In this document: positions 1 through 64,000 of the stretch, in pieces
How positions within the stretch are numbered: position 1 is the stretch's first letter
How the letters are laid out: each line of letters starts with the position of its first letter
DNA from: Capillimicrobium parvum
GTDB taxonomy: Bacteria > Actinomycetota > Thermoleophilia > Solirubrobacterales > Solirubrobacteraceae
NCBI RefSeq assembly: GCF_021172045.1
Contig: NZ_CP087164.1
Span: forward strand, 4,898,001 to 4,962,000
Reading direction: 5' to 3'
Length of the DNA: 64,000 nucleotides
The notes under the pieces: model-generated
What the model was told of the DNA's origin: nothing
Seen by the model: the letters and a program-made list of their open reading frames with translations, nothing else
The model's database searches: none
Translations under genes and position numbers: made by a program

Positions 1-545
1 TGCGCGCGCAGCTCGACGCCTCCGGCGGCCCCTCAGGGACGGACACCGTCGAGGCGACCTACGACACGACCGAGGATCTCGAGCGACAGAAGGAGCTGTC
101 GCGCCACGCGTTCGGTGCGCAGTTCGTGACGCTGCGCGTGGACGTCGACTCGGGCGAGATCCGCGTCGACCGGCTGCTCGGCGTCTTCGCCGCCGGCCGC
201 ATCCTGAACCCTCGGACCGCCCGCTCGCAGTTCATCGGCGGGATGACGATGGGGATGGCGATGGCGCTGATGGAGGAGAGCGTCGTCGACCTCGAGTTCG
301 GCGACTACCTCAACCACGACCTCGCCCAGTACCACGTGCCCGTCAACGCCGACATCCCGTCGATCGAGGCGCACTGGATCGACGAGGAGGACCCCGACGT
401 CAACCCACTCGGCGTGAAGGGCATCGGCGAGATCGGGATCGTCGGCACCGCGGCGGCGGTCGGCAACGCGTTCTTCCACGCGACCGGCGTGCGCATCCGC
501 GACCTGCCGTTGCGGCCGGACCGGGTGCTCGGGGCGCTCGGGTGA
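1..545 (+). CDS. Xanthine dehydrogenase/aldehyde oxidase family, molybdopterin-binding subunit, C-terminal part (partial)
   Basis: The reading frame is open from base 3 and ends at a TGA at 543-545, leaving about 180 residues; the start lies outside the window. The stretch FGAQFVTLRVDVDSGEI followed by GVFAAGRILNPRTARSQ, and further on NPLGVKGIGEIGIVG, is the C-terminal region of the molybdenum-cofactor-binding subunit of the xanthine dehydrogenase family. The GxxGxGE loop (VKGIGEIG) carries the conserved active-site glutamate of this family. Such enzymes hydroxylate purines or aldehydes with FAD and 2Fe-2S partners, which would lie upstream. The substrate cannot be told from this fragment. 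It is convergent with and directly abuts the next gene. Confidence 0.9.
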   Translation, partial: RAQLDASGGPSGTDTVEATYDTTEDLERQKELSRHAFGAQFVTLRVDVDSGEIRVDRLLGVFAAGRILNPRTARSQFIGGMTMGMAMALMEESVVDLEFGDYLNHDLAQYHVPVNADIPSIEAHWIDEEDPDVNPLGVKGIGEIGIVGTAAAVGNAFFHATGVRIRDLPLRPDRVLGALG

Positions 546-1952
546 TCACGGCCGCGTGAGGAACGGCCGCCGGGCGGCGGTGCGGGCGCAGGACGCGTCG
601 AGCGACTCGGCCGTGCCCCGCTGCACGAACGCGGCGATCAGGCGCTGCGCACACGGCAGCAGCAGCTGCCCGTGGCCCGCGGCCGGGAACACGACGGTCC
701 GGCTGTTGGGCAGCTCGCGCCGCGCGCCGGCGACGTTGGCGGGCGGGTCGGCCGTGTCCTCCGCGCCGGTGAGCAGCAGCACCGGCGCGCGCGACCGGAC
801 CCGCCGGCCGAGCGCCGGGTCGACCACGCCGCGCGGCAACACGCGGCAGGCCGCTCGGGTGAGCGCCATCGACCGTCGCTGCAGAGGCGCGATGAAGCTT
901 CCGGCGCTCTCATGGGCGATCACACCGGGACGCTGCTCGGCCCAGCGCTCGCTGCACCCGACCAGCGCCGGGTAGGCGAGCTGCTCGGTGGGCGGGTCGG
1001 CCGCGACGACGCGGGCCAGGCCGGTCAGCTGCCCCTGCGCCCCGAGATGGAGCAGCAGCGGGATCGCCGCCTTGTTCGGCGTGTAGTCCAATAGTGCGTC
1101 CACGGCGTTGGCCAGCGCGAAGCGGTCGAACGGCACGTTGGACCCCGCCACCCAGTACGGCCGGCGGCCCAGCCGCGCGGCGATGCGCGCGTAGTCGGCG
1201 CGCGGGTCGGGGAAGGCCGCGTGGCAGGCCGCGTCGGCGCGGCACCGCGCGAAGAGCATGTCCAGGGCACGCTGAGCGTTGCGCGCGCCGCGTTCGAAGA
1301 CCCGCACGTCGAGCAGCGACGCGCCGTCGAGGACCATCGAGCGCACGTGTGCGCCGTGGCGCGCGAGGTAGGCCTGCGCGGTCGTCCCGCCGTACGAGAT
1401 GCCATACACGTCGATGTCGTCGTAGCCGAGGGCCCGGCGTACGCGGTCGAAGTCGTCGACGGCGACCGTCGTGGTGTAGAAGCGCAGCCCGGGTCCTATG
1501 CGCGCCGCGCACCGGCGCACCGCACCGGTGACGGCGCGCAGCGACGCCTGCTCGCCCAAAGGCGGAACCGCGCAGGCCAGGCGGTTCGAGCCGCCGGTGC
1601 CGCGCTGGTCGACGAAGACCAGGTCGCGCGTGCGGTTGACCTCGGCGAGCATCGGGGTCGCGGTCGCCAGCTCGTCCTCGATCGCCGCCGCTCCCCAGCC
1701 GGCGAAGTAGAAGAGCGGGTCGCGCCGCGCCTCGCCGTCGCGGGCGGGGACGACGGCGACCCGGATGGGGATCCGCCGGCCGGCCGGGCGGGAGGGATCC
1801 TCCGCGACGTGCACCGTCGCGCAGCGCGCATGGACTCCGCCGATCGTGCAGGGCCGCAGCGACAGACGCCGCTCAGCCGACGGCGATCCGCCGCCGCACG
1901 CGGCGAGGCCGCCGATCACCAGAACGGCGGCGACACGGCACAGCGAGCGCAT
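546..1952 (-). CDS. Secreted alpha/beta-hydrolase lipoprotein (TAP-like peptidase/hydrolase)
   Basis: The product is a 468-aa alpha/beta-hydrolase. I prefer the start at 1952 because MRSLCRVAAVLVIGGLAACGGG is then a textbook lipoprotein signal (lipobox LAAC); a longer frame to 1988 is possible. FVDQRGTGGS precedes the nucleophile elbow GISYGG, giving the catalytic serine near residue 190, and a C-terminal TAP-like segment (APVLLLTGAEDTADPPA, then AAGHGQ) supplies the Asp and His. This matches the actinobacterial tripeptidyl-aminopeptidase-like hydrolases, which are exported and cleave short peptides or esters. The substrate is unknown. The gene is monocistronic and convergent with the molybdoenzyme fragment. 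Confidence 0.85.
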   Translation of the reverse strand: MRSLCRVAAVLVIGGLAACGGGSPSAERRLSLRPCTIGGVHARCATVHVAEDPSRPAGRRIPIRVAVVPARDGEARRDPLFYFAGWGAAAIEDELATATPMLAEVNRTRDLVFVDQRGTGGSNRLACAVPPLGEQASLRAVTGAVRRCAARIGPGLRFYTTTVAVDDFDRVRRALGYDDIDVYGISYGGTTAQAYLARHGAHVRSMVLDGASLLDVRVFERGARNAQRALDMLFARCRADAACHAAFPDPRADYARIAARLGRRPYWVAGSNVPFDRFALANAVDALLDYTPNKAAIPLLLHLGAQGQLTGLARVVAADPPTEQLAYPALVGCSERWAEQRPGVIAHESAGSFIAPLQRRSMALTRAACRVLPRGVVDPALGRRVRSRAPVLLLTGAEDTADPPANVAGARRELPNSRTVVFPAAGHGQLLLPCAQRLIAAFVQRGTAESLDASCARTAARRPFLTRP

Positions 1953-2029
1953 GGTGCCCAGCGTCGATCGGCGCACCGGGCCGCGCATCCGTACTCCTCC
2001 ACGCCGAGGCGGGGCTCACCACGGCTCGG

Positions 2030-3511
2030 CTACGTGCCGCAGTACGTGACGTACGTGCCGAAGCCGTCAGGCGCGGGCTCGGCGTAGGTCTCGAGGCCGT
2101 CGCGCTCCTCGAACGGTCGCGTGACGACGTCGACGAGGCGGTCGAAGGGCGCCATGTCGCCGGCGGTCGCCGCGGCGAGCGCCTCCTCGACCAGGTGGTT
2201 GCGCGGGATGTAGACCGGGTTGACCGCGTCCATGGCCGCGGCGGTCGCCGCCGGGTCGCGGCCCTCGCGGGCGAGCTCGGCGCGCCAGCGCTCCGACCAG
2301 GCGTCGAACGGCGCGCGGTCGGCGAAGAGGTCGCGGGCGGGCGAGGGGCCGCCGCGCAGGGTCGTGGCCAGCGCGCGGAACAGCGAGGTGAAGTCGACGC
2401 CCTGGGGCACCATCAGCGCGAGCAGGTCGGCGATCAGGGCGCCGTCGTCGCCCGGATCCCCGGCGAGGCCGATCTTCGCGCGCATCCCCTCCGCGAACCG
2501 CGCGTCGAAGCGGTCGGTGAAGGCGTTGAGGACACCCGTGGCGGCGGCGATCGCGGCCTCCTGGTCGGCGTCGATCAGCGTCAGCAGCGTCTCGGCGAAC
2601 CGCGCCAGGTTCCACTGGGCGACGGACGGCTGGTTGCCGAACGCGTAGCGGCCCCCGTGGTCGATCGAGCTGAACACCGTCGCCGGGTCGTAGGCCTCCA
2701 TGAAGGCGCACGGGCCGTAGTCGATCGTCTCGCCGGAGATCGTCATGTTGTCGGTGTTCATCACGCCGTGGATGAAGCCGACGAGCATCCAGCGCGCGAT
2801 CAGGTCGGCCTGCGCGCGCGTGACGTGCTCGAACAGCGCGAGGTACGGGTTGGCGGCCTCGGCCGCCGCGGGATGGTGGCGCGCGATGGCATGGTCGGCG
2901 AGGCGCCGCACGAGCGCGGGGTCGCGCGTCAAGGCCGCGTACTGGAACGTGCCGACGCGCAGGTGGCTGGCCGCGACGCGCGTGAGCACCGCGCCGGGCA
3001 GGACCGTCTCGCGCACGACGTTCTCGCCGGTGGCGACGACCGCGAGCGCCCGCGTCGTCGGGATGCCGAGCGCGTGCATCGCCTCGCCGACGACGTACTC
3101 GCGCAGCATCGGCCCGACCGCCGCTCGGCCGTCGGCCCCGCGGGCGAACGGCGTGCGGCCCGAGCCCTTGAAGTGGAGGTCCCGGCGGTGCCCGCGGACG
3201 TCGAGCACCTCGCCCAGCAGCAGCGCGCGGCCGTCGCCGAGCCGGGGCGAGAAGCCGCCGAACTGGTGGCCCGAGTACGCCTGCGCGACCGGCGACGCCC
3301 CCTCAGGCACGGTGTTGCCCGCGAGGATCGCGACGCCTTCGCCGGTCCGCAGCGCCGCCGGATCGGCTCCCAGCTCCTCGGCGAGCCCGTCGTTGAGCGC
3401 GAGCAGCCGCGGCGCGGGCGCGCGGGCCGCCTCCCAGGGCTCGTACAGGCCGGGGAGGTCGCGCACGAACGTGTTGTCGAACTGCAGCAGCGGACGGGCG
3501 GCGACGCTCAT
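2030..3511 (-). CDS. selO: Protein adenylyltransferase SelO (YdiU family)
   Basis: The 493-aa product is a pseudokinase-fold SelO/YdiU protein, which transfers AMP from ATP to Ser/Thr/Tyr of target proteins. Visible hallmarks are [18 protein letters not shown] near residues 80-100, the [19 protein letters not shown] segment, and [19 protein letters not shown] containing the metal-binding Asn/Asp. The C-terminus reads TYCGT: cysteine stands where eukaryotic SelO has selenocysteine, and the codon is TGC, so no recoding is involved. The length is typical of bacterial members. The gene is alone on its strand with intergenic gaps on both sides. Known members act in oxidative-stress signalling; the targets here are unknown. 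Confidence 0.93.
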
Positions 3512-3543
3512 GTTTCCAGGCTAGCCAGGCCGGCCGGGCCGCC

Positions 3544-3681
3544 TCACCCCGCGGGCGGCCGCCGCCCCGAGGCGATGAGCGCGCAGCCGTCGAGGACGAG
3601 CCCCTCGTGGCCGGCCCGGGCGACGGCTGCGAGCCGGTCGAGCGCTCGGCGACGAATCTGGTCGCGCACCTCGGGCTCCAT
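3544..3681 (-). CDS. Possible small ORF or gene remnant (45 aa)
   Basis: This minus-strand frame begins at an ATG at 3679-3681 and encodes MEPEVRDQIRRRALDRLAA followed by ARAGHEGLVLDGCALIASG. It has a helix-then-strand look and ordinary amino-acid composition. I do not recognise it, and no good ribosome-binding site is visible. It could be a small gene, the remnant of one, or chance in GC-rich DNA. It fills most of the 296-bp gap between selO and the M15 peptidase; nothing else is supported there. Confidence 0.2.
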   Translation of the reverse strand: MEPEVRDQIRRRALDRLAAVARAGHEGLVLDGCALIASGRRPPAG

Positions 3682-3807
3682 GCCGGCGAGAGCGATCGTC
3701 GAGGCAGAACGGCCCGTTCCACATCTCCGACATCGCGGAGCGACTCTCCCACCCGAGCCGCAGGGGCGCAACGCCGGTCGCCCGGCGGGCGTAGCATCCC
3801 TGGCGTC

Positions 3808-4443
3808 GTGCTCGGCGCTCTGGCGGCATCCGCGGTGCTGTTCTCGCCGTTTCACTCCTCGGTCCAGCCGCTGCCGGCGCCCGTCAAGACGCAGCTGAAG
3901 GCCGGCGGCTTCTGGCACAAGGGCTGCCCGGTCGGTCTCGGCGAGCTGCGCCTGCTGGCCGTGACCTACCGCGGGTTCGACCGGCGCGGCCACACCGGGC
4001 AGCTGATCGTCAACGAGCGCGCCGCCGAGCCGCTCGCGGGCGTCTTTCGCAGGCTCTACCGCCTGCACTTCCCCATCCGCCACATGGCGCTCGACGACAT
4101 GTACGGCCCGCCGCGCGGGCGCCCCGCCGACGACGACGTGACCGGCTCGTTCCACTGCCGCCAGGCAGTCCCCTCACCGTGCTCGAGCGGGACCGGCACC
4201 GGGTCGTGGTCGATGCACGCCTACGGGCTCGCGGTCGACGTCAACCCGCTCGAGAACCCCTACGTCGGCTGCGGCCAGAGCCGCGACCCGGCGACCCGGC
4301 CGTACTTCGACCGCTCCAGACACCGGCCCGGCATGGTCACCCGGCGCGCGATCCGCGCGTTCCGGTCGATCGGCTGGGGCTGGGGCGGCGCGTGGACCGG
4401 GAACACGAAGGACTACATGCACTTCTCGTCGACCGGCCACTGA
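3808..4443 (+). CDS. M15-family D,D-/L,D-carboxypeptidase-like metallopeptidase, probably exported
   Basis: The C-terminal half carries the zinc-site motif SMHAYGLAVDVN (SxHxxGxAxD) and the closing DYMHFS histidine of M15/VanY-type peptidases, which cut D-Ala peptides in the cell wall. The start is uncertain. A GTG at 3808 gives a hydrophobic leader (VLGALAASAVLFSPF) and a 211-aa protein; the frame stays open further upstream, but that part is Arg/Ser-rich and looks non-coding. No strong Shine-Dalgarno supports any start. The extra cysteines (CPVG, CRQ, CSS, CGQ) suggest disulfides in an extracellular enzyme. Substrate specificity cannot be told. Confidence 0.8.
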   Translation: MLGALAASAVLFSPFHSSVQPLPAPVKTQLKAGGFWHKGCPVGLGELRLLAVTYRGFDRRGHTGQLIVNERAAEPLAGVFRRLYRLHFPIRHMALDDMYGPPRGRPADDDVTGSFHCRQAVPSPCSSGTGTGSWSMHAYGLAVDVNPLENPYVGCGQSRDPATRPYFDRSRHRPGMVTRRAIRAFRSIGWGWGGAWTGNTKDYMHFSSTGH

Positions 4444-4498
4444 CTGCGGCGGCGACGGGAGTGTCCCGAGTTTCGGACCGCATGCGGCCCTTCTCGGG

Positions 4499-5374
4499 TC
4501 AGGTGGCGGTGAGGCGCGCGCGTCCGGCGCGCAGCGTCGAGAGCATCGCCTCCTCGTCGGCGCGGTTGTCGCGGGCGAGCTGCGCGGTCCCCTCGTCGCC
4601 GGCCGCCCGGGCCAGGCGCTCGAGCTCGTCGTAGGCCTCGATCTCCCGGCGCTCCAGGTCCGCCAGCGCCGGCACGCGCTGCGCCGGCGAGCGTCCCGTC
4701 CCGGCGCGCCGGCGGGCACCGAGGAACGCGCGCACCCTCGCGCCCGCGTCGCGCGGCTTGGAACGGTCGGCGCGCAGCATCCACAGCCGCTCGCGCAGCC
4801 GCTCGGCGTGCCGGCGCGTCTGCTTGTGGTGCAGCGTCAGATCGTGGACGAGCTCGTCGTCCTCGGACTCCGACATCGCCGTCGCGAGCTGCTCGAGCGC
4901 CGCCTGCTCCATCGCGTGCGCGCGCCGCAGCGCGTCCACGAGCGCCGCCCGATGCGCCGGACCGACGTCCGGCCCGCCACCGCCGCGCTCCGGCTGCGCC
5001 CGGGCGCGGATCGCCTCCCGCCGCCGCGGGATGCCGGACGGCGACGCCGCCGTGTCGGATACGAGGCCGTAGTGCTCGGCGATCGCGCGGTCGCGCTCGA
5101 CCGGCAGGTCGTCCTCGTCCGGCAGCGCCGGCGACGACGCCACGCGATCGGCCGACGGCGTGACGCGCACCGCGAACCCGCTCGGCTCCGACCCGGCCAC
5201 CGGCACCGCGCGCAGACCGCCGCCGTGGCCGTCGCCCGCCAGGGCCACGACGAGCCACTCCGGCGCGCCCGTCGCGCGGTCGGCGCGCAGCCCGGCGACC
5301 ACGCCGATCCGCCGGTCGAACGGGTCATAGACCCCGCGGCCGACCCAGCCGCGCAGCTCGGCCGGCGTCCGCAT
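4499..5374 (-). CDS. PRC-barrel domain plus ferritin-like (DUF892/YciE-like) protein
   Basis: The product is 291 aa when started at the ATG at 5372-5374, which shares one base with the preceding TGA (TGATG). Residues 1-85 (LRGWVGRGVYDPFDRRIGVV) form a PRC-barrel-like beta domain, often a tether to a complex or the membrane. After a Pro/Arg-rich linker, residues ~155-285 are four long helices rich in Glu and His (HAMEQAALEQLATAMS, TLHHKQTRRHAERLRE, LERREIEAYDELERLA), the pattern of ferritin-like DUF892/YciE stress proteins. It is the last gene of the formate dehydrogenase end of the operon, so a role in metal or oxidative protection of that enzyme is possible. The function is not demonstrated. 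Confidence 0.75.
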   Translation of the reverse strand: MRTPAELRGWVGRGVYDPFDRRIGVVAGLRADRATGAPEWLVVALAGDGHGGGLRAVPVAGSEPSGFAVRVTPSADRVASSPALPDEDDLPVERDRAIAEHYGLVSDTAASPSGIPRRREAIRARAQPERGGGGPDVGPAHRAALVDALRRAHAMEQAALEQLATAMSESEDDELVHDLTLHHKQTRRHAERLRERLWMLRADRSKPRDAGARVRAFLGARRRAGTGRSPAQRVPALADLERREIEAYDELERLARAAGDEGTAQLARDNRADEEAMLSTLRAGRARLTAT

Positions 5375-5661
5375 CAGCGCGGCACCGCCCACGACGACCC
5401 CTGCGCCGTGATCTTGCGCTCGACGTCCCACGAACCGCCCGCCCAGCGCACCTCGGCGACGAGCCGTCCGTCGTCAGCGGTGACGATCCGCCCCGCCTTC
5501 GCGCCGCCCGGCTGCACGACCAGCTTGCGCTCGCCGGACAGCGCGCCGTCCACGATCTGCTGGAAGCGCTCGGCGGCGAACGAGCCGACCCGCTGGTCGT
5601 TGATCGTCGTCGCCAGCGCGTTCAGCGCCCGCGACACCTCGACGTCGGTGGGCAGCGTCAC
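5374..5661 (-). CDS. Unknown 95-aa protein of the formate dehydrogenase operon
   Basis: The GTG start at 5659-5661 overlaps the nrfD stop by 4 nt and its TGA overlaps the next ATG by one base, so it is translated as part of the operon. The N-terminal half (TDVEVSRALNALATTIND, then VGSFAAERFQQIVDGALSG) is predicted helical. The C-terminal half alternates basic and hydrophobic residues (ERKLVVQPGG, LVAEVRWAGGSWDVERKI) like a small beta-sheet. There is no signal peptide, membrane segment or cysteine. I do not recognise a family. Position suggests a soluble assembly or regulatory factor for the formate dehydrogenase. Confidence 0.75.
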   Translation of the reverse strand: MTLPTDVEVSRALNALATTINDQRVGSFAAERFQQIVDGALSGERKLVVQPGGAKAGRIVTADDGRLVAEVRWAGGSWDVERKITAQGSSWAVPR

Positions 5662-6602
5662 CGCCGCACCGCCGTCCTGATCGCGCCGAGGCCGCGCCGC
5701 GTCCGCACCCGGTCGCGCTGCGGCCCGACCGTGTAGCTCGGGTCGCGGGCCGAGATCAGCCCCGCCTTGAACACGCTCCAGCGCTCGCACGCCGCCCCCG
5801 CCAGCACCATCGCACCGCCTGCCACCGCGGCCGCCCGGCGCCGCCGGGCCGCGCCCGCGAGCAGCAGCGCGCCCGTCGCGGTCAGCAGCCGCGCTGCCCG
5901 GGTGAACGGCTCGGCGTCGGGCGAGTGATACGGGTCGGCGAGCTCGTCGAGCCGGTGCTCCATGACCTGCACCGCGACCAGCTCGCCGAGCGACCCGAGC
6001 ACCGCCAGCCGCCGCGCCGGCCCGGCGCTCGCCACCGGCGTGAGCATCGCGGCCGTCGCCCCCGCGCTCGCCGCGGCGCCCGACGCGAAGATCGCCGGCA
6101 GCTCGCGGTGCGCCTCGTGCCAGACCGGCACCGCGGTCTGGGCGATGAGCGCGGCCGTGTACGTCGACAGCGGCAGCCCCGCCACCGCCGCGACCGGGCG
6201 CGCGACCGCCGACATCCGCGCCAGGCGCCCCGTCGCCGAGTTCACCGCCGCCACCCCCGTCGCCGTCCCGCTCACCACCAGGATCCACGAGCCGACGCTC
6301 ATCGGCGAGGTGACCTTGAACATGCGCAGCATGTTCAAGAAGCGCTTGGGCACGCCGAGGTCGGAGATCAGCAGCGCCGGGCTGATGCCCACGCCGCCCA
6401 GCGCCGCCAGCCACGCGCGCCGCGCGAGCACGTCGTTGCCGGTCCGCCCGGCGAGGTACGCCAGGCCGGCGGACGCGCCGCCCAGCCCGCCGGCGAAGAA
6501 GTACCAGGGGATCTGCGGCGTCCAGATCGGCTCCTTGATGACCGGCTGGCCGTAGTAGGAGCGCGGCGGCCCGCCGTTCGTGGCTGGCACGGTCGCGCTC
6601 AC
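5658..6602 (-). CDS. nrfD: NrfD/PsrC-type membrane quinone-interacting subunit of formate dehydrogenase
   Basis: The 314-aa polytopic protein (about eight membrane segments) has the NrfD/polysulfide-reductase signature near its N-terminus: WYFFAGGLGGASAGLAYLAG, then GISPALLISDLGVPKRFLNM. A tyrosine-rich leader (PRSYYGQPVIKEPIWTPQIPW) also fits the family. NrfD subunits accept electrons from a 4x[4Fe-4S] partner and exchange them with menaquinone without heme. It replaces the usual di-heme cytochrome b (FdnI) of formate dehydrogenase-N. The start is GTG, overlapping the fdhB stop by 4 nt. Confidence 0.9.
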   Translation of the reverse strand: MSATVPATNGGPPRSYYGQPVIKEPIWTPQIPWYFFAGGLGGASAGLAYLAGRTGNDVLARRAWLAALGGVGISPALLISDLGVPKRFLNMLRMFKVTSPMSVGSWILVVSGTATGVAAVNSATGRLARMSAVARPVAAVAGLPLSTYTAALIAQTAVPVWHEAHRELPAIFASGAAASAGATAAMLTPVASAGPARRLAVLGSLGELVAVQVMEHRLDELADPYHSPDAEPFTRAARLLTATGALLLAGAARRRRAAAVAGGAMVLAGAACERWSVFKAGLISARDPSYTVGPQRDRVRTRRGLGAIRTAVRR

Positions 6603-7489
6603 CGCCGCCCCCCGAGGAACGCGCCGGCCAGCGCGGCGCCGAGGCCGGCGGCCGCCAGCCCCGCCGCCGCCCAGATCGAGCCGATGTCGCGGGTGGTGTC
6701 CACCGGGTCCGGGGGCAGTCCGTAGACCTCCGGATCGTCGAGCAGCAGGAAGAACGCGCCGGCGCCGCCGACCCCGTCCTCGGAGTCGGCGAGGTACAGC
6801 TGCGCGTCGTCCTGGCCGGCCGCGGCCAGCTGCTCCAGCCGCCGGCCGGCCCGCTCGCGCAGCTCGTCGAGCTCGCCGAACTGGATCGAGTTCGTCGGGC
6901 ACGCCTGCGCGCATGCCGGCTCCTTGTCGTCCTTGAGCCGGTCGTAGCAGAGCGTGCACTTCCACACGCGCCCGTCGCCCTCGCGCTGGTCGAGGACGCC
7001 GAACGGGCAGGCCGGCACGCAGTAGCCGCAGCCGTTGCAGATGTCCTGCTGGACGACGACCGTGTCGAACTCGGTGCGGAACAGCGCCCCGGTCGGGCAG
7101 ACCTCCAGGCAGGCGGCGTGCGTGCAGTGCTTGCAGACGTCGGAGGCCATGAGCCAGCGCATGCCGTCGGCCTCCTGGTAGGTCTGCAGGCCGGTCTCGT
7201 CGACGAGCGCGTCGAGCGCCGCCGCCTCGACGAGCGACTCCGCCGCCGCGTCCACGCCCATGGGCCTGCGCTGCTCGACGAACGCCACGTGGCGCCAGGT
7301 GTTCGCCCCGAGGTCGATCGTGTTGTCGTACGAGTTGCCGGTGAAGCCCTGGATCGACTCCGGCACGCGGTTCCACTCCTTGCACGCCACCTCGCAGGCC
7401 TTGCACCCGATGCAGATCGACGTGTCCGTGAAGAAGCCGACGCGCGGCTTCGCCTCCGCGCCGTAGGTGCGCACCTCGAGGCGGCTCAC
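6599..7489 (-). CDS. fdhB: Formate dehydrogenase iron-sulfur subunit (four [4Fe-4S] clusters)
   Basis: The 296-aa ferredoxin-like electron-transfer subunit has cluster cysteines in CIGCKACEVAC (Cys26, 29, 32, 36), CKHCTHAACLEVCP, CNGCGYCVPACP and CTLC...CAQACP, giving four [4Fe-4S] sites as in FdnH/FdoH. GFFTDTSICIGCKACEVACK is the family hallmark. The C-terminus carries a single hydrophobic helix (WAAAGLAAAGLGAALAGAF) that should anchor it next to NrfD. There is no twin-arginine signal, so the hydrophilic part is expected on the cytoplasmic side. It passes electrons from FdhA to NrfD. GTG start, 4-nt overlap with fdhA. Confidence 0.95.
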   Translation of the reverse strand: MSRLEVRTYGAEAKPRVGFFTDTSICIGCKACEVACKEWNRVPESIQGFTGNSYDNTIDLGANTWRHVAFVEQRRPMGVDAAAESLVEAAALDALVDETGLQTYQEADGMRWLMASDVCKHCTHAACLEVCPTGALFRTEFDTVVVQQDICNGCGYCVPACPFGVLDQREGDGRVWKCTLCYDRLKDDKEPACAQACPTNSIQFGELDELRERAGRRLEQLAAAGQDDAQLYLADSEDGVGGAGAFFLLLDDPEVYGLPPDPVDTTRDIGSIWAAAGLAAAGLGAALAGAFLGGRR

Positions 7490-10400
7490 TCGCTCGCTCC
7501 CGAGCGACGCCGGTACTCGTCGACGAACGCCTTGAGCGCCGGTCCCCGCGGCCGGCGGCCGGGTCGGATGTCGCAGGTCGCGACCTTGTACTCGGCGATG
7601 TGCACGTTGCGGTCGAGCACGAGCGATGTCAGCTCGTTCGCCGCGTCGCCCTTGACCAGCCCGCGGCGGCCCCAGTGGTAGGGCAGGCCGACGGTCTCGA
7701 TCACCCGGCTCTGGACACGGAGCGGCTGGACGCGCTCGGTCACCATGACGCGCGCCTCGACCGCGGCCCGCGTCGTGACGATCGTCGCCCAGCCCCCGTG
7801 CTCGAGGCCCCGCAGCCGAGCGAGCCGCGGGCTGACCTCGCAGAAGGCCTCGGGCTGCAGCTCGGCGAGATACGGCACGGAGCGCGACATGCCGCCCGCC
7901 GTGTGGTGCTCGGTGAGCCGGTACGTGCCGAGCACGAACGGGAAGGCGCCGGCGCCCGGCTGCGCCGCCGAGGGGTTGTACGGGTTCTCGGGCCGGTGGA
8001 AGAGCTGGCGCGTCGGGTTGAGCTGCTGGTTGTAGAGGCGGTTGACGACCGGCGTCTCCTGCGGCTCGTAGTGGGACGGAAGCGGGCCGTCGACCAGGCC
8101 CTGCGGGGCGTACAGCCAGCCGAGCCCGTCCGGATGAAGGATGAACGGCTCCGTGCCGGTGAGCGCGTCCATGCCCTTGGCGTCCTCCGGCGGCACGTAG
8201 CCGGGCGCCTTGTCGGGCTCGAAGTCCGGCGCGTCGCCGCAGGTGTGCCAGCGGCCCTCCTCCTCGTTCCACCAGATGTAGCGCTTGCGCTCCGACCACG
8301 GCCGGCCCTCGGGGTCGGCCGACGCGCGGTTGTAGAGGATGTGGCGGTTGCCGGGCCACGCCCAGCCCCACTGCGGCGAGATCCAGTTCTCCTCGGTGTG
8401 CGGCTTCTTGCGCGCCGTCTGGTTGATCCCGTCCGCGTAGATGCCGGCGTGGATCCAGGACCCGCAGGTGGTGGAGCCGTCCTCGGCGAGCTCCTGGTAC
8501 TTCGGCACGAACGTCCCGTCCGCCGTGCGGCCGTTGATCTCCTGCAGCACCGTCTCGGCGTCCGGCTCGTCCTGCGGCCCCTGCGTCGGGTAGTCCCAGG
8601 TGAGGTCCAGCAGCGCCCGGTCGCGATCGAGCGCCGAACCCGCGAGCTTCTCGCGCAGCCGGCGCCCCAGGTGGTAGGCGAACCAGAGGTCCGATCGGCA
8701 GTCCCCGGGCGGCTCGACCGCCTTGAAGTGCCACTGCAGCAGCCGCTGCGTGTTCGTGAACGTGCCGTCCTTTTCGGTGTGCGCGGCGGCGGGCAGGAAG
8801 AACACCTCGGTGCCGATGTCCTCGGTGCGCATCTCGCCGGTCTCGATCTCCGTCGAGTCGTACCAGAACGAGGCGGTCTCGATCTCGTTCGTGTCGCGCA
8901 CGACGAGCCAGTCGAGCTGGGCGAGCGCGCGCCGCTGCAGCGAGGAGTTCGCGGAGCCGACGACCGGGTTCTGCCCGATGACGATGAAGCCCGTCGTCTC
9001 GCGATCGAGCATCCGCAGCATCATCGGATAGTGCGAGTGGTCGCCGTCGATGCGCGGCAGGTAGTGGAGGCCGAACTCGTTCTCGGCCGTCGCCGCGTCG
9101 CCCCACCACGCCTTGAACAGGCTGACGACGTAGCTGCGCAGCGAGCCCCAGGCGCCCGTGTCGGGTCCGTTGAGGTGGACGTACTGGTCGAGGTTGTCGC
9201 CCGAGTCCGGGTGCGGCATCGGGATGTAGCCGGGGAGCACGTCGTAGAGCGTCGGGATGTCCGTCGAGCCCTGGATGTTCGCGTGGCCGCGCAGGGCGAG
9301 GATGCCGCCGCCGGGGCGGCCGATGTTGCCCAGCAGCAGCTGGATGATCGCCGCGGCGCGGATGTTCTGCACGCCGTGCGTGTGCTGCGTCCAGCCGACC
9401 GCGTAGCAGACGGCCCCGGTCCGCTCGCGCCCGGAGTTCTCGCACAGGATCTCGGCGATCTGCAGGAAGCGCTCGCGCGGGACGCCGCAGACCTCCTCGA
9501 CCATCTCGGGCGTGTACCGGGCGTAGTGGCGCTTGAGGATCTGAAAGACGCAGTTGGGATGCTCGAGCGTCCAGTCCTCCTCGGGCGGCTCGCCCTTCTC
9601 GAGCTTCATGCCGTGCGCACCGTGGGCGATGTCGCCCGACACGTCCCCGGTCTGCAGCTTGCCGCCGCCGGGAAGCTCGCCCTCGGTGCCGGCGTAGCCC
9701 CACGTGTCGATGAAGTACGCGCGGGCCTCCTCGTCGAAGCCGGAGAAGAGCCCGTCGAGCTCCTCGGTGTCGCGGAACTCCTCCTTGATGACCACGCGCG
9801 CGTTCGTGTAGTGGCGCACGTACTCGGTGAACTCGCGGCCGTTGGAGAGGATGTGGTTGATGACCGCGCCGAGGAAGGCGATGTCGGTGCCCGGGCGGAT
9901 GGCGGCGTGCACGTCGGCCATCGCGCTGGTCCGGGTGAAGCGCGGATCGACGTGGATGACCTTCGCGCCGCGCTCCTTGGCCTCCACCACCCACTGGAAG
10001 CCCACCGGGTGCTGCTCGGCCATGTTCGACCCCATGATGAGGATCGAGTCAGCGTTGGCGAGGTCCTGCTGGAACGTGGTGGCGCCGCCGCGCCCGAACG
10101 AGGTCCCCAGACCGGGGACCGTGGAGGAGTGTCATATGCGGGCCTGGTTCTCGATGGACACCGCGCCCGCGGCCGTGAAGATCTTCTTGAGGAGGTAGTT
10201 CTCCTCGGTGTCGAGCGTCGCGCCGCCGAGGACCGCCACGCCGAGCGTGCGGTTCAGCGGCCTGCCGTCCTCGTCGGCGTCCTCCCACGTGCGCGCGCGC
10301 GTCTCGAGGAAGCGGTCGGCGATCATGTCCATCGCCGTCTCGAGGTCGAGCTCCTCCCACTCGGTGCCGTGCGGGCGCCGGTAGCGGACCCTGTGCTCCC

Positions 10401-10692
10401 GCATCGGGCTGTTGACGTACGCCTCCGACGCGGACCCCTTCGGGCACAGCCGGCCCCGCGAGATCGGGCTGTCCGGGTCGCCCTCGATCTGGACGACCTT
10501 CTCGTCCTTGACGTAGACCTTCTGGCCGCAGCCGACGGCGCAGTACGGGCAGACCGACTGGACCACGCGATCGGCGGTCCTCGTGCGCGGCTCGAGGCGC
10601 GCCGAGCGGCTCGACTGCGCGGCGCGGCCCAGGCCGAGCGGGTCGCCCCGGAGCTGGCGCAGGAACGGCGGAACGGAGATCCGGCTGCTCAT
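7486..10692 (-). CDS. fdhA: Selenocysteine-containing formate dehydrogenase, catalytic subunit (TGA at 10132-10134 read as Sec)
   Basis: FdhA oxidises formate to CO2 at a bis-MGD molybdenum or tungsten site. The frame runs from the ATG at 10690-10692 to the TGA at 7486-7488, 1068 residues, crossed by one internal TGA at codon 187. The reading is continuous across it: SIENQARI-Sec-HSSTVPGLGTSFGRGGA is exactly the metal-ligand context of Sec formate dehydrogenases (compare NQARV-Sec-H in E. coli FdnG). Upstream Cys48, 51, 55 and 83 (CPYCAVGC...RLCPKGS) bind a [4Fe-4S] cluster. Downstream blocks HILSNGREFTEYVRHYTNA and VGLPYHWGRRG are FDH-N/O-like. There is no Tat signal, so the site should face the cytoplasm. 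Conventional gene callers will split it into two ORFs. Production needs SelA/B/C/D, none of which is in the window. Confidence 0.95.
10102..10134 (-). promoter_or_regulatory. Bacterial SECIS element with its UGA codon in fdhA
   Basis: On the coding (minus) strand, 11 nt after the TGA (10132-10134), a perfect 7-bp stem GGTCCCC/GGGGACC closes a GGTCT loop (10102-10120). Bacterial SECIS hairpins lie immediately 3' of the UGA and expose a GU in the apical loop for SelB. The loop sequence GGUCU equals, as I recall it, the E. coli fdhF loop. Stem, loop and distance therefore all fit selenocysteine insertion rather than termination. I did not fold the RNA by program. Confidence 0.9.
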
Positions 10693-10761
10693 CACGCGGT
10701 GTCTTATCCCGCGAGGACGGCATCGCAAACGCGGTGTACGTGGGCGTACCGTGGCGCATTG
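10693..10761 (-). promoter_or_regulatory. 69-nt gap between mrpD and fdhA, possible internal promoter
   Basis: This is the only non-overlapping junction in the 20-gene minus-strand block. It could carry a promoter serving the formate dehydrogenase genes alone, or simply be a leader within one long transcript. No -35/-10 pair or terminator hairpin is clear by eye. Confidence 0.3.
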
Positions 10762-12579
10762 TCAGGACAGCGTCAGCGCGAACAGCGCGGTGAGGACGGT
10801 CGCTCCCGCGGCGGCCCAGGCGACGTAGTCGCCGGGATGGCCGCTGTGCAGCGCCCGGATCCGGTCGGCGATCGCCTGGCCGGGCCGCGGGGGCGCGTTC
10901 TCGCGCAGTCCGAGCACCGCCACGAGGAGCGCCCCGGCGATCGAGGCCGCCGCGTAGAGGAACGCCGTGGGACCCGGGTCGTGGACGTGCGGGACCGCGG
11001 GTGCGGGGACCGCGCGTCCGCCGAGCACCGCGTGCGCGTAGCCGGCGGGGTCGCAGAACGACGCGGCGGCGTCGGCCGCCGCGTGGGCCAGGCCGGGCAC
11101 GAGGCCCCAGGCGAGCGCGCCCGCGACGAGGACCACGCCGGGCGCCCACAGCCACGGCGAGGTGGCCCGCGGGACCTCGCCGGACTCGTCGGCGGTCTCC
11201 TCCTCGCCCGCGTCCGGCGACTCCCCCATCGGATCGTGCGGCGCGCGTGCACCCCACCCGCCGAACACGCGTGCGCCCGCGCGCAGCAGCGCGCCGGCCG
11301 ACAGCGCGCACACGAGCGCGAGGACCGCCGGCACCCACGCGTAGCCGGGCAGCTCGAGCGCCGCGTCCTCGATCAGCGCGCGCCCCAGGAACGAGCCGAA
11401 CGGGGGCGCGCCCGCGATCGCCAGCGCCGCCAGCCCGTACACCGCGGCGATGACGGGCAGCTCGCGCGCGCGCCCGCGGAGCGCCCGGACGTCGACGCGG
11501 TCGTAGCGGTGCTGGACGACCGCCACGCAGACGAACAGCGCGGCCTTCACGAGCCCGTCGCCGACGAGGAAGATCGCCGTGCCGCCGAGGCCGTCCGGGC
11601 TGAGCAGCCCCACCCCGACGGTCATCACGCCGACCTGGGCGATCGCCACGTAGGCGAGCAGCCGCTTGACGTGATGCTGCGCGAGCGCGAGCGCGGCGCC
11701 CACCACTCCCGTCGCCGCCCCCAGCACGACGAGGATCAGGCGCAGCGAGCCGCTTCCGGCGCCCAGCGCGGGCTCGAACGCGGTCCACCAGACGCGCGCG
11801 AGCCCGTAGAGGCCGAGCTCGGAGAAGACCCCGGCGAGCATGATGCACACGGGCGTCGGCGCGACCGCGTAGGCGTCGGCGACCCAGAGGTGAAACGGCG
11901 CGGTCGCGGCCTTCACGAGAAGCCCGACCGCGATCAGCCCGAACGCGACGACCAGGGTCCCGCTCGGCCCGGCCTCCCCGAGCACGCGCCCGATCTGCGC
12001 GAGGTTCAGCGCGCCGGTCTCGCCGTAGACGAGCCCGATGCCGAACAGCATCAGGATCGAGCCGGCCGTGTTCGTCACGGCGAAGGTCAGCGCGCCCTCC
12101 AGCGGGGCGCGCTGGCGCACCTCGTAGCCGACGAGCACGTACGCCGACACGCTCATCAGCTCGAAGAAGACGAACAGGTCGAACAGGTCTCCGGTCAGGC
12201 AGAACGCGACGATCGCCGCCGAGAACAGCAGCGCCACGGCATGGAAGAGCGCCGGCGTGACGGCGATCAGCCGCGCGGCGAGCACAGCGGCGAACACGGA
12301 CAGCACGGCGCTGAAGAGCGCGAGGCCCGTGCCGAGCCGGTCGGCGGCGATGTCGATGCCGAACGCGACGCCGCCGCGCGGCTGCCACCCGCCGAGCCAC
12401 TCGACGACCGTGCCGTCCGCCGTGTGGCCGAGCAGGACCGCGCAGAGCATCGCGCTCGCCGTCGTCCCGCCGAGCGCGAGCACGATCGCCAGGCCGCGGC
12501 GCGACAGCGGCGACGTCACCGCGACGACGCCCGCGCAGAGCATCGGCACGAGGAACGTGAGGGGCGCGACCGCGCTCAT
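10762..12579 (-). CDS. mrpD: MrpD/MbhH-type antiporter subunit (proton-translocating ND2/4/5 family)
   Basis: The 605-aa membrane protein is of the complex-I antiporter family. It has the TM5 glutamate (FVFFELMSVSAYVLVGYE), the TM7 lysine (GLLVKAATAPFHLWVADAY) and the helix-breaking AHAPTPV-like element (VAPTPVCIMLAG), i.e. the Glu/Lys pair used for ion translocation. A second lysine lies in LVGDGLVKAALF. It is about 100 aa longer than usual MrpD; the extra part includes an acidic loop (DAGEEETADESGE) and further C-terminal helices. The ATG overlaps the mrpC stop by 4 nt. It is the only large antiporter subunit of the cluster: no full-length MrpA is present. Confidence 0.92.
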   Translation of the reverse strand: MSAVAPLTFLVPMLCAGVVAVTSPLSRRGLAIVLALGGTTASAMLCAVLLGHTADGTVVEWLGGWQPRGGVAFGIDIAADRLGTGLALFSAVLSVFAAVLAARLIAVTPALFHAVALLFSAAIVAFCLTGDLFDLFVFFELMSVSAYVLVGYEVRQRAPLEGALTFAVTNTAGSILMLFGIGLVYGETGALNLAQIGRVLGEAGPSGTLVVAFGLIAVGLLVKAATAPFHLWVADAYAVAPTPVCIMLAGVFSELGLYGLARVWWTAFEPALGAGSGSLRLILVVLGAATGVVGAALALAQHHVKRLLAYVAIAQVGVMTVGVGLLSPDGLGGTAIFLVGDGLVKAALFVCVAVVQHRYDRVDVRALRGRARELPVIAAVYGLAALAIAGAPPFGSFLGRALIEDAALELPGYAWVPAVLALVCALSAGALLRAGARVFGGWGARAPHDPMGESPDAGEEETADESGEVPRATSPWLWAPGVVLVAGALAWGLVPGLAHAAADAAASFCDPAGYAHAVLGGRAVPAPAVPHVHDPGPTAFLYAAASIAGALLVAVLGLRENAPPRPGQAIADRIRALHSGHPGDYVAWAAAGATVLTALFALTLS

Positions 12580-12920
12580 CCGCGCAGCGCTCCGAGCCGG
12601 TCGGGGTCGGCGGTCCCGAAGCGCTTGTGCGCCTGCACGGTCAGCGCGAGCAGCACCGCCGTGACCGTCGCCTGCACGACGACGTCGGTGAGCGTCAGCG
12701 CCTGGACGACCGGGTCGACGACCGGGTCGCTCGGCATGACCGAGCCGTAGATCGGCGCGGACGCCCCCGTGCGGTAGCCGATCGCCAGCAGGAGCACGTA
12801 CGTCGACGCCTGCGCCACCGACAGGCACACGACCATGTGGACCAGGTGCCGGCTGGTGATGACGCCCCACAACCCGATGACGAGCAGGTACGCCGCGACG
12901 AGGTACGGGACGAAGCTCAC
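12576..12920 (-). CDS. mrpC: MrpC/MbhG antiporter subunit (NuoK-like)
   Basis: The 114-aa, three-helix protein (FVPYLVAAYLLVIGLWGV, LVHMVVCLSVAQASTYVLLLA, and a last helix VVQATVTAVLLALTVQA) matches MrpC/NuoK. DPVVQALTLTDVVV just before the last helix is the strongly conserved MrpC signature. The start is GTG, overlapping mrpB by 4 nt; the stop overlaps mrpD by 4 nt. It acts in the membrane next to MrpD in cation/proton exchange. Confidence 0.9.
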   Translation of the reverse strand: MSFVPYLVAAYLLVIGLWGVITSRHLVHMVVCLSVAQASTYVLLLAIGYRTGASAPIYGSVMPSDPVVDPVVQALTLTDVVVQATVTAVLLALTVQAHKRFGTADPDRLGALRG

Positions 12921-13666
12921 CGCTGCCCTCCGCGCATGAGCGCCTCGTCGAGGAACTCGGTCAGGATCAGCGTCACGGCGCCGGTGACCTCGACGCCGGT
13001 GGCGACGCTGAGCACCGGGATCGTCCCGCCCGAGGTCAGCGCGCCCATCGGCGCGAGGCCGATGAAGTTCGCCAGCAGCGCGCCGGAGAAGACGATGCCG
13101 CCGAGCGCGACGAGGGCGAACGCCAGCGCGCCCGTCGCCTCGGCCGTCTCGACCAGGTCGACCGGCCGGAGACGCTCGAGCGCGACGACCTGCCCGGCGG
13201 CGTACACGAGCAGCAGCGCCGCGGCCAGGAGGACGCCGCCCTGGAAGCCGCCGCCCGGCGTGAGGGTTCCGTGGGTGACGACGTACAGGCCGAGCACCAG
13301 CACGGGCGCGACGAGCACGGCGCCCACCACCCGCAGGGCGCTCGACGTCTCCCGCCCGCGCTCGCGGTCGGACTCCTGCGCCTCCTGCTCGCGATCCGGC
13401 CCCGTGCGCAGGAGGATGGCGACGCCGAGCGCCGCCACGAAGAGGATGAGCTCCTCGCCGAGCGTGTCGGTCGCGCGCAGGTCGTACGTCACGCCGTTGA
13501 CCGCGTTCGCCACCTGGCGTTCGTGGGCGAGCAGCAGCGGGACCCGGGTCGCGTTGGGCCCGGGCGGGTCGCCCACGTCGTTCAGGCCCGTCGCCGCCCA
13601 CGCCAGCAGTGCCGCCAGGCCGGCGAGCGACACCACCGCGAGCAGGGCGCGCGCCCGCCGGCTCAT
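12917..13666 (-). CDS. mrpB: MbhE-like domain fused to MrpB/MbhF antiporter subunit
   Basis: The product has 249 aa. Residues 1-100 resemble MbhE (an N-terminal helix, then VTYDLRATDTLGEELILFVAALG, the conserved DTLGEE motif). Residues ~115-245 are the MnhB/MrpB domain (LYVVTHGTLTPGGGFQGGVL, the HGxxxPGGGFQGG signature). In canonical Mrp the MbhE and MbhD parts are the C-terminus of MrpA. Here MbhD is separate and MbhE is fused to MrpB. Overlaps of 4 nt on both sides show translational coupling. Confidence 0.9.
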   Translation of the reverse strand: MSRRARALLAVVSLAGLAALLAWAATGLNDVGDPPGPNATRVPLLLAHERQVANAVNGVTYDLRATDTLGEELILFVAALGVAILLRTGPDREQEAQESDRERGRETSSALRVVGAVLVAPVLVLGLYVVTHGTLTPGGGFQGGVLLAAALLLVYAAGQVVALERLRPVDLVETAEATGALAFALVALGGIVFSGALLANFIGLAPMGALTSGGTIPVLSVATGVEVTGAVTLILTEFLDEALMRGGQR

Positions 13667-13911
13667 TCGTCGTCGTCGCCCTCCCGGCGCAGCTTGGCCA
13701 TCGTCAGCAGCACCATGAGCGGCACCGCCACCGAGGCGACGACGATCTGCGACAGCGCGACGTCCGGCGCCTGGTAGACGAAGAACAGGATCGCCAGGGT
13801 CAGGCCGAAGATGCCGGACACGACCGCCTGGCGCACCGGCTCGCGCACCAGCACGGTCGCCGTGCCGGCCACGGCGACCACGGCGAGGGCGACCGCCTGC
13901 AGCGCGATCAT
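13663..13911 (-). CDS. MbhD/MrpA C-terminal-type subunit (DUF4040)
   Basis: The 82-aa protein has two to three helices and the DUF4040 (MbhD) pattern: VREPVRQAVVSGIFGLTLAI followed by FVYQAPDVALSQIVVASV. The QAPDVALSQ motif is the hallmark of the C-terminal part of MrpA and of MbhD in membrane-bound hydrogenases. Its occurrence as a separate gene is the Mbh-style arrangement. It overlaps both neighbours by 4 nt. Confidence 0.88.
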   Translation of the reverse strand: MIALQAVALAVVAVAGTATVLVREPVRQAVVSGIFGLTLAILFFVYQAPDVALSQIVVASVAVPLMVLLTMAKLRREGDDDE

Positions 13912-14195
13912 GGCTCGCGCTCCGCGGCGCGGTGCAGCGCCCGGGCGGTGACGTGCGCGAGCACCGGCCCGGTGAACAGGGCGAAGCCGGCGACGAGCAG
14001 CGCCGCGATGCCGATCAGCGAGAACGACTCGCGCACCACCACCGCGGCGGCGACGAGCACCGTCGCGAGCGTCGTGGGCGCGAGGAAGTGAACGCGGTCG
14101 AGCGCGTCGCGCAGGAGCGTGACGCCGAGCACCGCGAGCAGCTGGACGGCGACGCCGGCGAACAGCAGGACCATGGCGCTGACGTCGCGGACCAT
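13908..14195 (-). CDS. mrpG: MrpG/MbhC antiporter subunit
   Basis: The 95-aa three-helix protein has the PhaG/MnhG signature: LGVTLLRDALDRVHFLAPTT, and a last helix FTGPVLAHVTARALHRAAE. The ATG shares one base with the preceding TGA. It is a small structural subunit of the Mrp/Mbh membrane module. Confidence 0.9.
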   Translation of the reverse strand: MVRDVSAMVLLFAGVAVQLLAVLGVTLLRDALDRVHFLAPTTLATVLVAAAVVVRESFSLIGIAALLVAGFALFTGPVLAHVTARALHRAAEREP

Positions 14196-14446
14196 CACCG
14201 CACCCGCTCGAGGAAGTGCAGGAACGCGACGCCGCCGACGAACCCGGTCACCGCGGCGACGAGCGCGAGCGTCGCGAACGACTGGCTCTTCGTCCCCTCG
14301 GCGAGCAGCAGCAGGACGAGCACCGCGTCGGCGCCGGCGGCCTCGAGCGCCGTGACGCCCCCGCGCGGCGGGCGCAGAGCGGCCGCGATCGCCAGCGGGA
14401 CGAGCGCGGCGCCGAGGATCGCCGCCGCCCACAGCCAGGCGTTCAT
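14195..14446 (-). CDS. mrpF: MrpF/MbhB antiporter subunit
   Basis: The 83-aa three-helix protein encodes MNAWLWAAAILGAALVPLAI, then RGGVTALEAAGADAVLVLLL and a final helix ending FLHFLERVR. Size, topology and position between E and G identify it as MrpF. It overlaps mrpE by 4 nt. Confidence 0.85.
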   Translation of the reverse strand: MNAWLWAAAILGAALVPLAIAAALRPPRGGVTALEAAGADAVLVLLLLAEGTKSQSFATLALVAAVTGFVGGVAFLHFLERVR

Positions 14447-14898
14447 CCGGCCGCCTCCAGGCGGTGCTCGACGATCACGCCGCGATCGACGTCGACGTCG
14501 ACGACCACGCCGGCCGGCGCGAGCGAGCCGACGGCCTGCGCGGCCGCCCGGTCGCCCGCCTGCACCGGGTCGTCGGCCTCCGTCGATGCGAACGGCCGCT
14601 CCACGATCCGGCCGTGCTCGTCGCGGCGCAGCACGCCCCGCCGCCACAGGACAGCGACGAGGAGCGGCAGGTCGGTCACCAGGCCCGCCGAGCTGCGCAG
14701 CACCCGCAGCGCCCAGACCGGCCGCACGCGCGTCAGCCGCTCGCGCTGGCTTCGCACGAGCACCGCGCCCGTGGCCGCGATCGCCGCGGCCACGGCGCCG
14801 GTCACCAGCTCGTCCAGCGCGTTCCGGTCGACGAGCGCCAGCCACAGCGCGGCGCTGATCACCCACCACGCCGCCCACGCCCGCACCGTGTCGGTCAT
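14443..14898 (-). CDS. mrpE: MrpE/MbhA antiporter subunit
   Basis: The 151-aa protein has two N-terminal membrane helices and a hydrophilic C-terminal domain ending in a DVDVDRGVIVEHRLE-type strand, as in MnhE. Its ATG overlaps the cytochrome b stop by 4 nt, so the antiporter module is translationally coupled to the respiratory complex, which is unusual. It starts the E-F-G-A'-B-C-D series. Confidence 0.88.
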   Translation of the reverse strand: MTDTVRAWAAWWVISAALWLALVDRNALDELVTGAVAAAIAATGAVLVRSQRERLTRVRPVWALRVLRSSAGLVTDLPLLVAVLWRRGVLRRDEHGRIVERPFASTEADDPVQAGDRAAAQAVGSLAPAGVVVDVDVDRGVIVEHRLEAAG

Positions 14899-16304
14899 GT
14901 CGGCGGCCCGCCTCGATAGCCGCCCGCGGCGGTGCGCACCACCTCCTCGCCGTCCCAGCCGCGCAGCGGGTGCAGCTCCCGCGCCCGCAGCTCCCGGCAG
15001 ACGCGCAGAGCGATCCCGCCGGTGACGAGCGGGGCGACGACGCAGGCGCCGCGGAAGAACCACACCTGGCCCTCGTACGGGAAGCCGATCGAGAGCAGCA
15101 GGCGGTCCGCGGCGCCGGCGGCGAAGACGGTGAACACCCACGTGAAGAACGCGACGCCGACCGCGGTGCGCCACGGGTTGTCGCGCGGGCGGTCGAGCAG
15201 CTCGTGGCGCAGGCGGTCGCGCGTGACGAAGCGCTGCTCGAACCACGGCCACGCGTACAGGACGGCGAAGACGACGCTCGGGAACAGGACCCCGCCGAAG
15301 AACGGGTTGGGGATCCACGTGTGCCCGCCGAAGCGCAGCTCCCAGTTCGGCATGATCCGCAGCGCGCCGATCAGCCAGCCCAGGTACCAGTCGGGCTGCG
15401 CGCCGTTGGTCCCCTGCCACGGCTCGTAGGGGCCCCAGAGCCAGACCGGGTTGATCTGCACGAGGCCGCCGAGCAGCACGAGGACGGCGAACACGGCGAA
15501 CATCCAGCCCAGGGTGCGCAGCGCGTACCCTGGCCACATCGGCGTGCCGACGTCGTTGCGCTCGGTGCGCCCGGGCCCGCGGAACTGCGTGTGCTTCTGG
15601 CGCATGATCATCGCCAGGTGCACCGCGATCAGCGTGCCGAGGATCGCCGGGAGGATGAAGACGTGGGCGATGAACAGCCGCGGCTCGAACACCTCGCTGC
15701 CGGGGAACTGCCCGTCCCACACGAGCGTCGCGAACTGGCCGCCGATCAGCGGCAGCGACAGCGCGACGCCGTTGGCGATCGCCAGGCCCATCCCGGACAG
15801 CAGGTCGTCGGGCAGCGAGTAGCCGGCGAAGCCCTCGAGGATCGCCAGGGCGAGCATCGTCACGCCGACCATCCAGTTCAGCTCGCGCGGCTTGCGAAAC
15901 GCGCCGGTGAAGAAGATCCGCATGAGATGCACGACGATCGCGGCGACGAACACGAGCGCCGCCCAGTGGTGCGTCTGGCGGATGAGCAGGCCGGCGGGCA
16001 CGTCGAACGACAGCGAGAGCGTCGATGCGTACGCGTGCGACATCGTGGCGCCCTGCAGCGGCTCGTAGCCGCCGGAGTACACGGTCTCTCCCGTGCTGGG
16101 CACGAAGAACAGCGCCAGGTACGTGCCGGTCGCGATCAGGGCGATGAACGCGTACAGCGCGATCTCGCCGAGCAGGAACGACCAGTGGTCGGGGAAGACG
16201 TACTTCAGCGCCGCCCTGAGGAACGGCGCGGCGCCGAGCCTGCGGTCGATGAAGGCCACGGGCTCGGCCAGCGGGTCGCGCGAGCGGCGGCGCAGCACGC
16301 TCAC
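14895..16304 (-). CDS. qcrB: Menaquinol:cytochrome c oxidoreductase, cytochrome b subunit
   Basis: The 469-aa subunit contains the b-heme ligands in RQTHHWAALVFVAAIVVHLM and FIAHVFILPAILGTLIAVHL, and the Qo-site motif as PDWY (GAQPDWYLGW), the variant seen in actinobacterial menaquinol enzymes instead of PEWY. FPDHWSFLLGEIALYAF at the N-terminus is typical of QcrB. It oxidises menaquinol and passes one electron to the Rieske cluster and one to the b hemes. GTG start, 4-nt overlap with qcrA. Confidence 0.95.
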   Translation of the reverse strand: MSVLRRRSRDPLAEPVAFIDRRLGAAPFLRAALKYVFPDHWSFLLGEIALYAFIALIATGTYLALFFVPSTGETVYSGGYEPLQGATMSHAYASTLSLSFDVPAGLLIRQTHHWAALVFVAAIVVHLMRIFFTGAFRKPRELNWMVGVTMLALAILEGFAGYSLPDDLLSGMGLAIANGVALSLPLIGGQFATLVWDGQFPGSEVFEPRLFIAHVFILPAILGTLIAVHLAMIMRQKHTQFRGPGRTERNDVGTPMWPGYALRTLGWMFAVFAVLVLLGGLVQINPVWLWGPYEPWQGTNGAQPDWYLGWLIGALRIMPNWELRFGGHTWIPNPFFGGVLFPSVVFAVLYAWPWFEQRFVTRDRLRHELLDRPRDNPWRTAVGVAFFTWVFTVFAAGAADRLLLSIGFPYEGQVWFFRGACVVAPLVTGGIALRVCRELRARELHPLRGWDGEEVVRTAAGGYRGGPPT

Positions 16305-17284
16305 GCCTCGGCCACCCCCCACCACGCCGGCCCGACCGGACCCGACATCGGGCCGGAGGCGCGCAGGACGCCCTCCGCGTCGATCTCGAGCGGCAGTTGC
16401 GGCAGCGGCCGCCCGGCCGGCCCGAAGACGACCTTCGCCGCCGCGGCCGGGTCGAACGTCGAGTAGTGGCACGGGCAGACGAGCCCCGGCGGGCGCGACG
16501 TCGGCTCGTACTTCGGGCTGCGGAACAGCGCGATCGCGCACCCTGAGTGCGTGCAGATCTTCGAGTACGCGAGGATGCCCTCGGGCGCCCACCGGGCCCG
16601 CGCGGCGGGGAGGCGCAGGTCCGCGACCGGCAGGCGGACGAGGATCACCGGCGAGCCGAGCTCGCGCATGTCGGCGCCCTCCGGGAACGCGGTGACGAAC
16701 GCGCCCGGCGTGACGTCCGCGGCGCGCAGCCGCACGCCGTCCTCGGTCATCAGGCGCGTGCCGCGGCGCCACGGGGACTCGCCCGGGCGGTGGTCGACCC
16801 GCGGGCCCAGCGAGGCCGCGGGGACGACCGCGGCCGCCGCCACGGCGGCGCCCGCCGCCCCGCCGGCGGCGAACAGCAGCTTGCGGCGCGAGACGCCCTC
16901 GCCGCCGCGGCGCACCTCGTCGACGACCTCCTCCTGCTCGACGCGGTCGTCGAGCTCGGGCCGCGGCTCGACCTCGGTGACCTGCGGGACGACCCGCAGG
17001 CCGGCGACCATGAGGGCGGCGGCGATGAGGGCCAGGGCCAGGCCGGCGGCGAGGCCGAGCAGCTGGGTGTCGTCGTCGACGACGTAGAAGACGATGAACG
17101 CGATCGCGCACGCCGCGGCGGCGAACAGGAGCAGCGCGACGAGCGTCTCGGCCCGCCGGTCGGCCTGGATCTCGCGCTCGCGCGGGTCGGCCTCCGGCTC
17201 GGGCAGGCCCGTGTCGTCGTGGCGGTGGCGCACGACGCGCTTCCAGACGGCGATCGCGGCGATGAGGCGCGCGAGCAGGCTCAT
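16301..17284 (-). CDS. qcrA: Rieske iron-sulfur subunit QcrA
   Basis: The 327-aa subunit shows the actinobacterial three-helix architecture: TM1 (LVALLLFAAAACAIAFIVFY), TM2 (LGLAAGLALALIAAALMVAG), then a twin-arginine motif SRRKLLFAAGG before TM3. This predicts Sec-dependent insertion of two helices and Tat export of the folded [2Fe-2S] domain. The cluster ligands are CTHSGC and CPCHYS (Cys-x-His and Cys-x2-His) near residues 240-265. It transfers electrons from menaquinol to cytochrome c. The ATG overlaps qcrC by 4 nt. Confidence 0.95.
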   Translation of the reverse strand: MSLLARLIAAIAVWKRVVRHRHDDTGLPEPEADPREREIQADRRAETLVALLLFAAAACAIAFIVFYVVDDDTQLLGLAAGLALALIAAALMVAGLRVVPQVTEVEPRPELDDRVEQEEVVDEVRRGGEGVSRRKLLFAAGGAAGAAVAAAAVVPAASLGPRVDHRPGESPWRRGTRLMTEDGVRLRAADVTPGAFVTAFPEGADMRELGSPVILVRLPVADLRLPAARARWAPEGILAYSKICTHSGCAIALFRSPKYEPTSRPPGLVCPCHYSTFDPAAAAKVVFGPAGRPLPQLPLEIDAEGVLRASGPMSGPVGPAWWGVAEA

Positions 17285-18246
17285 GGGGTGCGCTCCCCGA
17301 TCAGGCGGGCGACCCCGATGAGCGCGACGATCGCGATGAGCCACGCGACCATGCCCTCGGGGATCGGCCCGATGTTGCCGATGCCCCAGCCGCCCGCGTT
17401 GTCGGGCGCGCGCGTCCACAGGACGTAGCGCACGACGGAGTCGAGGTCCGCGTCGCTGATCTGGCGCTCGCTGAAGTTCGGCATCAGGTACGGCCCCGTG
17501 CGCACGGACTCGGCGATCTGGGTCGGCGTCGCGTCCTGCAGCGGCGGCGCGGTCGCGCCGGTGACGATCCCGCCCCGGGCGACGATCTGGTGGCAGCCCG
17601 CGCAGTTGCTGGTGAACACCTCGCGCCCGCGGGCGAGGTCGCCGGCCGCCGGGTCGACCCGCGGGATCGGCGGCCCGCCGAGCGAGCCGACGTACGCGAC
17701 GAGCTGCCGGATCTCACGCTCGGTGTACTGGACGGGAGCGCGGACGGGCTGGTCGTCGGGCTCGGAGAGCGGCATGCGCCCGGTGCGCAGGTAGAAGTCG
17801 GCGGCCTGGGCGCCGGCGCCGTGCAGGTTCGGGGCGCGGTTGGCGATGCCGCGCGCGTCGTCGCCGTGGCAGGAGGCGCAGCCCGACAGGAACAGCCGGC
17901 GGCCGGCGGCCACGTCGCCGCGGCCGGTGATGGGCGCGTTCGTCGCGGTCGCGCCTCCGACGCCGCCGCCGCTCGAGCCCTGCGCGAACGCCGCGGTCGC
18001 GCCCCCGCCGCCCTGCCCGCCGCTCGAGCCCTGCGCGAACGCCGCGGTCGCGCCCCCGCCGCCCTGGCCGCCGCTCGAGCCCTGCGCGAACGCCGCGGTC
18101 CCGTACGCGCCGGCGAGCAGCGCGACCGCGAGCAACGCCCACCGTGCGGCGCGCCGCCGTCGCCGCCGTCGAGCATCGAGATTCTTCGCCGCAGGCTGAG
18201 AAACTCGACGGTCGGCGAGTGAGCGGGGCGGCCGCGGCTCGCTCAT
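17281..18246 (-). CDS. qcrC: Diheme cytochrome c subunit QcrC with low-complexity repeat linker
   Basis: The 321-aa protein has an N-terminal signal/anchor (WALLAVALLAGAYGTAAFA), a Gly/Ser-rich linker built from a 17-residue tandem repeat, two CXXCH heme sites (CASCH, CAGCH) and a C-terminal membrane helix (AWLIAIVALIGVARLIG). This is the QcrC layout that bridges the bc complex to the aa3 oxidase in actinobacteria without soluble cytochrome c. The axial Met candidates are LRTGRMPL and GPYLMPNF. It overlaps both neighbours by 4 nt. Confidence 0.93.
   Translation of the reverse strand: MSEPRPPRSLADRRVSQPAAKNLDARRRRRRRAARWALLAVALLAGAYGTAAFAQGSSGGQGGGGATAAFAQGSSGGQGGGGATAAFAQGSSGGGVGGATATNAPITGRGDVAAGRRLFLSGCASCHGDDARGIANRAPNLHGAGAQAADFYLRTGRMPLSEPDDQPVRAPVQYTEREIRQLVAYVGSLGGPPIPRVDPAAGDLARGREVFTSNCAGCHQIVARGGIVTGATAPPLQDATPTQIAESVRTGPYLMPNFSERQISDADLDSVVRYVLWTRAPDNAGGWGIGNIGPIPEGMVAWLIAIVALIGVARLIGERTP
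17969..18100 (-). repeat. 51-bp tandem repeat inside qcrC (about 2.6 copies)
   Basis: Copies begin at 17969, 18020 and 18071 with exactly 51-bp spacing and near identity. They encode repeats of FAQGSSGGQGGGGATAA in the linker between the membrane anchor and the first heme domain. In-frame repeat units of this kind can expand or contract and so change linker length. Confidence 0.95.
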
Positions 18247-18992
18247 CGCCGCACCGCCTCCCGCCGCTGCTGGCGGCGCTCCTCGCGCGCCAGGGCCCAC
18301 ATCGCCACCGCGCACGCCGCCGGGACGAGCAGCGCCGCGCCGCCGAGCCACATCACGGTGCCCGCGTCCTGCTGGGCGGCGAGCGACGGGTAGTGCGCGT
18401 AGCGCGGCGCGTCGTCCGAGGCGAGCACCGCGCCGACGGCGGTCATCGCGACCATGCCCACCGACACCCAGGCCAGCGCGCCGATCGCGTCCGGCGTATG
18501 CGGCAGCGGGTCGACGGCCAGCACCGCCATCCACGCCACCAGCGCGGTCCAGAACAGCAGGGCGTGCTCGAGCCCGTGCAGCGCGCCCGAGCCCGCCGCC
18601 GCGTCGAACAGCCCGGTCAGGTGCACCGCGACCATCGCCGCGGCGGCGAGCCCCGTCGCCACGGCCGGATGGGCGAGCACCCGCACGGCGCGCAGGTGCA
18701 GCGCGCGCCCGAGCGCCCGGCGCCCCTCCGCGGGCAGTGCCGCGAGCGCCAGCCGGATCGGCGCGCCGAGCGCCAGCAGCGCCGGCGCGGCCGTCGCGAT
18801 CAGCAGGTGCTGGACCATGTGCATCGGCAGGTCGCCGTCCGAGCGCGCCTCGATCGGCCCGGCCAGCGCGGCCGCCAGGACCGCGCAGCCGAGCGCGAAC
18901 GCGGCCGTGCGATGCCATGGCCACGGCCGCCGCGCACGGACGACGCCCCAGACGTACAGGGCCAGCAGCACGACCGGCACCGCGACCATCAT
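18243..18992 (-). CDS. CtaG-like (caa3-type) membrane protein, oxidase assembly factor
   Basis: The 249-aa protein has about seven helices and the CtaG_caa3 pattern: conserved histidines in PMHMVQHLLI, HGLEHALLFW and a proline-rich ALGAPIRLALAAL loop. In Bacillus and actinobacteria this family is linked to copper delivery or assembly of cytochrome oxidase. Its place between oxidase and bc genes agrees. The start is the first of two adjacent ATGs, overlapping the upstream stop by 4 nt. Confidence 0.82.
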   Translation of the reverse strand: MMVAVPVVLLALYVWGVVRARRPWPWHRTAAFALGCAVLAAALAGPIEARSDGDLPMHMVQHLLIATAAPALLALGAPIRLALAALPAEGRRALGRALHLRAVRVLAHPAVATGLAAAAMVAVHLTGLFDAAAGSGALHGLEHALLFWTALVAWMAVLAVDPLPHTPDAIGALAWVSVGMVAMTAVGAVLASDDAPRYAHYPSLAAQQDAGTVMWLGGAALLVPAACAVAMWALAREERRQQRREAVRR

Positions 18993-19330
18993 GAGCGCCG
19001 CTCCGCCCGCCACTCGCGCGCCACGCCGCCGAGCCCGATCGCCGTCGCCCCGGCGCCGATCATGACGAGCCACGGCCCGGCCTCCGCCCCGAACGCCATG
19101 AGCGCCACGCCCAGCGCGGCCAGCACCGTGGCCATCGAGCGCACCGCCACGCGCCGGCGCTCGCCCGGCTGGGGTCCGGTCAGGCGCCCGCGCCACCCGA
19201 GCAGCCCGACGACGAGGCAGGCGAGCCCGGCGCCGCCGAGCAGGGCGATCTCGATCACGTGCGGGCCGAACGCCAACTGCAGCGCGGCGAACCCCATGAG
19301 CAGCGCGCCCCACCCCGCGAGCACGATCAC
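18989..19330 (-). CDS. Small four-helix membrane protein, candidate oxidase accessory subunit
   Basis: The 113-aa hydrophobic protein (WGALLMGFAALQLAFGPHVI, EIALLGGAGLACLVVGLLGW, VAVRSMATVLAALGVALMAF, a last helix before AREWRAERRS) has a GTG start overlapping coxA by 4 nt. It has the size and position of the CtaF/subunit-IV proteins of actinobacterial oxidases, but I see no decisive motif. No CoxC (subunit III) gene exists in the window, so this may take part of that structural role. Confidence 0.7.
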   Translation of the reverse strand: MIVLAGWGALLMGFAALQLAFGPHVIEIALLGGAGLACLVVGLLGWRGRLTGPQPGERRRVAVRSMATVLAALGVALMAFGAEAGPWLVMIGAGATAIGLGGVAREWRAERRS

Positions 19331-20928
19331 GACGGCGCCTCGTGCTTGAGGTCCAGCAGCGGCGCGTAGGACCGCACCGGCGGCAGCGCGTCGAAGTTGT
19401 GCGGCGGCGGCGGCGAGGTCGTCGCCCACTCGAGCGTCTGGCCGTCCCACGGGTCCGGCCCCGCGGGCCGCCGCGCCCGCGTCGACACGACGACGTTGAC
19501 CACGAACACGAGGACGGCGAGCGCGATGACGAACGCCCCGATCGTGGAGACGAGGTTCAGCGCCCCCCAGCCCTCTGAGCTCGGATAGTCGGCGATGCGC
19601 CGCGTCATGCCGTCCTGGCCCAGCAGGAACATCGGGAAGAAGGTCGCGTTCGTGCCGACGACGAGCAGCCAGAAGTGGATCTGGCCGAGCCGGTCGCGCA
19701 GCATCACCCCGGTGAACTTCGGCCACCAGAAGTAGAGGGCCGCGAACAGGCCGAAGGCGCTGCCGGCGAACAGCGTATAGTGGAAGTGCGCGACGAGGAA
19801 GTACGAGTTGTTCGCGTGATAGTCCAGCGGCGGCGACGCGACCCAGATCCCGGTCAGCCCGCCGACGAGGAACTGCACGAAGAACCCGGCCGCGAACAGG
19901 AACGGCACGGTGACGCGGATGCGCCCCCGCCAGAGCGTGCCGAGCAGGTCGAAGTACTCGATGCCGGCGGGGATCGCGATGAGCGTCGACGTGAGCGCGA
20001 AGTACCGGTTCGTCACCCGGCCGGTGGTGAACATGTGATGCGCCCACACGCTCGTCGAGAGCGCCGCGAAGGCGAGGATCGAGAAGATGAACAGCGAGTA
20101 GCCGAAGAACCGGCGGCCCGAGAACGTGGCGAACACCTCCGCCACCGCCCCGAGGAACGGGAAGAACATCACGTAGACGACGGGGTGCCCGTAGAACCAG
20201 AACAGCTGCTGGTAGACGACCGGCCCCTCCGGGCTCGCGCTGAACACCCCGCCGTACTGGCGCTCGACCCACAGCAGCGCCATCGCGACCACGAGCACCG
20301 GGAACGCGAAGCAGACCATCAGGCAGGTCGCGACCATCGTCCACGTGAAGACCGCCATCCGCTTGAGCGTCATGTCGGGCGTGCGGCGGCGCAGGGCGGT
20401 CGCGAGCACGCACGCGCCGATCAGCAGCTCGCCGAGGGTGACGACCGCGACGCCGATCACCCACAGGTCCATGCCGACGCCCGGGGTGTTGATCGTGTTC
20501 GACAGGGGGTCGACGCCGATCCACGTCGCCCGCCCCGGCCCGCCCGTCGTCAGGAAGCCGAGGTACATCGCCACCCCGCCGGCGATGTAGAGGACGAACC
20601 CGGCCAGGACGATGCGCGGTGCGGCGATGTTTCCCGCGCCCACCTGCAGCGGCACGAGGTAGACGCCGAGCGCGAGCGCGATCGGCGTCATGAACAGGTA
20701 GATCATCGTCGACCCGTGCATGGTGAACAGCGCGTTGTAGGCCGACGTCGAGACGACCTGCAGGCCGGGCTCGGCGAGCTCGGTGCGCATCAGCAGCGCC
20801 ATCACGCCGCCGGCGAGGAAGAACGCGAGCGCGGAGAAGATCATCCGCCGGGCGATCCGCTTGTGGTCGGTCGAGCCGACGATCTCCACGATCGACAGCC
20901 GCGGCGGGCGGGCGGCGGCGATTGTCAC
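19327..20928 (-). CDS. coxA: Heme-copper cytochrome c oxidase subunit I (divergent proton channels)
   Basis: The 533-aa subunit has intact metal sites: low-spin heme ligands in FTMHGS and VAHFHYTL, CuB ligands in GHPVVY and WAHHMF, and the cross-link tyrosine (HPVVY). Canonical proton-channel residues are changed: the helix VI Glu (GHPEV) is Val (GHPVV), the D-channel entry Asp (GAPD) is Asn (GAGN), and the K-channel Lys (TGIK) is Glu (AGIE). It reduces O2 with electrons from CoxB. The GTG start overlaps coxB by 4 nt. Oxidase identity is certain; subclass is open. Confidence 0.95.
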   Translation of the reverse strand: MTIAAARPPRLSIVEIVGSTDHKRIARRMIFSALAFFLAGGVMALLMRTELAEPGLQVVSTSAYNALFTMHGSTMIYLFMTPIALALGVYLVPLQVGAGNIAAPRIVLAGFVLYIAGGVAMYLGFLTTGGPGRATWIGVDPLSNTINTPGVGMDLWVIGVAVVTLGELLIGACVLATALRRRTPDMTLKRMAVFTWTMVATCLMVCFAFPVLVVAMALLWVERQYGGVFSASPEGPVVYQQLFWFYGHPVVYVMFFPFLGAVAEVFATFSGRRFFGYSLFIFSILAFAALSTSVWAHHMFTTGRVTNRYFALTSTLIAIPAGIEYFDLLGTLWRGRIRVTVPFLFAAGFFVQFLVGGLTGIWVASPPLDYHANNSYFLVAHFHYTLFAGSAFGLFAALYFWWPKFTGVMLRDRLGQIHFWLLVVGTNATFFPMFLLGQDGMTRRIADYPSSEGWGALNLVSTIGAFVIALAVLVFVVNVVVSTRARRPAGPDPWDGQTLEWATTSPPPPHNFDALPPVRSYAPLLDLKHEAPS

Positions 20929-21518
20929 CGCATGCCCCCCAGGAAGCGGTCGAAGGCCGCCTGGTCGACGGCGCGAACCGTGAAGTGCATGTTCTGGTGG
21001 CGCAGGCCGCAGAACCACGCGCAGACGCCCTGGTAGCGGCCGGGGTGCGGGAAGACGAGGTCGAAGCGCTCGGTGTGGTCCGGCCACACCTGCCGCTGGA
21101 AGCGCAGGTCGGGGACCCAGAAGTCGTGCAGGACGTCGAGGGAGACGGCGTCGAAGCGGATCGTGCGCCCGGCGGGGACGACGAGCTCGGCCTCGCGCGT
21201 GCGCCCGTCCGGGTACGTGAAGCGCCAGTTCCACTTCGCGGCCTCCACGTGCACGGCGAGCGCCGGGCGCGGGGCCACGGCGTCCACCCGGCTCTCGACG
21301 CGGAACGTCGCGATCACCAGCACCACGACGATCGCCGCCACGATGCCGACCCAGACCAGCTCGAGCGTCATGTGCTCGGACGTTCGGCTGGGTTCGCGTT
21401 CGCGCCGGAAGCGCCACAGGAAGACCGCGAACACGACGACGACGAGGACGAAGATCGCGATCGCGATCGGCAGGTACAGGCTCGCGAGCCCGCCGTACTG
21501 CTCGCGGGTGTCCACCAC
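20925..21518 (-). CDS. coxB: Cytochrome c oxidase subunit II with CuA centre
   Basis: I choose GTG at 21516-21518, because AGGGGGAAGGAA lies 6 nt upstream; this gives 197 aa. Two N-terminal helices (LYLPIAIAIFVLVVVVFAVF, LVWVGIVAAIVVVLVIATF) are followed by a cupredoxin domain with the complete CuA motif CAWFCGLRHQNM (C-x3-C-x3-H-x2-M) and the upstream ligand in DVLHDFWVP. It accepts electrons from cytochrome c and passes them to CoxA. It is the first gene of the respiratory block, so the main promoter should lie in the ~85-bp region shared with the divergent DUF7218-like gene. Confidence 0.93.
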   Translation of the reverse strand: MVDTREQYGGLASLYLPIAIAIFVLVVVVFAVFLWRFRREREPSRTSEHMTLELVWVGIVAAIVVVLVIATFRVESRVDAVAPRPALAVHVEAAKWNWRFTYPDGRTREAELVVPAGRTIRFDAVSLDVLHDFWVPDLRFQRQVWPDHTERFDLVFPHPGRYQGVCAWFCGLRHQNMHFTVRAVDQAAFDRFLGGMR

Positions 21519-21602
21519 GGGCGGTTCCTTCCCCCTCAACCGGCGGTGCTACGCGCACAGGTGGTCCGGGTAAGCACCGACCAGGCAACCGGAGGAGGCG
21601 CC

Positions 21603-21893
21603 ATCGCCAAGAGCCACCGCCCGTCCGTGAAGGACGACAAGACCTACGAGGGCGTGCGCAAGTCGGGCGCGAGCAAGGAGAAGGCGGCGCGGCTCGCCAA
21701 CGCGAAGGCCGCCGGCGGCAAGCCGTCGCAGAAGGGCGGCAAGGCCTCGAAGTACAGGGACCGGACGAAGGACGAGCTCATGAAGAAGGCCAGGGACGTG
21801 GGCATCGAGGGCCACGACGTCCATCCCGGGTTCGCGACCGGCCGCTCGAAGATGGACAGGGGACAGCTCGCAGACGCTCTGCGCAACCACTGA
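21603..21893 (+). CDS. DUF7218-like/Rho-N-type small basic protein, possible ATC start
   Basis: The product has ~97 aa: IAKSHRPSVKDDKTYEGVRK, SKEKAARLANAKAAG, then a helix-extended-helix part (RTKDELMKKARDVGIEGHD...MDRGQLADALRNH) like Rho-N or SAP-type domains. Homologs I recall begin MAKxHxPSxKDD. In this gene that position is an ATC codon (21603-21605) with a strong GGAGGAGG 4-5 nt upstream. The nearest normal start is a GTG at 21561, which lacks a ribosome site and adds 14 unlike residues. Either ATC initiates or the GTG is used. Function unknown, probably nucleic-acid binding. Confidence 0.75.
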   Translation: MAKSHRPSVKDDKTYEGVRKSGASKEKAARLANAKAAGGKPSQKGGKASKYRDRTKDELMKKARDVGIEGHDVHPGFATGRSKMDRGQLADALRNH

Positions 21894-21917
21894 CGCCCGC
21901 GTCCGGCACGGCACCGC

Positions 21918-21945
21918 CGGCCCAACGGCCCAACGGCCCAACGGC
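21918..21945. repeat. 8-bp tandem repeat (CGGCCCAA)
   Basis: The unit CGGCCCAA occurs at 21918, 21926 and 21934, followed by a partial copy, in the gap between the DUF7218-like gene and the PucR-type regulator. No function is evident. Confidence 0.8.
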
Positions 21946-22041
21946 CGCAGGGCCGCTGGTTGACACTCCTGCGCAGGCGGTTCAAGGTGGGGCGATGAGG
22001 CACCCGGCCGCCGCCATCCTCCCGGCCCGCTGACCTCGACG

Positions 22042-23751
22042 GTGCTGCTGTCGTCGGGTCCTGACCGCGGGCGGACGGCGACGAACGCCGTCGAGCTCGC
22101 GCTGCGGCTCCCGGCGCTGACCACCGCGCAGTCGCGGTCCGAGGTCGCCCAGGCGGCCGTGGAGATCGCGCGCTGGGCGACCGCCACCGAGGTGAGCTGG
22201 TGCGGGCTGCGCGACGGCGACAACCTCGTGGTCGGAGGAGCCGAGGGCATCCGCAACCGCGACTTCGCGGCCGCCTGGCGCCTGCCGCTCGGAACCGGGA
22301 TCGGCGGGCGGGTGGCGGTCGACGGGCGCCCCGTCGTCGTACGGGACTACGCGCGCGACCCGCGCCGGGTCTCGAAGATGAAGACGCTCATCGACCTCGA
22401 GGGCATGCGCTCGTCGATGTGCGTACCGGTGATCGCCGGGAGCCGCATCTTCGGCGTGCTCTACGTCGCCGAGCGCGAGCTGCGCTCGTTCGAGTCGGCC
22501 GAGGTCGACATGGTCGCCGCGATCGGCCGCGCGGCCGGCACCGCGATGAGCGAGCTCGAGCGGCGGGCGGCCGTCGACGTCGAGCTCTACGGGCTGCGTG
22601 GGGAGGTCGAGGAGCTGCGCGCGACGCGCGACGACCTGCGCGCGGTCGCCGACGCCGCGCTCGAGGCCGAGGAGCCCGGGGACCGCACCGGCGCCGCGCT
22701 CGACCTGCTCGCCGTGCGGATGGCCGCGACCGTGCGGCTGCTCGACCAGCACGGCGTCCAGCGCTACGCGACCGGGCCGGTCACCGGCGAGGAGCGGCTC
22801 GCCTGCCCGCTGGTCGCCGGCGGCTTCGCGCTCGGCGAGCTCGAGGTCACGCGCGAGGAGCCGTTCGGCCCTGCCGCCGCGGGGCTGCTCCAGGACGCCG
22901 CGCGCCTGGTCGCGCTCGAGCTGCTGCGCGAGCGCGCGGGCCTCGAGACCGAGCTGCGGCTCAACAGCGAGTTCCTCGACGAGCTGCTCGACCGCACCGC
23001 GGGGGTCGACGCCGACGAGCTCGGCCGCCGCGCCGCCCTGCTCGGCATGGACCCGTCCGTGCCGGCGATCGTCATCTCGCTCGGTGCCCACGGCGGGCGC
23101 GGCACGTCGGCGGAGGGTCCGCCGCCGTCGCTGGACGAGCGGGCGCGGCGCGCCGTCGCGGCCGCGGCCGCGACGCGGTTCCCAGGGGCGCTCGTCTGCC
23201 ACCGCCCCGACGAGGTGGTCGTCATCGCGCCGGTCGCCGGCACCGGCCCGGCGGCGGTGGTCGACGAGGTCCGCGGGCTGCTGCGCGAGACGGCGCGCGG
23301 CACGGCCGGCGGGCTGGCCGCGGGACTCGGGCGCGTCTCGTCGCGGCTGCGCGACTGCTCCGCCTCCTACGCCGAGGCGTCGACGGGCCGCGCGCTCGCC
23401 GCCGCGCGCCCGGACGCCGGCGCCGTGCTCGGCCCCTCCGACCTCGGCCTCTACGCGATCCTCGCGCATGAGGAGACCCGCGAGACGCTGCAGTCGGTCG
23501 TGAGCAGCATGCTCGGCCCGCTGCTGGAAGCCGACGAGAAGGCGCAGTCGGAGTACGTCAAGACGCTCTCGGCGTTCCTGGCCAACGACCGCCACTTCGA
23601 GCGCACCGCCCAGGAGCTGCACGTGCACGTCAACACGCTGCGCTACCGGCTGGCGAAGATCCAGGACATCTCCGGCGTCGACCTGCACGAGGTCAACAGC
23701 CGCTTCCTGCTCGAGCTCGCGCTGCGGATCCACGCGGGCCTGGCCGGCTGA
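22042..23751 (+). CDS. GAF-domain PucR/CdaR-type transcriptional regulator
   Basis: The 569-aa protein has an N-terminal GAF domain at ~25-175 (LPLGTGIGGRVAVDGRPVVV, MRSSMCVPVIAGSRIFGVLY), a coiled linker (VEELRATRDDLRAVADAA), a middle GGDEF-like regulatory region, and a C-terminal HTH of the PucR type (ERTAQELHVHVNTLRYRLAK). Such proteins sense a small molecule and activate nearby catabolic genes. It precedes the acetoacetate decarboxylase family gene and the ABC-type binding protein on the same strand, which are plausible targets. The start is GTG at 22042; the exact start is uncertain. Confidence 0.88.
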   Translation: MLLSSGPDRGRTATNAVELALRLPALTTAQSRSEVAQAAVEIARWATATEVSWCGLRDGDNLVVGGAEGIRNRDFAAAWRLPLGTGIGGRVAVDGRPVVVRDYARDPRRVSKMKTLIDLEGMRSSMCVPVIAGSRIFGVLYVAERELRSFESAEVDMVAAIGRAAGTAMSELERRAAVDVELYGLRGEVEELRATRDDLRAVADAALEAEEPGDRTGAALDLLAVRMAATVRLLDQHGVQRYATGPVTGEERLACPLVAGGFALGELEVTREEPFGPAAAGLLQDAARLVALELLRERAGLETELRLNSEFLDELLDRTAGVDADELGRRAALLGMDPSVPAIVISLGAHGGRGTSAEGPPPSLDERARRAVAAAAATRFPGALVCHRPDEVVVIAPVAGTGPAAVVDEVRGLLRETARGTAGGLAAGLGRVSSRLRDCSASYAEASTGRALAAARPDAGAVLGPSDLGLYAILAHEETRETLQSVVSSMLGPLLEADEKAQSEYVKTLSAFLANDRHFERTAQELHVHVNTLRYRLAKIQDISGVDLHEVNSRFLLELALRIHAGLAG

Positions 23752-23881
23752 CGCGCGCCCGCCCGCTGGAGCCGCAGCACAACCGCCGCCCCTCCAGTTT
23801 GTGGGCCGCCGCCGATGCCCCGGCGCCCACGGTCGGTGACCATCGCCGTACGACAAACCGTCTTGAGGGAGGAAGGGTCAC

Positions 23882-24709
23882 GTGGACGTCTTCTCGACCG
23901 GCTTCAGCCAGCCGGTGACCGCACCGCTGTATCCGGACCCGCCGTACCTGTACCGGGGGGCGAAGGTCATCCTCGGCGTCTACGAGGCCGACGCCGAGCG
24001 CATCCAGCCGCATCTGCCGCCCGGCGTCACGCCGCTCGAGGACCCCGTGCGCTGCATCGCGTGGGTCTGCCACTACCCGTTTACGACGTTCGGCACCTAC
24101 AACGAGGCGATCCTCCTGGTGCGCGTGCAGTTCGAGGGCGAGAGCTACAACTACTGCCCGCTGATCTACGTCGACGCCGAGGCGCCGATGGCGGCCGGCC
24201 GTGAGATCTGGGGCTGGCCGAAGAAGTTCGCCGACCTCAGCTTCCAGTTCGGCGGCGAGGGCGGGCCGGGCTTCCGCGAGCAGTTCATGTTCACCACCGA
24301 GCGCCCGACCGGCAAGCGGATCATGACGGTGACGATGAGCCCGGACCGCCCGGCGCGCCTGGAGGAGATCGGCGGCCTGCCGATGCTCACCCTGCGCCAC
24401 ATCCCGGCCAGCGAGGCGGGCAACCCGCCGAGCGTGTGCGAGCTCGTCGCGACCGAGGTGTCGATGACCTGCCACACGGCGGCCGACGGCAGCCTCGACC
24501 TGTGGGCGGGGCGCTCCAGCGTGACGATGGACTCGCGCTCGGAGATGGACCCGACCGACGACTTCGCGCCGACGAAGATGCTCGGCGGCTTCTACGGCAC
24601 GTTCGACTGGACGCTCCCGCAGGGCCGGGTCGTCAAGGACTACCTCGCGGACGTGCCGGAGCCGGTGCTCGCGGGCGCCGGCGCCGGCAACGCCGGCCGC
24701 GCGGGCTAG
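23882..24709 (+). CDS. Acetoacetate decarboxylase (ADC) family protein
   Basis: The 275-aa protein contains the family's active-site segment GREIWGWPKKFADL with the Schiff-base lysine in PKK, and the preceding Glu-rich strand. ADC-family enzymes decarboxylate or otherwise process beta-keto acids through lysine imine chemistry; many members act on other substrates. The start is GTG at 23882 with a strong AGGGAGGAAGGG ribosome site. It lies between a PucR-type regulator and a binding-protein lipoprotein, suggesting a substrate-induced catabolic unit. Confidence 0.88.
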   Translation: MDVFSTGFSQPVTAPLYPDPPYLYRGAKVILGVYEADAERIQPHLPPGVTPLEDPVRCIAWVCHYPFTTFGTYNEAILLVRVQFEGESYNYCPLIYVDAEAPMAAGREIWGWPKKFADLSFQFGGEGGPGFREQFMFTTERPTGKRIMTVTMSPDRPARLEEIGGLPMLTLRHIPASEAGNPPSVCELVATEVSMTCHTAADGSLDLWAGRSSVTMDSRSEMDPTDDFAPTKMLGGFYGTFDWTLPQGRVVKDYLADVPEPVLAGAGAGNAGRAG

Positions 24710-24759
24710 CGGCACTCGCGCCGGTCCCGGCCCGGTGCCCATCAAGGAGAGGACACTCT

Positions 24760-26055
24760 ATGAAGCGATACCGCGCAAGCGGGCTGTTGCCCCTTGCCCT
24801 GATCCTGTGCGCGCTCGCGCTCGCGGCGTGCGGCGGCAGCGGCGGTGACTCGTCGACGACGTCGGCCGCGACGAGCGCGTCGACGACCGCGTCCACGGGC
24901 AGTTCGACGACCGCGCCGAAGCTCAGCGGCGCGCCGGTCAAGACGCTGACGATCACGTCGATCGACACCCAGGGCGCCGCGTTCCCGAACATCGGAATCA
25001 CCGCGAAGGCGTACGAGAAGTGGATCAACGCGCGCGGCGGCATCGCCGGCCGCCCGCTGCAGGTCATCGTCTGCGACGAGCACGGCAAGCCGACCGACGC
25101 CGCGGCGTGCGGGCGCACGGCGGTCTCCGAGGGCGTGACCGCCGTCGTCGGCTCGTTCAGCTTCCTCGGCACGAACTACATGCCCGCGCTCGAGAAGGCC
25201 GGGATCGCCTACTTCGGCGCCTGCTGCCCGATCACCGCGCCCGAGTGGACGTCGGAGGACTCCTTCAACATCGGCAACCTGCCGCTGTACGCGGTCGGGC
25301 TCGTCAAGCGCGCGAACGAGGACGGCTGCCAGAAGATCAACGCGGTGGTCATCGACGGCGCGCAGGGCTTCCAGCCGCTGATGGACAACGCGATGAAGGC
25401 CTACGGCAAGAAGTTCGGCAAGGTGGTGATCCTGCCGGCGACGGCGAAGGACTACAGCCCGGAGGTCGCCGAGGCGACGAGCGGGGGCGCCGACTGCCTC
25501 ATCATGATCGTCTCCGAGACGCAGTACACCGCGTGGAACGGCGCGTACGCGTCGTCGGGCGCGAAGGCGCGGATGTACGGCCCGCAGGGCAACCTCAACG
25601 CGGTGTCGATCAAGGGCATCCCGCCGGAGGCGGTCGAGGGCTCCGTCATCGCGGGGGTCTACCCGGACCTGTCGCTGCCTCCGTGGGACGACTACCGCAA
25701 GGCGCTGGACGAGGCGAACGCCGATCCGAGCCAGGACTACAACTCCCTGGGCGGCATGGGCACGTGGGCCGCGTACACCGGGTTCACGCAGATCGCCGAG
25801 GCGATCCCCGGGGCCCCGGACGCCATCGACGCCAAGACCTTCGCCGCGCAGGCGGCGAAGACGACGAACCTCGACCTGAAGGGCATGGTTCCCCCGATCG
25901 ACTTCACCAAGGAGTGGACGGAGAACCCGCCGTTCAGGCGGTTGTTCAACCGCACCGTGGTCTACAGCACGATCAAGGACGGCAAGGTCGTGCCGCTGAC
26001 CACCAAGTTCGAGGACGTGACGGACCTCGCCATGGGCCGCAAGCCGGCCCAGTAG
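24760..26055 (+). CDS. ABC transporter substrate-binding lipoprotein (LivJ-like, type I periplasmic fold)
   Basis: The 431-aa protein has a lipoprotein signal (ILCALALAACGGSGG; lipobox LAAC), a Ser/Thr-rich linker, then a Leu/Ile/Val-binding-type domain (AYEKWINARGGIAGRPLQVI, RTAVSEGVTAVVGSFSF). RBS AAGGAGAGGA precedes the ATG. These proteins deliver amino acids, amides or aromatic acids to an ABC permease. No permease or ATPase genes are adjacent, so it is an orphan here or works with a transporter elsewhere. It follows the ADC-family gene by 50 bp. Confidence 0.9.
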   Translation: MKRYRASGLLPLALILCALALAACGGSGGDSSTTSAATSASTTASTGSSTTAPKLSGAPVKTLTITSIDTQGAAFPNIGITAKAYEKWINARGGIAGRPLQVIVCDEHGKPTDAAACGRTAVSEGVTAVVGSFSFLGTNYMPALEKAGIAYFGACCPITAPEWTSEDSFNIGNLPLYAVGLVKRANEDGCQKINAVVIDGAQGFQPLMDNAMKAYGKKFGKVVILPATAKDYSPEVAEATSGGADCLIMIVSETQYTAWNGAYASSGAKARMYGPQGNLNAVSIKGIPPEAVEGSVIAGVYPDLSLPPWDDYRKALDEANADPSQDYNSLGGMGTWAAYTGFTQIAEAIPGAPDAIDAKTFAAQAAKTTNLDLKGMVPPIDFTKEWTENPPFRRLFNRTVVYSTIKDGKVVPLTTKFEDVTDLAMGRKPAQ

Positions 26056-26182
26056 GCGACCCGGTGCCAGGCGGCTCCGGGCCTGCGGATCGGCCCGGAG
26101 CCCGCCACCGGACTTGACGAACGCATGCGCGAACCGGTGCGATGAGTTCTGCCCTCCCCCGCAGTCTCATCTCCGAAAGCTC

Positions 26183-27673
26183 ATGCAACCCGTCCCCACG
26201 AACCCACAGACAGCCGTAGACGACGACCGCCGGCGCTGGGTCGCGCTGGTCGTCCTGTGCACCGGCATGCTCATGATCGTCCTCGACGGGACGGTCGTGA
26301 ACGTCGCGCTGCCGAGGATCCAGGCCGATCTCGGCTTCACCGAGTCCGGCCTGGCCTGGGTGGTCAACGCCTACATGATCGCCTTCGGCGGCCTGCTGCT
26401 CGTCGCCGGCCGCCTGGGCGACCTCGTCTCCCGGCGCGGGATCTTCCTCGCCGGCCTCGCCGTCTTCACGCTAGCGTCGCTCGTGTGCGGCCTGTCGCAG
26501 ACGGACTGGATGCTCGTCGCGGCGCGGTTCGTCCAGGGCGCGGGCGGCGCGATGACGTCCGCCGTGATCCTCGGGATGATCGTGACGATGTTCCCGCAGC
26601 CGCGGGACCAGGCGAAGGCGATCGGGGTGTTCGCGTTCGTGGCGTCGGCCGGCGGCTCGATCGGCCTGCTGGTCGGCGGCGCGCTGACCGAGGCGATCTC
26701 GTGGCACTGGATCTTCTTCGTGAACCTGCCGATCGGCGTCGTGACCGCGGTGCTGGCCACGCGGCTGCTCGAGCACGACCGCGGCATCGGCCTCGACCAG
26801 GGCGCCGACGTGCCGGGCGCTCTGCTGGTCACCGGCGGCCTGATGCTCGCGGTCTACACGATCATCGAGCCGGCGGCGAAGGACGGCTGGGGCGCCGGGC
26901 GCACCCTGCTGTTCGGCGCGATCGCGCTCGCGCTGATCGCCGCGTTCGTCGCCCGCGAGGCGACGGCCCGCAACCCGCTCGTCCCGCTGCGCATCTTCCG
27001 CTCGCGCAACGTGTCCGGCGCGAACCTCATCCAGGTCCTGTCGGTCGCCGGGATGTTCGGGCTGTTCTTCCTCGGCGCGCTGTACCTGCAGAAGGTGCTC
27101 GGCTACGAGCCGCTGCAGACCGGCGTGGCGTTCCTGCCGGTGACGCTCGTGATGGGCACGCTGTCGGTGCGGTACTCCGAGCGGCTGGTCATGCGCTTCG
27201 GGGGCCGCAGCACGCTGATCGGCGGCCTCGTGCTGATCGCGGTCGCGCTCGCCCTGTTCACCCAGGTGCCGGTCGACGGCAACTACTTCACCGACGTCCT
27301 GCCCACGATGGTCCTGCTCGGCGCCGGCGCGGGCGCGGCCTTCCCGGCGCTCATGAACCTCGCGATGTCCGGCGTGCAGCCGAGCGAGGCGGGCCTGGCC
27401 TCGGGCCTGGTCAACACGACCGCGCAGGTGGGCGGAGCCCTCGGGCTGGCGGTGCTCGCCACGCTCGCCTCGACACGCACCGAGACGCTGCTGCACCGCG
27501 GCGACACGACGGCGGCCGCGCTGACCGGCGGCTACCGGCTCGCGTTCGTCGTGGCGTGCGCCCTCGTGGTCGCGGCGATCGCCGTCGCGCTGGCCGTGCT
27601 GGAGCCCGCCCGGCCGCAGGAGGCGACCGTGCACGTCGCCGAACCCGAGCCCGAGCCGGTGGAGGCGGGCTGA
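26183..27673 (+). CDS. DHA2-family MFS exporter (14 TM, EmrB/QacA type)
   Basis: The 496-aa transporter has motif A-like GRLGDLVSRRGIFLAG, motif C-like GGSIGLLVGGALTEAISWHWIFFVNLPIG and LDGTVVNVALPRIQADL at the N-terminus, all typical of DHA2 drug/proton antiporters with 14 helices. The start at the ATG 26183 puts the first helix at residue ~20; an in-frame ATG-less extension to 26114 is possible. It probably exports hydrophobic compounds; the substrate is unknown. Confidence 0.92.
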   Translation: MQPVPTNPQTAVDDDRRRWVALVVLCTGMLMIVLDGTVVNVALPRIQADLGFTESGLAWVVNAYMIAFGGLLLVAGRLGDLVSRRGIFLAGLAVFTLASLVCGLSQTDWMLVAARFVQGAGGAMTSAVILGMIVTMFPQPRDQAKAIGVFAFVASAGGSIGLLVGGALTEAISWHWIFFVNLPIGVVTAVLATRLLEHDRGIGLDQGADVPGALLVTGGLMLAVYTIIEPAAKDGWGAGRTLLFGAIALALIAAFVAREATARNPLVPLRIFRSRNVSGANLIQVLSVAGMFGLFFLGALYLQKVLGYEPLQTGVAFLPVTLVMGTLSVRYSERLVMRFGGRSTLIGGLVLIAVALALFTQVPVDGNYFTDVLPTMVLLGAGAGAAFPALMNLAMSGVQPSEAGLASGLVNTTAQVGGALGLAVLATLASTRTETLLHRGDTTAAALTGGYRLAFVVACALVVAAIAVALAVLEPARPQEATVHVAEPEPEPVEAG

Positions 27674-27678
27674 CCGCG

Positions 27679-27939
27679 GTGCCCGTGGTCCGCCTGCACG
27701 GTCCGCTGCGCAAGCTCGCCGGCGGCGGCGAGCACCGCCTCGACGGTGCGACGGTCGTCGACCTGCTGGGCGCGCTCGAACGGGCCCGGCCGGCGGTGGC
27801 GGGCTGGATCCTCGACGAGCGCGGTCACGTCCGCCGCCACCTCAACGTGTTCGTCGCGGGCGACTACGCCGAGGAGGACACCCCGGTCGCGGACGGCGAC
27901 CGGGTCGACGTCCTCCAATCCATCTCCGGAGGGGACTGA
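27679..27939 (+). CDS. MoaD/ThiS-like ubiquitin-fold sulfur carrier
   Basis: The 86-aa beta-grasp protein (VRLHGPLRKLAGGGEHRLDG, RRHLNVFVAGDYAEEDTPVA, DGDRVDVLQSISGGD) is MoaD-like. The usual C-terminal Gly-Gly is followed here by one extra Asp, which would need removal before adenylation and thiocarboxylation. GTG start 5 nt after the MFS stop; 2 nt before the BNR-repeat gene. This MoaD-like plus BNR-repeat pair recurs in actinobacteria, so it probably serves a dedicated pathway rather than general molybdopterin synthesis. Confidence 0.82.
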   Translation: MPVVRLHGPLRKLAGGGEHRLDGATVVDLLGALERARPAVAGWILDERGHVRRHLNVFVAGDYAEEDTPVADGDRVDVLQSISGGD

Positions 27940-27941
27940 AG

Positions 27942-29009
27942 GTGACCGAGCTGCTGGTGGGCACGAAGAAGGGGCTGTTCGTCCTGGAGGGCGAGCCGGG
28001 CGGACCGTTCGGGGTCGCCGCGCGCGCGTTCGCCGGCGAGCCGGTCGAGTACGCCATGCGCGACCCGCGCAGCGGGCGGCTGCTGGCTTCGGTGACGTCG
28101 CCGTTCTACGGGCCCAAGCTGTGGCACGCCGACGATGCGGCGGACGAGTGGCAGCAGTGCGAGGGCGTCGCGCTGCCGGCGGGCGGCGACGAGGCGCTGC
28201 AGCGCATATGGACGATCGTGGCCGGCGAGGCCGACGGCCTGCTGTACGCGGGCGGCGACCCGGGCGTGCTGTTCGTCAGCGCCGACGGCGGCCTGACGTG
28301 GGAGCTGCAGCGCAGCCTCTGGGAGCACCCGACGCGCGGCTCGTGGCAGCCGGGCGGCGGCGGGCTGTGCCTGCATTCCATCGTCCCGTGGCCGGGAGAC
28401 CCCGATCGGCTCGCGCTGGCGATGTCGGCGGTCGGCGTGTGGCTGACCGCGGACGGCGGCAGAACGTGGGAACACGGCAACGCGGGCCTGGTGCCGCGTT
28501 ACATGCCCGAGGACGGGCCCGAAGAGACCATGGACCTGTGCGTCCACAACCTGCATCGGGCGCCGAGGCGGCCCGAGCGGCTGTTCATGCAGTTCCACGG
28601 AGGCGTGTACCGCTCCGACGACGCCGGGCGCAGCTGGACGGACATCGGCGCCGGGCTGCCGTCGGACTTCGGCTTCCCGATGGCGCTCGACCCGGCCGAT
28701 CCGGACAGCGCCTACGTGATCCCCCTCAGCGCGGACATTGACCGCGTGACGCCCGACGGCCGCGTGCGCGTGTACGAGACACGCGACGGCGGCGCGTCGT
28801 GGACGCCGCGCGGCGACGGCCTGCCCGCGAAGGACGCCTACCTGACCGTGCTGCGCCAGGCATTCGACCGCGCGGGCGACGGCGAGACGCTCGAGCTGTA
28901 CTTCGGTGCGACCTCGGGCGACGTGTTCGGCTCGGGCGATGCCGGCGCGACGTGGTCCACGGCGGCCGCGCACCTGCCGCCGGTCTACAGCGTGCGCACG
29001 GGACGCTGA
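27942..29009 (+). CDS. BNR/sialidase-like beta-propeller protein (WD40/YVTN type)
   Basis: The 355-aa protein is made of repeated propeller blades with the Asp-box SxDxGxTW: SADGGLTWELQ, TADGGRTWEHG, SDDAGRSWTDI, TRDGGASWTPR, SGDAGATWS. There is no signal peptide, so it is cytoplasmic. GTG start with GGAGGGGA upstream. It is translationally close to the MoaD-like gene. Despite the sialidase-like repeats no catalytic residues are evident; a scaffold or binding function is likely. Confidence 0.88.
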   Translation: MTELLVGTKKGLFVLEGEPGGPFGVAARAFAGEPVEYAMRDPRSGRLLASVTSPFYGPKLWHADDAADEWQQCEGVALPAGGDEALQRIWTIVAGEADGLLYAGGDPGVLFVSADGGLTWELQRSLWEHPTRGSWQPGGGGLCLHSIVPWPGDPDRLALAMSAVGVWLTADGGRTWEHGNAGLVPRYMPEDGPEETMDLCVHNLHRAPRRPERLFMQFHGGVYRSDDAGRSWTDIGAGLPSDFGFPMALDPADPDSAYVIPLSADIDRVTPDGRVRVYETRDGGASWTPRGDGLPAKDAYLTVLRQAFDRAGDGETLELYFGATSGDVFGSGDAGATWSTAAAHLPPVYSVRTGR

Positions 29010-29073
29010 TCAGCGCGCGAGCGCGAGCATCGGTTACGGTCGCCTCCACGGATTCCAGCGCTAGGGAGGCGTC

Positions 29074-29904
29074 ATGGCAGACCGGCTCAAGCGTTCGCTC
29101 ACCTTCGCGAACGTGTGCTCGTTCCTCGCCCTGTTCGTGGCGGTCAGCACGGGCGGCGCGTTCGCCGCCAACACGGTGTTCTCGACCGACATCGTCGACG
29201 GGGAGGTCAAGACGGAGGACATCGCGATCGGCGCGGTGACCAGCCAGCAGCTCGGGCTCAACTCCGTCAACGCCGCACGCATCATCAACAACTCGATCGC
29301 CCAGGGCGACCTCGCCGACGGCGCCGTCACCACCGACAAGGTCCTCGACGACACCCTCACCGGCGCCGACATCGCCCCCAACGCCGTGGGACCCGGCGAG
29401 ATCGCGCCCGACTCGATCGGCACCGACCAGATCGCCACCAACGGCGTCAACGCGACCGAGATCGCCGACAACTCGATCGACAGCGGCGAGATCGTCGACA
29501 ACTCGCTCGGCAGCGCCGACCTCGCCGCCAACTCGGTCGGGACCTCGGAGATCGCCGACGGCGCGGTCGCCACCGCCGACCTCGCCAACAACGCCATCAA
29601 CGGCGCCAAGGTCGCCAACAACACGCTGACCACCGCCGACGTCAAGGGCGCGGACGCGAACGGCAGCGTCAGCCTGTCCGGCGTCGCGAACGGCCGCTGC
29701 GCGAACATCACGCTGAACGTCGGCGGCGCGGCAGTGGGTGAGGTACCGCTGTTCACCGCCAAGGCGGCGCTGCCTGCGGGCGTCATCATCTACGCCACGG
29801 GCGTCCTGAGCGCGGGCCACGTCGCGGCGGCGGTCTGCAACTTCACCGGCGGCGCGTTCCCGACGCTCACGGACCTGCCCGTCCGCGTCGTGACGTTCGG
29901 CTGA
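29074..29904 (+). CDS. Secreted decapeptide-repeat protein
   Basis: The 276-aa protein has an N-terminal hydrophobic segment (TFANVCSFLALFVAVSTGGAFA) followed by about 16 tandem ten-residue repeats of the kind IADNSIDSGE, IVDNSLGSAD, LAANSVGTSE, IADGAVATAD, LANNAINGAK. The strict period of ten with Ile/Val/Leu at fixed places suggests a regular beta-helix or solenoid. The C-terminal ~75 residues form a separate domain with two cysteines (GRCANI, AAVCNF). RBS CTAGGGAGGC precedes the ATG. Surface or extracellular structural role inferred. Confidence 0.85.
   Translation: MADRLKRSLTFANVCSFLALFVAVSTGGAFAANTVFSTDIVDGEVKTEDIAIGAVTSQQLGLNSVNAARIINNSIAQGDLADGAVTTDKVLDDTLTGADIAPNAVGPGEIAPDSIGTDQIATNGVNATEIADNSIDSGEIVDNSLGSADLAANSVGTSEIADGAVATADLANNAINGAKVANNTLTTADVKGADANGSVSLSGVANGRCANITLNVGGAAVGEVPLFTAKAALPAGVIIYATGVLSAGHVAAAVCNFTGGAFPTLTDLPVRVVTFG
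29155..29640 (+). repeat. 30-bp coding repeat array encoding decapeptides
   Basis: The DNA has a 30-bp period matching the decapeptide repeats (ATCGCCGACAACTCG-type units), imperfect but recognisable over ~480 bp. Confidence 0.8.
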
Positions 29905-29950
29905 CCTTGGCGCGGGCGGTGGTGGCGAACGCGCCGCCGCCCGCGACGTT

Positions 29951-29968
29951 GGTATCACGGCGGTATCA
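29951..29968 (+). promoter_or_regulatory. Direct repeat GGTATCA upstream of the toxin-antitoxin pair, candidate operator
   Basis: GGTATCA occurs at 29951-29957 and 29962-29968, 11 nt apart (one helical turn), ending 7 nt before the antitoxin ATG. Antitoxins commonly bind such repeats over their own promoter. The second copy (TATCAT) could double as a -10 element. Confidence 0.55.
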
Positions 29969-29975
29969 TGTCGCC

Positions 29976-30179
29976 ATGGCCATGACCTTGCGGCTGAGCG
30001 AGGAGCAGACCGAGGCGTTGCGCGCGAGAGCCGCGAAGGAAGGCCGCAGCATGCAGCAGGTCGCGCTGGACGCCCTGGACGGCTACCTGCTGCGCAAGGA
30101 GGACGACGAGCTCACCGACCGGTTCGCCGCCGACGGTGCCGAGCGCTACGCGGACCTCCTGCGCCGCCTCGGCGAGTGA
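29976..30179 (+). CDS. Antitoxin of a Doc-type toxin-antitoxin pair (RHH/Phd-like)
   Basis: The 67-aa protein encodes MAMTLRLSEEQTEALRARAA and a helix rich in Arg/Glu, then a charged C-terminus (DELTDRFAADGAERYADLLRR). The N-terminal strand plus two helices resembles a ribbon-helix-helix DNA-binding antitoxin. I choose the ATG at 29976 because the candidate operator then lies directly upstream; a longer frame to 29907 is possible. The stop overlaps the Doc-like gene by 4 nt. It should neutralise the toxin and repress the operon. Confidence 0.85.
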   Translation: MAMTLRLSEEQTEALRARAAKEGRSMQQVALDALDGYLLRKEDDELTDRFAADGAERYADLLRRLGE

Positions 30180-30559
30180 CGCGGCACCTCACGACCGAAC
30201 AGGCTCTGCGCATCGCCCGCCGCGCCGTCGGCGGTCCTGTCGAGATCCGGGACATCGGGCTGCTCGACGCGGCGATCCACCGGCCGCAGGCCAGCGTGTT
30301 CGGACGGGACGCCTACCCGGATCTCATGACGAAGGCGGCGGCGCTGCTGCACTCACTGGCGCGCAACCACCCGCTCGTCGACGGCAACAAGCGGCTCGCC
30401 TGGCTGGCCACGTGGGTCTTCTGCGCGAAGAACGGCGTCGACCTGGACCCGCCCGACGACGACGCGTTCGCGCTCGTCATGTCCGTGGCGGCCGGTGAGC
30501 TCGACGACGTGGGCGAGATCGCGCGCCGGCTTGCGGGGTTTCCCGGCCGGCGCGCGTAG
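30176..30559 (+). CDS. doc: Doc/Fic-family toxin
   Basis: The 127-aa Fic-fold protein has the core HPLVDGNKRLAW motif (HxFx[D/E]GNKR); the family His and the nucleotide-binding Lys/Arg are present. Doc proteins phosphorylate elongation factor Tu and halt translation. RDIGLLDAAIHRPQ at the N-terminus is typical of Doc. GTG start, 4-nt overlap with the antitoxin. Confidence 0.92.
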   Translation: MTRHLTTEQALRIARRAVGGPVEIRDIGLLDAAIHRPQASVFGRDAYPDLMTKAAALLHSLARNHPLVDGNKRLAWLATWVFCAKNGVDLDPPDDDAFALVMSVAAGELDDVGEIARRLAGFPGRRA

Positions 30560-30570
30560 GCCCCGGCCGG

Positions 30571-30780
30571 CTACTCGAGCCGGAACCCGATCTTCATCTC
30601 GACCTGGAAGTGGGCGATCTCGTTGCCCTCGACGTGGCCGCGGATGCTGTTGACCTCGACCCAGTCGAGGTTGCGCAGGGTCTCCCCCGCTCGCTTGACC
30701 CCGGACCGCATCGCCTCCGCGATGCTCTCCGTCGAGGTCCCCGCGACCTCCACGATCTTGTACGTCGTCGCCTCGGCCAT
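30571..30780 (-). CDS. Dodecin
   Basis: The 69-aa protein (TYKIVEVAGTSTESIAEAMR, RNLDWVEVNSIRGHVEGNEI) is a dodecin, a dodecameric flavin-storage/buffer protein. The Trp of LDWVEV is the flavin-stacking residue. The start ATG at 30780 has AAAGGACGG upstream; the longer frame to 30870 is rejected. It lies convergent with the Doc-like gene (11-bp gap). Confidence 0.93.
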   Translation of the reverse strand: MAEATTYKIVEVAGTSTESIAEAMRSGVKRAGETLRNLDWVEVNSIRGHVEGNEIAHFQVEMKIGFRLE

Positions 30781-30893
30781 CGCCGTCCTTTCGTCGGTAT
30801 GGGTGCCCTCGTTCCCGGCGTCCCGTGATCGCAAGCGCCCTTCCGACGGTCGCGGGCTCGGTTCTCGCAACAGTCGCGTACGGTAAGGGCCGC

Positions 30894-31760
30894 GTGCGCA
30901 TCGCGACCTGGAACGTCAACTCGGTCAAGCAGCGGCTGCCGCGCCTGCTGCCGTGGCTGGACGAGCGTCGTCCCGACGTCGTCTGCCTGCAGGAGACCAA
31001 GCTCGCCGACGACGCGTTCGCGCAGCTGCTCGCCGAGGAGCTCGGCGCCCGCGGATACGAGGTCGCCGCGCACGGGGAGGCGACCTGGAACGGCGTGGCG
31101 ATCCTCTCGCGCGCCGGGCTCGACGACGTCGCCGTCGGGCTGCCCGGCGGCCCCGGCTTCCCGCACCCGGAGGCCCGCGCGGTGTCGGCCACCTGCGGCG
31201 GCCTGCGGTTCGTCTCCGTCTACGTCCCCAACGGGCGCACGCCGGACTCCGACCACTACCGCTACAAGCTCGCCTGGCTCGCCGCACTGCGCGACATGGT
31301 CGCCGCCGGGGACCCCACCTCGACGGTGGTGCTCGGCGACGTCAACATCGCGCCCGCCGACGAGGACGTGTTCGATCCCGAGGCCTACGTCGGCCAGACG
31401 CACGTCACGGCACCCGAGCGCGAGGCGCTGGCCGCGCTGCAGTCGGTCGGCTTGCACGACGTGGTGCGCGACCGCTGGCCGGACAAGCGCGTCTTCACGT
31501 ACTGGGACTACCGCGCGGGCATGTTCCACCAGGACCTCGGCATGCGGATCGACCTGGTCCTGACCGGCGACGCGGTGGCCGCGCGCGTCGCCGCGGCGTG
31601 GGTCGACCGCCAGGCGCGCAAGGGCAAGGGGCCGAGCGACCACGCGCCGGTGATCGTCGACCTCGACGATGCGCCGGACGGCGACATCGGGCCGGTCGTG
31701 CCGCCACCGTCGGCGCCCGCCGCGCGCCGCGGCGCGAAGAAGCTGCCGCAGGCGCCGTAG
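30894..31760 (+). CDS. xth: Exodeoxyribonuclease III (AP endonuclease)
   Basis: The 288-aa EEP-family nuclease shows RIATWNVNSVKQRL, CLQETKL (metal-binding Glu), VYVPNGR, GDVNIAP (catalytic Asp/Asn), RIDLVL and SDHAPV (catalytic His), all in the expected order. It cleaves at abasic sites and removes 3' blocks. The GTG start at 30894 places RIATWN at the N-terminus. It is convergent with the LigD-type polymerase, another repair gene. The last ~30 residues are a basic/Pro-rich tail. Confidence 0.94.
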   Translation: MRIATWNVNSVKQRLPRLLPWLDERRPDVVCLQETKLADDAFAQLLAEELGARGYEVAAHGEATWNGVAILSRAGLDDVAVGLPGGPGFPHPEARAVSATCGGLRFVSVYVPNGRTPDSDHYRYKLAWLAALRDMVAAGDPTSTVVLGDVNIAPADEDVFDPEAYVGQTHVTAPEREALAALQSVGLHDVVRDRWPDKRVFTYWDYRAGMFHQDLGMRIDLVLTGDAVAARVAAAWVDRQARKGKGPSDHAPVIVDLDDAPDGDIGPVVPPPSAPAARRGAKKLPQAP

Positions 31761-31768
31761 CCGGCGGC

Positions 31769-32821
31769 CTACTTCGGGCGGTCGCGGTCGCGCGACGGCT
31801 GGACGCGCTTGGGCTCGCCCGGCATCTTCGGGTAGTCGGGCGGATACGGCATGTCGCCCGCCTCGTCGCGCTCGTACATCTCCAGCAGCGGCTCGAGCGA
31901 GTGCGCGATGTCGTCGATGGCCGCGTGCCGGTCGCCGACCTCCTCGAAGCGCGCCGGCATCGTCGCCACGGTGAAGTCCTCCGGCGCGACGTGCGGCAGC
32001 TCGTCCCAGGTGACCGGGGCGGACACCGGCGCGCCGGGCTTGGGGCGGATGCTGTAGGCGGAGGCGATCGTGCGGTCGCGCGCGTTCTGGTTGTAGTCGA
32101 CGAAGATGCGCTTGCCGCGCTCCTCCTTCCACCACTTCGTCGTGACCTCGCCTGGCAGCCGCCGTTCGAGCTCGCGGCCGAACGCGATTGCGGCGTGGCG
32201 GACGTCGGTGAACGTCCAGCGCGGCTCGATGCGCACGTAGATGTGCACGCCGCGGCCGCCGGAGGTCTTCGGAAAGCCGACGTAGCCGAGGTCGTCGAGC
32301 AGCTTGCGCGCCGTCGCCGCCACGCGCACGGCGTCGTCGAAGTCGGTGCCGGGCTGCGGGTCGAGGTCGATGCGCAGCTCGTCGGGATGGTCGACGTCCT
32401 CGCGGCGCACCGGCCACGGGTGGAAGGTGATCGTGCCCATCTGCGCCGCCCAGGCGACGACGGCGATCTCGGTCGGGCAGATCTCGTCGGCGTGGCGCCC
32501 GGAGGGGAACGCGATGCGCGCGGTCTCGACGTAGTCTGGGGCACCCTTCGGGATGCGCTTCTGAAAGAACGCGTCCCCGCCGCCCCGCTCGCGCGTCGAC
32601 AGCACGATCCCGGGGTGCACGCCCTTCGGCCAGCGCTCGAGCGTCGTCGGGCGGCAGCGCAGAGCCCGCATGATGCCGTCGGCAACCGAGAGGTAGTAGC
32701 GGACGACGTCGAGCTTGGTGACCTCCGCCGTGTGCTCGGTCGCGGGGAAGATCACCCGGTCGGCGCTGGAGACGCGGACCTCACGCTCGCCGGCGTCGAC
32801 CATGGCTTCGGACGTGGGCAT
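31769..32821 (-). CDS. LigD-type DNA polymerase/primase domain protein (NHEJ)
   Basis: The 350-aa stand-alone polymerase domain of the LigD/PrimPol family has the catalytic metal site in LRIDLDPQPG, GGRGVHIYVRI (nucleotide-binding His) and VDYNQNARDRTIASAYSIR. It adds nucleotides at double-strand break ends together with Ku and ligase, neither of which is in the window. There is no fused ligase or nuclease domain. The length is typical of actinobacterial stand-alone copies. Confidence 0.93.
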   Translation of the reverse strand: MPTSEAMVDAGEREVRVSSADRVIFPATEHTAEVTKLDVVRYYLSVADGIMRALRCRPTTLERWPKGVHPGIVLSTRERGGGDAFFQKRIPKGAPDYVETARIAFPSGRHADEICPTEIAVVAWAAQMGTITFHPWPVRREDVDHPDELRIDLDPQPGTDFDDAVRVAATARKLLDDLGYVGFPKTSGGRGVHIYVRIEPRWTFTDVRHAAIAFGRELERRLPGEVTTKWWKEERGKRIFVDYNQNARDRTIASAYSIRPKPGAPVSAPVTWDELPHVAPEDFTVATMPARFEEVGDRHAAIDDIAHSLEPLLEMYERDEAGDMPYPPDYPKMPGEPKRVQPSRDRDRPK

Positions 32822-32922
32822 GCCGGAGTAGTTCTACGGCATGGGCGCCCGAAGCCCTCTCGGCGATGTCGCGGCACATCATCGGCAAGGCGCCCGGGGT
32901 CCCGTTAGGGTGCGCCCGCACG

Positions 32923-34878
32923 ATGCTCGCGCGGCTCGGGAAGAGCATGGCCGGAACGCTCGTGGGCGCGACGGCGTTGCTGGCGTCCGCACCGGGTGCG
33001 CACGCGCAGGCCGACGGCGCGGCCCAGCGTCTCGTCGACCGGTACTCGCCGGTCGTGATGGTCCGGGAGCAGAACGACCCGCCCTGCGACACGGCCGAGG
33101 AGCAGTACCAACCCACGACCGTCGACACGGTCCTCGGCAACCCGACCGTGACCCTGCGCCGCAAGGGCAGCGGCAGGCGGCTGGAAGACCTCGGCACGGC
33201 GCCGACGCGCGCGCAGATCGCCGGCAAGGGCGACGACCACTACCTCGACCTCCGCGGCAACCCTCGGGGCGACACCTGCGTCTACGCGCGCGACTTCAAA
33301 CAACTGCTGCGCGACGGCAAGGCGCCGGTGGTCACGTATGCCCACATCGCCCGCGAGGCCGGCCGGCCCGGCCTCGCTGTGCAGTACTGGTTCTTCTGGT
33401 ACTTCAACCAGTTCAACGACCTGCACGAGGGCGACTGGGAGGGCATGCAGATCGTCTTCGACGGGGCGGACGGCCCCGCGACGGCGTTGCGGCAGGAGCC
33501 GAGCGAGGTGATCGTGTTCCAGCACGCCGGCGGCGAGCGGGCGGCGTGGGACGCGTCGAAGGTCGAGAAGGACGGAACGCACCCGATCGTCTACGCGGCC
33601 GCCGGGTCGCACGCCACGTTCTACAGCTCCGCGGTGTACGTCGAGAACGGCGAGCACGGGTCGGGCCTCGGCTGCGACAACACCGCCGAGCCGCTGCGCG
33701 AGCTGCGCCCCCGGCCGGTGCTGCTGCCCGACGACGTGAGCGACCGCGGCCCGTTCGCCTGGCTCAGCTACGAGGGCCACTGGGGACAGCGCGAGACCGG
33801 GTTCAACAACGGGCCGACCGGCCCGATCACGAAGACGCAGTGGTCGCAGCCGATGTCGTGGATGGAGCAGCAGCGGTCGACGAGCGCCCGCCTCCCGGGC
33901 GGTGCGATCTTCGGGCCGCAGGTCACGAGCGCGTTCTGCGGGACGGTGGCCTTCGTCACGTCGATCATGAACCTGCCGACGACCGGGCGCACGGTCGCGA
34001 TCGGCGTCCTGGCCCTGCTCGCGATCCTGATCGCGTGCTTCGTGCTCGTGACGCGCTGGCGGCCCGTCGACGTGGAGCACCTGCGCACGCGCCGCGCGTT
34101 CGGCCAGGTCCTGCGGACGGCCGCGCGGCTCTACCGCGGCCACTGGGCGCTCATGCTGTCGAGCACGGTCGTCCCGCTCGCCATCGTGGGCGGCCTGCAG
34201 TACGCGATCGCGACGCTCACGGGTGGCAGCACCGCCGCCACCACGATCCAGGACCTCGTCGACACGCTCTCCCGGCCCGTGGCGGCGGCGATCGTCAGCG
34301 GCGTCGTGGTCGGGATGCTGCTCGCGCTCGAGCGGACCGGCCGCGCCGGCGTTGTGGGGTCGTGGCGAACGATGCTCGGCCGCTTCTGGCGGCTCGTGGC
34401 GGCGCACCTGCTCTACAGCGTCGCCCTGGCCGTCCTCCTGCTCACGGTCGTCGGGATCCCGTTCGCGATCTGGAAGGTGGTCGGCTGGGCGTTCGTCCAG
34501 CAGGAGATCCTGTTCGAGGACCGCCGGATCCGGGATGCCTTCCGCTCGAGCTCGGCCCTCGTGCGCGGCCGCTGGCGACACGCCGCGCGACCGATCGTCT
34601 TCTTCTACGTGCTCGGCCTCGTCGCCGGGCCGGTCGTGTCGTTCGCGCTGATCTTCACCGCGCTGCCGCTGGTCTGGATCGACGTCGTCGGAGCGGCGAT
34701 CTTCGCGCTCCTGCTGCCGTACGCCGCCCTCGGGACGACGCTCGTCTACTTCGACCTCCAGGCTCGCGCCAGGACGGAGCCCGCGCGGCCCGGGCGCATC
34801 CGGCGGGCGCTGCGGGCGGTCCTCCCGCGCCGCGCCGAGAAGCCGGTCTCAGGACCTTCTCAGCCTTCCGCCACGTGA
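32923..34878 (+). CDS. Exported VPS62-like domain protein with C-terminal membrane region
   Basis: The protein has about 650 aa from the ATG at 32923 (the frame extends to 32866). After a signal peptide (TLVGATALLASAPGAHAQA) a domain of ~300 residues carries the VPS62-family pattern VQYWFFWYFNQFNDLHEGDWEGM and AAGSHATF. The rest has about six membrane helices (VAIGVLALLAILIACFVLVT and later hydrophobic blocks ending LLPYAALGTTLVYFDL), resembling glycerophosphoryl-diester-phosphodiesterase-type membrane regions. This fusion is odd; the function is unknown, perhaps an envelope enzyme or binding protein. Confidence 0.8.
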   Translation: MLARLGKSMAGTLVGATALLASAPGAHAQADGAAQRLVDRYSPVVMVREQNDPPCDTAEEQYQPTTVDTVLGNPTVTLRRKGSGRRLEDLGTAPTRAQIAGKGDDHYLDLRGNPRGDTCVYARDFKQLLRDGKAPVVTYAHIAREAGRPGLAVQYWFFWYFNQFNDLHEGDWEGMQIVFDGADGPATALRQEPSEVIVFQHAGGERAAWDASKVEKDGTHPIVYAAAGSHATFYSSAVYVENGEHGSGLGCDNTAEPLRELRPRPVLLPDDVSDRGPFAWLSYEGHWGQRETGFNNGPTGPITKTQWSQPMSWMEQQRSTSARLPGGAIFGPQVTSAFCGTVAFVTSIMNLPTTGRTVAIGVLALLAILIACFVLVTRWRPVDVEHLRTRRAFGQVLRTAARLYRGHWALMLSSTVVPLAIVGGLQYAIATLTGGSTAATTIQDLVDTLSRPVAAAIVSGVVVGMLLALERTGRAGVVGSWRTMLGRFWRLVAAHLLYSVALAVLLLTVVGIPFAIWKVVGWAFVQQEILFEDRRIRDAFRSSSALVRGRWRHAARPIVFFYVLGLVAGPVVSFALIFTALPLVWIDVVGAAIFALLLPYAALGTTLVYFDLQARARTEPARPGRIRRALRAVLPRRAEKPVSGPSQPSAT

Positions 34879-34941
34879 ACCTCAGCCGCTGCGCCGATGG
34901 TGGACGCGATGAACGTCACCCCACCGGAGAGGTCCCCCCGC

Positions 34942-35763
34942 ATGCGCAGTCTGTCCCGCAAGCACCTGACCATCGCCGCCGCCACCGCCGCCGCCGCCGT
35001 GGGCGGCACCGCCGCCGTCGCCGTCGCGGCCGACAAGAGCTCGTCGTCCGGCACGACGACGACCCAGCCGTCCGCCGTCGGCCCCGGCGCCGGCGCCGGC
35101 GCCGGCGAGACCCCGCTGACCGGCGCCACGAAGGACAAGGTCGAGGCCGCCGCCCTCGCCAAGGTCGACGGCACCGTGCTGCGGGTCGAGACCGACGGCG
35201 ACGGCGTCTACGAGGCTCACATCCGCAAGGCCGACGGCACCGAGGTCGAGGTCAAGGTCGACAAGGACTTCAACGTCACGTCGGTCGACACGTTCGACGG
35301 TGACCATCACGGCGGACCGGGCGGACACGGTCCCGGCGGCCTCGCCGATCTGGCCGCGATCGCCAAGACGCTCGGCGTCACCGAGGCCCAGCTGCTGTCC
35401 GCCCTCGACGCCGCCCGACCGACCGGCGCTCCGCAGGACCGCGGCGCCGACATGGCCGCCGCCATCGCCGACGCCCTCGGGGTCGAGGCCTCGAAGGTCC
35501 AGAGCATCCTCGACGCCAACCGGCCGGACCCCGGCCCGCGCGGCGGCGGCCGACCCGACCCGACCGCGCTCGTGAGCGCGCTGGCGCAGGGCCTGTCGAA
35601 GAGCGAGGCCGACGTCCGCGCCGCGCTCGACAAGGCCATGGCCGCGGGCCGCGCCGACCACGAGGCACGCGAGAACGAGATGTTCGCGGCCATCGCCAAG
35701 ACGCTCGGCAAGGACGCGTCCGACGTCAAGGCGGCGTTCGAGGCGGCCCGGCCGAACCCGTGA
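34942..35763 (+). CDS. Secreted PepSY-type protein with four C-terminal helical repeats
   Basis: The 273-aa protein has a signal peptide (LTIAAATAAAAVGGTAAVAVA), a Ser/Thr linker, a PepSY-like domain (TKDKVEAAALAKVDGTVLRV, then GVYEAHIRKADGTEVEVKVD) and four ~25-residue repeats of the form IAKTLGVTEAQLLSALDAAR, IADALGVEASKVQSILDANR, LAQGLSKSEADVRAALDKAM, IAKTLGKDASDVKAAFEAAR. PepSY domains often inhibit proteases or bind metals. RBS GGAGAGG precedes the ATG at 34942. Confidence 0.82.
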   Translation: MRSLSRKHLTIAAATAAAAVGGTAAVAVAADKSSSSGTTTTQPSAVGPGAGAGAGETPLTGATKDKVEAAALAKVDGTVLRVETDGDGVYEAHIRKADGTEVEVKVDKDFNVTSVDTFDGDHHGGPGGHGPGGLADLAAIAKTLGVTEAQLLSALDAARPTGAPQDRGADMAAAIADALGVEASKVQSILDANRPDPGPRGGGRPDPTALVSALAQGLSKSEADVRAALDKAMAAGRADHEARENEMFAAIAKTLGKDASDVKAAFEAARPNP

Positions 35764-35798
35764 CGCCCGACCGCGCCCGGGCGATGAGCCGAAGGTCA

Positions 35799-35822
35799 CA
35801 CGCGGACCGCGAGGTCCGCGTG
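35799..35822 (+). terminator. Strong hairpin terminator after the PepSY gene
   Basis: CACGCGGACC pairs perfectly with GGTCCGCGTG around a GCGA loop, 36 nt after the stop, followed by GGGGTCTTC. It has a weak T-tract and may stop transcription in both directions toward the convergent ATPase gene. Confidence 0.65.
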
Positions 35823-35869
35823 GGGTCTTCACCCGCCCGGCGCGCCGCGCCGGCCACTTGCCCGGACCG

Positions 35870-36979
35870 TCAACGTCGGCGCAGCCACTCGAGCAACAGC
35901 GGGTCGACGACCCGCACGCCGGCCTCGTCGCGTGTCAGGTGCCCTTGGTCCACCAGCCGCTCGGCTGCTTCGTAGAGCGTCTGACGCGACAGGTGGTGCT
36001 CACGCGCGAGAGCGCGGCTCGCGGGAGCGACCCCGTCGGCGATGCCCGCCAGCACCACCTTCTCGCTTCGGCTGAGCTGGCTCCACAGCGCTTGGTGCGC
36101 CGCCTGGGTGCGCTCCAGCGCCAGGTCGACGACCCGCCCCGCGGTCTCGGGGGTCCCGTCACGGCCCTCCTCCAACTGCTCCGCGAGGAGGTAGCTCAGC
36201 AACATGACCCGTTGTGGATGACCATCGGCAACGACGACGAGCTCGGCAAGCGCGCCGCCGGGATCCAGCTCTTCGCCGCGGAACCTGCTCTCGAGCTCGG
36301 TCAAGACCGCCTCGATCGGCAACCGTCCGATCGTGAGCGGATCGGCCTGCCCGAACAGCGGCCGCTCCCGCGAGTCGAAGAGCTCGCGCATCATCGACGG
36401 CTCCGAGCCCGCGTACACGTACGCCGCCGCGTCGCCGTGGTACTGGATGCGCGAGCGCAGCAGCCCGTCGAGGTCCGGTCTGGCGACCAGGAGGTCCTGG
36501 AACTCGTCGAAGACGACGAGCGTCGGCGTCTGCTCGCGCTCCCAGATCACCTGCGGCAGGTCGAGCAGCCGATAGATCACCGTCTCGGCCGCCTCCGGGT
36601 CGGGCATCGCCGGCCGCGGCCCGAGCGTCACGCTCGCCCCAGCCGTGCCGACGCTCAACCCGAGCCTGGCCAGCAGTCCGGCGAGATGGGAGCGGACCCA
36701 CCGATCGTCGAGCGCGCCATAGGCCTCCGCTAGGCGCCGGGCGACGTCCGTCATGTCGGTCACGCGCGAGAGATCGACGTGCACGGTGCGCCAGCCGACC
36801 GTCTGAAGCTGTGCGGCGTGGGCGATCAGCAAGCTCGTCTTGCCGAACCGGCGCGGCGCGATGAGGCGGACACCGACGCGGTCGCCGGCGCGCTTGGCGA
36901 GCGTGGAGAGCTCGTTCTCCCGGTCGATGAGCAGCTCCGGCGGCACGGGGCCCTCGAAGCGAAATGGCGTGCCCTGCAT
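35870..36979 (-). CDS. Archaeal-type AAA ATPase with winged-helix C-terminus
   Basis: The 369-aa protein has FRFEGPVPPELLIDRENELSTL, P-loop APRRFGKTSLL (Ala in place of the first Gly), Walker B TLVVFDEFQDL and a sensor-like VYAGSEPSMM, i.e. the PF01637-type ATPase family. The C-terminal ~80 residues form an HTH (SEKVVLAGIADGVAP...HLSRQTLYEAAERLVDQGHL). The start ATG at 36979 is preferred; the frame extends to 37459 without likely coding. It stands alone with no toxin or nuclease neighbour, so its partner is unknown. Confidence 0.85.
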   Translation of the reverse strand: MQGTPFRFEGPVPPELLIDRENELSTLAKRAGDRVGVRLIAPRRFGKTSLLIAHAAQLQTVGWRTVHVDLSRVTDMTDVARRLAEAYGALDDRWVRSHLAGLLARLGLSVGTAGASVTLGPRPAMPDPEAAETVIYRLLDLPQVIWEREQTPTLVVFDEFQDLLVARPDLDGLLRSRIQYHGDAAAYVYAGSEPSMMRELFDSRERPLFGQADPLTIGRLPIEAVLTELESRFRGEELDPGGALAELVVVADGHPQRVMLLSYLLAEQLEEGRDGTPETAGRVVDLALERTQAAHQALWSQLSRSEKVVLAGIADGVAPASRALAREHHLSRQTLYEAAERLVDQGHLTRDEAGVRVVDPLLLEWLRRR

Positions 36980-37319
36980 GGTCAGGAAGTACCTTACCGC
37001 GATGTCAGGGAGAACTGGACCACTGAAGTCATCGCGGGCCGGAGCGCTGTACCGACCCAGTGTCCGTGAACGTGCCGCTCGCTGATCTCGTCGAGCGCGC
37101 ACGGGCGCTGCAGCAAGCGTTCGCGGGACCTCCGAGCGGCGGTCATCGACGAGGTCCGGACGATCAGCGACGGTCGGATCAGTGCCGTTCACGTCGTGCC
37201 GGACCACCGGCTTCGGACATGAGGCCTTGATCCGCGCGACGCTTTTCGAGGAGGATCGCCGTGCTACGCCACATCGTCCGGCTGATGCGAACGCCACGGG
37301 TCGGCCGAAGGAGCGCAAC
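36980..37319. other. 340-bp intergenic region between divergent genes
   Basis: This lies between the divergent AAA ATPase and the DUF1254-type gene and must hold both promoters. A short plus-strand frame near 37064-37230 (VNVPLADLVERARALQQAFAG) looks faintly protein-like and may be a gene remnant. No clear repeats or RNA are seen. Confidence 0.4.
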
Positions 37320-39494
37320 GTGAACGTCTGGCTGTCACGCCGTCGCGTCGGTACGACGCTCATGCTGGCGACGGTCGCCTGCCTGATCTGGACGGGGCTC
37401 GCTCCCTCGACCGCCGGCGCCCGCGTCCCCAGCGTCAAGCGGATCGAGAACCTGGCCAAGAACGCCTACATCTGGGGGCTGGCGCCCGAGTTCGTCTACC
37501 GGTTCGAGAAGTACAACGACCTCGTGACGGCGAAGCGCAACACGCTCGGCGGCGGCGGCGGCGTCGCGGCGGCGTGGAACAACAACGCCACGAACGCCGG
37601 GGACGCGTCGGTGCTGTACCTGAACTCGATGATGGATCTCAGCGGCAAGAAGGGGCGCGGACGCACCAAGGAGCTCGTGCTGACCGTCCCGCCGTCGGCG
37701 AACGACTACTACGTCGTCAACCTGCTCGATGACTTCATCAACTCCGTCGGGAGCATCGGCACCCGCACGACGCCCTCGACAACGCCGCAGACGTATCTCA
37801 TCGCCGGCCCGACATCGCGCTACGCGCACCGGCGGACTGTGCAGATCCACGGTTTCAGATATCGGGTCATGGCCACCGACACGGACCTCAACTGGATGCT
37901 CATCCGGATCCGTGCCGACTCGCTGGTGCCGCCCTCCGACCCCGCGTCGACGGCGTCGATCCAGACGAACGTCGTGGAGCGGTTCGGCATGACCACGCTG
38001 CGTAGGTTCGAGGCGCGAGGACACCGGCCCAAGTACTTCGAGCCCAACCAGTACACGCCGACGGACAAGCAGAAGCAGCGTGCGCAGCACTGGCACAACG
38101 CCCCGCAGGACGCGGTCGCCTTCCTCAAGCAGCTGGGCCAGTCGCTCAAGCTCAACCCGCTCCCGACGGCCAGGACGGGGCTGAACGGCATCCCGCTCAA
38201 CACGCTGCCGGACTGGGTGGTCCCACAAGCCGGCGCCAGGACGGTCTTCCGCAACCCGGCGTTCGGCCAGAAGCACACGCTGGCGCGGTTCAAGCCGATC
38301 GGACTCACGGCGAACGGATTCAGGATCCCGCGCCATTGGCGGCAGAAGCAGCTCACTGCGCTGCAGAACGGGTTCCTGGCCGGGAACACGAAGCTCACCG
38401 ACAAGCTGAGCACGGCGGGCGCGGTGAGGAAGACGAACTACTGGAGCTATCTCAACGCCAACGTCGGGACCTATCCCAACACGCACCAGGGATACCTCTA
38501 CCGGGGGATAATCGTGCTCGAGGGCGGCTCGGCCAACATGCCGCAGGACGCCGTCTACGCCCAGATCAACAACCTCAACGGCCAGAGCAGCACGCAGCTC
38601 AAGGGCGACAACACCTACAAGTTGACGTTCAAGCCCCCGCACAGCGGGACCGTGGACCTGCCGGCCATCGGCTCGCTGCCGCCGACCGTCAACGACAGCA
38701 GCGGCAATCCGAAGGGGTTCTGGTCGATCCACGTCTACCAGACCGACACGTCGGAGTCGGCCGCCCCGTTCCTCACTCAGCCGAGCGTCCTGAACACGTC
38801 CTACTCGTCCGCGAATCTCGACGTGACCGCGGTCGATCCGTCGACCGACACCCTCACCGTCCGGCTCCCGCCGACCCCATGGGGCCCGCTGCTCGCAAGC
38901 ACACCGGTCCTGTTCGGCCCGACCGCGGCACAGTACGGCCTTACGCCGAACACGCCCTACTACATCGTCGAGGACGCGACCAGCAACGCCGACGGCACGT
39001 ATTCGTTCCAGGTGTCGACCCTGTGGCGGCAGGACGTCTCGTCAGGCGACGTACCGATTCAGGGAACGGACCCGGGGCAGTACGGCGGCCCTGGTCCGAT
39101 CGTCCCGCTGCAAGACCCGGGCGGGACCGTCAACCTGCAGTGGGGCCCGATCCAGCCCGTCTCGCAGCTGGGCTCACAGCAGCTGACGTCGGGCCGGCTC
39201 GCGCGGAACCCTGACGGCTCGGTGACGATCTGGATCGCGCCGACGCTGCCGGCCGGCGCACCCGCGACCAACTGGATCCCGACACCGTCCGCGGCCTATT
39301 ACGAGAGCATCTACCAGGATGACCAGGACCCGGACATCAAGCAGCCGATGCCCACGAGCATCCGGCCGCTGATCCGCATGTACTACCCGACCCCCGGAAA
39401 CACCCCGCCGTCGATCCTGCCGCCGCCGAACGGGCCTCTGCAAGCCACGTACGTGTTCCCGAAGCTGGAACAGGTGAACGCACCCGCACCCTGA
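37320..39494 (+). CDS. Exported DUF1254/DUF1214 domain protein
   Basis: The 724-aa protein starts at GTG 37320 with GAAGGAGCGC upstream. Signal peptide TTLMLATVACLIWTGLAPSTAGA. The N-terminal domain has NAYIWGLAPEFVYRFEKYND (DUF1254-like) and VPPSANDYYVVNLLDDFINS; the later region GFWSIHVYQTDTS is typical of DUF1214. An inserted beta-rich segment (PSVLNTSYSSANLDVTAVDP...) and a Pro-rich C-terminus with MYYPTPG follow. These families are exported, of unknown chemistry. Codon use is less extreme in GC than its neighbours. Confidence 0.82.
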   Translation: MNVWLSRRRVGTTLMLATVACLIWTGLAPSTAGARVPSVKRIENLAKNAYIWGLAPEFVYRFEKYNDLVTAKRNTLGGGGGVAAAWNNNATNAGDASVLYLNSMMDLSGKKGRGRTKELVLTVPPSANDYYVVNLLDDFINSVGSIGTRTTPSTTPQTYLIAGPTSRYAHRRTVQIHGFRYRVMATDTDLNWMLIRIRADSLVPPSDPASTASIQTNVVERFGMTTLRRFEARGHRPKYFEPNQYTPTDKQKQRAQHWHNAPQDAVAFLKQLGQSLKLNPLPTARTGLNGIPLNTLPDWVVPQAGARTVFRNPAFGQKHTLARFKPIGLTANGFRIPRHWRQKQLTALQNGFLAGNTKLTDKLSTAGAVRKTNYWSYLNANVGTYPNTHQGYLYRGIIVLEGGSANMPQDAVYAQINNLNGQSSTQLKGDNTYKLTFKPPHSGTVDLPAIGSLPPTVNDSSGNPKGFWSIHVYQTDTSESAAPFLTQPSVLNTSYSSANLDVTAVDPSTDTLTVRLPPTPWGPLLASTPVLFGPTAAQYGLTPNTPYYIVEDATSNADGTYSFQVSTLWRQDVSSGDVPIQGTDPGQYGGPGPIVPLQDPGGTVNLQWGPIQPVSQLGSQQLTSGRLARNPDGSVTIWIAPTLPAGAPATNWIPTPSAAYYESIYQDDQDPDIKQPMPTSIRPLIRMYYPTPGNTPPSILPPPNGPLQATYVFPKLEQVNAPAP

Positions 39495-39628
39495 GGTCAT
39501 CGGGTTCGCGGGCGAAGCGAACGTCTCGACGCACTCTTCCGGCCGGTCGAACGGGGCGCGGCGGACTGAACGGCTGCCGGTCCTGGCGGAACTGCCGGAC
39601 GACGGAGACATGGCCGCCGTAGTCACGG

Positions 39629-41704
39629 TCACGGGGACGCCGGCATGGAGACTCGGCATGGCGGCCCGCGCAGGAGCCAGGAGCCCATGATCGCGTCGGA
39701 GTTGGCCGCGGCGTTGTCGGTGCAGCCGTTGATGTTCGTGGCCCAGAACCCGAACGGATCATCAGGATCGTCCGCACGCTCGGGATACCACCAGCGATCA
39801 GCGTGCACGACGGTGGGCTGCAGCTTGTCCGTGATGTGCGCCCGCTGCCGCACCGAGCCGATCGGCGTCGCGACGTCGACCCAGTCGTCCTCGGCGATGC
39901 CGGCGCGTGCGGCGGTCTGTGGGTGCAGGCTGACGACGGGGTCGGGATGCGACTCGCGGTAGATCGGCGTCTGCTGCGCGGTCTGGTGGAATCCCCGGAG
40001 GTCACGGCCGCCGGTCGTCAGCACCAGCGGGAAGTCCTTCTCGCCGGCATCGGCGAAGAGCGGAGGCACCTCCCACGCGGGGAGCGGGTCGAGCCTCCAC
40101 TTCTCCAGCAGCGAGGAACGCAGCTCGATCTTGCCGGATGGCGTGCCGTACGCGCGGCCTCCGCTGTTGCGGCGCGGCGTGTCGCCTCGCGCGGCCCCGC
40201 CGGTGATCGGGCCGACGTGCCGGCAGACCTCGTCGTACGTCAGCCCCGCGGGCCGCAGCAGGCGGTTCCAGTACTCCTCGATGTGCTCGGGCCAGTGCTC
40301 GGCCTGACCGAAGCGCCGTCCGAGGTCTCGCCAGAGGTCGTAGTCGCTCGGATGGCGCGCGGGCACCGCCGCCGGCTTGGCCTCGACATAGTCGCCTGCC
40401 CAGCCGGCGTAGCCATAGGCCGCGGAGTAGAACGGCTTCTCGAGCCAGTGTGCAGCAGGCAGGACGTAGTCCGCCAGCGACGCGGTCTTGTTGAGGAACA
40501 GGTCGTGCACGACCAGCAGTTCGAGGTTGTCGCTCAACAGTGCCTCGGAGGCTGCGCGAGCGTTCGCCGCCGCACCGATGGCGTTGTGGCATTGCAGGAT
40601 CAACGCCTTGACCGGATAGGGGCCTGCCGGTCGAGATGGCCCGCCAGAGCGTGGGCTCGTGTGCGGACTCGCACCAGTTCAGCGCGTGGCGGTCGCCGTG
40701 CCATGCGCTGCCCACGGCGCCCGCCACGTCGGCGGCGCCGGCCCCGATCGATGGAAACGTCTCGGCACCGAGACGCTTCGCGCGCTGCTCGGGCGCGAGT
40801 GCGTCGCAGGCGACGGCCTCGCCGTTGGCGATGATGTCGCGAGGGGGACCGGCCAGGGCGTGGCCGCCTGGGACACCGAGGTTGCCGGTGATGGCGATGA
40901 GGCAGGCGAGGGCGCGTCCCGCCTGCACCGCGACGCTGCCCGACTGGCACAAGCCGTTGCTGCCGTGGATGAGCGCCGGCCGGTTGTTCGCCAGCATGTG
41001 GGCGGCCGAACGGATGATCTCGGCCGGCAGCTCGGTGATCGCCGCGACCCGATCCACCGGGTATTCGGCCGCACGGGCCATGAGGTCGTCGAACCCGATG
41101 GTCTCGCGATCGACGAACGACCGGTCGTACATGCCCTCGTCGATGATGATGTTGATGAGGCCGAGGGCGAGCGCGCCATCCGTACCGGGACGGATCTGCA
41201 GGAACACGTCCGCCTTGTCGGCCTCACGGGTACGGATCGGATCGACCACGATGAGCTTCGCGCCTTGTCCTGTCCGACGGTGTTCGGGCTGCCGAAGAGG
41301 TTCATGAAGCGCTCCCCGAGGCCCCAGTCCGCGGCGTGCAACGTGCCGAAGCCGTAGGCCAGCGCCTCATTTCCGTGCGAGTTGGTGACGTCGCGGATCC
41401 GGGTGGCGATCTCGTCGAGCGCCTGCTCCCACTCGATCGGCTCCCACTGGCCGGCGCCTCTGCGTCCTGCTCTCTTGAGCGAGTGCTGCAGGCGTGACGG
41501 ATCGGCGTGCACGAGATGGGCGCGCGATCCCTTCGGGCAGATGAAGCCCCGGCTCGTTGGGTGCTCGCGATCGCCGCGAAGGCGCCGCGTCACAGCGCCG
41601 CCCGCATCGACGTCCACGAGCAGCCCGCACTGCTGCGAGCAACTCGTGCAGACCACGCGCCTCGTCTCGGCCGCGGATTCGATCGTGCTATCCGTGATGA
41701 CCAT
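39629..41704 (-). pseudogene. Decayed molybdopterin oxidoreductase (internal deletion plus frameshift)
   Basis: Three frames together give one bis-MGD enzyme: 41704-~41260 (CTSCSQQCGLLVDVDAGG, then RGFICPKGSRA, the [4Fe-4S] site), ~41260-40640 (KLIVVDPIRTREADKADVFL), and ~40640-39629 (LQCHNAIGAAANARAA to the MGD-binding C-terminus). At ~41255-41268 GSPNTVGQD jumps straight to GAKLIVVDP in another frame, so roughly 50-60 codons, normally including the Mo-ligand residue, are missing. At ~40620-40640 a run of four C is one base too long for the frame (STGRP|YPVKALIL). A base-call error could explain the second defect but not the first. It is divergent from an SDR gene. Confidence 0.88.
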
Positions 41705-42035
41705 CACCGATTCCCTCTCCCCGCTGGAGCGGAGACCAGCCTCGCAGCGACGGCGGCTGGAGTTGAAGGGACGGCAGCAAGCCAGCCGCCCCGGATAAGC
41801 GATCTGGTGATCGAAACCCCGCACGATCCTATCCGCCGTCGGGTGGGCGCCCGTGACAGGCGCTCGCGCGCAGCCGTCTCGGGCGATACGCCGAACGACA
41901 GACGCCACTGTCTTGTCGCCGGTGAGCGGACCGATGGCGCCCGATACCTCCGAACGGAGGTATCTGCGTCACGCTCGGTCCGGGCACGATCCGCAGACCG
42001 AGAGCCGTCGGGACACGCCGCGAAAGGCAGCCAGC
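41705..42035. other. 331-bp divergent intergenic region
   Basis: This lies between the decayed molybdoenzyme and the SDR gene; it holds the inverted repeat listed separately and presumably both promoters. Open frames across it look like shadows. Confidence 0.5.
41943..41964. promoter_or_regulatory. 22-bp inverted repeat, candidate TetR-type operator
   Basis: GATACCTCCG-AA-CGGAGGTATC is a perfect 10-bp inverted repeat with a 2-nt spacer, 71 bp upstream of the SDR start. Length and symmetry fit a TetR/AcrR-family operator rather than a terminator (no T-tract). No matching regulator gene is in the window. Confidence 0.65.
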
Positions 42036-42755
42036 ATGAGACTCCCAGGAAAGGTCGCCCTTGTCACCGGCGGCGCGCGAGGCATCGGCTTGGCCACGGC
42101 GCAGGTGTTCTCAGAGGAGGGCGCGACGGTCTTCGCCGGCGTGCGTCGGGTCGGAGAGGATGCGGTCCCCGGCGTCTCGCAGATCGAGCTCGATGTGAGC
42201 GATCTCGATCAATGGCGAGATGTGACGCAGAAGATCGTCGAGCGTCACGGTCGCCTGGACATCCTCGTGAACAACGCCGCCATCATCGAATACGCCAACC
42301 TCGAGGACTGCGATGTCGCTGAGGCGTGGGACCGCGTGGTCGCGACCAACCAGACGGGTGTCTTCTACGGCATGCGCGCCTCGATCCCACACATGCGGGC
42401 CGGCGGCGGCGGATCGATCATCAACGTGTCGTCGATCTGGGGCATCGTCGCGGTGCCTGGGCTCATCGGCTACCACGCGACCAAGGGCGCCGTCCGTCAC
42501 ATGACCAAGAATGCGGCGATGACGTACGCCAAGGAGGGGATCCGGGTCAACTCGATCCATCCAGGGTTCATCCAGACGCCGCTCACGGATGCGCAGGACC
42601 CGGAGATCAACAGGCAGGTGGTGGCGGCGACACCGATGGGGCGTGCCGGCCAACCGCGGGAGATCGCCCATGGATGCCTGTACCTGGCGAGCGACGAGGC
42701 GAGCTTCGTGACCGGCGCCGAGCTCGTGATCGACGGCGGCTACATCACGCAGTGA
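42036..42755 (+). CDS. Short-chain dehydrogenase/reductase (SDR)
   Basis: The 239-aa classical SDR has TGGARGIG (cofactor loop), NNAA, NVSSIWG (catalytic Ser) and YHATKGA (Tyr-x3-Lys). Arg in ARG and RRV after strand 2 suggests NADP(H) or NAD(H) without certainty. The ending VTGAELVIDGGYITQ is typical of the FabG-like/3-alpha-hydroxysteroid group. The substrate is unknown. It is divergent from the decayed molybdoenzyme and downstream of the inverted repeat. Confidence 0.92.
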   Translation: MRLPGKVALVTGGARGIGLATAQVFSEEGATVFAGVRRVGEDAVPGVSQIELDVSDLDQWRDVTQKIVERHGRLDILVNNAAIIEYANLEDCDVAEAWDRVVATNQTGVFYGMRASIPHMRAGGGGSIINVSSIWGIVAVPGLIGYHATKGAVRHMTKNAAMTYAKEGIRVNSIHPGFIQTPLTDAQDPEINRQVVAATPMGRAGQPREIAHGCLYLASDEASFVTGAELVIDGGYITQ

Positions 42756-42995
42756 CGCTGGCGCGGCACGCGGGCTGTGCGGCCATCAGACACCGAGCTC
42801 GAGAACATTCCGCTGACCCGCCCGTCCTGGCCGGTATGCGCGGTGATCACGATCCAGTCACGGCCCATGCCAGCATGGTCCTACATGGCCCGGCGTGATC
42901 GTCGGGCCTGCCATTCGTCCCATGCGAGCCCGGCGACCGCAATCGCCACCCACAGCGCGAGGTCCAGCTTCTCCTCCGCGCGACGCCACATTTGA

Positions 42996-43235
42996 CTAGC
43001 GACCCGCGAGCGACCGGATCTTCGACTCGCACCGGACCGCGTCGAACGCGTCGGCGAGCACGTCGAACACGCGCTTGTCGAGCCGCCCGGACAGGCCGGA
43101 CCGATCGATCAGATCGTTGATGCTCAACGGCTCAAGCCGCCGGACGAGATCGAGCGCAGCCTGCTGGTCGAGGTCGCTGGCGACGCGGTTCGCCAGATCG
43201 AGCACCGTGGGTGGTGCGGATGTCTGCGGGGACAT
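42996..43235 (-). CDS. Small hypothetical protein (79 aa)
   Basis: This starts at the ATG 43235 with GGAAGGAGCCC upstream. The sequence TVLDLANRVASDLDQQAALD, LEPLSINDLIDRSGLSGRLD, FDVLADAFDAV is helical and acidic with no signal or cysteines apart from one (VRCES). I do not recognise a family; the good ribosome site and composition support a real gene. The 240 bp to its right-hand SDR neighbour hold nothing I can name. Confidence 0.6.
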   Translation of the reverse strand: MSPQTSAPPTVLDLANRVASDLDQQAALDLVRRLEPLSINDLIDRSGLSGRLDKRVFDVLADAFDAVRCESKIRSLAGR

Positions 43236-43425
43236 GACGGGCTCCTTCCCTCATATGGTCTTAACGGCCGAGCGCGTCCTGGGCTTCCGGGCGGAGTAGA
43301 TCGTCTGACGCCGGCCCAACCTCTGGGATCACAGCCCCTCCTCGATCCGCATGGACCCGCGGTGACCCTTCCTCACCATCGACGCCGAGGCGTCCGGTCG
43401 TGGTCGGCTCGCAACGGCACGACCG

Positions 43426-45588
43426 TCACGCCACGTCTGCCGGGCCCGCCACCGCGCTTCCCGGCGCCGACGGCTCGACCCGCAGCACCCGGGCCGGCCA
43501 TCTCGGCAGCCACCAGTTCCAGCGTCCGAAGAGCGAGACCATCGCCGGGACGATCAGCGCCCGGATGACCGTGGCGTCGAGCAGGATCCCGGCGGCCAGG
43601 CCGGTCGCGGCGATCTTCGTATCCGTGTCCGGCGCCGCGGCCATCGACGTGAAGGCGAGGAACAGGATCAGCGCCGCACATGTGACCAGGCGGCCGGTCC
43701 GCCCGACGCCGCGGATGACGGCGGCCTCGGTCGAGCCCGAGCGGTCGTACTCCTCCCGCATGCGGGAGAGGATGAAGACCTCGTAGTCCATCGACAGGCC
43801 GAACAGGAACGCGAACACCATCAGCGGCATCCACGAGGGGATCGAGCCGGTCGCGTGGATGCCCCAGATCGCGTCCGACCCGTAGCCCTCCTGCCAGACC
43901 AGCACCATCACGCCGCAGGCGGCCGCGATGCTCAGGATGGTCAGCAGGATCGCCTTCAGCGGGAGCAGCAGTGACCGGAAGGCGCGCGCCAGGAGCACGA
44001 AGGTGGTGACCGCGATCAGCGCGATGATCAGCGGGAAGCTGCCGTAGACGGCGTCGATGAAGTCCTGGCCCTCCGCCGGCTCGCCGCCGACGTGAACGTC
44101 CGAGCCGGCGGCGTGTGCGGCCCCGCGAACCCCCTCGAGCGTCGCCCGGCCGGCGCCGGACCCGCTGTCGGCGACCGGGACGGCCTCGACGAGGGCGGTC
44201 CCGCCGCGCCGCCACGCGCGCGAATCAGGCGCGACCGCGCCGTGGACGCCGGCGACGTTCCGCAGAGCAGCGGCCACGCGCTCCGGGCTCGACGGACCGC
44301 TGACGAGGATCTCATGCGGAAGCAGCGCCCCCTCGCCGATTCCCGATTTCTCCAGGGCCACCAGACCCTGCTTCGCGTCGCCGGACTGCGCCATCGTGTC
44401 GGCGTCGTCGCCACCCATCCGGATGTCGGTGGCCGCGAAGGCCAGCGCCAGGATCACCGCCATACCGCCGGCTGCCGCGGCCCAGCGCCGCCGTGTCACG
44501 GCCTGCGCCCACCGGGTCCAGGCCCGGCTGGCCTTGTCGTCGGTTCGCACATGTGGCCAGTCGAGGCGCGGGCCCAGCTTCGCCAGCACCACCGGGAGCA
44601 GGGTGACCGCGACCAGCGTCGAGACGAGCGGGATCAGCACCCCGCCGTAGCCCATCGAGCGCAGGAACGGGATCGGCAGCGCGATCAGCGCCAACAGGCC
44701 GACCGCGACGGTCAACCCGCTGAAGACGACGGCGCGGCCCGCGCTCTCGATCGCCCGCTGGACGGCTTCCTCGCCGACGTGCCCGTGCGACCGCTCCTCG
44801 CGCCACCGCGAGACGATGAGCAGCGAGTAGTCGATCGCCACCCCGAGTCCGATCAGCACGACCAGGAACTCGACGATCGGCGACACGCTGGTCAACTGCG
44901 CCAGGCCCAGCAGCAGCAGGAACGTGGTCGTGATCGAGACGACCGCCATGACGAGCGGAATCACCGCGAGCAGGGAGGCGAAGACGAAGGCGAGCACGAT
45001 CAGTGCGCCCGCACCGCCGATCAGCGCCTCCAGCATGAGTCCGGGGCCGCCTGAGCTCCCGCCGCCACCCGCGGCCAGCGGGTCGAAGCCGGTCAGGTGG
45101 ACCGGGCGGCCGCCGACCTCGGCTCCCCGGAGCGCGCGGCTCGCCGCCTTGGCCGCGCCCGGATTCTCGCCGAAGGCGGAGTCCGGGTCGCGGCGCGGAT
45201 AGACGAGCGCGAAGGTCGTCCGCCCGTCGCCGGAGACGAACGCCGCGTCGCCGGTCGACGCATACGACGCGATGCGGGCATGAGGCAGCACCGTGTGCAG
45301 ACGCGCATCGAGCCGCTGCAGATCGCCTCGCACGCCCGGCGAGCGGACCGTCTCGCCGCCGCGCAGCGTGACGACCGGCACCAGCGGCGCGCCCCCGCCG
45401 GGGTCCGTGCCATAGCGCCCGGCGATGGCGGCATTCGTGACCCATCCCTCCTTCTGTGGGACGGACGGATCCGACTCGAGCGCGTTCGCGGCCGGCCCCA
45501 CGGCGGCCACTCCCGCGACCGTCAGGACGATCCAGCAGACGACGACGAAGCGCTTGTGCGCGAGGACCCAGCGACCGAGCGATGACAT
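43426..45588 (-). CDS. MMPL/RND-family transporter
   Basis: The 720-aa protein from the ATG at 45588 (MSSLGRWVLAHKRF) has two MMPL halves of six helices each. Marker segments are EFLVVLIGLGVAIDYSLLIVSRW in half one and PLMVFAFLFGLSMDYEVFILSRM in half two, the latter with the proton-relay Asp-Tyr pair (MDYEVF) of MmpL proteins. Extracellular loops carry Gly/Ser-rich stretches (GGGGSSGGPG). It probably exports lipids or drugs. It is third in the operon after the histidine kinase and response regulator, which likely control it. Confidence 0.93.
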   Translation of the reverse strand: MSSLGRWVLAHKRFVVVCWIVLTVAGVAAVGPAANALESDPSVPQKEGWVTNAAIAGRYGTDPGGGAPLVPVVTLRGGETVRSPGVRGDLQRLDARLHTVLPHARIASYASTGDAAFVSGDGRTTFALVYPRRDPDSAFGENPGAAKAASRALRGAEVGGRPVHLTGFDPLAAGGGGSSGGPGLMLEALIGGAGALIVLAFVFASLLAVIPLVMAVVSITTTFLLLLGLAQLTSVSPIVEFLVVLIGLGVAIDYSLLIVSRWREERSHGHVGEEAVQRAIESAGRAVVFSGLTVAVGLLALIALPIPFLRSMGYGGVLIPLVSTLVAVTLLPVVLAKLGPRLDWPHVRTDDKASRAWTRWAQAVTRRRWAAAAGGMAVILALAFAATDIRMGGDDADTMAQSGDAKQGLVALEKSGIGEGALLPHEILVSGPSSPERVAAALRNVAGVHGAVAPDSRAWRRGGTALVEAVPVADSGSGAGRATLEGVRGAAHAAGSDVHVGGEPAEGQDFIDAVYGSFPLIIALIAVTTFVLLARAFRSLLLPLKAILLTILSIAAACGVMVLVWQEGYGSDAIWGIHATGSIPSWMPLMVFAFLFGLSMDYEVFILSRMREEYDRSGSTEAAVIRGVGRTGRLVTCAALILFLAFTSMAAAPDTDTKIAATGLAAGILLDATVIRALIVPAMVSLFGRWNWWLPRWPARVLRVEPSAPGSAVAGPADVA

Positions 45589-45655
45589 GGCGGCGAAGCT
45601 ATGCCCAGAGGCGGGCACGCGCATCGGCGCTGGCCCTGGATTGGTCTAAGCGCTG

Positions 45656-46306
45656 TTACTGAACCGGCGTCTCGCGGAGGTGGGCCAGGACGGCCAGCAC
45701 ACGGCGGTGGCCGTCTTCGCCCTCCGGCAGCCGCAGCTTCATCAGAACGTGGCGCACGTGGGCCTCGACCGTGCGCTCGCTGAGGTAGAGGCGTTTGGCG
45801 ATGCCCGTGTTCGTCAGTCCCTCGGCCATCAGCTTGAGCACCTCGCGTTCCCGCTCCGACAGCTCCGCGAGCGGACCCTGCCCGCCCGCAGGTGACACGA
45901 GCTGCGCCACGACCTGCGGGTCGAGCGCAGAGCCGCCGGCGGCGACTCGCTGCGCCGCTCCCAGGAACTCGCCCACGTCGAGGACGCGGTCTTTCAGGAG
46001 GTAGCCGAAGCCGCCGAGCGTGACCAGCTCGACCGCGTGGGTCGTCTCGATGTGCTGCGAGAGCACCAGCACGCCCACCTCGGGGTGAACCTGCTTGATC
46101 TCCCGGGCGGCTCGCGCGCCCTCGTCGGTGAAGCTGGGCGGCATGCGGATGTCGACGACGACCAGGTCGGGACGATGCCCGCCGACGGTCGCCAGCAGGT
46201 GGTCGGCGTCGCCCACCGCGGCAACCACCTCGTGACCACCGTCCACGAAGAGCCGCGCGAGCCCCTCGCGCAGCAGGACCTGATCCTCCGCGATCACGAC
46301 CCGCAT
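45656..46306 (-). CDS. NarL/LuxR-type response regulator
   Basis: The 216-aa protein has a receiver domain at 1-120 (VVIAEDQVLLREGLARLF, phospho-acceptor Asp in LVVVDIRMP, Lys in LLKDRV) and a LuxR HTH at ~150-205 (LSEREREVLKLMAEGLTNTG, YLSERTVEAHVRHVLMKLRL). The start overlaps the kinase gene by 13 nt. It should activate the MMPL gene 67 nt downstream. Confidence 0.94.
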   Translation of the reverse strand: MRVVIAEDQVLLREGLARLFVDGGHEVVAAVGDADHLLATVGGHRPDLVVVDIRMPPSFTDEGARAAREIKQVHPEVGVLVLSQHIETTHAVELVTLGGFGYLLKDRVLDVGEFLGAAQRVAAGGSALDPQVVAQLVSPAGGQGPLAELSEREREVLKLMAEGLTNTGIAKRLYLSERTVEAHVRHVLMKLRLPEGEDGHRRVLAVLAHLRETPVQ

Positions 46307-48312
46307 GGCAGCTCCGCCGTCAGCGTGGTGCCCTTCCCGGGCTCACTCTCGATCGCGAGCGTCCCGCCCTGGGCGACGACGCGGTCCGACAGGCCGCTCA
46401 GGCCGGAGCCCCGGCCCCGCCCGGCACCGCCGATGCCGTCGTCCGCGACCGAGACGACGAGCGTTCCGTTGTCCTGTGCCGCGCTCAAGACGACCTTCGA
46501 GGCGTGCGCGTGCTTGACGGCGTTCGTGAGCCCCTCGCACGCGATGAAGTAGGCGGCCGCCTCGACGCCACACGGAAGGCGTTCGGGGACGGCTCGCACC
46601 TCGACAGGCAGCGGCGCTCGACCCGCCAGCTCTTCCAGCGCTGGAGCGAGTCCGGCGTCGAGTTGCGCAGGAGGCAGTCCGCGGGCGAGCTCGCGCAACT
46701 CCTGGATCGCGACCGAGAGCTCCTCGACGGCAGCGTCGAGCGTCTTCCCGGCCAGGCCCGGCGACCCGTCCCCCAGCTCGTGCTGTGCATGGCGCATGGC
46801 CAGCCCGATCGAGACGAGCCGCTGTTGAGCGCCGTCATGGAGATCGCGCTCGATCCGGCGGCGCTCCTCGTCGCCGGCCGCCACGATCCGCGCCCGGGAC
46901 GCCTGCACCTCGGCGAGCTGGCGGCGAAGCTCGACCCTCAGCCGGGCGATCTCGATCGCCAGTCCGCCGGCCTCCACGAGCCGCGGCAGCAGGTCCCGTT
47001 CATCCGGCCTCGCCGGTTGATGCACGACGATGCCGACAGGCGCCCCCGCCCGCTGGATCATCGTCCGCTGTCGGTCGTCCGGCAGGTCGTCGACGGGCAC
47101 TCCGCCTGCGTCGACGCACAGCTGGCTCTCCGGCAGCAGGAAGCGCAGCTCGAGCGTTGGATCGCCGACGAGCTCCCGGAGGAGCGCCTCGATCGCCTCG
47201 GGCGCGGCGCGGCCGGCGCGGAGGTCGTTGAGGAACTCCGCGATCCGGCGCTGCGCGTCGTAGCGCGCCCGGTTGAAACGACGGTCGACGGCACCCTGCA
47301 CGCGCGCTCGCAGCGGGCGGAAGGCGACCGCGGCGGCAAGCGTCGCTCCGGCCGTCGTCCATGCGGAACCCCGGCCCAGAGCCGTCCCGAGGATCAGCGT
47401 CGTCACCCCGTATGCCGCCGCAAGAAGAACCGTCAACGTCACGTAGACCAGCGTGCGGTTGACGACGACGTCGATGTCGTAGAGCCGGTATCGGAGGATC
47501 GCGACGCCGGCCGCGATCGGGAACGCGGCGAAGCTGACCCCCATCACGGCCATCCGGACCTGGAGCTCGCCGTCCGGCCAGAGCAGCCAGCTGCCCATGT
47601 CCAGGACGACCACCGTCGCCACCACAACGCCGACGGCGAGCACCAGCTCGAGTTGCTGACGTTCCACGCCGCGTGCGCGGCGAAGCCGGACGAGCAGCGA
47701 CCCCGCTGCGAGCACGATGCCGACCACGACGAGGGCCCAGCCGACGTTGTTGAGAGCATCCATGACGCTGCGCGCACCCGGGATGCCGAGCCGATTCGAC
47801 ACCATCGCGAACGGATCGTCGAGCGGTCCGGGCCGGAGCAGGTCGGTGACCAGCAGAAGCGCGGCGGCGAGCGCGAGCACGTAGGCGGCGGGCCGCCACC
47901 GGCGGGAAGGTAGGCGCCCATCCGGGAAGAGCAGCAACGCGAAGCCGAGGAGGGCGGCCCCCGCCTCCCCCGGGAAGGAGGCGGCGGCTGCGGCGCCCGG
48001 AAGCCGCTCGGACGTCGCATGCAGGCCATAGTCCGCGTACACCCAGGCCAGGACCGTCGCCCCGATGAACAGGCCGAGGGCGCAGAAGAGCCAGCCGATC
48101 GGGTTCCCGGGCAGCCGGGTGGCCACGATCGTCCCGACGGTCGCGAACGCGAGCGACAGCATGAGGAACGCCGCGCCGCCGACACCGCCGAACACGTCGC
48201 TCTCGACCGGCCGTCCTGGTCCCAGCACGAGAAGCACCGAGCTCGCCACGGCCATCACGGCGCACAACGCCCAGACGAGGGCAGCGACGCGGCGACTGTT
48301 CACGACGGCCAT
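46294..48312 (-). CDS. NarX/DesK-type sensor histidine kinase
   Basis: The 672-aa protein has an N-terminal membrane region of ~10 helices (ATVGTIVATRLPGNPIGWLF is a known actinobacterial sensor motif), a helical dimerisation region with the phospho-accepting His in ERRRIERDLHDGAQQRLVS (HisKA_3), and a HATPase domain (EGLTNAVKHAHASKV, GIGGAGRGRGSGLSGLSDRV). The ATG at 48312 is preferred; the longer frame to 48534 crosses palindromic DNA. It phosphorylates the response regulator directly downstream. Confidence 0.93.
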   Translation of the reverse strand: MAVVNSRRVAALVWALCAVMAVASSVLLVLGPGRPVESDVFGGVGGAAFLMLSLAFATVGTIVATRLPGNPIGWLFCALGLFIGATVLAWVYADYGLHATSERLPGAAAAASFPGEAGAALLGFALLLFPDGRLPSRRWRPAAYVLALAAALLLVTDLLRPGPLDDPFAMVSNRLGIPGARSVMDALNNVGWALVVVGIVLAAGSLLVRLRRARGVERQQLELVLAVGVVVATVVVLDMGSWLLWPDGELQVRMAVMGVSFAAFPIAAGVAILRYRLYDIDVVVNRTLVYVTLTVLLAAAYGVTTLILGTALGRGSAWTTAGATLAAAVAFRPLRARVQGAVDRRFNRARYDAQRRIAEFLNDLRAGRAAPEAIEALLRELVGDPTLELRFLLPESQLCVDAGGVPVDDLPDDRQRTMIQRAGAPVGIVVHQPARPDERDLLPRLVEAGGLAIEIARLRVELRRQLAEVQASRARIVAAGDEERRRIERDLHDGAQQRLVSIGLAMRHAQHELGDGSPGLAGKTLDAAVEELSVAIQELRELARGLPPAQLDAGLAPALEELAGRAPLPVEVRAVPERLPCGVEAAAYFIACEGLTNAVKHAHASKVVLSAAQDNGTLVVSVADDGIGGAGRGRGSGLSGLSDRVVAQGGTLAIESEPGKGTTLTAELPCGS

Positions 48313-48339
48313 GGTCCCAGCGCCGGCTTGTCGCGGCAA

Positions 48340-48370
48340 CAGTGCTGGCACTGCGCGAGCAGCAGTGCCA
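48340..48370. promoter_or_regulatory. Overlapping inverted repeats in the kinase/DUF6220 intergenic region
   Basis: CAGTGC-TG-GCACTG (48340-48353) overlaps TGGCACTGC-7nt-GCAGTGCCA (48346-48370), so the half-site GCACTG/CAGTGC occurs three times in 31 bp between divergent genes. This is a probable binding site for a dimeric regulator, perhaps the adjacent LuxR-type response regulator. Confidence 0.65.
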
Positions 48371-48457
48371 ATGCTGCCCCGGAAGCCGTACCCGCGCCGA
48401 TGCCGGACCGGCGGCAGGCCCGTACGTTCGCCGCGGCACCGCCGAAGGAGGCCTCCA

Positions 48458-48904
48458 ATGTCGGACACCGCCAAGAGGACCCCTGCGATCGAGCTCGCTC
48501 CAGACCGGCGGGTGACGACGCGGCGCGTGCTCACCGGCGCACGGCGCGGCGCCGGACGACTACACCCGGCGCTCGCGGCCGCGGTCGTCCTCGCGGTCTT
48601 CGTGCAGGTCTATCTGATCGGCGCATACGTCTTCGGCGCCGGCGCCGGCGCACTCGACGCGCACCGGACCGTCGGCTTCATCGCGCACGGACTCGAGGTG
48701 CTCGTCCTGATCGTCGCGCTCATCGCATGGCTCCCACGGCGCGATCTCGCTCTGTCGGCGCTGCTGGCCCTGATCGGAACGGTGCAGATCTCGCTCGCCG
48801 GCGAGCACCGCTGGGTGGGCGGGTTGCACCCCCTGTTCGCACTGGTCGTGCTCGTCCTCGCAGCGGCGCTCGTGCTGCGCTCGCGCGATCGACCTCATAC
48901 TTGA
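48458..48904 (+). CDS. Four-helix membrane protein (DUF6220-like)
   Basis: The 148-aa protein starts at the ATG 48458 with GAAGGAGGCC upstream. After a basic N-terminus come four helices: PALAAAVVLAVFVQVYLIGA, TVGFIAHGLEVLVLIVALIA, LALSALLALIGTVQISLAGE, GLHPLFALVVLVLAAALVLR. His residues in HRTVGFIAHG and LHPLFAL recall the DUF6220 family. It is divergent from the sensor kinase gene with shared palindromes, so it may belong to the same regulon. Confidence 0.78.
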   Translation: MSDTAKRTPAIELAPDRRVTTRRVLTGARRGAGRLHPALAAAVVLAVFVQVYLIGAYVFGAGAGALDAHRTVGFIAHGLEVLVLIVALIAWLPRRDLALSALLALIGTVQISLAGEHRWVGGLHPLFALVVLVLAAALVLRSRDRPHT

Positions 48905-48995
48905 GCGCCTGGAACGAGCGGCGGGCGCGAGCGGCCTGCGTGCACAGATGGTTCGCCCCTCGGCCCAGGATGCAACCGGCTGGAGGTGGTGTTGA

Positions 48996-49286
48996 CGCGC
49001 TCGGAAAACCAGGAGCAGGTTCGCCGCGAGCCGAAACACGAGCGCGACGCGGCTCGCAGCCCAGATCTCGCTGGACCCCGAGACGTGCGCCGGCATCGTG
49101 CGCATCAAGCAAACCGGAAAGATTCAGGGCGGCACGCGCAAGTTCCGGCACGCCACCGGCACGTTCAAGGGCACGGTCCGTGCGTACGCCGTACTGGCTC
49201 GCAACCCGGACGGCAGCTGCAACCAGCAGGCGGACGCTCTGCTCGACGCCGACGCCTTCTCGGGCCGCGGCACGCTCTCGTTCTGA
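48996..49286 (+). pseudogene. Remnant of an exported protein gene (5'-truncated)
   Basis: The open frame after a TGA at 48993 encodes SATRLAAQISLDPETCAGIV, QTGKIQGGTRKFRHATGTFK and AVLARNPDGSCNQQADALLD up to a TGA at 49286. It reads like the C-terminal half of an extracellular beta-barrel-type protein with two cysteines. No proper start, signal peptide or ribosome site remains; the only start codon is a GTG at 49098 inside the fold. Confidence 0.5.
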
Positions 49287-49437
49287 ACGTCGCTTCGATC
49301 ATTGTCACCGGAGGACCGACGGCCCAGCCGCTGAAGGACCAGTACTCGACGTCGTCTTCGGTCTCGAAGCGCGGTCGGCACCGCACGGCACTTGTCGCCA
49401 GAGAGGAGCCTCAACAACAGCCGCCGACGGACCGGCG

Positions 49438-50643
49438 CTAGCTCGTCGTGTCATTCTGGCGAACGGAATTGGGCAACGGATCGTTGCTCGTCGGCCATTG
49501 GCTCACGACCACGTCGCGGCTGATCGACGACGTCGCGCCGCCGGCGGCCGTGACGGTGAGCGTGACCTTCTTCGTGCCGGCGTTCTTGAATGTGAACGTC
49601 GGCTTGACCCCGGTCAGCGTCGTGAGCCCGTCCATCGACCAGGAATACGACGCGGCGTTCTTGCTCGTCGAGGCGTCGAACTGCACCACCGATCCCGCCA
49701 GCGGGTAGGCCGGGGTCCACGTGAACGCGGCCTGCGGCGCTGGAGCCGGAGCGGGAGCCGAGGCGGGGAGGTCGGCGTCCGCACGGGTGGTGCCAACCCG
49801 CGCCCCGTCGAAATAGAGCGTCGGGATGGCGCTTATCGTCGGCACTGACTTACCGAAATACGTGTTCAGGTAGAACCTGTAGTTCTCGCTGGCGTTCGTT
49901 GCGAGGGTGCGGCCGTAGGCGGTCAGATAATCGGCGCTGCGCGTCCCCGCGGTGAACGTCTGCTGGACGTTGTCGAACCACAGCTTGTGGGAACCACCCG
50001 CGGTCGTGTCGTCCGCGCTGATCCGCTTCTGCACGACGAAATGGTGCCAGGCCCCCTTCGCTATCGGCTTTGACCACGCCGTCGTCTGGCACCCGCCCCC
50101 GCAGCCCACCTTGTCGAGCATGAACGACTGCACACCGTTGACGTTGCCGATATCGAACGAGTATGGCGGCGGTCCGGAAAACGGCGCTCCGAAGTCCTCC
50201 TGCATGACGAACCACCTGTCCGGGCTACCGTCGATGCCCGCGTTGAAGTTCGTGGGAACGTAGGTCCAGAACCCTTCCCACACGGTCGTGTTCGGGGCGA
50301 GGATGTTGGTCGATCCCTGCTGCGCACGACGCGAGCCGGAGGACGTGTCGCAGGCCTGGTTGCCGGGCCCGGTCCAGTGGTCGGTGTAGGCGGCCTGGGT
50401 CCGGTTCGCGAACGTGCCCGAGACCGGGGCTGGCCAGGTCGGCTGTGTCGCCGCCGAGTAGGCTGTGTTGCGCGTGGTAGCGCAATTCTGGACGACCGCC
50501 CACTGTGACATGTTGCCCGGCTCGAAGTCGCCGTTGAAGATGGCCGAGGCCTGAGCGCTCGCCGGCACGGCAACGAGAGCGAGCGCACCGAGTGCGAGCG
50601 CCCGTCGCAACGTTGAACTACGTGGGAAGCTCAACGGATTCAC
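49438..50643 (-). CDS. Secreted polysaccharide lyase-like protein with PKD domain
   Basis: The 401-aa protein has a signal peptide (LRRALALGALALVAVPASAQA), then a ~260-residue jelly-roll domain (IFNGDFEPGNMSQWAVVQNC, WEGFWTYVPTNFN, KGAWHHFVVQKRIS, YRFYLNTYFGKS) resembling heparin-lyase-I-type lyases (PF14099). A Pro/Ala linker and a PKD domain (AAFTWTPAYPLAGSVVQFDA...VSQWP) follow, which usually binds polysaccharide. It is an extracellular enzyme on an acidic glycan; the exact substrate is unknown. TAG stop. Confidence 0.85.
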   Translation of the reverse strand: MNPLSFPRSSTLRRALALGALALVAVPASAQASAIFNGDFEPGNMSQWAVVQNCATTRNTAYSAATQPTWPAPVSGTFANRTQAAYTDHWTGPGNQACDTSSGSRRAQQGSTNILAPNTTVWEGFWTYVPTNFNAGIDGSPDRWFVMQEDFGAPFSGPPPYSFDIGNVNGVQSFMLDKVGCGGGCQTTAWSKPIAKGAWHHFVVQKRISADDTTAGGSHKLWFDNVQQTFTAGTRSADYLTAYGRTLATNASENYRFYLNTYFGKSVPTISAIPTLYFDGARVGTTRADADLPASAPAPAPAPQAAFTWTPAYPLAGSVVQFDASTSKNAASYSWSMDGLTTLTGVKPTFTFKNAGTKKVTLTVTAAGGATSSISRDVVVSQWPTSNDPLPNSVRQNDTTS

Positions 50644-51276
50644 CTCTGAGTTTGCGTAGGGCCGACCCCTCCGCGCTATGCGGTGGAGGCGTCAGGCAGA
50701 GGCGTCAGGCGTTGGTTCAGCGACCGGCAGCTGGTCCGCCGTGGCGCAATGCAGTGAGGCCTCCGCTCCGTCCCGACGGGACGGATGATGTGCCGGCCTT
50801 TTCGAAGCGCTGGACTTCTAGTGCGCGCGTCGATTTCTGATCGACTGGGAGGAACCTACCTAATTCGCCACTGGCAAGTCAATCCGCACGCAATGAAATC
50901 CGTCCGAACCTCTCTGGCGCCGGCCCCGTCGCAAGCGCCACGGCGAAGCCCTTCGGGCAGTGCGCCGAGCGAGGGCGCTGGCTGTCCCCCGAAGTGCGAC
51001 TCGTGGTGGCGCAACGGAACGGAGTCGGCCGGCGCGGAGGCCATCGCGGCCGTTGCGGAGTCAGGACCGCGCGTACGTGGCCGGTGTCGTCGTGCGGGCC
51101 GACGTGACGAGCAAAAGCGTCAACGATTCGCGCGGAGATCTCCGTGGCCGGCTCGCTGTCGGGCAATCCGTCAAGTCGGGCGAGCAGATCCACGCCGCGC
51201 GCGAGGACGTCCGCGCCGAGCTCGCGCTCCGGGCCTCCTCTGTTGCAGACCACAGGGACGGCGGTTGCGAAGAAGC
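50644..51276. other. 633-bp region without a clear gene
   Basis: This contains a 13-bp direct repeat (GAGGCGTCAGGCA/G at 50686 and 50699) upstream of the lyase gene. On the minus strand a frame running 51240-50880 has protein-like stretches (ELGADVLARGVDLLARLDGL, SEPATEISARIVDAFARHVG) that may be a decayed gene following the CDGSH gene. I cannot identify it. Confidence 0.3.
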
Positions 51277-51501
51277 CTATTGCCGCCCTTCGGCCTCGGA
51301 GACAGCCCGGCGAGCCCCTTGGAAGCCGATCTTCGAGTGCGTCCCGTCGCAGAATGGCTTGTTCGTCGAACCTCCGCAGCGGCAAAGAAACGCCTTGCGG
51401 CCTGGAACCTCGACCGGATTGCCCTCGTGGTCGAAGAGGTCGATCGCACCCTCGACGACATAAGGGCCGTTCTCGCTGATTTGGATCTTCACGTCGGCCA
51501 T
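51277..51501 (-). CDS. CDGSH iron-sulfur domain protein
   Basis: The 74-aa protein has FLCRCGGSTNKPFCDGTHSKIGF, the CDGSH signature (C-x-C-x2-[ST]-x3-P-x-C-D-G-[ST]-H) that binds a [2Fe-2S] cluster with three Cys and one His. It is a small single-domain type with no membrane helix. Such proteins act in iron or redox handling. RBS TTAGGGTCCCGTC is weak. It stands alone, left of the tRNA-Thr element. Confidence 0.93.
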   Translation of the reverse strand: MADVKIQISENGPYVVEGAIDLFDHEGNPVEVPGRKAFLCRCGGSTNKPFCDGTHSKIGFQGARRAVSEAEGRQ

Positions 51502-51868
51502 GACGGGACCCTAACCGGAGCTCCCGGCGCGCGCCGTACCAAACCAACGCAATGAAGCTCGGGACGGAACCTGATCGGGACTCCGGTAGGACGCCAGGCA
51601 TGTTGCGCGGCAGGGCACCGGCTCCCTAGCACGACGCACGCCCGAGCCTCTTCGGTCCGAGCGTTCTGGAGCTTCACTGCTCGGGGTCGCCGCTACTCGG
51701 TGGATCCGACAGACGCCCAACGGTCGTTCGTCACGCGGCGCGGCGTCGCTACCAGGCCAAGGCGCGACAGCCCCAGCGCCACCCCCGGCTCGCGAGGCGT
51801 CCCCAAATCACGTAGACACAGAAACGCAAGAACCAAGGACCTCCGCTTTGCAGGGAGATCTACCCCAA
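51502..51868. other. Intergenic region left of the integrated element
   Basis: No supported gene. It ends at the half-tRNA; its right-hand part should be the original DNA downstream of tRNA-Thr before insertion. Confidence 0.4.
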
Positions 51869-51909
51869 GCCCTCTGCCGGACTCGAACCGGCGACCCCTT
51901 CCTTACCAT
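51869..51909 (-). other. Displaced 3' half of tRNA-Thr (left attachment site)
   Basis: The 41 nt equal the 3' part of the intact tRNA-Thr at 56846-56886, from the anticodon loop to the acceptor end, with only four differences. All four lie in the two outer T-stem base pairs and compensate each other (GC/GC here, AT/AT there). Identity ends abruptly inside the anticodon loop. This is the expected mark of a tyrosine-recombinase insertion into a tRNA gene. Confidence 0.9.
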
Positions 51910-52395
51910 CTTGGTCCAGGGGGTTCCGGCAGGGTCCGGGCGTTGCCGCGATCACCGAGGTTTGCAGGGCTTTCTTGAGCAAGGCTTTCCGCGCACATCC
52001 GCTGGATTCCGCACCCAGGTTGTCCTCTCGGTTGTCCTCTGGGTTGCCCTGGAGCCCCACTCGGGAGAGCTCCGGGGCCGCCCGAGCTCTCAAGTTCGAG
52101 CCCTCGAGCGCGCGTCCGGCGCTCCTCCGGGCCTCCGAGAGCCCCGGGCGGGGCCTTTTGAGCCTGGCGCGCTTCCGGGGCCGGAGGGGCGCTCCACGGC
52201 GCAGCGCGGCGCAGAGCGGAGAACGTCAACGTGGGAACGAAGCGATGATCAACGCGACGATCGCCCACCCCAGCCGCCACGATCGACAGCAGGACGGTCA
52301 CCCACGCCGGCCGCCACGCGCACGGGGCAGGAATCGTGCCTGCGCACCAGAATCCCGCGCCAAGTGGCTTACAACACAAGCCAAAGGGGATCGCT
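51910..52395. other. Left end of the element, no clear gene
   Basis: This holds the 12-bp repeats and a GCCCC-GGGC-GGGGC hairpin followed by CTTTTG (52141-52159). Long frames across it are low-complexity and look non-coding. Confidence 0.5.
52018..52053. repeat. 12-bp tandem repeats, left end of element (candidate arm-type sites)
   Basis: GGTTGTCCTCTC, GGTTGTCCTCTG and a weaker GGTTGCCCTGGA follow each other at 52018, 52030 and 52042. The block CCCAGGTTGTCCTCT is shared exactly with the right end at 56749-56762. Confidence 0.8.
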
Positions 52396-52806
52396 ATGAG
52401 CGACGTGTCGACCGGTCCGGATCGGCCGGTGTCGGGATGGGCGCGCGGAGCCGCGACCTTCGCGGGGGTCATCCTCGCGCTGATCGGCGTCTTCCAACTC
52501 ATCAACGGATTGCAGGCGATCATCCACGACGACTTCTTTGTCGTCGGAGAGCACTACACGTTCGATCTCGACACGACCGTGTGGGGCTGGATCCACCTGG
52601 TCATCGGGATCGTGATGCTGCTCACCGCGTTCGGCCTGTTCACGCGCGCCGGGTGGGCGGCGGTCGCAGGCATCATCTTCGCCGGGCTGAGCGCCATCGC
52701 GAACTTCTTCTTCATCCCCTACTACCCGGTGTGGAGCATCGTCATCATCGCGCTCGACGTATGGGTCATCTGGGCGCTCACGCGCCCCGGAGTCATGCGC
52801 GACTGA
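52396..52806 (+). CDS. DUF7144-type four-helix membrane protein
   Basis: The 136-aa protein (WARGAATFAGVILALIGVFQ, HYTFDLDTTVWGWIHLVIGI, FGLFTRAGWAAVAGIIFAGL, PYYPVWSIVIIALDVWVIWA) starts at the ATG 52396 with AAAGGGGATCG upstream. The pattern with FxLINGLQAIIHDDFFV and TTVWGWIHLxxG is the DUF7144 family of actinobacterial membrane proteins. Function unknown. Being inside the element it is probably cargo. Confidence 0.82.
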   Translation: MSDVSTGPDRPVSGWARGAATFAGVILALIGVFQLINGLQAIIHDDFFVVGEHYTFDLDTTVWGWIHLVIGIVMLLTAFGLFTRAGWAAVAGIIFAGLSAIANFFFIPYYPVWSIVIIALDVWVIWALTRPGVMRD

Positions 52807-52845
52807 GGAAGTCGTCCGATTGGGTACGCCGACCGTACCTCGAAT

Positions 52846-53109
52846 ATGTACGAGCCTCGGTTCATCGCCTGCCCGATCCACCGCATCGTCGTCGCAGTGT
52901 CCGTCGCAGACGAGGCCGGACGCCCGCGCGGGTTCTGCTTCGCCTGTGACGGCATAGTTGGAGAAAGCGTGCTCGACAGCCCGCTTGCCGTCCCCTGCCC
53001 GCTGTGCCACGCGCCGCAAAAGCAACCCTGCGCTTGGCCCACCGACGACAGTTCACGCTCCGTTCACGTCGAGCGTCAGCATCGGTGGGCTGAGCGCGCC
53101 GATTACTAG
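52846..53109 (+). CDS. Phage-type zinc-finger protein
   Basis: The 87-aa protein has C-terminal AVPCPLCHAPQKQPCAWPTD followed by SVHVERQHRW, the C-x2-C-x6-C...H pattern of the small zinc-binding proteins common in actinophages and integrative elements. A second Cys pair (CFAC) lies upstream in GRPRGFCFACDG. It probably binds DNA. The ATG at 52846 lacks a strong ribosome site. Its end overlaps by 4 nt the convergent gene on the other strand. Confidence 0.7.
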   Translation: MYEPRFIACPIHRIVVAVSVADEAGRPRGFCFACDGIVGESVLDSPLAVPCPLCHAPQKQPCAWPTDDSSRSVHVERQHRWAERADY

Positions 53110-53453
53110 GCAGGGGCGCGGAAGTTTCCCCGCGCGTCCGGCGATCGTCCCGCCCAAACGTCCGGCGCGGGCGTGATCAGCCGCGTGGACGATCCGCGTC
53201 GCCGATCATGGTCCGCGCCCGGCACGAGCAGGCGCAGCAGCAGCCGGGACGCCTCCGGCACCGAGCGCGCCGCATCGAACGCGCCCGCCATCTGCGCGAT
53301 CGACCGGCCGACCTCGCGGTCCAGACGACGGTAGGCCCTCGAGCGGGCGAGCGTCGCGAGCATCCTGAGATCGGCGTCGGTGACGACGTCCGCGCCGTGC
53401 CGTTGCAGGCGAGCGACGAGCTCGGCCAAAGCGCGCTGGTCCTCCAGCAGCAC
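53106..53453 (-). CDS. Hypothetical protein downstream of the terminase-small-like gene
   Basis: The 115-aa protein starts with GTG at 53451-53453, directly after the stop of the preceding gene. Its N-terminus is helical (EDQRALAELVARLQRHGADV, VTDADLRMLATLARSRAYRR) and its C-terminus basic and disordered. I do not recognise a family. The tight coupling suggests a phage packaging or regulatory role. Confidence 0.6.
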   Translation of the reverse strand: MLLEDQRALAELVARLQRHGADVVTDADLRMLATLARSRAYRRLDREVGRSIAQMAGAFDAARSVPEASRLLLRLLVPGADHDRRRGSSTRLITPAPDVWAGRSPDARGNFRAPA

Positions 53454-53861
53454 CTACTTCAACCTCCGCGCGCGGCGCGCGGCGATCTCATCGAGCGCGT
53501 CGAGCGGATCGGTGCCCCCATCGCCGTCATCCTCGGCCTCGCCAGGCCGGCGCCCCCATCGTTCGGGGTAGCGGCGCTCCAGGAGCCAGGCCGCGGCCCG
53601 CCACGAGCCCTTCGTCGCCGCCTTGCCCACCGTGGCCGTCAGGATCGCCTCATGCTCGGCGCGGGCCTGGTCGACCGCCTCCTTGAGCGCGCGGTACGGC
53701 GCCTCGCTGCGGCCGGGGCGCTCCCCGCGCCGCATCCACCCGTGGATCGTGCGCGGGGTCACGTCGATGATCGACGCGGCGAGCTCGAGCGAGCCGCCCG
53801 CCCGGACGGTCCGGGCGACCTGCTCACGGACCTGCTCGTTCAGCCTGGCCTGCACGTTCAC
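53454..53861 (-). CDS. Terminase small subunit-like protein
   Basis: The 135-aa protein has an N-terminal HTH (GGSLELAASIIDVTPRTIHG, MRRGERPGRSEAPYRALKEA) followed by helices AEHEAILTATVGKAATKGSW and the characteristic RAAAWLLERRYPERWGRR of phage small-terminase/DNA-binding proteins. It would recognise packaging DNA. No large terminase gene follows, so packaging would need a helper phage. The C-terminus is acidic, then basic (DEIAARRARRLK). Confidence 0.82.
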   Translation of the reverse strand: MNVQARLNEQVREQVARTVRAGGSLELAASIIDVTPRTIHGWMRRGERPGRSEAPYRALKEAVDQARAEHEAILTATVGKAATKGSWRAAAWLLERRYPERWGRRPGEAEDDGDGGTDPLDALDEIAARRARRLK

Positions 53862-53984
53862 CTCACCCCCTGGATGTCACGGCCGTTTTTCTCCCGGGAA
53901 GGTGTTGCACGCACGGTCAGAAGCGCGATTCCAGAGATTCGACCGCCCCCCCTCGACCAACCGCATTTGCGGTCACTCACGCCC

Positions 53985-55243
53985 TCACGCCGCGATGTCG
54001 ACGCTGCAGAACGCCGTCGGGCGCCAGACCGCCAGGGCGGCCCGCATTTCGCCCAACAGAGTGATTTTGTTCTTGATGAAGTCGTCGCCGTCGGAGTCCG
54101 ACAGCAACACGTTCACGCCCTCGCGGATGAACAACTGCGCGCCGAGGGAGAAGTCACCGACGAGCACGGTCCCGGCGGAGATGGCGGGCGACGGCACGAG
54201 CGGGACACCCCACATGACCTGTGGCGTCGAGGAGAACGGCCCGCCGGAGTAGTAGTGCCCGTCGCCTGAGGTCGGCTTGGCGATCAGCGCGGACGCCCAG
54301 TCGTTCTCATTCATGACGATGCCGGTCGCGTTGGCCCCGGCGGCGATGACGCTGACGATGCCGCGCAACACCTGGTCGGCGGGGAGTTCCGACGCCGAGT
54401 AGGCCACGGTGCCGATCCCGCTCGTGGAGAGGATGCCTCGGATGTGAGGGCCGGTCCCGCTGCCGGCGAGCACTTCGGCTTCGAGCGCGCGCAGGACGCC
54501 GTAGACGAGTCGGTCGCGGATCGCCTGTTCCAGTTGCTCGACGTCCGCGAGCGTCTGCTTCTGGATCTTGCTGTAGTGCGCGATCGTCCGCGCCGGGCCG
54601 AGGCGTCCACGTAGGTGATCGACGCGGCGGGCTTGGCGGCGCCCTCGAGCACGGCGTCGGCGCCGCCACCAGCAGCGCTCGTCTCCTGCGCGTACGGCAA
54701 GACGTTGCCGGTCATCGTCCCGGTGGAGAGCAGGTCCAACACGGTCAACGCCCGGCCGAGCACGGGGACGATCCCGGCGTGCGGTCCCTGACGGGCGCCC
54801 GCAGGGACAACGGTGTCACCGGCTGCAGCCATCGGCGCGCGGCCGAGCGTGGCGGCGAGGCGATCTGCCGAGCACTACGAGCCGAGGCGCTGACGGCCGA
54901 CGGGGGCGCTGCTGGTCGCCATCGCGCCCAGCGAGCCGAGCACGGCGGGATCGCGGAGAAAGTTGTCGTGCTGGTCGAAGACGTTGCCGTCGGTGCCGCT
55001 GATCGACTTGAGGATCGCAACGTGTTCCTGGGTGGTCAGGTTGAGGTCGCGTTCGGCGGCGCGCAGTCGTGCGACGGCCCGCTCGGCGGCGGCGAACGTG
55101 GCCGTGCCGGGTGCGGCGTCGGCGGTGATGACCGCTTGGCGGGTCTGCTCGTGCTCGGCGCGGGCGGCGGCGACGCGGTCACGCAGATCGCTGACGCGTC
55201 GCTCGACGTCGCCGAGTTGGTCGCGGGCGTTGGTGATGGTCAT
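53985..55243 (-). pseudogene. HK97-type major capsid protein, broken by a TAG and a frameshift
   Basis: The N-terminal delta domain is coiled coil (DQLGDVERRVSDLRDRVAAA), then NVFDQHDNFLRDPAVLGSLG up to a TAG at 54875-54877. The same frame continues CSADRLAATLGRAPMAAAGD, GIVPVLGRALTVLDLLSTGT to ~54600, where it shifts by one base into RTIAHYSKIQKQT and RGILSTSGIGTVAYSASELP, ending at 53985. The joined length (~419 codons) and domain order fit HK97-fold capsids. Two lesions argue for real decay; one alone could be a base-call error. Start ATG overlaps the upstream gene by 4 nt. Confidence 0.85.
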
Positions 55244-55506
55244 CCGGGGCCCTCCTGGTAGGGCGGGACGGGGTCGGAGATCGCCAGGACGGTCTTGCCG
55301 TCCGGCAGGTGGCGGGCGCCGGTCTCGATGCGCCAGCCGCGACGGCGGAGCTCGGTCGTCACCGCGGCGTAGTAGTCCAGCGCGGCTTGGCGCCCGATCG
55401 GGTCGCCGGGCAAGACGGCCAAGATCAGCGCGTCGTCGGGGTCGAGGTCGTGGAGCTCAGCGGCGAGGCGATCGGCGGCGTGGTCTGCGAGGGCCGATCC
55501 GGACAT
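55240..55506 (-). CDS. Small hypothetical protein upstream of the capsid gene
   Basis: The 88-aa protein (SALADHAADRLAAELHDLDP, ALILAVLPGDPIGRQAALDY, RRRGWRIETGARHLPDGKTV) has alternating helix and strand. Its stop overlaps the capsid ATG by 4 nt. I do not recognise it; it occupies the place of a head-maturation or scaffold gene in phages but is too short for a typical protease. Confidence 0.6.
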   Translation of the reverse strand: MSGSALADHAADRLAAELHDLDPDDALILAVLPGDPIGRQAALDYYAAVTTELRRRGWRIETGARHLPDGKTVLAISDPVPPYQEGPG

Positions 55507-55845
55507 GACGCAAGCGTACATCCGCAATAACCAAATGATTTGGCATTACTGGCGGCGAGGGATTGTGGGTCCCACCGGGCCGCCGCCGCGGATCCTCCTC
55601 GGGCGCGGCGGTCGGCCCGTGGCAGGCTGCACGCCGTGGACTCCATGAGCAAGCAGGCGCAGAACCAAGTCCTGAAGAAGGAGTGGCGACCCCCGGACGA
55701 GCCCGTGCCGAAGCACGTTTCGTCTGCACGACGACGAGCACTACGCCGGACTCCTCCGTCAGACTGCGCGTCGCTCGGTGCCTCGATCGGCATCGTGTCT
55801 CGGTGACCACGCTCGATGCCTTCGGTAACGTGCCGGCCCGGACGC
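55507..55845. other. 339-bp intergenic region inside the element
   Basis: AT-richer (CCAAATGATTTGGC palindrome at 55529-55542), likely the promoter for the minus-strand capsid genes. A plus frame from the ATG at 55645 (SKQAQNQVLKKEWRPPDEPV) might be a small gene but has no other support. Confidence 0.45.
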
Positions 55846-56229
55846 ATGATCGCTCTGGGCTATCTCCGGCTCTACCTCGGCGAGGACGGCCACACGCATT
55901 TCGAGGACGTCGTGCTTCAGGCGGCCGAGGGCGGCCCTGACGCGAGCGGGGGACACAGCGAGCGATCGACGCCGATCCCTGTCTCCGACGTCATCTTCCG
56001 CCACGTCGTCGACGACGGGTCTGCTCCTCCCGCTCACACGGCGCCGCGGCGACAGTTCGTCGTGCAGCTCCGGGGGGAGACCGAGATCGAGGCGTCCGAC
56101 GGCGAGGTGCGTCGCCTGCGGCCTGGCGACATCGTGCTCTTGGAAGACACCGAAGGGCCCGGACACGTGACGCGACCCGCCGCCGGCGAGACCGAGCGCC
56201 TGACGCTATTCATCCCGCTACGCGACTGA
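55846..56229 (+). CDS. Cupin-domain protein
   Basis: The 127-aa protein has a beta-barrel pattern: GYLRLYLGEDGHTHFEDVVL, HTAPRRQFVVQLRGETEIEA, VRRLRPGDIVLLEDTEGPGH. GD(x)V(x)L with a preceding Gly-rich turn and a late His (GPGHVTR) match the cupin fold. The metal-binding His cluster is incomplete, so catalytic activity is uncertain. It is cargo of the element. Start ATG at 55846. Confidence 0.75.
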   Translation: MIALGYLRLYLGEDGHTHFEDVVLQAAEGGPDASGGHSERSTPIPVSDVIFRHVVDDGSAPPAHTAPRRQFVVQLRGETEIEASDGEVRRLRPGDIVLLEDTEGPGHVTRPAAGETERLTLFIPLRD

Positions 56230-56751
56230 GCATCGCGCGGACCGGCTGGACCGGAGCCGCCGCGTACGCCTCCGCGGCGTCGAGGGCTGTCCGTTGACGA
56301 CCTTCGGGCCATGCCTTCACCACGGCCTTCCCCCCTGGGCGGGCTTGCGCACCTGACCCGTCGTCCGAACCAGATCCTCAAGAACTTCACTTCGCGCGCC
56401 GAGCCGAGCGCGGGTACGCTTTCAGAGACGAATCGTGTGGTCACGACCGTCACCTGCTGGCTGGGGCGGGGTGGTGCCCGCCAGGTCGTTCGTGAGCGCC
56501 GTCCGAGGCCCCATATCTGCCTCGGACGGCCTCTCTACCTGGACATCCTCGTCTTCAACCACGGGTTCAACATCGTGGCCCAGAAGAACGCGCTGACGCC
56601 GTAGTTGCGCTCGACCGTCCAGGGCTTCGGGGTCGTGTCGATCTGCGGCGCCCCGGTTCGACGACCTCGACGCGCGCCCGACGCTCGGGGCGGTCGAGTA
56701 GCGGGTCCCGCGCCTCGCGGGCAGCGCCCGGGCAACCCGGTTCGCGGCCCA
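56230..56751. other. Right part of the element without a clear gene
   Basis: On the minus strand, a frame ending at 56535 encodes TPKPWTVERNYGVSAFFWAT and MLNPWLKTRM, which looks like a fragment of a real protein but has no identifiable start. Nothing else is supported. Confidence 0.35.
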
Positions 56752-56775
56752 GGTTGTCCTCTAGGTTGTCCTCTG
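56752..56775. repeat. 12-bp tandem repeats, right end of element (candidate arm-type sites)
   Basis: GGTTGTCCTCTA and GGTTGTCCTCTG at 56752 and 56764, preceded by CCCA as at the left end. They lie 70 bp beyond the tRNA 3' end, inside the element. Confidence 0.8.
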
Positions 56776-56812
56776 CTCGAGATCGCGCCCGATCGGCTCG
56801 CCCTGAGAGCGC

Positions 56813-56838
56813 AAAAAGGCCCCGATTCCAGGGCCTTT
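56813..56838 (-). terminator. Rho-independent terminator of tRNA-Thr
   Basis: On the minus strand AAAGGCCC and GGGCCTTT pair around an 8-nt loop and run into TTTTTGC, 6 nt after the tRNA 3' end. It probably entered with the element, which supplies the DNA 3' of the crossover. Confidence 0.85.
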
Positions 56839-56844
56839 GTGTGA

Positions 56845-56917
<73 letters not shown>

Positions 56918-56973
56918 GACGGACGCACTGTAGCGAGCGACGCCCGCTGCGGCGCGTGCCGGGACGACCTGTC

Positions 56974-57504
56974 CTACGCCTCTGCCGAGGCGGCGTCGCG
57001 CTCGATCTCCGCGGTGTCGACCTCGATCTGCTTCTTCTCGATCTTCGCGGCGCGCTTCATCGCGCGCTCGACCTTGGCCTCCATGTCGGAGACCGCCACG
57101 ACGACGAGCCCGGCCTGGCCGGCGTCGAGGTGCTCGCCGAGCTCCTTGAGGTCGTGCCGGCTCATGCCCGCGGCGGCGTGGCCCGCGAGCGCGCCGAGGA
57201 GCGCGCCGCCCGCGGTGGTTCCGACGAGCAGTCCGCCGCCGATCGCCGCGAACGGGAACAGCGCGACGACGAGCCCGGTGGCCAGGCCGACGCCGCCGCC
57301 GAGGACGCCGCCGGCGCGCGTCGGGGTCTCGTGCTTCTTGACGATCTTCGTCTTGCCGTTGTCCCGCCGCTCGATCACCGCCGCGTCGTAGGCGTCGATG
57401 AGGTCGGCCTCGCGGTGCAGGTCCTTGACCATGTCGTAGTCGGCCTTGGCGTCGTCCACGTTGTCGTAGACCGCCGCGTAGACCATCAGGGTGTCGATCG
57501 CCAT
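56974..57504 (-). CDS. DUF1269-type protein with glycine-zipper membrane segment
   Basis: The 176-aa protein has N-terminal MAIDTLMVYAAVYDNVDDAK and DAAVIERRDNGKTKIVKKHE, then a Gly-rich membrane-like stretch (AGGVLGGGVGLATGLVVALF, GTTAGGALLGALAGHAAAG), then DLKELGEHLDAGQAGLVVVA. This is the DUF1269/DUF6325 pattern. RBS GAGGAAGGA precedes the ATG. It lies 33 bp upstream of, and on the same strand as, the UspA-like gene, suggesting a stress pair. Confidence 0.85.
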   Translation of the reverse strand: MAIDTLMVYAAVYDNVDDAKADYDMVKDLHREADLIDAYDAAVIERRDNGKTKIVKKHETPTRAGGVLGGGVGLATGLVVALFPFAAIGGGLLVGTTAGGALLGALAGHAAAGMSRHDLKELGEHLDAGQAGLVVVAVSDMEAKVERAMKRAAKIEKKQIEVDTAEIERDAASAEA

Positions 57505-57537
57505 CTCGATCCTTCCTCGGGGGGTGGAGGCGCGGCG

Positions 57538-57993
57538 CTATCCCGCCGCGCCGATCTGCTCGCGGCCCTTGGCCGTCACCGTCGTGACCGGCAGGCCGAG
57601 CCCGCCGATCTTGTGCGGGAGGTCCAGCCGCAGCCAGCGCGAGATGTGCGTCGGCAGGGTGGAGACGATGACCTCGTCGAAGCCGTGCTCGTTCACCGCG
57701 TCCATCACCGCGGTCAGCGGCGTGGGCGAGCCGATGATCCCCTCGACGTGGCTGCCCGCCGCCTCGTCGAGCAGCGGGACGGCGAGGTCGATGACCTCGC
57801 GCGCCTCTGTGTCGGGCGTGTCCTCCGGGTCGACGACCTTGTGCAGCCCGTGGGCCGACGCCGGGACCAGAAGCGTGAAGCGGCAGGGCCCCTGAGCGGC
57901 GCGGTCGCGGACCGCGGCAAGCAGCGCGGGCGTCGCCGCGGTCTTGTGCGCGACGATCAGGACCCGGGTGGCCGAGGACGACGAGGACTCCAT
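57538..57993 (-). CDS. UspA-like small stress protein
   Basis: The 151-aa protein shows ATRVLIVAHKTAATPALLAA, CRFTLLVPASAHGLHKVVD, VEGIIGSPTPLTAVMDAVNE, FDEVIVSTLPTHISRWLRLD with LPHKI, giving the alternating strand/helix order of universal stress proteins, GSP in place of the ATP loop. The start ATG at 57993 follows AAGGGAGC. TAG stop. Function inferred from fold only. Confidence 0.75.
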   Translation of the reverse strand: MESSSSSATRVLIVAHKTAATPALLAAVRDRAAQGPCRFTLLVPASAHGLHKVVDPEDTPDTEAREVIDLAVPLLDEAAGSHVEGIIGSPTPLTAVMDAVNEHGFDEVIVSTLPTHISRWLRLDLPHKIGGLGLPVTTVTAKGREQIGAAG

Positions 57994-58063
57994 GCGCCAG
58001 CTCCCTTCGGGTGGGGCCCCGATGCTCTCATCTTCGACGCGCCCCGCCAACCCCCGGCCGCCG

Positions 58064-58933
58064 CTACGCCACGCTCCACAGAGCGTCGTCGCCGAGCTGC
58101 ACCCGCGCCGCGCGCCCCTCGGCGACGGCGTCGATCAGCAGCCCCTCGATCGCCACGAGGTCCGGCACGCTGAGGTCGGGCGTCATGATCGCCGCGACCT
58201 CCGCGGTCGTCAGCGCGTACTCGAACGCGGCGAGCGCCTCGACCGGGTCCTCGGGCACGGGCCGGCGCTCGAGCGTCGGATCGAGGTTCGCAATCACGAC
58301 GTCGTAGGCCTCGAGCGGCTGGAACCCGCCCGCCTCGAGCTGCATCCCGTTCGAGCGGAAGACCAGCGACGGCGCGGTGTAGCGCACCGGGCCGTCGCTC
58401 GTGGCGTGCTTGCCCTGGAAGTGCGTCGGGCTGCCCTCGGCCGTGCGGGCCTCGGCGCGGTCGGCCTCGTAGGCCTCGGTCACCTCGGGCGAGTCGAGCG
58501 CCGCCACGACCGCCTCGCCGTCGAGCCCGTCGACGTGGGAGAGCGCCGTACGCAGCGAGTCGTCGAGGTCCATGACGAGATCCGTCGTGAACTGCGCGAA
58601 CTGCAGCGCCCGGAACGCCTCACGCTCGCGCGCCGGATCCTGCAGGCGCACGGCGTGGATCGCCCGGCACATCCGCGCCGTCGCCGCCGGCCGCGCCTTG
58701 ACCTGCGGTGCGAACGGCATCCCGAACCGCTCGAAGCGCCGCTGGCCCTTCGCGCTCTTCGCTGCGGTGTAGCCGCGCTTGACGTACTGCTCATGGCTCT
58801 CGGTCAGCCCGATCGTCACAAGTCGCCAGTCGAGCTGGTCGCCGTAGCGCCAGCGGACGACGGCCAGCGCAGGACTGGCGGAGTAGGCCCACGGACAACC
58901 GGGATCTGTGTGCTCGATGAGTTCGATGGTCAT
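58064..58933 (-). CDS. DsbA-family (FrnE/HCCA isomerase-like) oxidoreductase
   Basis: The 289-aa thioredoxin-fold protein with inserted helical domain starts MTIELIEHTDPGCPWAYSAS. The active-site position is CPWAYS rather than a CxxC, as in 2-hydroxychromene isomerase and many FrnE-like proteins, so disulfide exchange is unlikely; a glutathione- or mycothiol-analog-dependent isomerase or conjugating role is possible. It is divergent from the Bax-inhibitor-type gene (92-bp gap). Confidence 0.85.
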   Translation of the reverse strand: MTIELIEHTDPGCPWAYSASPALAVVRWRYGDQLDWRLVTIGLTESHEQYVKRGYTAAKSAKGQRRFERFGMPFAPQVKARPAATARMCRAIHAVRLQDPAREREAFRALQFAQFTTDLVMDLDDSLRTALSHVDGLDGEAVVAALDSPEVTEAYEADRAEARTAEGSPTHFQGKHATSDGPVRYTAPSLVFRSNGMQLEAGGFQPLEAYDVVIANLDPTLERRPVPEDPVEALAAFEYALTTAEVAAIMTPDLSVPDLVAIEGLLIDAVAEGRAARVQLGDDALWSVA

Positions 58934-59025
58934 CGAACAATGGTTGCACACCGTCGATTGGACTCCCGACGCCCACCTGCCGATACTCCAGGGCGGAAAA
59001 CTCCGACCAAAGGACCCGAGCAACG

Positions 59026-59694
59026 ATGTCGACAGATCCCAGGCTGGCCTACGAGGGCGAGGTCGCCGGCACGCGCCCCGTCGCGGAGACGCGCGCCGTC
59101 TTCGGACAGGTCATGGGCCTGGTGGCGTTCACCGTCGGGTTCTTCGCCCTCGGCGCGTACATCGGCCGCGACATCTCCGGCGGGACCGGCATCCTGTGCA
59201 TGATCGGCGCGCTGGTCCTGTTCGTCGCGCTGAACTTCGTCGTGCGCCGTTCCGAGCAGCTCGCGATCGCGCTCCTCTTCGGCGCCGGCCTGCTCCTCGG
59301 CATCGGCCTCGGCCCGGTCCTCAACGAGTACGCGCAGTCCGATCCGTCAGCGCTCTGGCAGGCCGGCGGCGCAACCGCCGTCTTCGTCGCCGGGCTCGGC
59401 GCCTACGGCTACGCCACGCGCCGGGACCTGTCGAGCTGGGCGCGCACGCTGTTCTGGGCGCTGCTCGCCTTCCTCGGCCTCGGTCTCGTGTTCATCTTCG
59501 TGAACATCCCGGGCGAGAACATCATCTGGTCGGTGCTCGGCCTCGTCATCTTCGGCGCCTACACGATCTTCGACTTCAACCGCCTGCGCCGCGCCGGCCA
59601 GGAGTGGGCGGTGCCGATCGCCGCGTCGATCTTCCTCGACGTCGTGAACATCTTCCTGTTCTTCCTGCAGCTCTTCGGTGGCGGCCGCAACTAG
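59026..59694 (+). CDS. Bax inhibitor-1/YccA family membrane protein
   Basis: The 222-aa protein has seven helices: VFGQVMGLVAFTVGFFALGA, GILCMIGALVLFVALNFVV, through SSWARTLFWALLAFLGLGLV, IFGAYTIFDFNRLRRAG and the C-terminal ASIFLDVVNIFLFFLQLFGG. The conserved di-Asp region (YTIFDF...LDVVNIF) of the BI-1 calcium-leak family is present. RBS GAGCAACG is weak. Function in bacteria is in ion or protease control. Confidence 0.92.
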   Translation: MSTDPRLAYEGEVAGTRPVAETRAVFGQVMGLVAFTVGFFALGAYIGRDISGGTGILCMIGALVLFVALNFVVRRSEQLAIALLFGAGLLLGIGLGPVLNEYAQSDPSALWQAGGATAVFVAGLGAYGYATRRDLSSWARTLFWALLAFLGLGLVFIFVNIPGENIIWSVLGLVIFGAYTIFDFNRLRRAGQEWAVPIAASIFLDVVNIFLFFLQLFGGGRN

Positions 59695-59735
59695 ATTGGG
59701 CGAACGGCGCATGGGGGCGGTCCTACGCTGCCCCC

Positions 59736-60275
59736 ATGCGCGTCCTCGCCCTGGCCGACGCACCGCCGGCCGTCATCCCGCGCGACGTCGACGCCATCCT
59801 CTGGGTCGGCGACCTCGAGCCCGCGTGGGTCGAGCCGATCCGCGATCTCGCGGTGCCGAAGCTCGGCGTGCACGGCAACCACGACGCACCCGGCGCGCTC
59901 GCGGACTTCGGCGTCACCGACGTCCACCTGCGCGTCGAGCCGCTCGGGCCGCTGACCGTCACGGGCTTCGAGGGCTGTCCGCGCTACCGGCGTGACGGGC
60001 GCTACCAGTTCACCCAGGACGAGGCGACCGCGCTCGCCGCAAGCCTGCCGCCGGCCGACGTGCTCATCACCCACGCCCCGCCGCTCGGCGTCAACGACGA
60101 GCCCGACGACCCCGCCCACACCGGCTTCGCCGCACTGGACGGCTGGGTGCGCCGCCACAGGCCGCGGTGGCTGCTGCACGGGCACACGCACCCGCGGCCG
60201 TTCGGCGCGACACGCCGGATCGGCGACACCACAGTCGTCCACGTCCACGGCGGGGCGATCGTCGACTTTGGCTGA
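59736..60275 (+). CDS. Calcineurin-like metallophosphoesterase
   Basis: The 179-aa protein has VGDLEPAW, GVHGNHDAPG (GNHD/E), LITHAPP and LLHGHTHPRP (GHxH), the usual metal-ligand order of small YfcE/MJ0936-type phosphoesterases; the first D-x-H motif is reduced (ALADAPP), which may weaken one metal site. The start ATG at 59736 lies in a CCCCC-ATGCG context with no strong ribosome site. Confidence 0.88.
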   Translation: MRVLALADAPPAVIPRDVDAILWVGDLEPAWVEPIRDLAVPKLGVHGNHDAPGALADFGVTDVHLRVEPLGPLTVTGFEGCPRYRRDGRYQFTQDEATALAASLPPADVLITHAPPLGVNDEPDDPAHTGFAALDGWVRRHRPRWLLHGHTHPRPFGATRRIGDTTVVHVHGGAIVDFG

Positions 60276-60454
60276 AGAGTCGCGCGCCGGCGGGACTGCC
60301 TCGCTCCACGGGGCGCATCCCCGGCGCACCGCCCGTGCGACTGACCGGGGCGGCGCGTTGCGACAGTTGCCCTGACCCCCGCCGCTCTGCGACAGTCGCT
60401 CGCGCGTCCCCGCCGGTCACCGCGCCGGCGACATCCCACCCCATTGGAGGCAGC

Positions 60455-60868
60455 ATGCCGCAGATCCCCCTGGCCGCGGACTACCCGTTCCTGAACATCC
60501 TCTGGTCGATGCTCGTCTTCGTCGGATTCGTGTTCTGGATCTGGCTGGCCATCACCGTGTTCATGGACGTCTTTCGTCGCCACGACATCGGTGGATTCAC
60601 GAAGGCGTTGTGGATCATCTTCGTGATCTTCCTGCCCCTGTTGGGCGTCCTGATCTACCTCATCGTGTACCACAACTCGATGGCCGACCGGAACGTCAAG
60701 CAGGTGCAGGCCGCGCAGGCCGCGTTCGACCAGCAGGTCCGCGAGGCCGCCGGCAAGTCGGGCCCGGCCACGGAGATCGCCACGGCCAAGAGCCTGCTCG
60801 ACGCCGGCGCGATCACGCAGGCCGAGTACGACGACCTCAAGAGCAAGGCCCTGGCCGCGCAGGCCTGA
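60455..60868 (+). CDS. PLD-nuclease-N/SHOCT membrane protein
   Basis: The 137-aa protein has two N-terminal helices (FLNILWSMLVFVGFVFWIWL, LWIIFVIFLPLLGVLIYLIV) of the PLDc_N type, an Ala/Gln-rich linker and a C-terminal SHOCT motif (IATAKSLLDAGAITQAEYDDLKSKAL). RBS TTGGAGGCAGC precedes the ATG at 60455. Such proteins are common in actinobacteria; probably an oligomerising envelope protein. Confidence 0.88.
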   Translation: MPQIPLAADYPFLNILWSMLVFVGFVFWIWLAITVFMDVFRRHDIGGFTKALWIIFVIFLPLLGVLIYLIVYHNSMADRNVKQVQAAQAAFDQQVREAAGKSGPATEIATAKSLLDAGAITQAEYDDLKSKALAAQA

Positions 60869-60917
60869 GCCGTTCCGCCCGACCCGCCGCGGCACTCGCC
60901 GCGGCGGTCTTCGGGAG

Positions 60918-60999
<82 letters not shown>

Positions 61000-61116
61000 A
61001 GGGTTCCTGCGCCGGAGTTTAGCCCGAACGGGGCCGGCCTTCCCCCGCGACTGCACGCGAGGGCGGCAGCGGCGCCGCGCCCTCGCACGGCGACCGGATG
61101 CGATCGCGGCGGCGCC

Positions 61117-62253
61117 TCAGCCCGCGTCGCGCAGCCGCTGCGCCTCGGGCAGCGACTCGAGCTTCTTCAGGGTGTGGTTCTCGATCTGGCGGATCCGCTC
61201 GCGCGTGACGTTGAACGCGCGGCCGACCTCCTCGAGCGTCCGCGGACGCTCGCCGGTCAGCCCGAAGCGCATCTCGATGACCTCGCGCTCGCGCTGCGGC
61301 AGTGCCGCCAGCGCCTTGCGCACGTTCTCGCGGCGCAGGTTCTCCGACGCCAGCTCGAACGGCGACTCGGCGGTCTGGTCCTCGACGAAGTCGCCGAGCT
61401 CGGACTCGTCCTCCTCACCGATCGGCTTCTCGAGCGAGATCGGCTGCTGGGACATGCGCAGGATGTCGCGCACCTCCCGCTGCGAGCACTCGAGCTCGCG
61501 CGCGATCTCCTCGGGAGTCGGCTCGCGGCCGAGCGACTGCACGAGCTGGCGCTCGACGTGGACGACCTTGTTGAGCTTCTCGACCATGTGCACGGGGATG
61601 CGGATGGTGCGGCCCTTGTCGGCGATCGCCCGCGTCACCGCCTGGCGGATCCACCAGGTGGCGTACGTCGAGAACTTGTAGCCGCGGCGGTAATCGAACT
61701 TCTCCACCGCGCGGATGAGACCCAGCGATCCCTCCTGAATGAGGTCCAGGAACGTCAGGCCCCGGCCGAGATAGCCCTTGGCGATCGACACGACGAGCCG
61801 CAGGTTCGCCTCGACCATCTGCTGCTTGGCCGCCATGTCGCCGCGCTCGATGCGCTTGGCCAGCGACACCTCCTCCTGTGCCGTCAGCAGCGGCACACGG
61901 CCGATGCTGCGCAGGTAGAGCCGCAGCGAGTCCAGCGACGGCTCGACCGTGAGGTCGATCTCCGGTTTCTTCGGCGCCGCGTCGACGGCGTCGTCGTCCT
62001 TGTCGCGCTTGGGCTCGGAGCCTCCGGCGACGGGCTTGCCGTCCGCCCCCACGATGTCGATCCCCTGATCGACGAGGTGGGTGTGCAGCTCGGAGATCTG
62101 CTCCTTCGTGACCTCGATCTCCTCGAGGCACGTCGTGATCTCCTCGATGGTAAGAAATCCGCGCTCGTGGCCGCCAACGATGAGCGGCTGGAGCTCCTCG
62201 AGCTCGTGAATCGGAGCCTCGTCCGCGAGCAGTACGTCAGCCTTGTCCGTCAA
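61117..62253 (-). CDS. rpoD: Primary RNA polymerase sigma factor (sigma-70)
   Basis: The 378-aa protein has region 1.2-like [20 protein letters not shown], region 2 ([40 protein letters not shown]), region 3 and region 4 with the HTH ([32 protein letters not shown]). The WWIRQ and promoter -10 recognition residues are intact. I choose the TTG at 62251-62253 because AGGGGGAGC lies 6 nt upstream; GTG at 62274 gives 385 aa. The N-terminal ~90 residues are a short region 1.1-like helix bundle and a Lys/Asp linker. Confidence 0.95.
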
Positions 62254-62347
62254 ACCTGCTCCCCCTGGGTACACAGCCGATCGTCAGAGAACGCACGTGC
62301 TCGGACCCGTATCGACCAAGACCCGCTCGTCCTTGATCCCCGCCCTC

Positions 62348-62361
62348 TCACTCCTGAGTGA
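62348..62361. promoter_or_regulatory. Small inverted repeat in the rpoD/folE2 divergent region
   Basis: TCACTC-CT-GAGTGA, 28 bp upstream of the folE2 ATG, within the 136-bp region shared with the divergent sigma factor gene. It may be a weak operator; there is no direct proof. Confidence 0.35.
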
Positions 62362-62389
62362 TAGCACAGCGTCACGCTAGGGTTGAAAC

Positions 62390-63364
62390 ATGAAGCTCGT
62401 CGCCTCTCCAGACGTCCAGGCTAGCCAACCGACGGTCCAGATCTCGCTTTCGCGAGTGGGGGTGACCGGCGTGGAGAAGGTCATCCGCGTCGCGCATCAG
62501 CTGTTCTGGGCGCGTCTGGAGTGCTTCGTGGATCTGGGGCCGCGCCAAAAGGGCGCGCACATGTCTCGTTTCGAGGAGACGGTGAACGACGTCATCGGCG
62601 AGGTCATCCTCAACGAGGAGGCCTTCAGGGCCGAGATGCTGGCCGTACGCATCGCCGAGTTGGTGCGCGAGCGCCAGGGCGCCCTGCGCGCCGAGGTGAC
62701 GATCGCCGCGCGCTATCCGGAGTACAAGCCGGCGCCGGTCTCCGGCATCCGCACGCAGGAGATCTACACGATGTTCGGCGGCGCGGTGGCCGCGGAGTCG
62801 GGCACCCGGCGGCTCGTCGGCGTCGCCGCCCAGGGCATGACCGCCTGCCCGTGCGCCCAGCAGCTCGTCGCCGGCGCTGCGCGAGAGCGCCTCGACGAGC
62901 ACGGCTTCAGCGACGACCAGATCGAGCAGATCCTCGACGACGTCCCGGTGGCGACCCACAACCAGCGCGGCCTCGGCACGCTGCACATCGGCTGCCCCGA
63001 GGACTGCGACGTCGAGCTCGACGCCGAGGCGCTGCTCGGCATCGTCGAGAACTCGATGTCCAGCGAGATCTATGAGCTGATGAAGCGCTCCGACGAGGGC
63101 GCGGTCGTCGAGAAGGCCCACCGGCGGCCGCGGTTCGTCGAGGACTGCGTGCGTGAGATGGTCCTCGGCGTCGTCGACGAGCTGCCGATCCTCACCGACC
63201 AGCACTTCGTCTCCGCCCGCCAGGAGAACCTCGAGACGATCCACCAGCACAACGTGGTCGCCGAGCGCTTCGGGCTTCTCGGCGAGCTGCGCCACGAGCT
63301 GGGCACGGGCGAGCACGCCGCGCGGCACACGTCGATGCGGGAATGGATGGACGGGCGGGGCTAG
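62390..63364 (+). CDS. folE2: GTP cyclohydrolase IB (FolE2/MptA family)
   Basis: The 324-aa enzyme makes dihydroneopterin triphosphate from GTP for folate. Signatures are GVTGVEKVIRVAHQLFWARL, LGPRQKGAHMSRFEE, MTACPCAQQLVAGAA (the metal-ligand Cys) and FVEDCVREMVLG, all of the FolE2/MptA family, which can use Mn instead of Zn. The ATG start follows GTTGAAAC. It is divergent from the sigma factor gene. No folE (type IA) is in the window. Confidence 0.94.
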   Translation: MKLVASPDVQASQPTVQISLSRVGVTGVEKVIRVAHQLFWARLECFVDLGPRQKGAHMSRFEETVNDVIGEVILNEEAFRAEMLAVRIAELVRERQGALRAEVTIAARYPEYKPAPVSGIRTQEIYTMFGGAVAAESGTRRLVGVAAQGMTACPCAQQLVAGAARERLDEHGFSDDQIEQILDDVPVATHNQRGLGTLHIGCPEDCDVELDAEALLGIVENSMSSEIYELMKRSDEGAVVEKAHRRPRFVEDCVREMVLGVVDELPILTDQHFVSARQENLETIHQHNVVAERFGLLGELRHELGTGEHAARHTSMREWMDGRG

Positions 63365-63933
63365 ACCCCGGCGCTCTCGCCATCCCGCGTACGGGCCCGG
63401 TCGCGCGCCGCGAGCGTCCGCCGCAGCCCGAAGAAGTACTCGACGCCCGACATCACGGTCACGGCGACCGTCACGTAGACGAGCGCGTCGAGCCACACCG
63501 GCGAGCCGCTGACCGCGATGAGCAGGAAGATCGTCGCCACCTGCAGCGCGGTCTTGACCTTGCCCCAGCGGTTGGCGGAGATGACGACCCCCTGGGAGCC
63601 GACCGCCATGCGGCTCATCGTCACCGCCAGCTCGCGCGCGATGATCACCATCGCCACCCAGGCGGGCAGGCGGTCGAGCGACACGAGCGCCACCAGCGCG
63701 GCGACGACGAGCAGCTTGTCGGCGACCGGGTCCATGAGCTTGCCGAAGGTCGTCACCGCGCCGCGCGAGCGCGCGATGTAGCCGTCGACCCAGTCGGTGA
63801 TCGACGCGAGCGCGAACACGATCGCGGCGAGGAGGTCGCCGTTGGGCGTCTCGTCCAGCAACGCCACCACCACGACCGGCACCAGCAGGATCCGCAGCAG
63901 GGTGAGGACGTTGGGGATGTTGATCGGGAACAC
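63361..63933 (-). CDS. pgsA: CDP-diacylglycerol-glycerol-3-phosphate 3-phosphatidyltransferase
   Basis: The 190-aa membrane protein carries the CDP-alcohol phosphatidyltransferase motif in order: DGYIARSRGAVTTFGKLMDP followed by VADK (D-G-x2-A-R-x8-G-x3-D-x3-D). The N-terminus NIPNVLTLLRILLVPVVVVA is typical of PgsA. It makes phosphatidylglycerophosphate. It ends 4 bp inside the convergent folE2. Confidence 0.94.
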   Translation of the reverse strand: MFPINIPNVLTLLRILLVPVVVVALLDETPNGDLLAAIVFALASITDWVDGYIARSRGAVTTFGKLMDPVADKLLVVAALVALVSLDRLPAWVAMVIIARELAVTMSRMAVGSQGVVISANRWGKVKTALQVATIFLLIAVSGSPVWLDALVYVTVAVTVMSGVEYFFGLRRTLAARDRARTRDGESAGV

Positions 63934-63950
63934 GGCTCTCCGTTAGAACG

Positions 63951-64000
63951 TTATGCCTCGGGCGCAGCTGCGGCGTTTCTCGACGCGCCGGCGCTCGCCG
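63951..64000 (-). CDS. Possible C-terminal end of the gene upstream of pgsA (partial)
   Basis: A minus-strand frame entering from the right edge ends at TAA 63951-63953 with SAGASRNAAAAPEA. In actinobacteria rimO often precedes pgsA, but 16 residues cannot identify it. An alternative frame ending at 63943 is also open. Confidence 0.25.
   Translation of the reverse strand, partial: ASAGASRNAAAAPEA

Follow-up and report, generated by a model that had tools for sequence, protein, structure and literature searches.

Mrp-type modules are regarded as the ancestors of complex I, and how they came to be linked with redox enzymes is unsettled. The MBH and MBS complexes of Pyrococcus (PDB 6cfw, 6u8y) contain such a module in the order MrpE, MrpF, MrpG, MbhD, MbhE-MbhF, MrpC, MrpD, without the N-terminal antiporter domain of MrpA, which is present in the Mrp Na+/H+ antiporters (CPA3; PDB 6z16, 7qru, 7d3u). 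Formate hydrogenlyase of Escherichia coli (PMC9474812) combines a selenocysteine-containing formate dehydrogenase (Sec-FDH) with an Mrp-derived antiporter-like subunit, and FqoABC, for which a role as formate:quinone oxidoreductase is predicted, has an NrfD-like subunit, the FqoC1 group of which is found in Actinobacteria (PMC8076601). The actinobacterial CIII2CIV2 supercomplex (PDB 7rh5, 6adq, 7q21) consists of QcrCAB and CtaCD.

The window analysed here, 64,000 nucleotides from the genome of the soil-type actinobacterium Capillimicrobium parvum (one closed 5.95-Mb contig), contains a block of 19 genes on the minus strand (21518-4499) that encode CoxBA, a 113-aa membrane protein, CtaG, QcrCAB, a seven-gene Mbh-type Mrp module, Sec-FdhA, FdhB, NrfD and two small proteins, as follows (window coordinates):

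20925..21518, minus: coxB, cytochrome c oxidase subunit II, CuA ligands CAWFCGLRHQNM (PF00116, 2e-10; PF02790, 3e-5)
19327..20928, minus: coxA, haem-copper oxidase subunit I (PF00115, 425 bits)
18989..19330, minus: unnamed 113-aa membrane protein; homologues adjoin coxA in G238 and G024
18243..18992, minus: ctaG, caa3-type oxidase assembly factor (PF09678, 9e-55)
17281..18246, minus: qcrC, dihaem cytochrome c of the actinobacterial bc complex, two CxxCH motifs (NF050122, 211 bits, over the cut-off)
16301..17284, minus: qcrA, Rieske subunit (PF19297, PF00355; NF050121, 206.8 bits, below the cut-off of 275)
14895..16304, minus: qcrB, cytochrome b (NF050120, 568.7 bits, over the cut-off)
14443..14898, minus: mrpE/mbhA (PF01899, 6e-4, below the cut-off; assigned by position and recurrence in homologous clusters)
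14195..14446, minus: mrpF/mbhB (PF04066, 4.5e-8)
13908..14198, minus: mrpG/mbhC (PF03334, 2.5e-10)
13663..13911, minus: mbhD-like (PF13244, 1e-13)
12917..13666, minus: mbhE-mbhF (MrpB) fusion (PF04039, PF20501)
12576..12920, minus: mrpC/mbhG (PF00420, 9e-19)
10762..12579, minus: mrpD/mbhH, antiporter-like subunit (PF00361, 9e-57)
10693..10761, minus: 69-nt mrpD/fdhA gap, the sole non-overlapping junction and a possible internal promoter
7486..10692, minus: fdhA, formate dehydrogenase, Sec U187 (NF041513, 1808 bits, over the cut-off)
6599..7489, minus: fdhB, [4Fe-4S] subunit (TIGR01582, 6e-53; PF13247)
5658..6602, minus: nrfD, quinone-interacting membrane anchor, FqoC-like (PF03916, 1e-8)
5374..5661, minus: unnamed 95-aa protein without a family match, FDH-associated in G249 and G009
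4499..5374, minus: DUF892 ferritin-like protein (PF05974, 4e-13), adjoining FDH or Mrp genes in several relatives
22042..23751, plus: divergent PucR/CdaR-type regulator (GAF, GGDEF_2, HTH_30), a candidate regulator of the block

The initial annotation is correct in coordinates, strand and gene identities and in the tightness of the junctions, but its count of 20 genes and 20 junctions is reduced to 19 and 18, and its seventeen 4-nt and two 1-nt overlaps become 16 and one (the junction between the genes for the 95-aa and DUF892 proteins), next to the single gap already described. The mrpF/mrpG junction, GTGATG, is a 4-nt overlap with the GTG start and a 1-nt overlap with the ATG start; the ATGA overlap that couples qcrB to mrpE is confirmed at 14895-14898. 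The two previously undefined membrane proteins are now the 113-aa protein, which has no Pfam or NCBIfam match, and CtaG, and the two accessory genes encode the 95-aa and DUF892 proteins. A scan for sigma-70 promoters and terminators yielded no signal above chance, and no homologue of the PucR/CdaR-type regulator was found in the loci of the relatives.

The Mrp module has the same subunits and order as those of MBH and MBS, including the absence of the MrpA N-terminal domain and, as in MBS, the fusion of MbhE with MbhF; the nearest PDB chain to MrpD is MbhH (6cfw_H). In contrast to these complexes, the block encodes neither a hydrogenase nor a sulfane reductase module, nor a NuoH-like subunit, and cation-site residues are substituted. 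Compared with the Mrp Na+/H+ antiporters, the MrpA N-terminal domain, E706 and the MrpC histidines are all missing: in alignments, the MbhD-like protein has Ala59 at the E706 position and Gln at the position of MBH E69, and the H37 and H40 positions of MrpC are occupied by Ala and Tyr. Glu at the E706 position occurs in none of 94 related MbhD sequences. The MrpC histidines are a weak diagnostic because the genome's other MrpC likewise lacks them. Since the charged or histidine residues at the cation sites of Mrp and MBH are missing from both the MbhD-like and the MrpC-like subunit, cation exchange, which had been proposed for this block, is doubtful and finds no support here. Conversion of the chain's proton gradient into a sodium gradient by a conventional Na+/H+ antiporter would be compatible with the reading preferred below, and the retained TM5 Glu140 and TM7 Lys223 of MrpD and the DTLGE acid pair of the MbhE-MbhF fusion (equivalent to MrpA D792/E796 in alignments) favor it; given the substitutions in the MbhD-like protein and MrpC and a second Mrp locus in the genome whose MrpA retains the E706-type Glu, we consider such a function rather unlikely. 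MrpD has Arg400 at the TM12 Lys position.

The oxidase and bc complex genes share with the actinobacterial CIII2CIV2 the dihaem QcrC, QcrA, QcrB and the CuA site of CoxB, and the nearest PDB relatives of QcrB and CoxA are structures of this supercomplex. However, QcrA, CoxA and CoxB score below the curated actinobacterial cut-offs (CoxB reaches 137.8 bits against 147.7 for TIGR02866; QcrA is full-length nevertheless), the D-channel Glu motif GHPEVY of CoxA is replaced by GHPVVY in a motif comparison, and the block contains no gene for subunit III. The initially proposed co-assembled supercomplex of all parts finds no support here; within the block, likeness to a known supercomplex is limited to this Qcr-Cox pair. 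An own-genome search identifies the block qcrB as the sole actinobacterial-type QcrB gene. A b6f-type bc complex is encoded at 5.92 Mb, which rules out the possibility that the block Qcr is the only bc complex of the organism; together with three other COX1 genes elsewhere in the genome, it indicates that the respiratory branch of the block is accessory.

FdhA also exceeds the TIGR01553 cut-off, and a twin-arginine signal was not seen in it. The frame is read through a TGA at 10132-10134; a single TGA at the same site is found in most FDH homologues, the genome possesses tRNA-Sec and SelA genes (~3.6 kb between them), and 13 nt 3' of the TGA there is a GGUCU-loop hairpin, whose folding energy alone is non-significant (z = -0.69). 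Taken together, these features support predicted decoding as selenocysteine and uphold the initial identification of a Sec-FDH. In common with FqoABC, the block encodes an FdnG-like Mo/W-bisMGD alpha subunit (Sec or Cys), an FdnH-like Fe-S beta subunit and an adjacent NrfD-type membrane subunit; unlike FqoABC, it also includes a bc complex, an oxidase and an Mbh-type module, and the text of PMC8076601 uses neither the word Mrp nor the word antiporter. Judging from its NrfD family membership, the membrane anchor, for which no PDB relative was found by sequence, would pass electrons from FDH to quinone. Formate hydrogenlyase resembles the block in placing a Sec-FDH beside an Mrp-derived subunit but differs in having large and small [NiFe] hydrogenase subunits, whereas electrons are here proposed to go to quinone and from there to O2.

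Analysis of 299 genomes of the class, scored for the Mrp type, the FDH and the QcrB of the block, reveals strong co-occurrence (Mrp/FDH 29/34, Mrp/QcrB 30/34, FDH/QcrB 38/55; p ~1e-20 for each pair), with the reservation that these counts are not independent because the sampled genomes are related, many linked cases belonging to one family. The Mrp type is present in 28 of the 38 genomes with both FDH and QcrB, in 3 of 37 with one of them and in 3 of 224 with neither; in the family of C. parvum the figures are 4/8 versus 0/10 for FDH-only genomes (p = 0.02). These ten genomes, with neither QcrB nor Mrp, indicate that FDH can work without the other two modules. Pairs also lie within 35 kb far more often than expected: Mrp-FDH in 13 genomes (~0.8 expected), FDH-QcrB in 16 (1.1) and Mrp-QcrB in 10 (0.8). 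Six genomes belonging to two families (C. parvum, designated G000, and G249, G213, G215, G217 and G261) have all three modules within ~35 kb, in differing orders; the gene content of the modules is constant, and they can be tandem, divergent or convergent. The fdhAB-nrfD genes adjoin the Mrp module in 11 class genomes, divergently or in tandem, including the order fdhA-fdhB-nrfD-mrpE...D in G213 and G187, and an Actinomadura genome (L088) has mrpD-fdhA-fdhB-nrfD. Distances controlled for RpoB correlate with r = 0.60 for MrpD-FdhA (n = 15), 0.36 for MrpD-QcrB and 0.39 for FdhA-QcrB. Among the relatives, G249 is the nearest one for MrpD and FdhA and almost the nearest for QcrB; it carries the same modules at 42-85% identity, and its cluster also has selD, selB and selA. 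The Mrp module is absent from three same-genus genomes searched, and Streptomyces and other actinomycetes commonly carry this Mrp type with no FDH, cox or qcr genes inside 10 kb. In a sample of the phylum, FDH is present in 7 of 14 Mrp genomes, with Mrp-FDH linkage in C. parvum only. Genes for thiamine pyrophosphate (TPP) enzymes, SDRs, GH15 proteins and FAD-linked oxidases recur as stress-type neighbors of the Mrp module.

Thus, the tie among the three modules extends past this genome: they co-occur and cluster in several families of the class and are not scattered among relatives; an association unique to C. parvum is rejected, although the single-strand overlapping order is, in the sample, found in this assembly only. 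This putative single operon of overlapping genes seems to have arisen by lineage-specific fusion from a conserved cluster of looser build. That this order was seen once would fit a chance neighborhood or an assembly artefact, an explanation of negligible probability given the closed contig, the 4-nt overlaps at 16 of 18 junctions, recurrent clustering far over expectation and the matching modules in G249. The parts are already known; in agreement with the initial statement that no such operon is described, the open-access literature searched yielded neither the conserved three-way association nor a description of FDH combined with Mrp, a bc complex and an oxidase. A module devoid of the MrpA N-terminal domain that follows FDH and a bc complex across genomes makes the link between Mrp and redox enzymes directly testable, because the block contains no hydrogenase or NuoH, and the repeated co-clustering points to an undescribed functional partnership of a formate chain with an antiporter-like module.

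On the whole, the block probably represents an accessory aerobic formate-oxidising respiratory chain with a co-inherited antiporter-like module, the chain from formate to O2 being, on paper, complete in gene content. Sec-FdhA would oxidise formate, presumably on the cytoplasmic side, and electrons would pass through FdhB to NrfD, which is predicted to reduce menaquinone; QcrCAB would oxidise the quinol and deliver electrons to CoxBA and O2, Qcr and Cox probably being paired in the manner of actinobacterial CIII-CIV. The Mbh-type module (MrpE, MrpF, MrpG, MbhD, MbhE-MbhF, MrpC and MrpD) would share the membrane of the chain, and its coupling to the proton gradient that the chain generates is probable. 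This suggests that some soil Thermoleophilia may have a dedicated aerobic formate chain beside the main one.

The recurrent stress-type neighbors, the DUF892 gene in the block and the variable order and orientation of the modules would also suit independent complexes in a stress or energy island that share regulation only. Such an arrangement is unlikely, as the Mrp type follows the joint presence of FDH and QcrB and the distances co-vary beyond RpoB. Still less probable is a single membrane complex of FdhAB-NrfD and the Mbh-type module, in which formate oxidation would drive ions as hydrogenase does in MBH and Qcr-Cox would merely remove quinol. Adjacency of fdhAB-nrfD to the module in the class and in Actinomadura, the MBH subunit set without the MrpA N-terminal domain, a form known in redox-linked complexes (PMC7419157), and the ion translocation proposed for NrfD-like subunits (PMC8076601) speak for it, but the block encodes no MbhM/NuoH-like or hydrogenase-like linking subunit, and the same module is widespread without nearby FDH. 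One supercomplex of FdhAB-NrfD, the Mbh-type module and Qcr-Cox, with formate oxidation directly driving an Mrp-derived ion channel and no complex I-like quinone module, is the least plausible of these couplings, and would, if true, add a novel architecture to the complex I/Mrp superfamily. The block and its relatives supply naturally occurring Mrp-like modules whose cation sites are altered, useful for mechanism studies. In family f7, loss of MrpD Lys345 and of the TM12 Lys is more frequent among FDH-linked than among unlinked members, the opposite of what an attached drive predicts, so that preservation of the TM12 lysine as a sign of attachment is rejected.

The window covers positions 4.898-4.962 Mb in the closed 5.95-Mb genome of C. 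parvum, and the relatives compared with it are Thermoleophilia. Its respiratory block has the following layout:

21518-4499, minus strand, 19 genes: coxB, coxA, 113-aa membrane protein, ctaG, qcrC, qcrA, qcrB, mrpE, mrpF, mrpG, mbhD, mbhE-F, mrpC, mrpD, fdhA, fdhB, nrfD, 95-aa gene, DUF892 gene

The initial annotation, which counted 20 coupled genes, holds with small corrections to 19 genes and 18 junctions: 16 overlap by 4 nt, one overlaps by 1 nt, and mrpD/fdhA are separated by a 69-nt gap. Overlapping junctions are frequent within operons of GC-rich bacteria, so that the overlaps are an argument for a single transcript, not for a complex. The gap (10693-10761) contains TTTGCG...GGGATAAG, a possible internal promoter that a sigma-70 scan did not pick up. 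A small basic reading frame (21602-21890, plus strand), which by eye resembles small stress-type proteins, lies between the block and a divergent regulator, so that a promoter of the block would have about 80 bp of space; a SelO-type protein adenylyltransferase (2030-3511, minus strand) is encoded immediately downstream.

The components of the block are known; their association is previously undescribed, as far as the open-access literature searched shows. Using a four-sequence MrpD alignment as the query for the Mrp unit, this MrpD type was found in 34, this formate dehydrogenase (FDH) in 55 and this QcrB in 58 of 299 genomes of the class, with very strong co-occurrence of every pair. The most telling co-occurrence evidence is the association of the Mrp type with the joint presence of FDH and QcrB: it is found in 28/38 genomes with both, 1/17 with FDH only, 2/20 with QcrB only and 3/224 with neither. 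Within the family of C. parvum, the figures are 4/8 (both) versus 0/10 (FDH only; p = 0.02). The module is absent from all three same-genus genomes searched, and the distribution of the block is therefore patchy. In agreement with the linkage, the distance matrices of MrpD, FdhA and QcrB correlate with one another after linear RpoB control (MrpD-FdhA 0.60, MrpD-QcrB 0.36, FdhA-QcrB 0.39; 14-15 genomes), in a coarse test on few genomes that includes at least one doubtful RpoB (genome G281).

Physical clustering (at most 35 kb) is seen for Mrp-FDH in 13 genomes, FDH-QcrB in 16 and Mrp-QcrB in 10, with about one expected for each; all three cluster in six genomes, C. parvum included. The gene order is variable:

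Gene order in related genomes
G249: fdhAB-nrfD-DUF892-95aa; selD-selB-selA (opposite strand); coxBA-ctaG-qcrCAB; Mrp unit
G213: qcrB, fdhAB-nrfD, Mrp unit, all on one strand
G217, G215, G261: FDH divergent from Mrp; qcrB farther out
G238: Mrp convergent with qcr-cox genes
G210: qcrAB directly into mrpE, gap about 0.6 kb

The seven-gene Mrp unit is constant in gene content across 76 named loci; in Streptomyces and its relatives, most of the neighbouring genes are unrelated. FDH genes also lie near the same unit in loci labelled Streptosporangiaceae, Nocardioidaceae, Acidobacteriota and Actinomadura (L026, L068, L081 and L088), so the link may extend outside Thermoleophilia.

FdhAB-NrfD matches FqoABC, a predicted formate:quinone oxidoreductase (PMC8076601). 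No twin-arginine signal was seen in FdhA, so formate oxidation most likely takes place in the cytoplasm. QcrCAB belongs to the actinobacterial type and has a dihaem QcrC; the structural chains nearest to QcrB and CoxA come from CIII2CIV2 supercomplexes. The proposed formate-to-oxygen chain is backed by gene content and conserved linkage; the physical supercomplex suggested along with it is hypothetical. A separate b6f-type bc complex is encoded at 5.92 Mb (locus L181 7149-9824), with a Rieske protein, a cytochrome b of the b6 type and a fusion of subunit IV with a cytochrome c domain. Given this complex and three further COX1 genes in the genome, the block constitutes an accessory branch.

In subunit composition, the Mrp unit matches the Pyrococcus membrane-bound hydrogenase system (MBH), without MrpA-N (PMC7419157). 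The Mrp cation site comprises MrpA E706, MrpC H37 and H40, and MrpD E137, and the MBH equivalents include MbhD E69 and MbhG D37 and H41 (PMC7419157). In alignments, the block MbhD has Ala59 at the E706 position (Glu in 0/94 relatives) and Gln55 where MBH has E69, and MrpC has Ala38 and Tyr41 in place of the histidines, whereas MrpD retains Glu140. The TM7 Lys of MrpD and the DTLGE pair of MbhE-F are conserved; the TM12 Lys and Lys345 of MrpD are variable, most so in FDH-linked members of family f7. The other Mrp locus of the genome retains the E706-type Glu and likewise lacks the MrpC histidines. As inferred from these residues, the unit probably handles protons, and classical Na+ exchange is in doubt; the cation exchange initially proposed is hypothetical.

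The fdhA gene contains one in-frame TGA that is read through, and most FdhA homologues in the class and phylum samples share it; the genes for tRNA-Sec and SelA lie about 3.6 kb apart. A hairpin with a GGUCU loop, of unremarkable folding energy, lies 13 nt 3' of the TGA; its loop and position are similar to those of the E. coli fdhF element. The respiratory cluster of the same-family genome G249 also carries selD, selB and selA (L166 592-4737), placed between coxB and the FDH genes. Full-length FDH matches in G188 (C1:2992404-2995571) and G292 (C409:1432-4644) have no in-frame TGA and are probably Cys versions of this mostly Sec family.

The cox genes adjoining FDH carry the ordinary GHPEVY motif in family f7 but lack the Glu in family f1, which makes the oxidase the most exchangeable component of the cluster. 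CoxA of the cluster type in the family of C. parvum (19327-20928; also L016, L178, L186, L270 and L271) lacks the D-channel Glu, with GHPVVY or AHPLVY instead, and in some members the YS-motif Tyr is missing as well; judging from these losses, proton uptake for pumping may differ in such oxidases.
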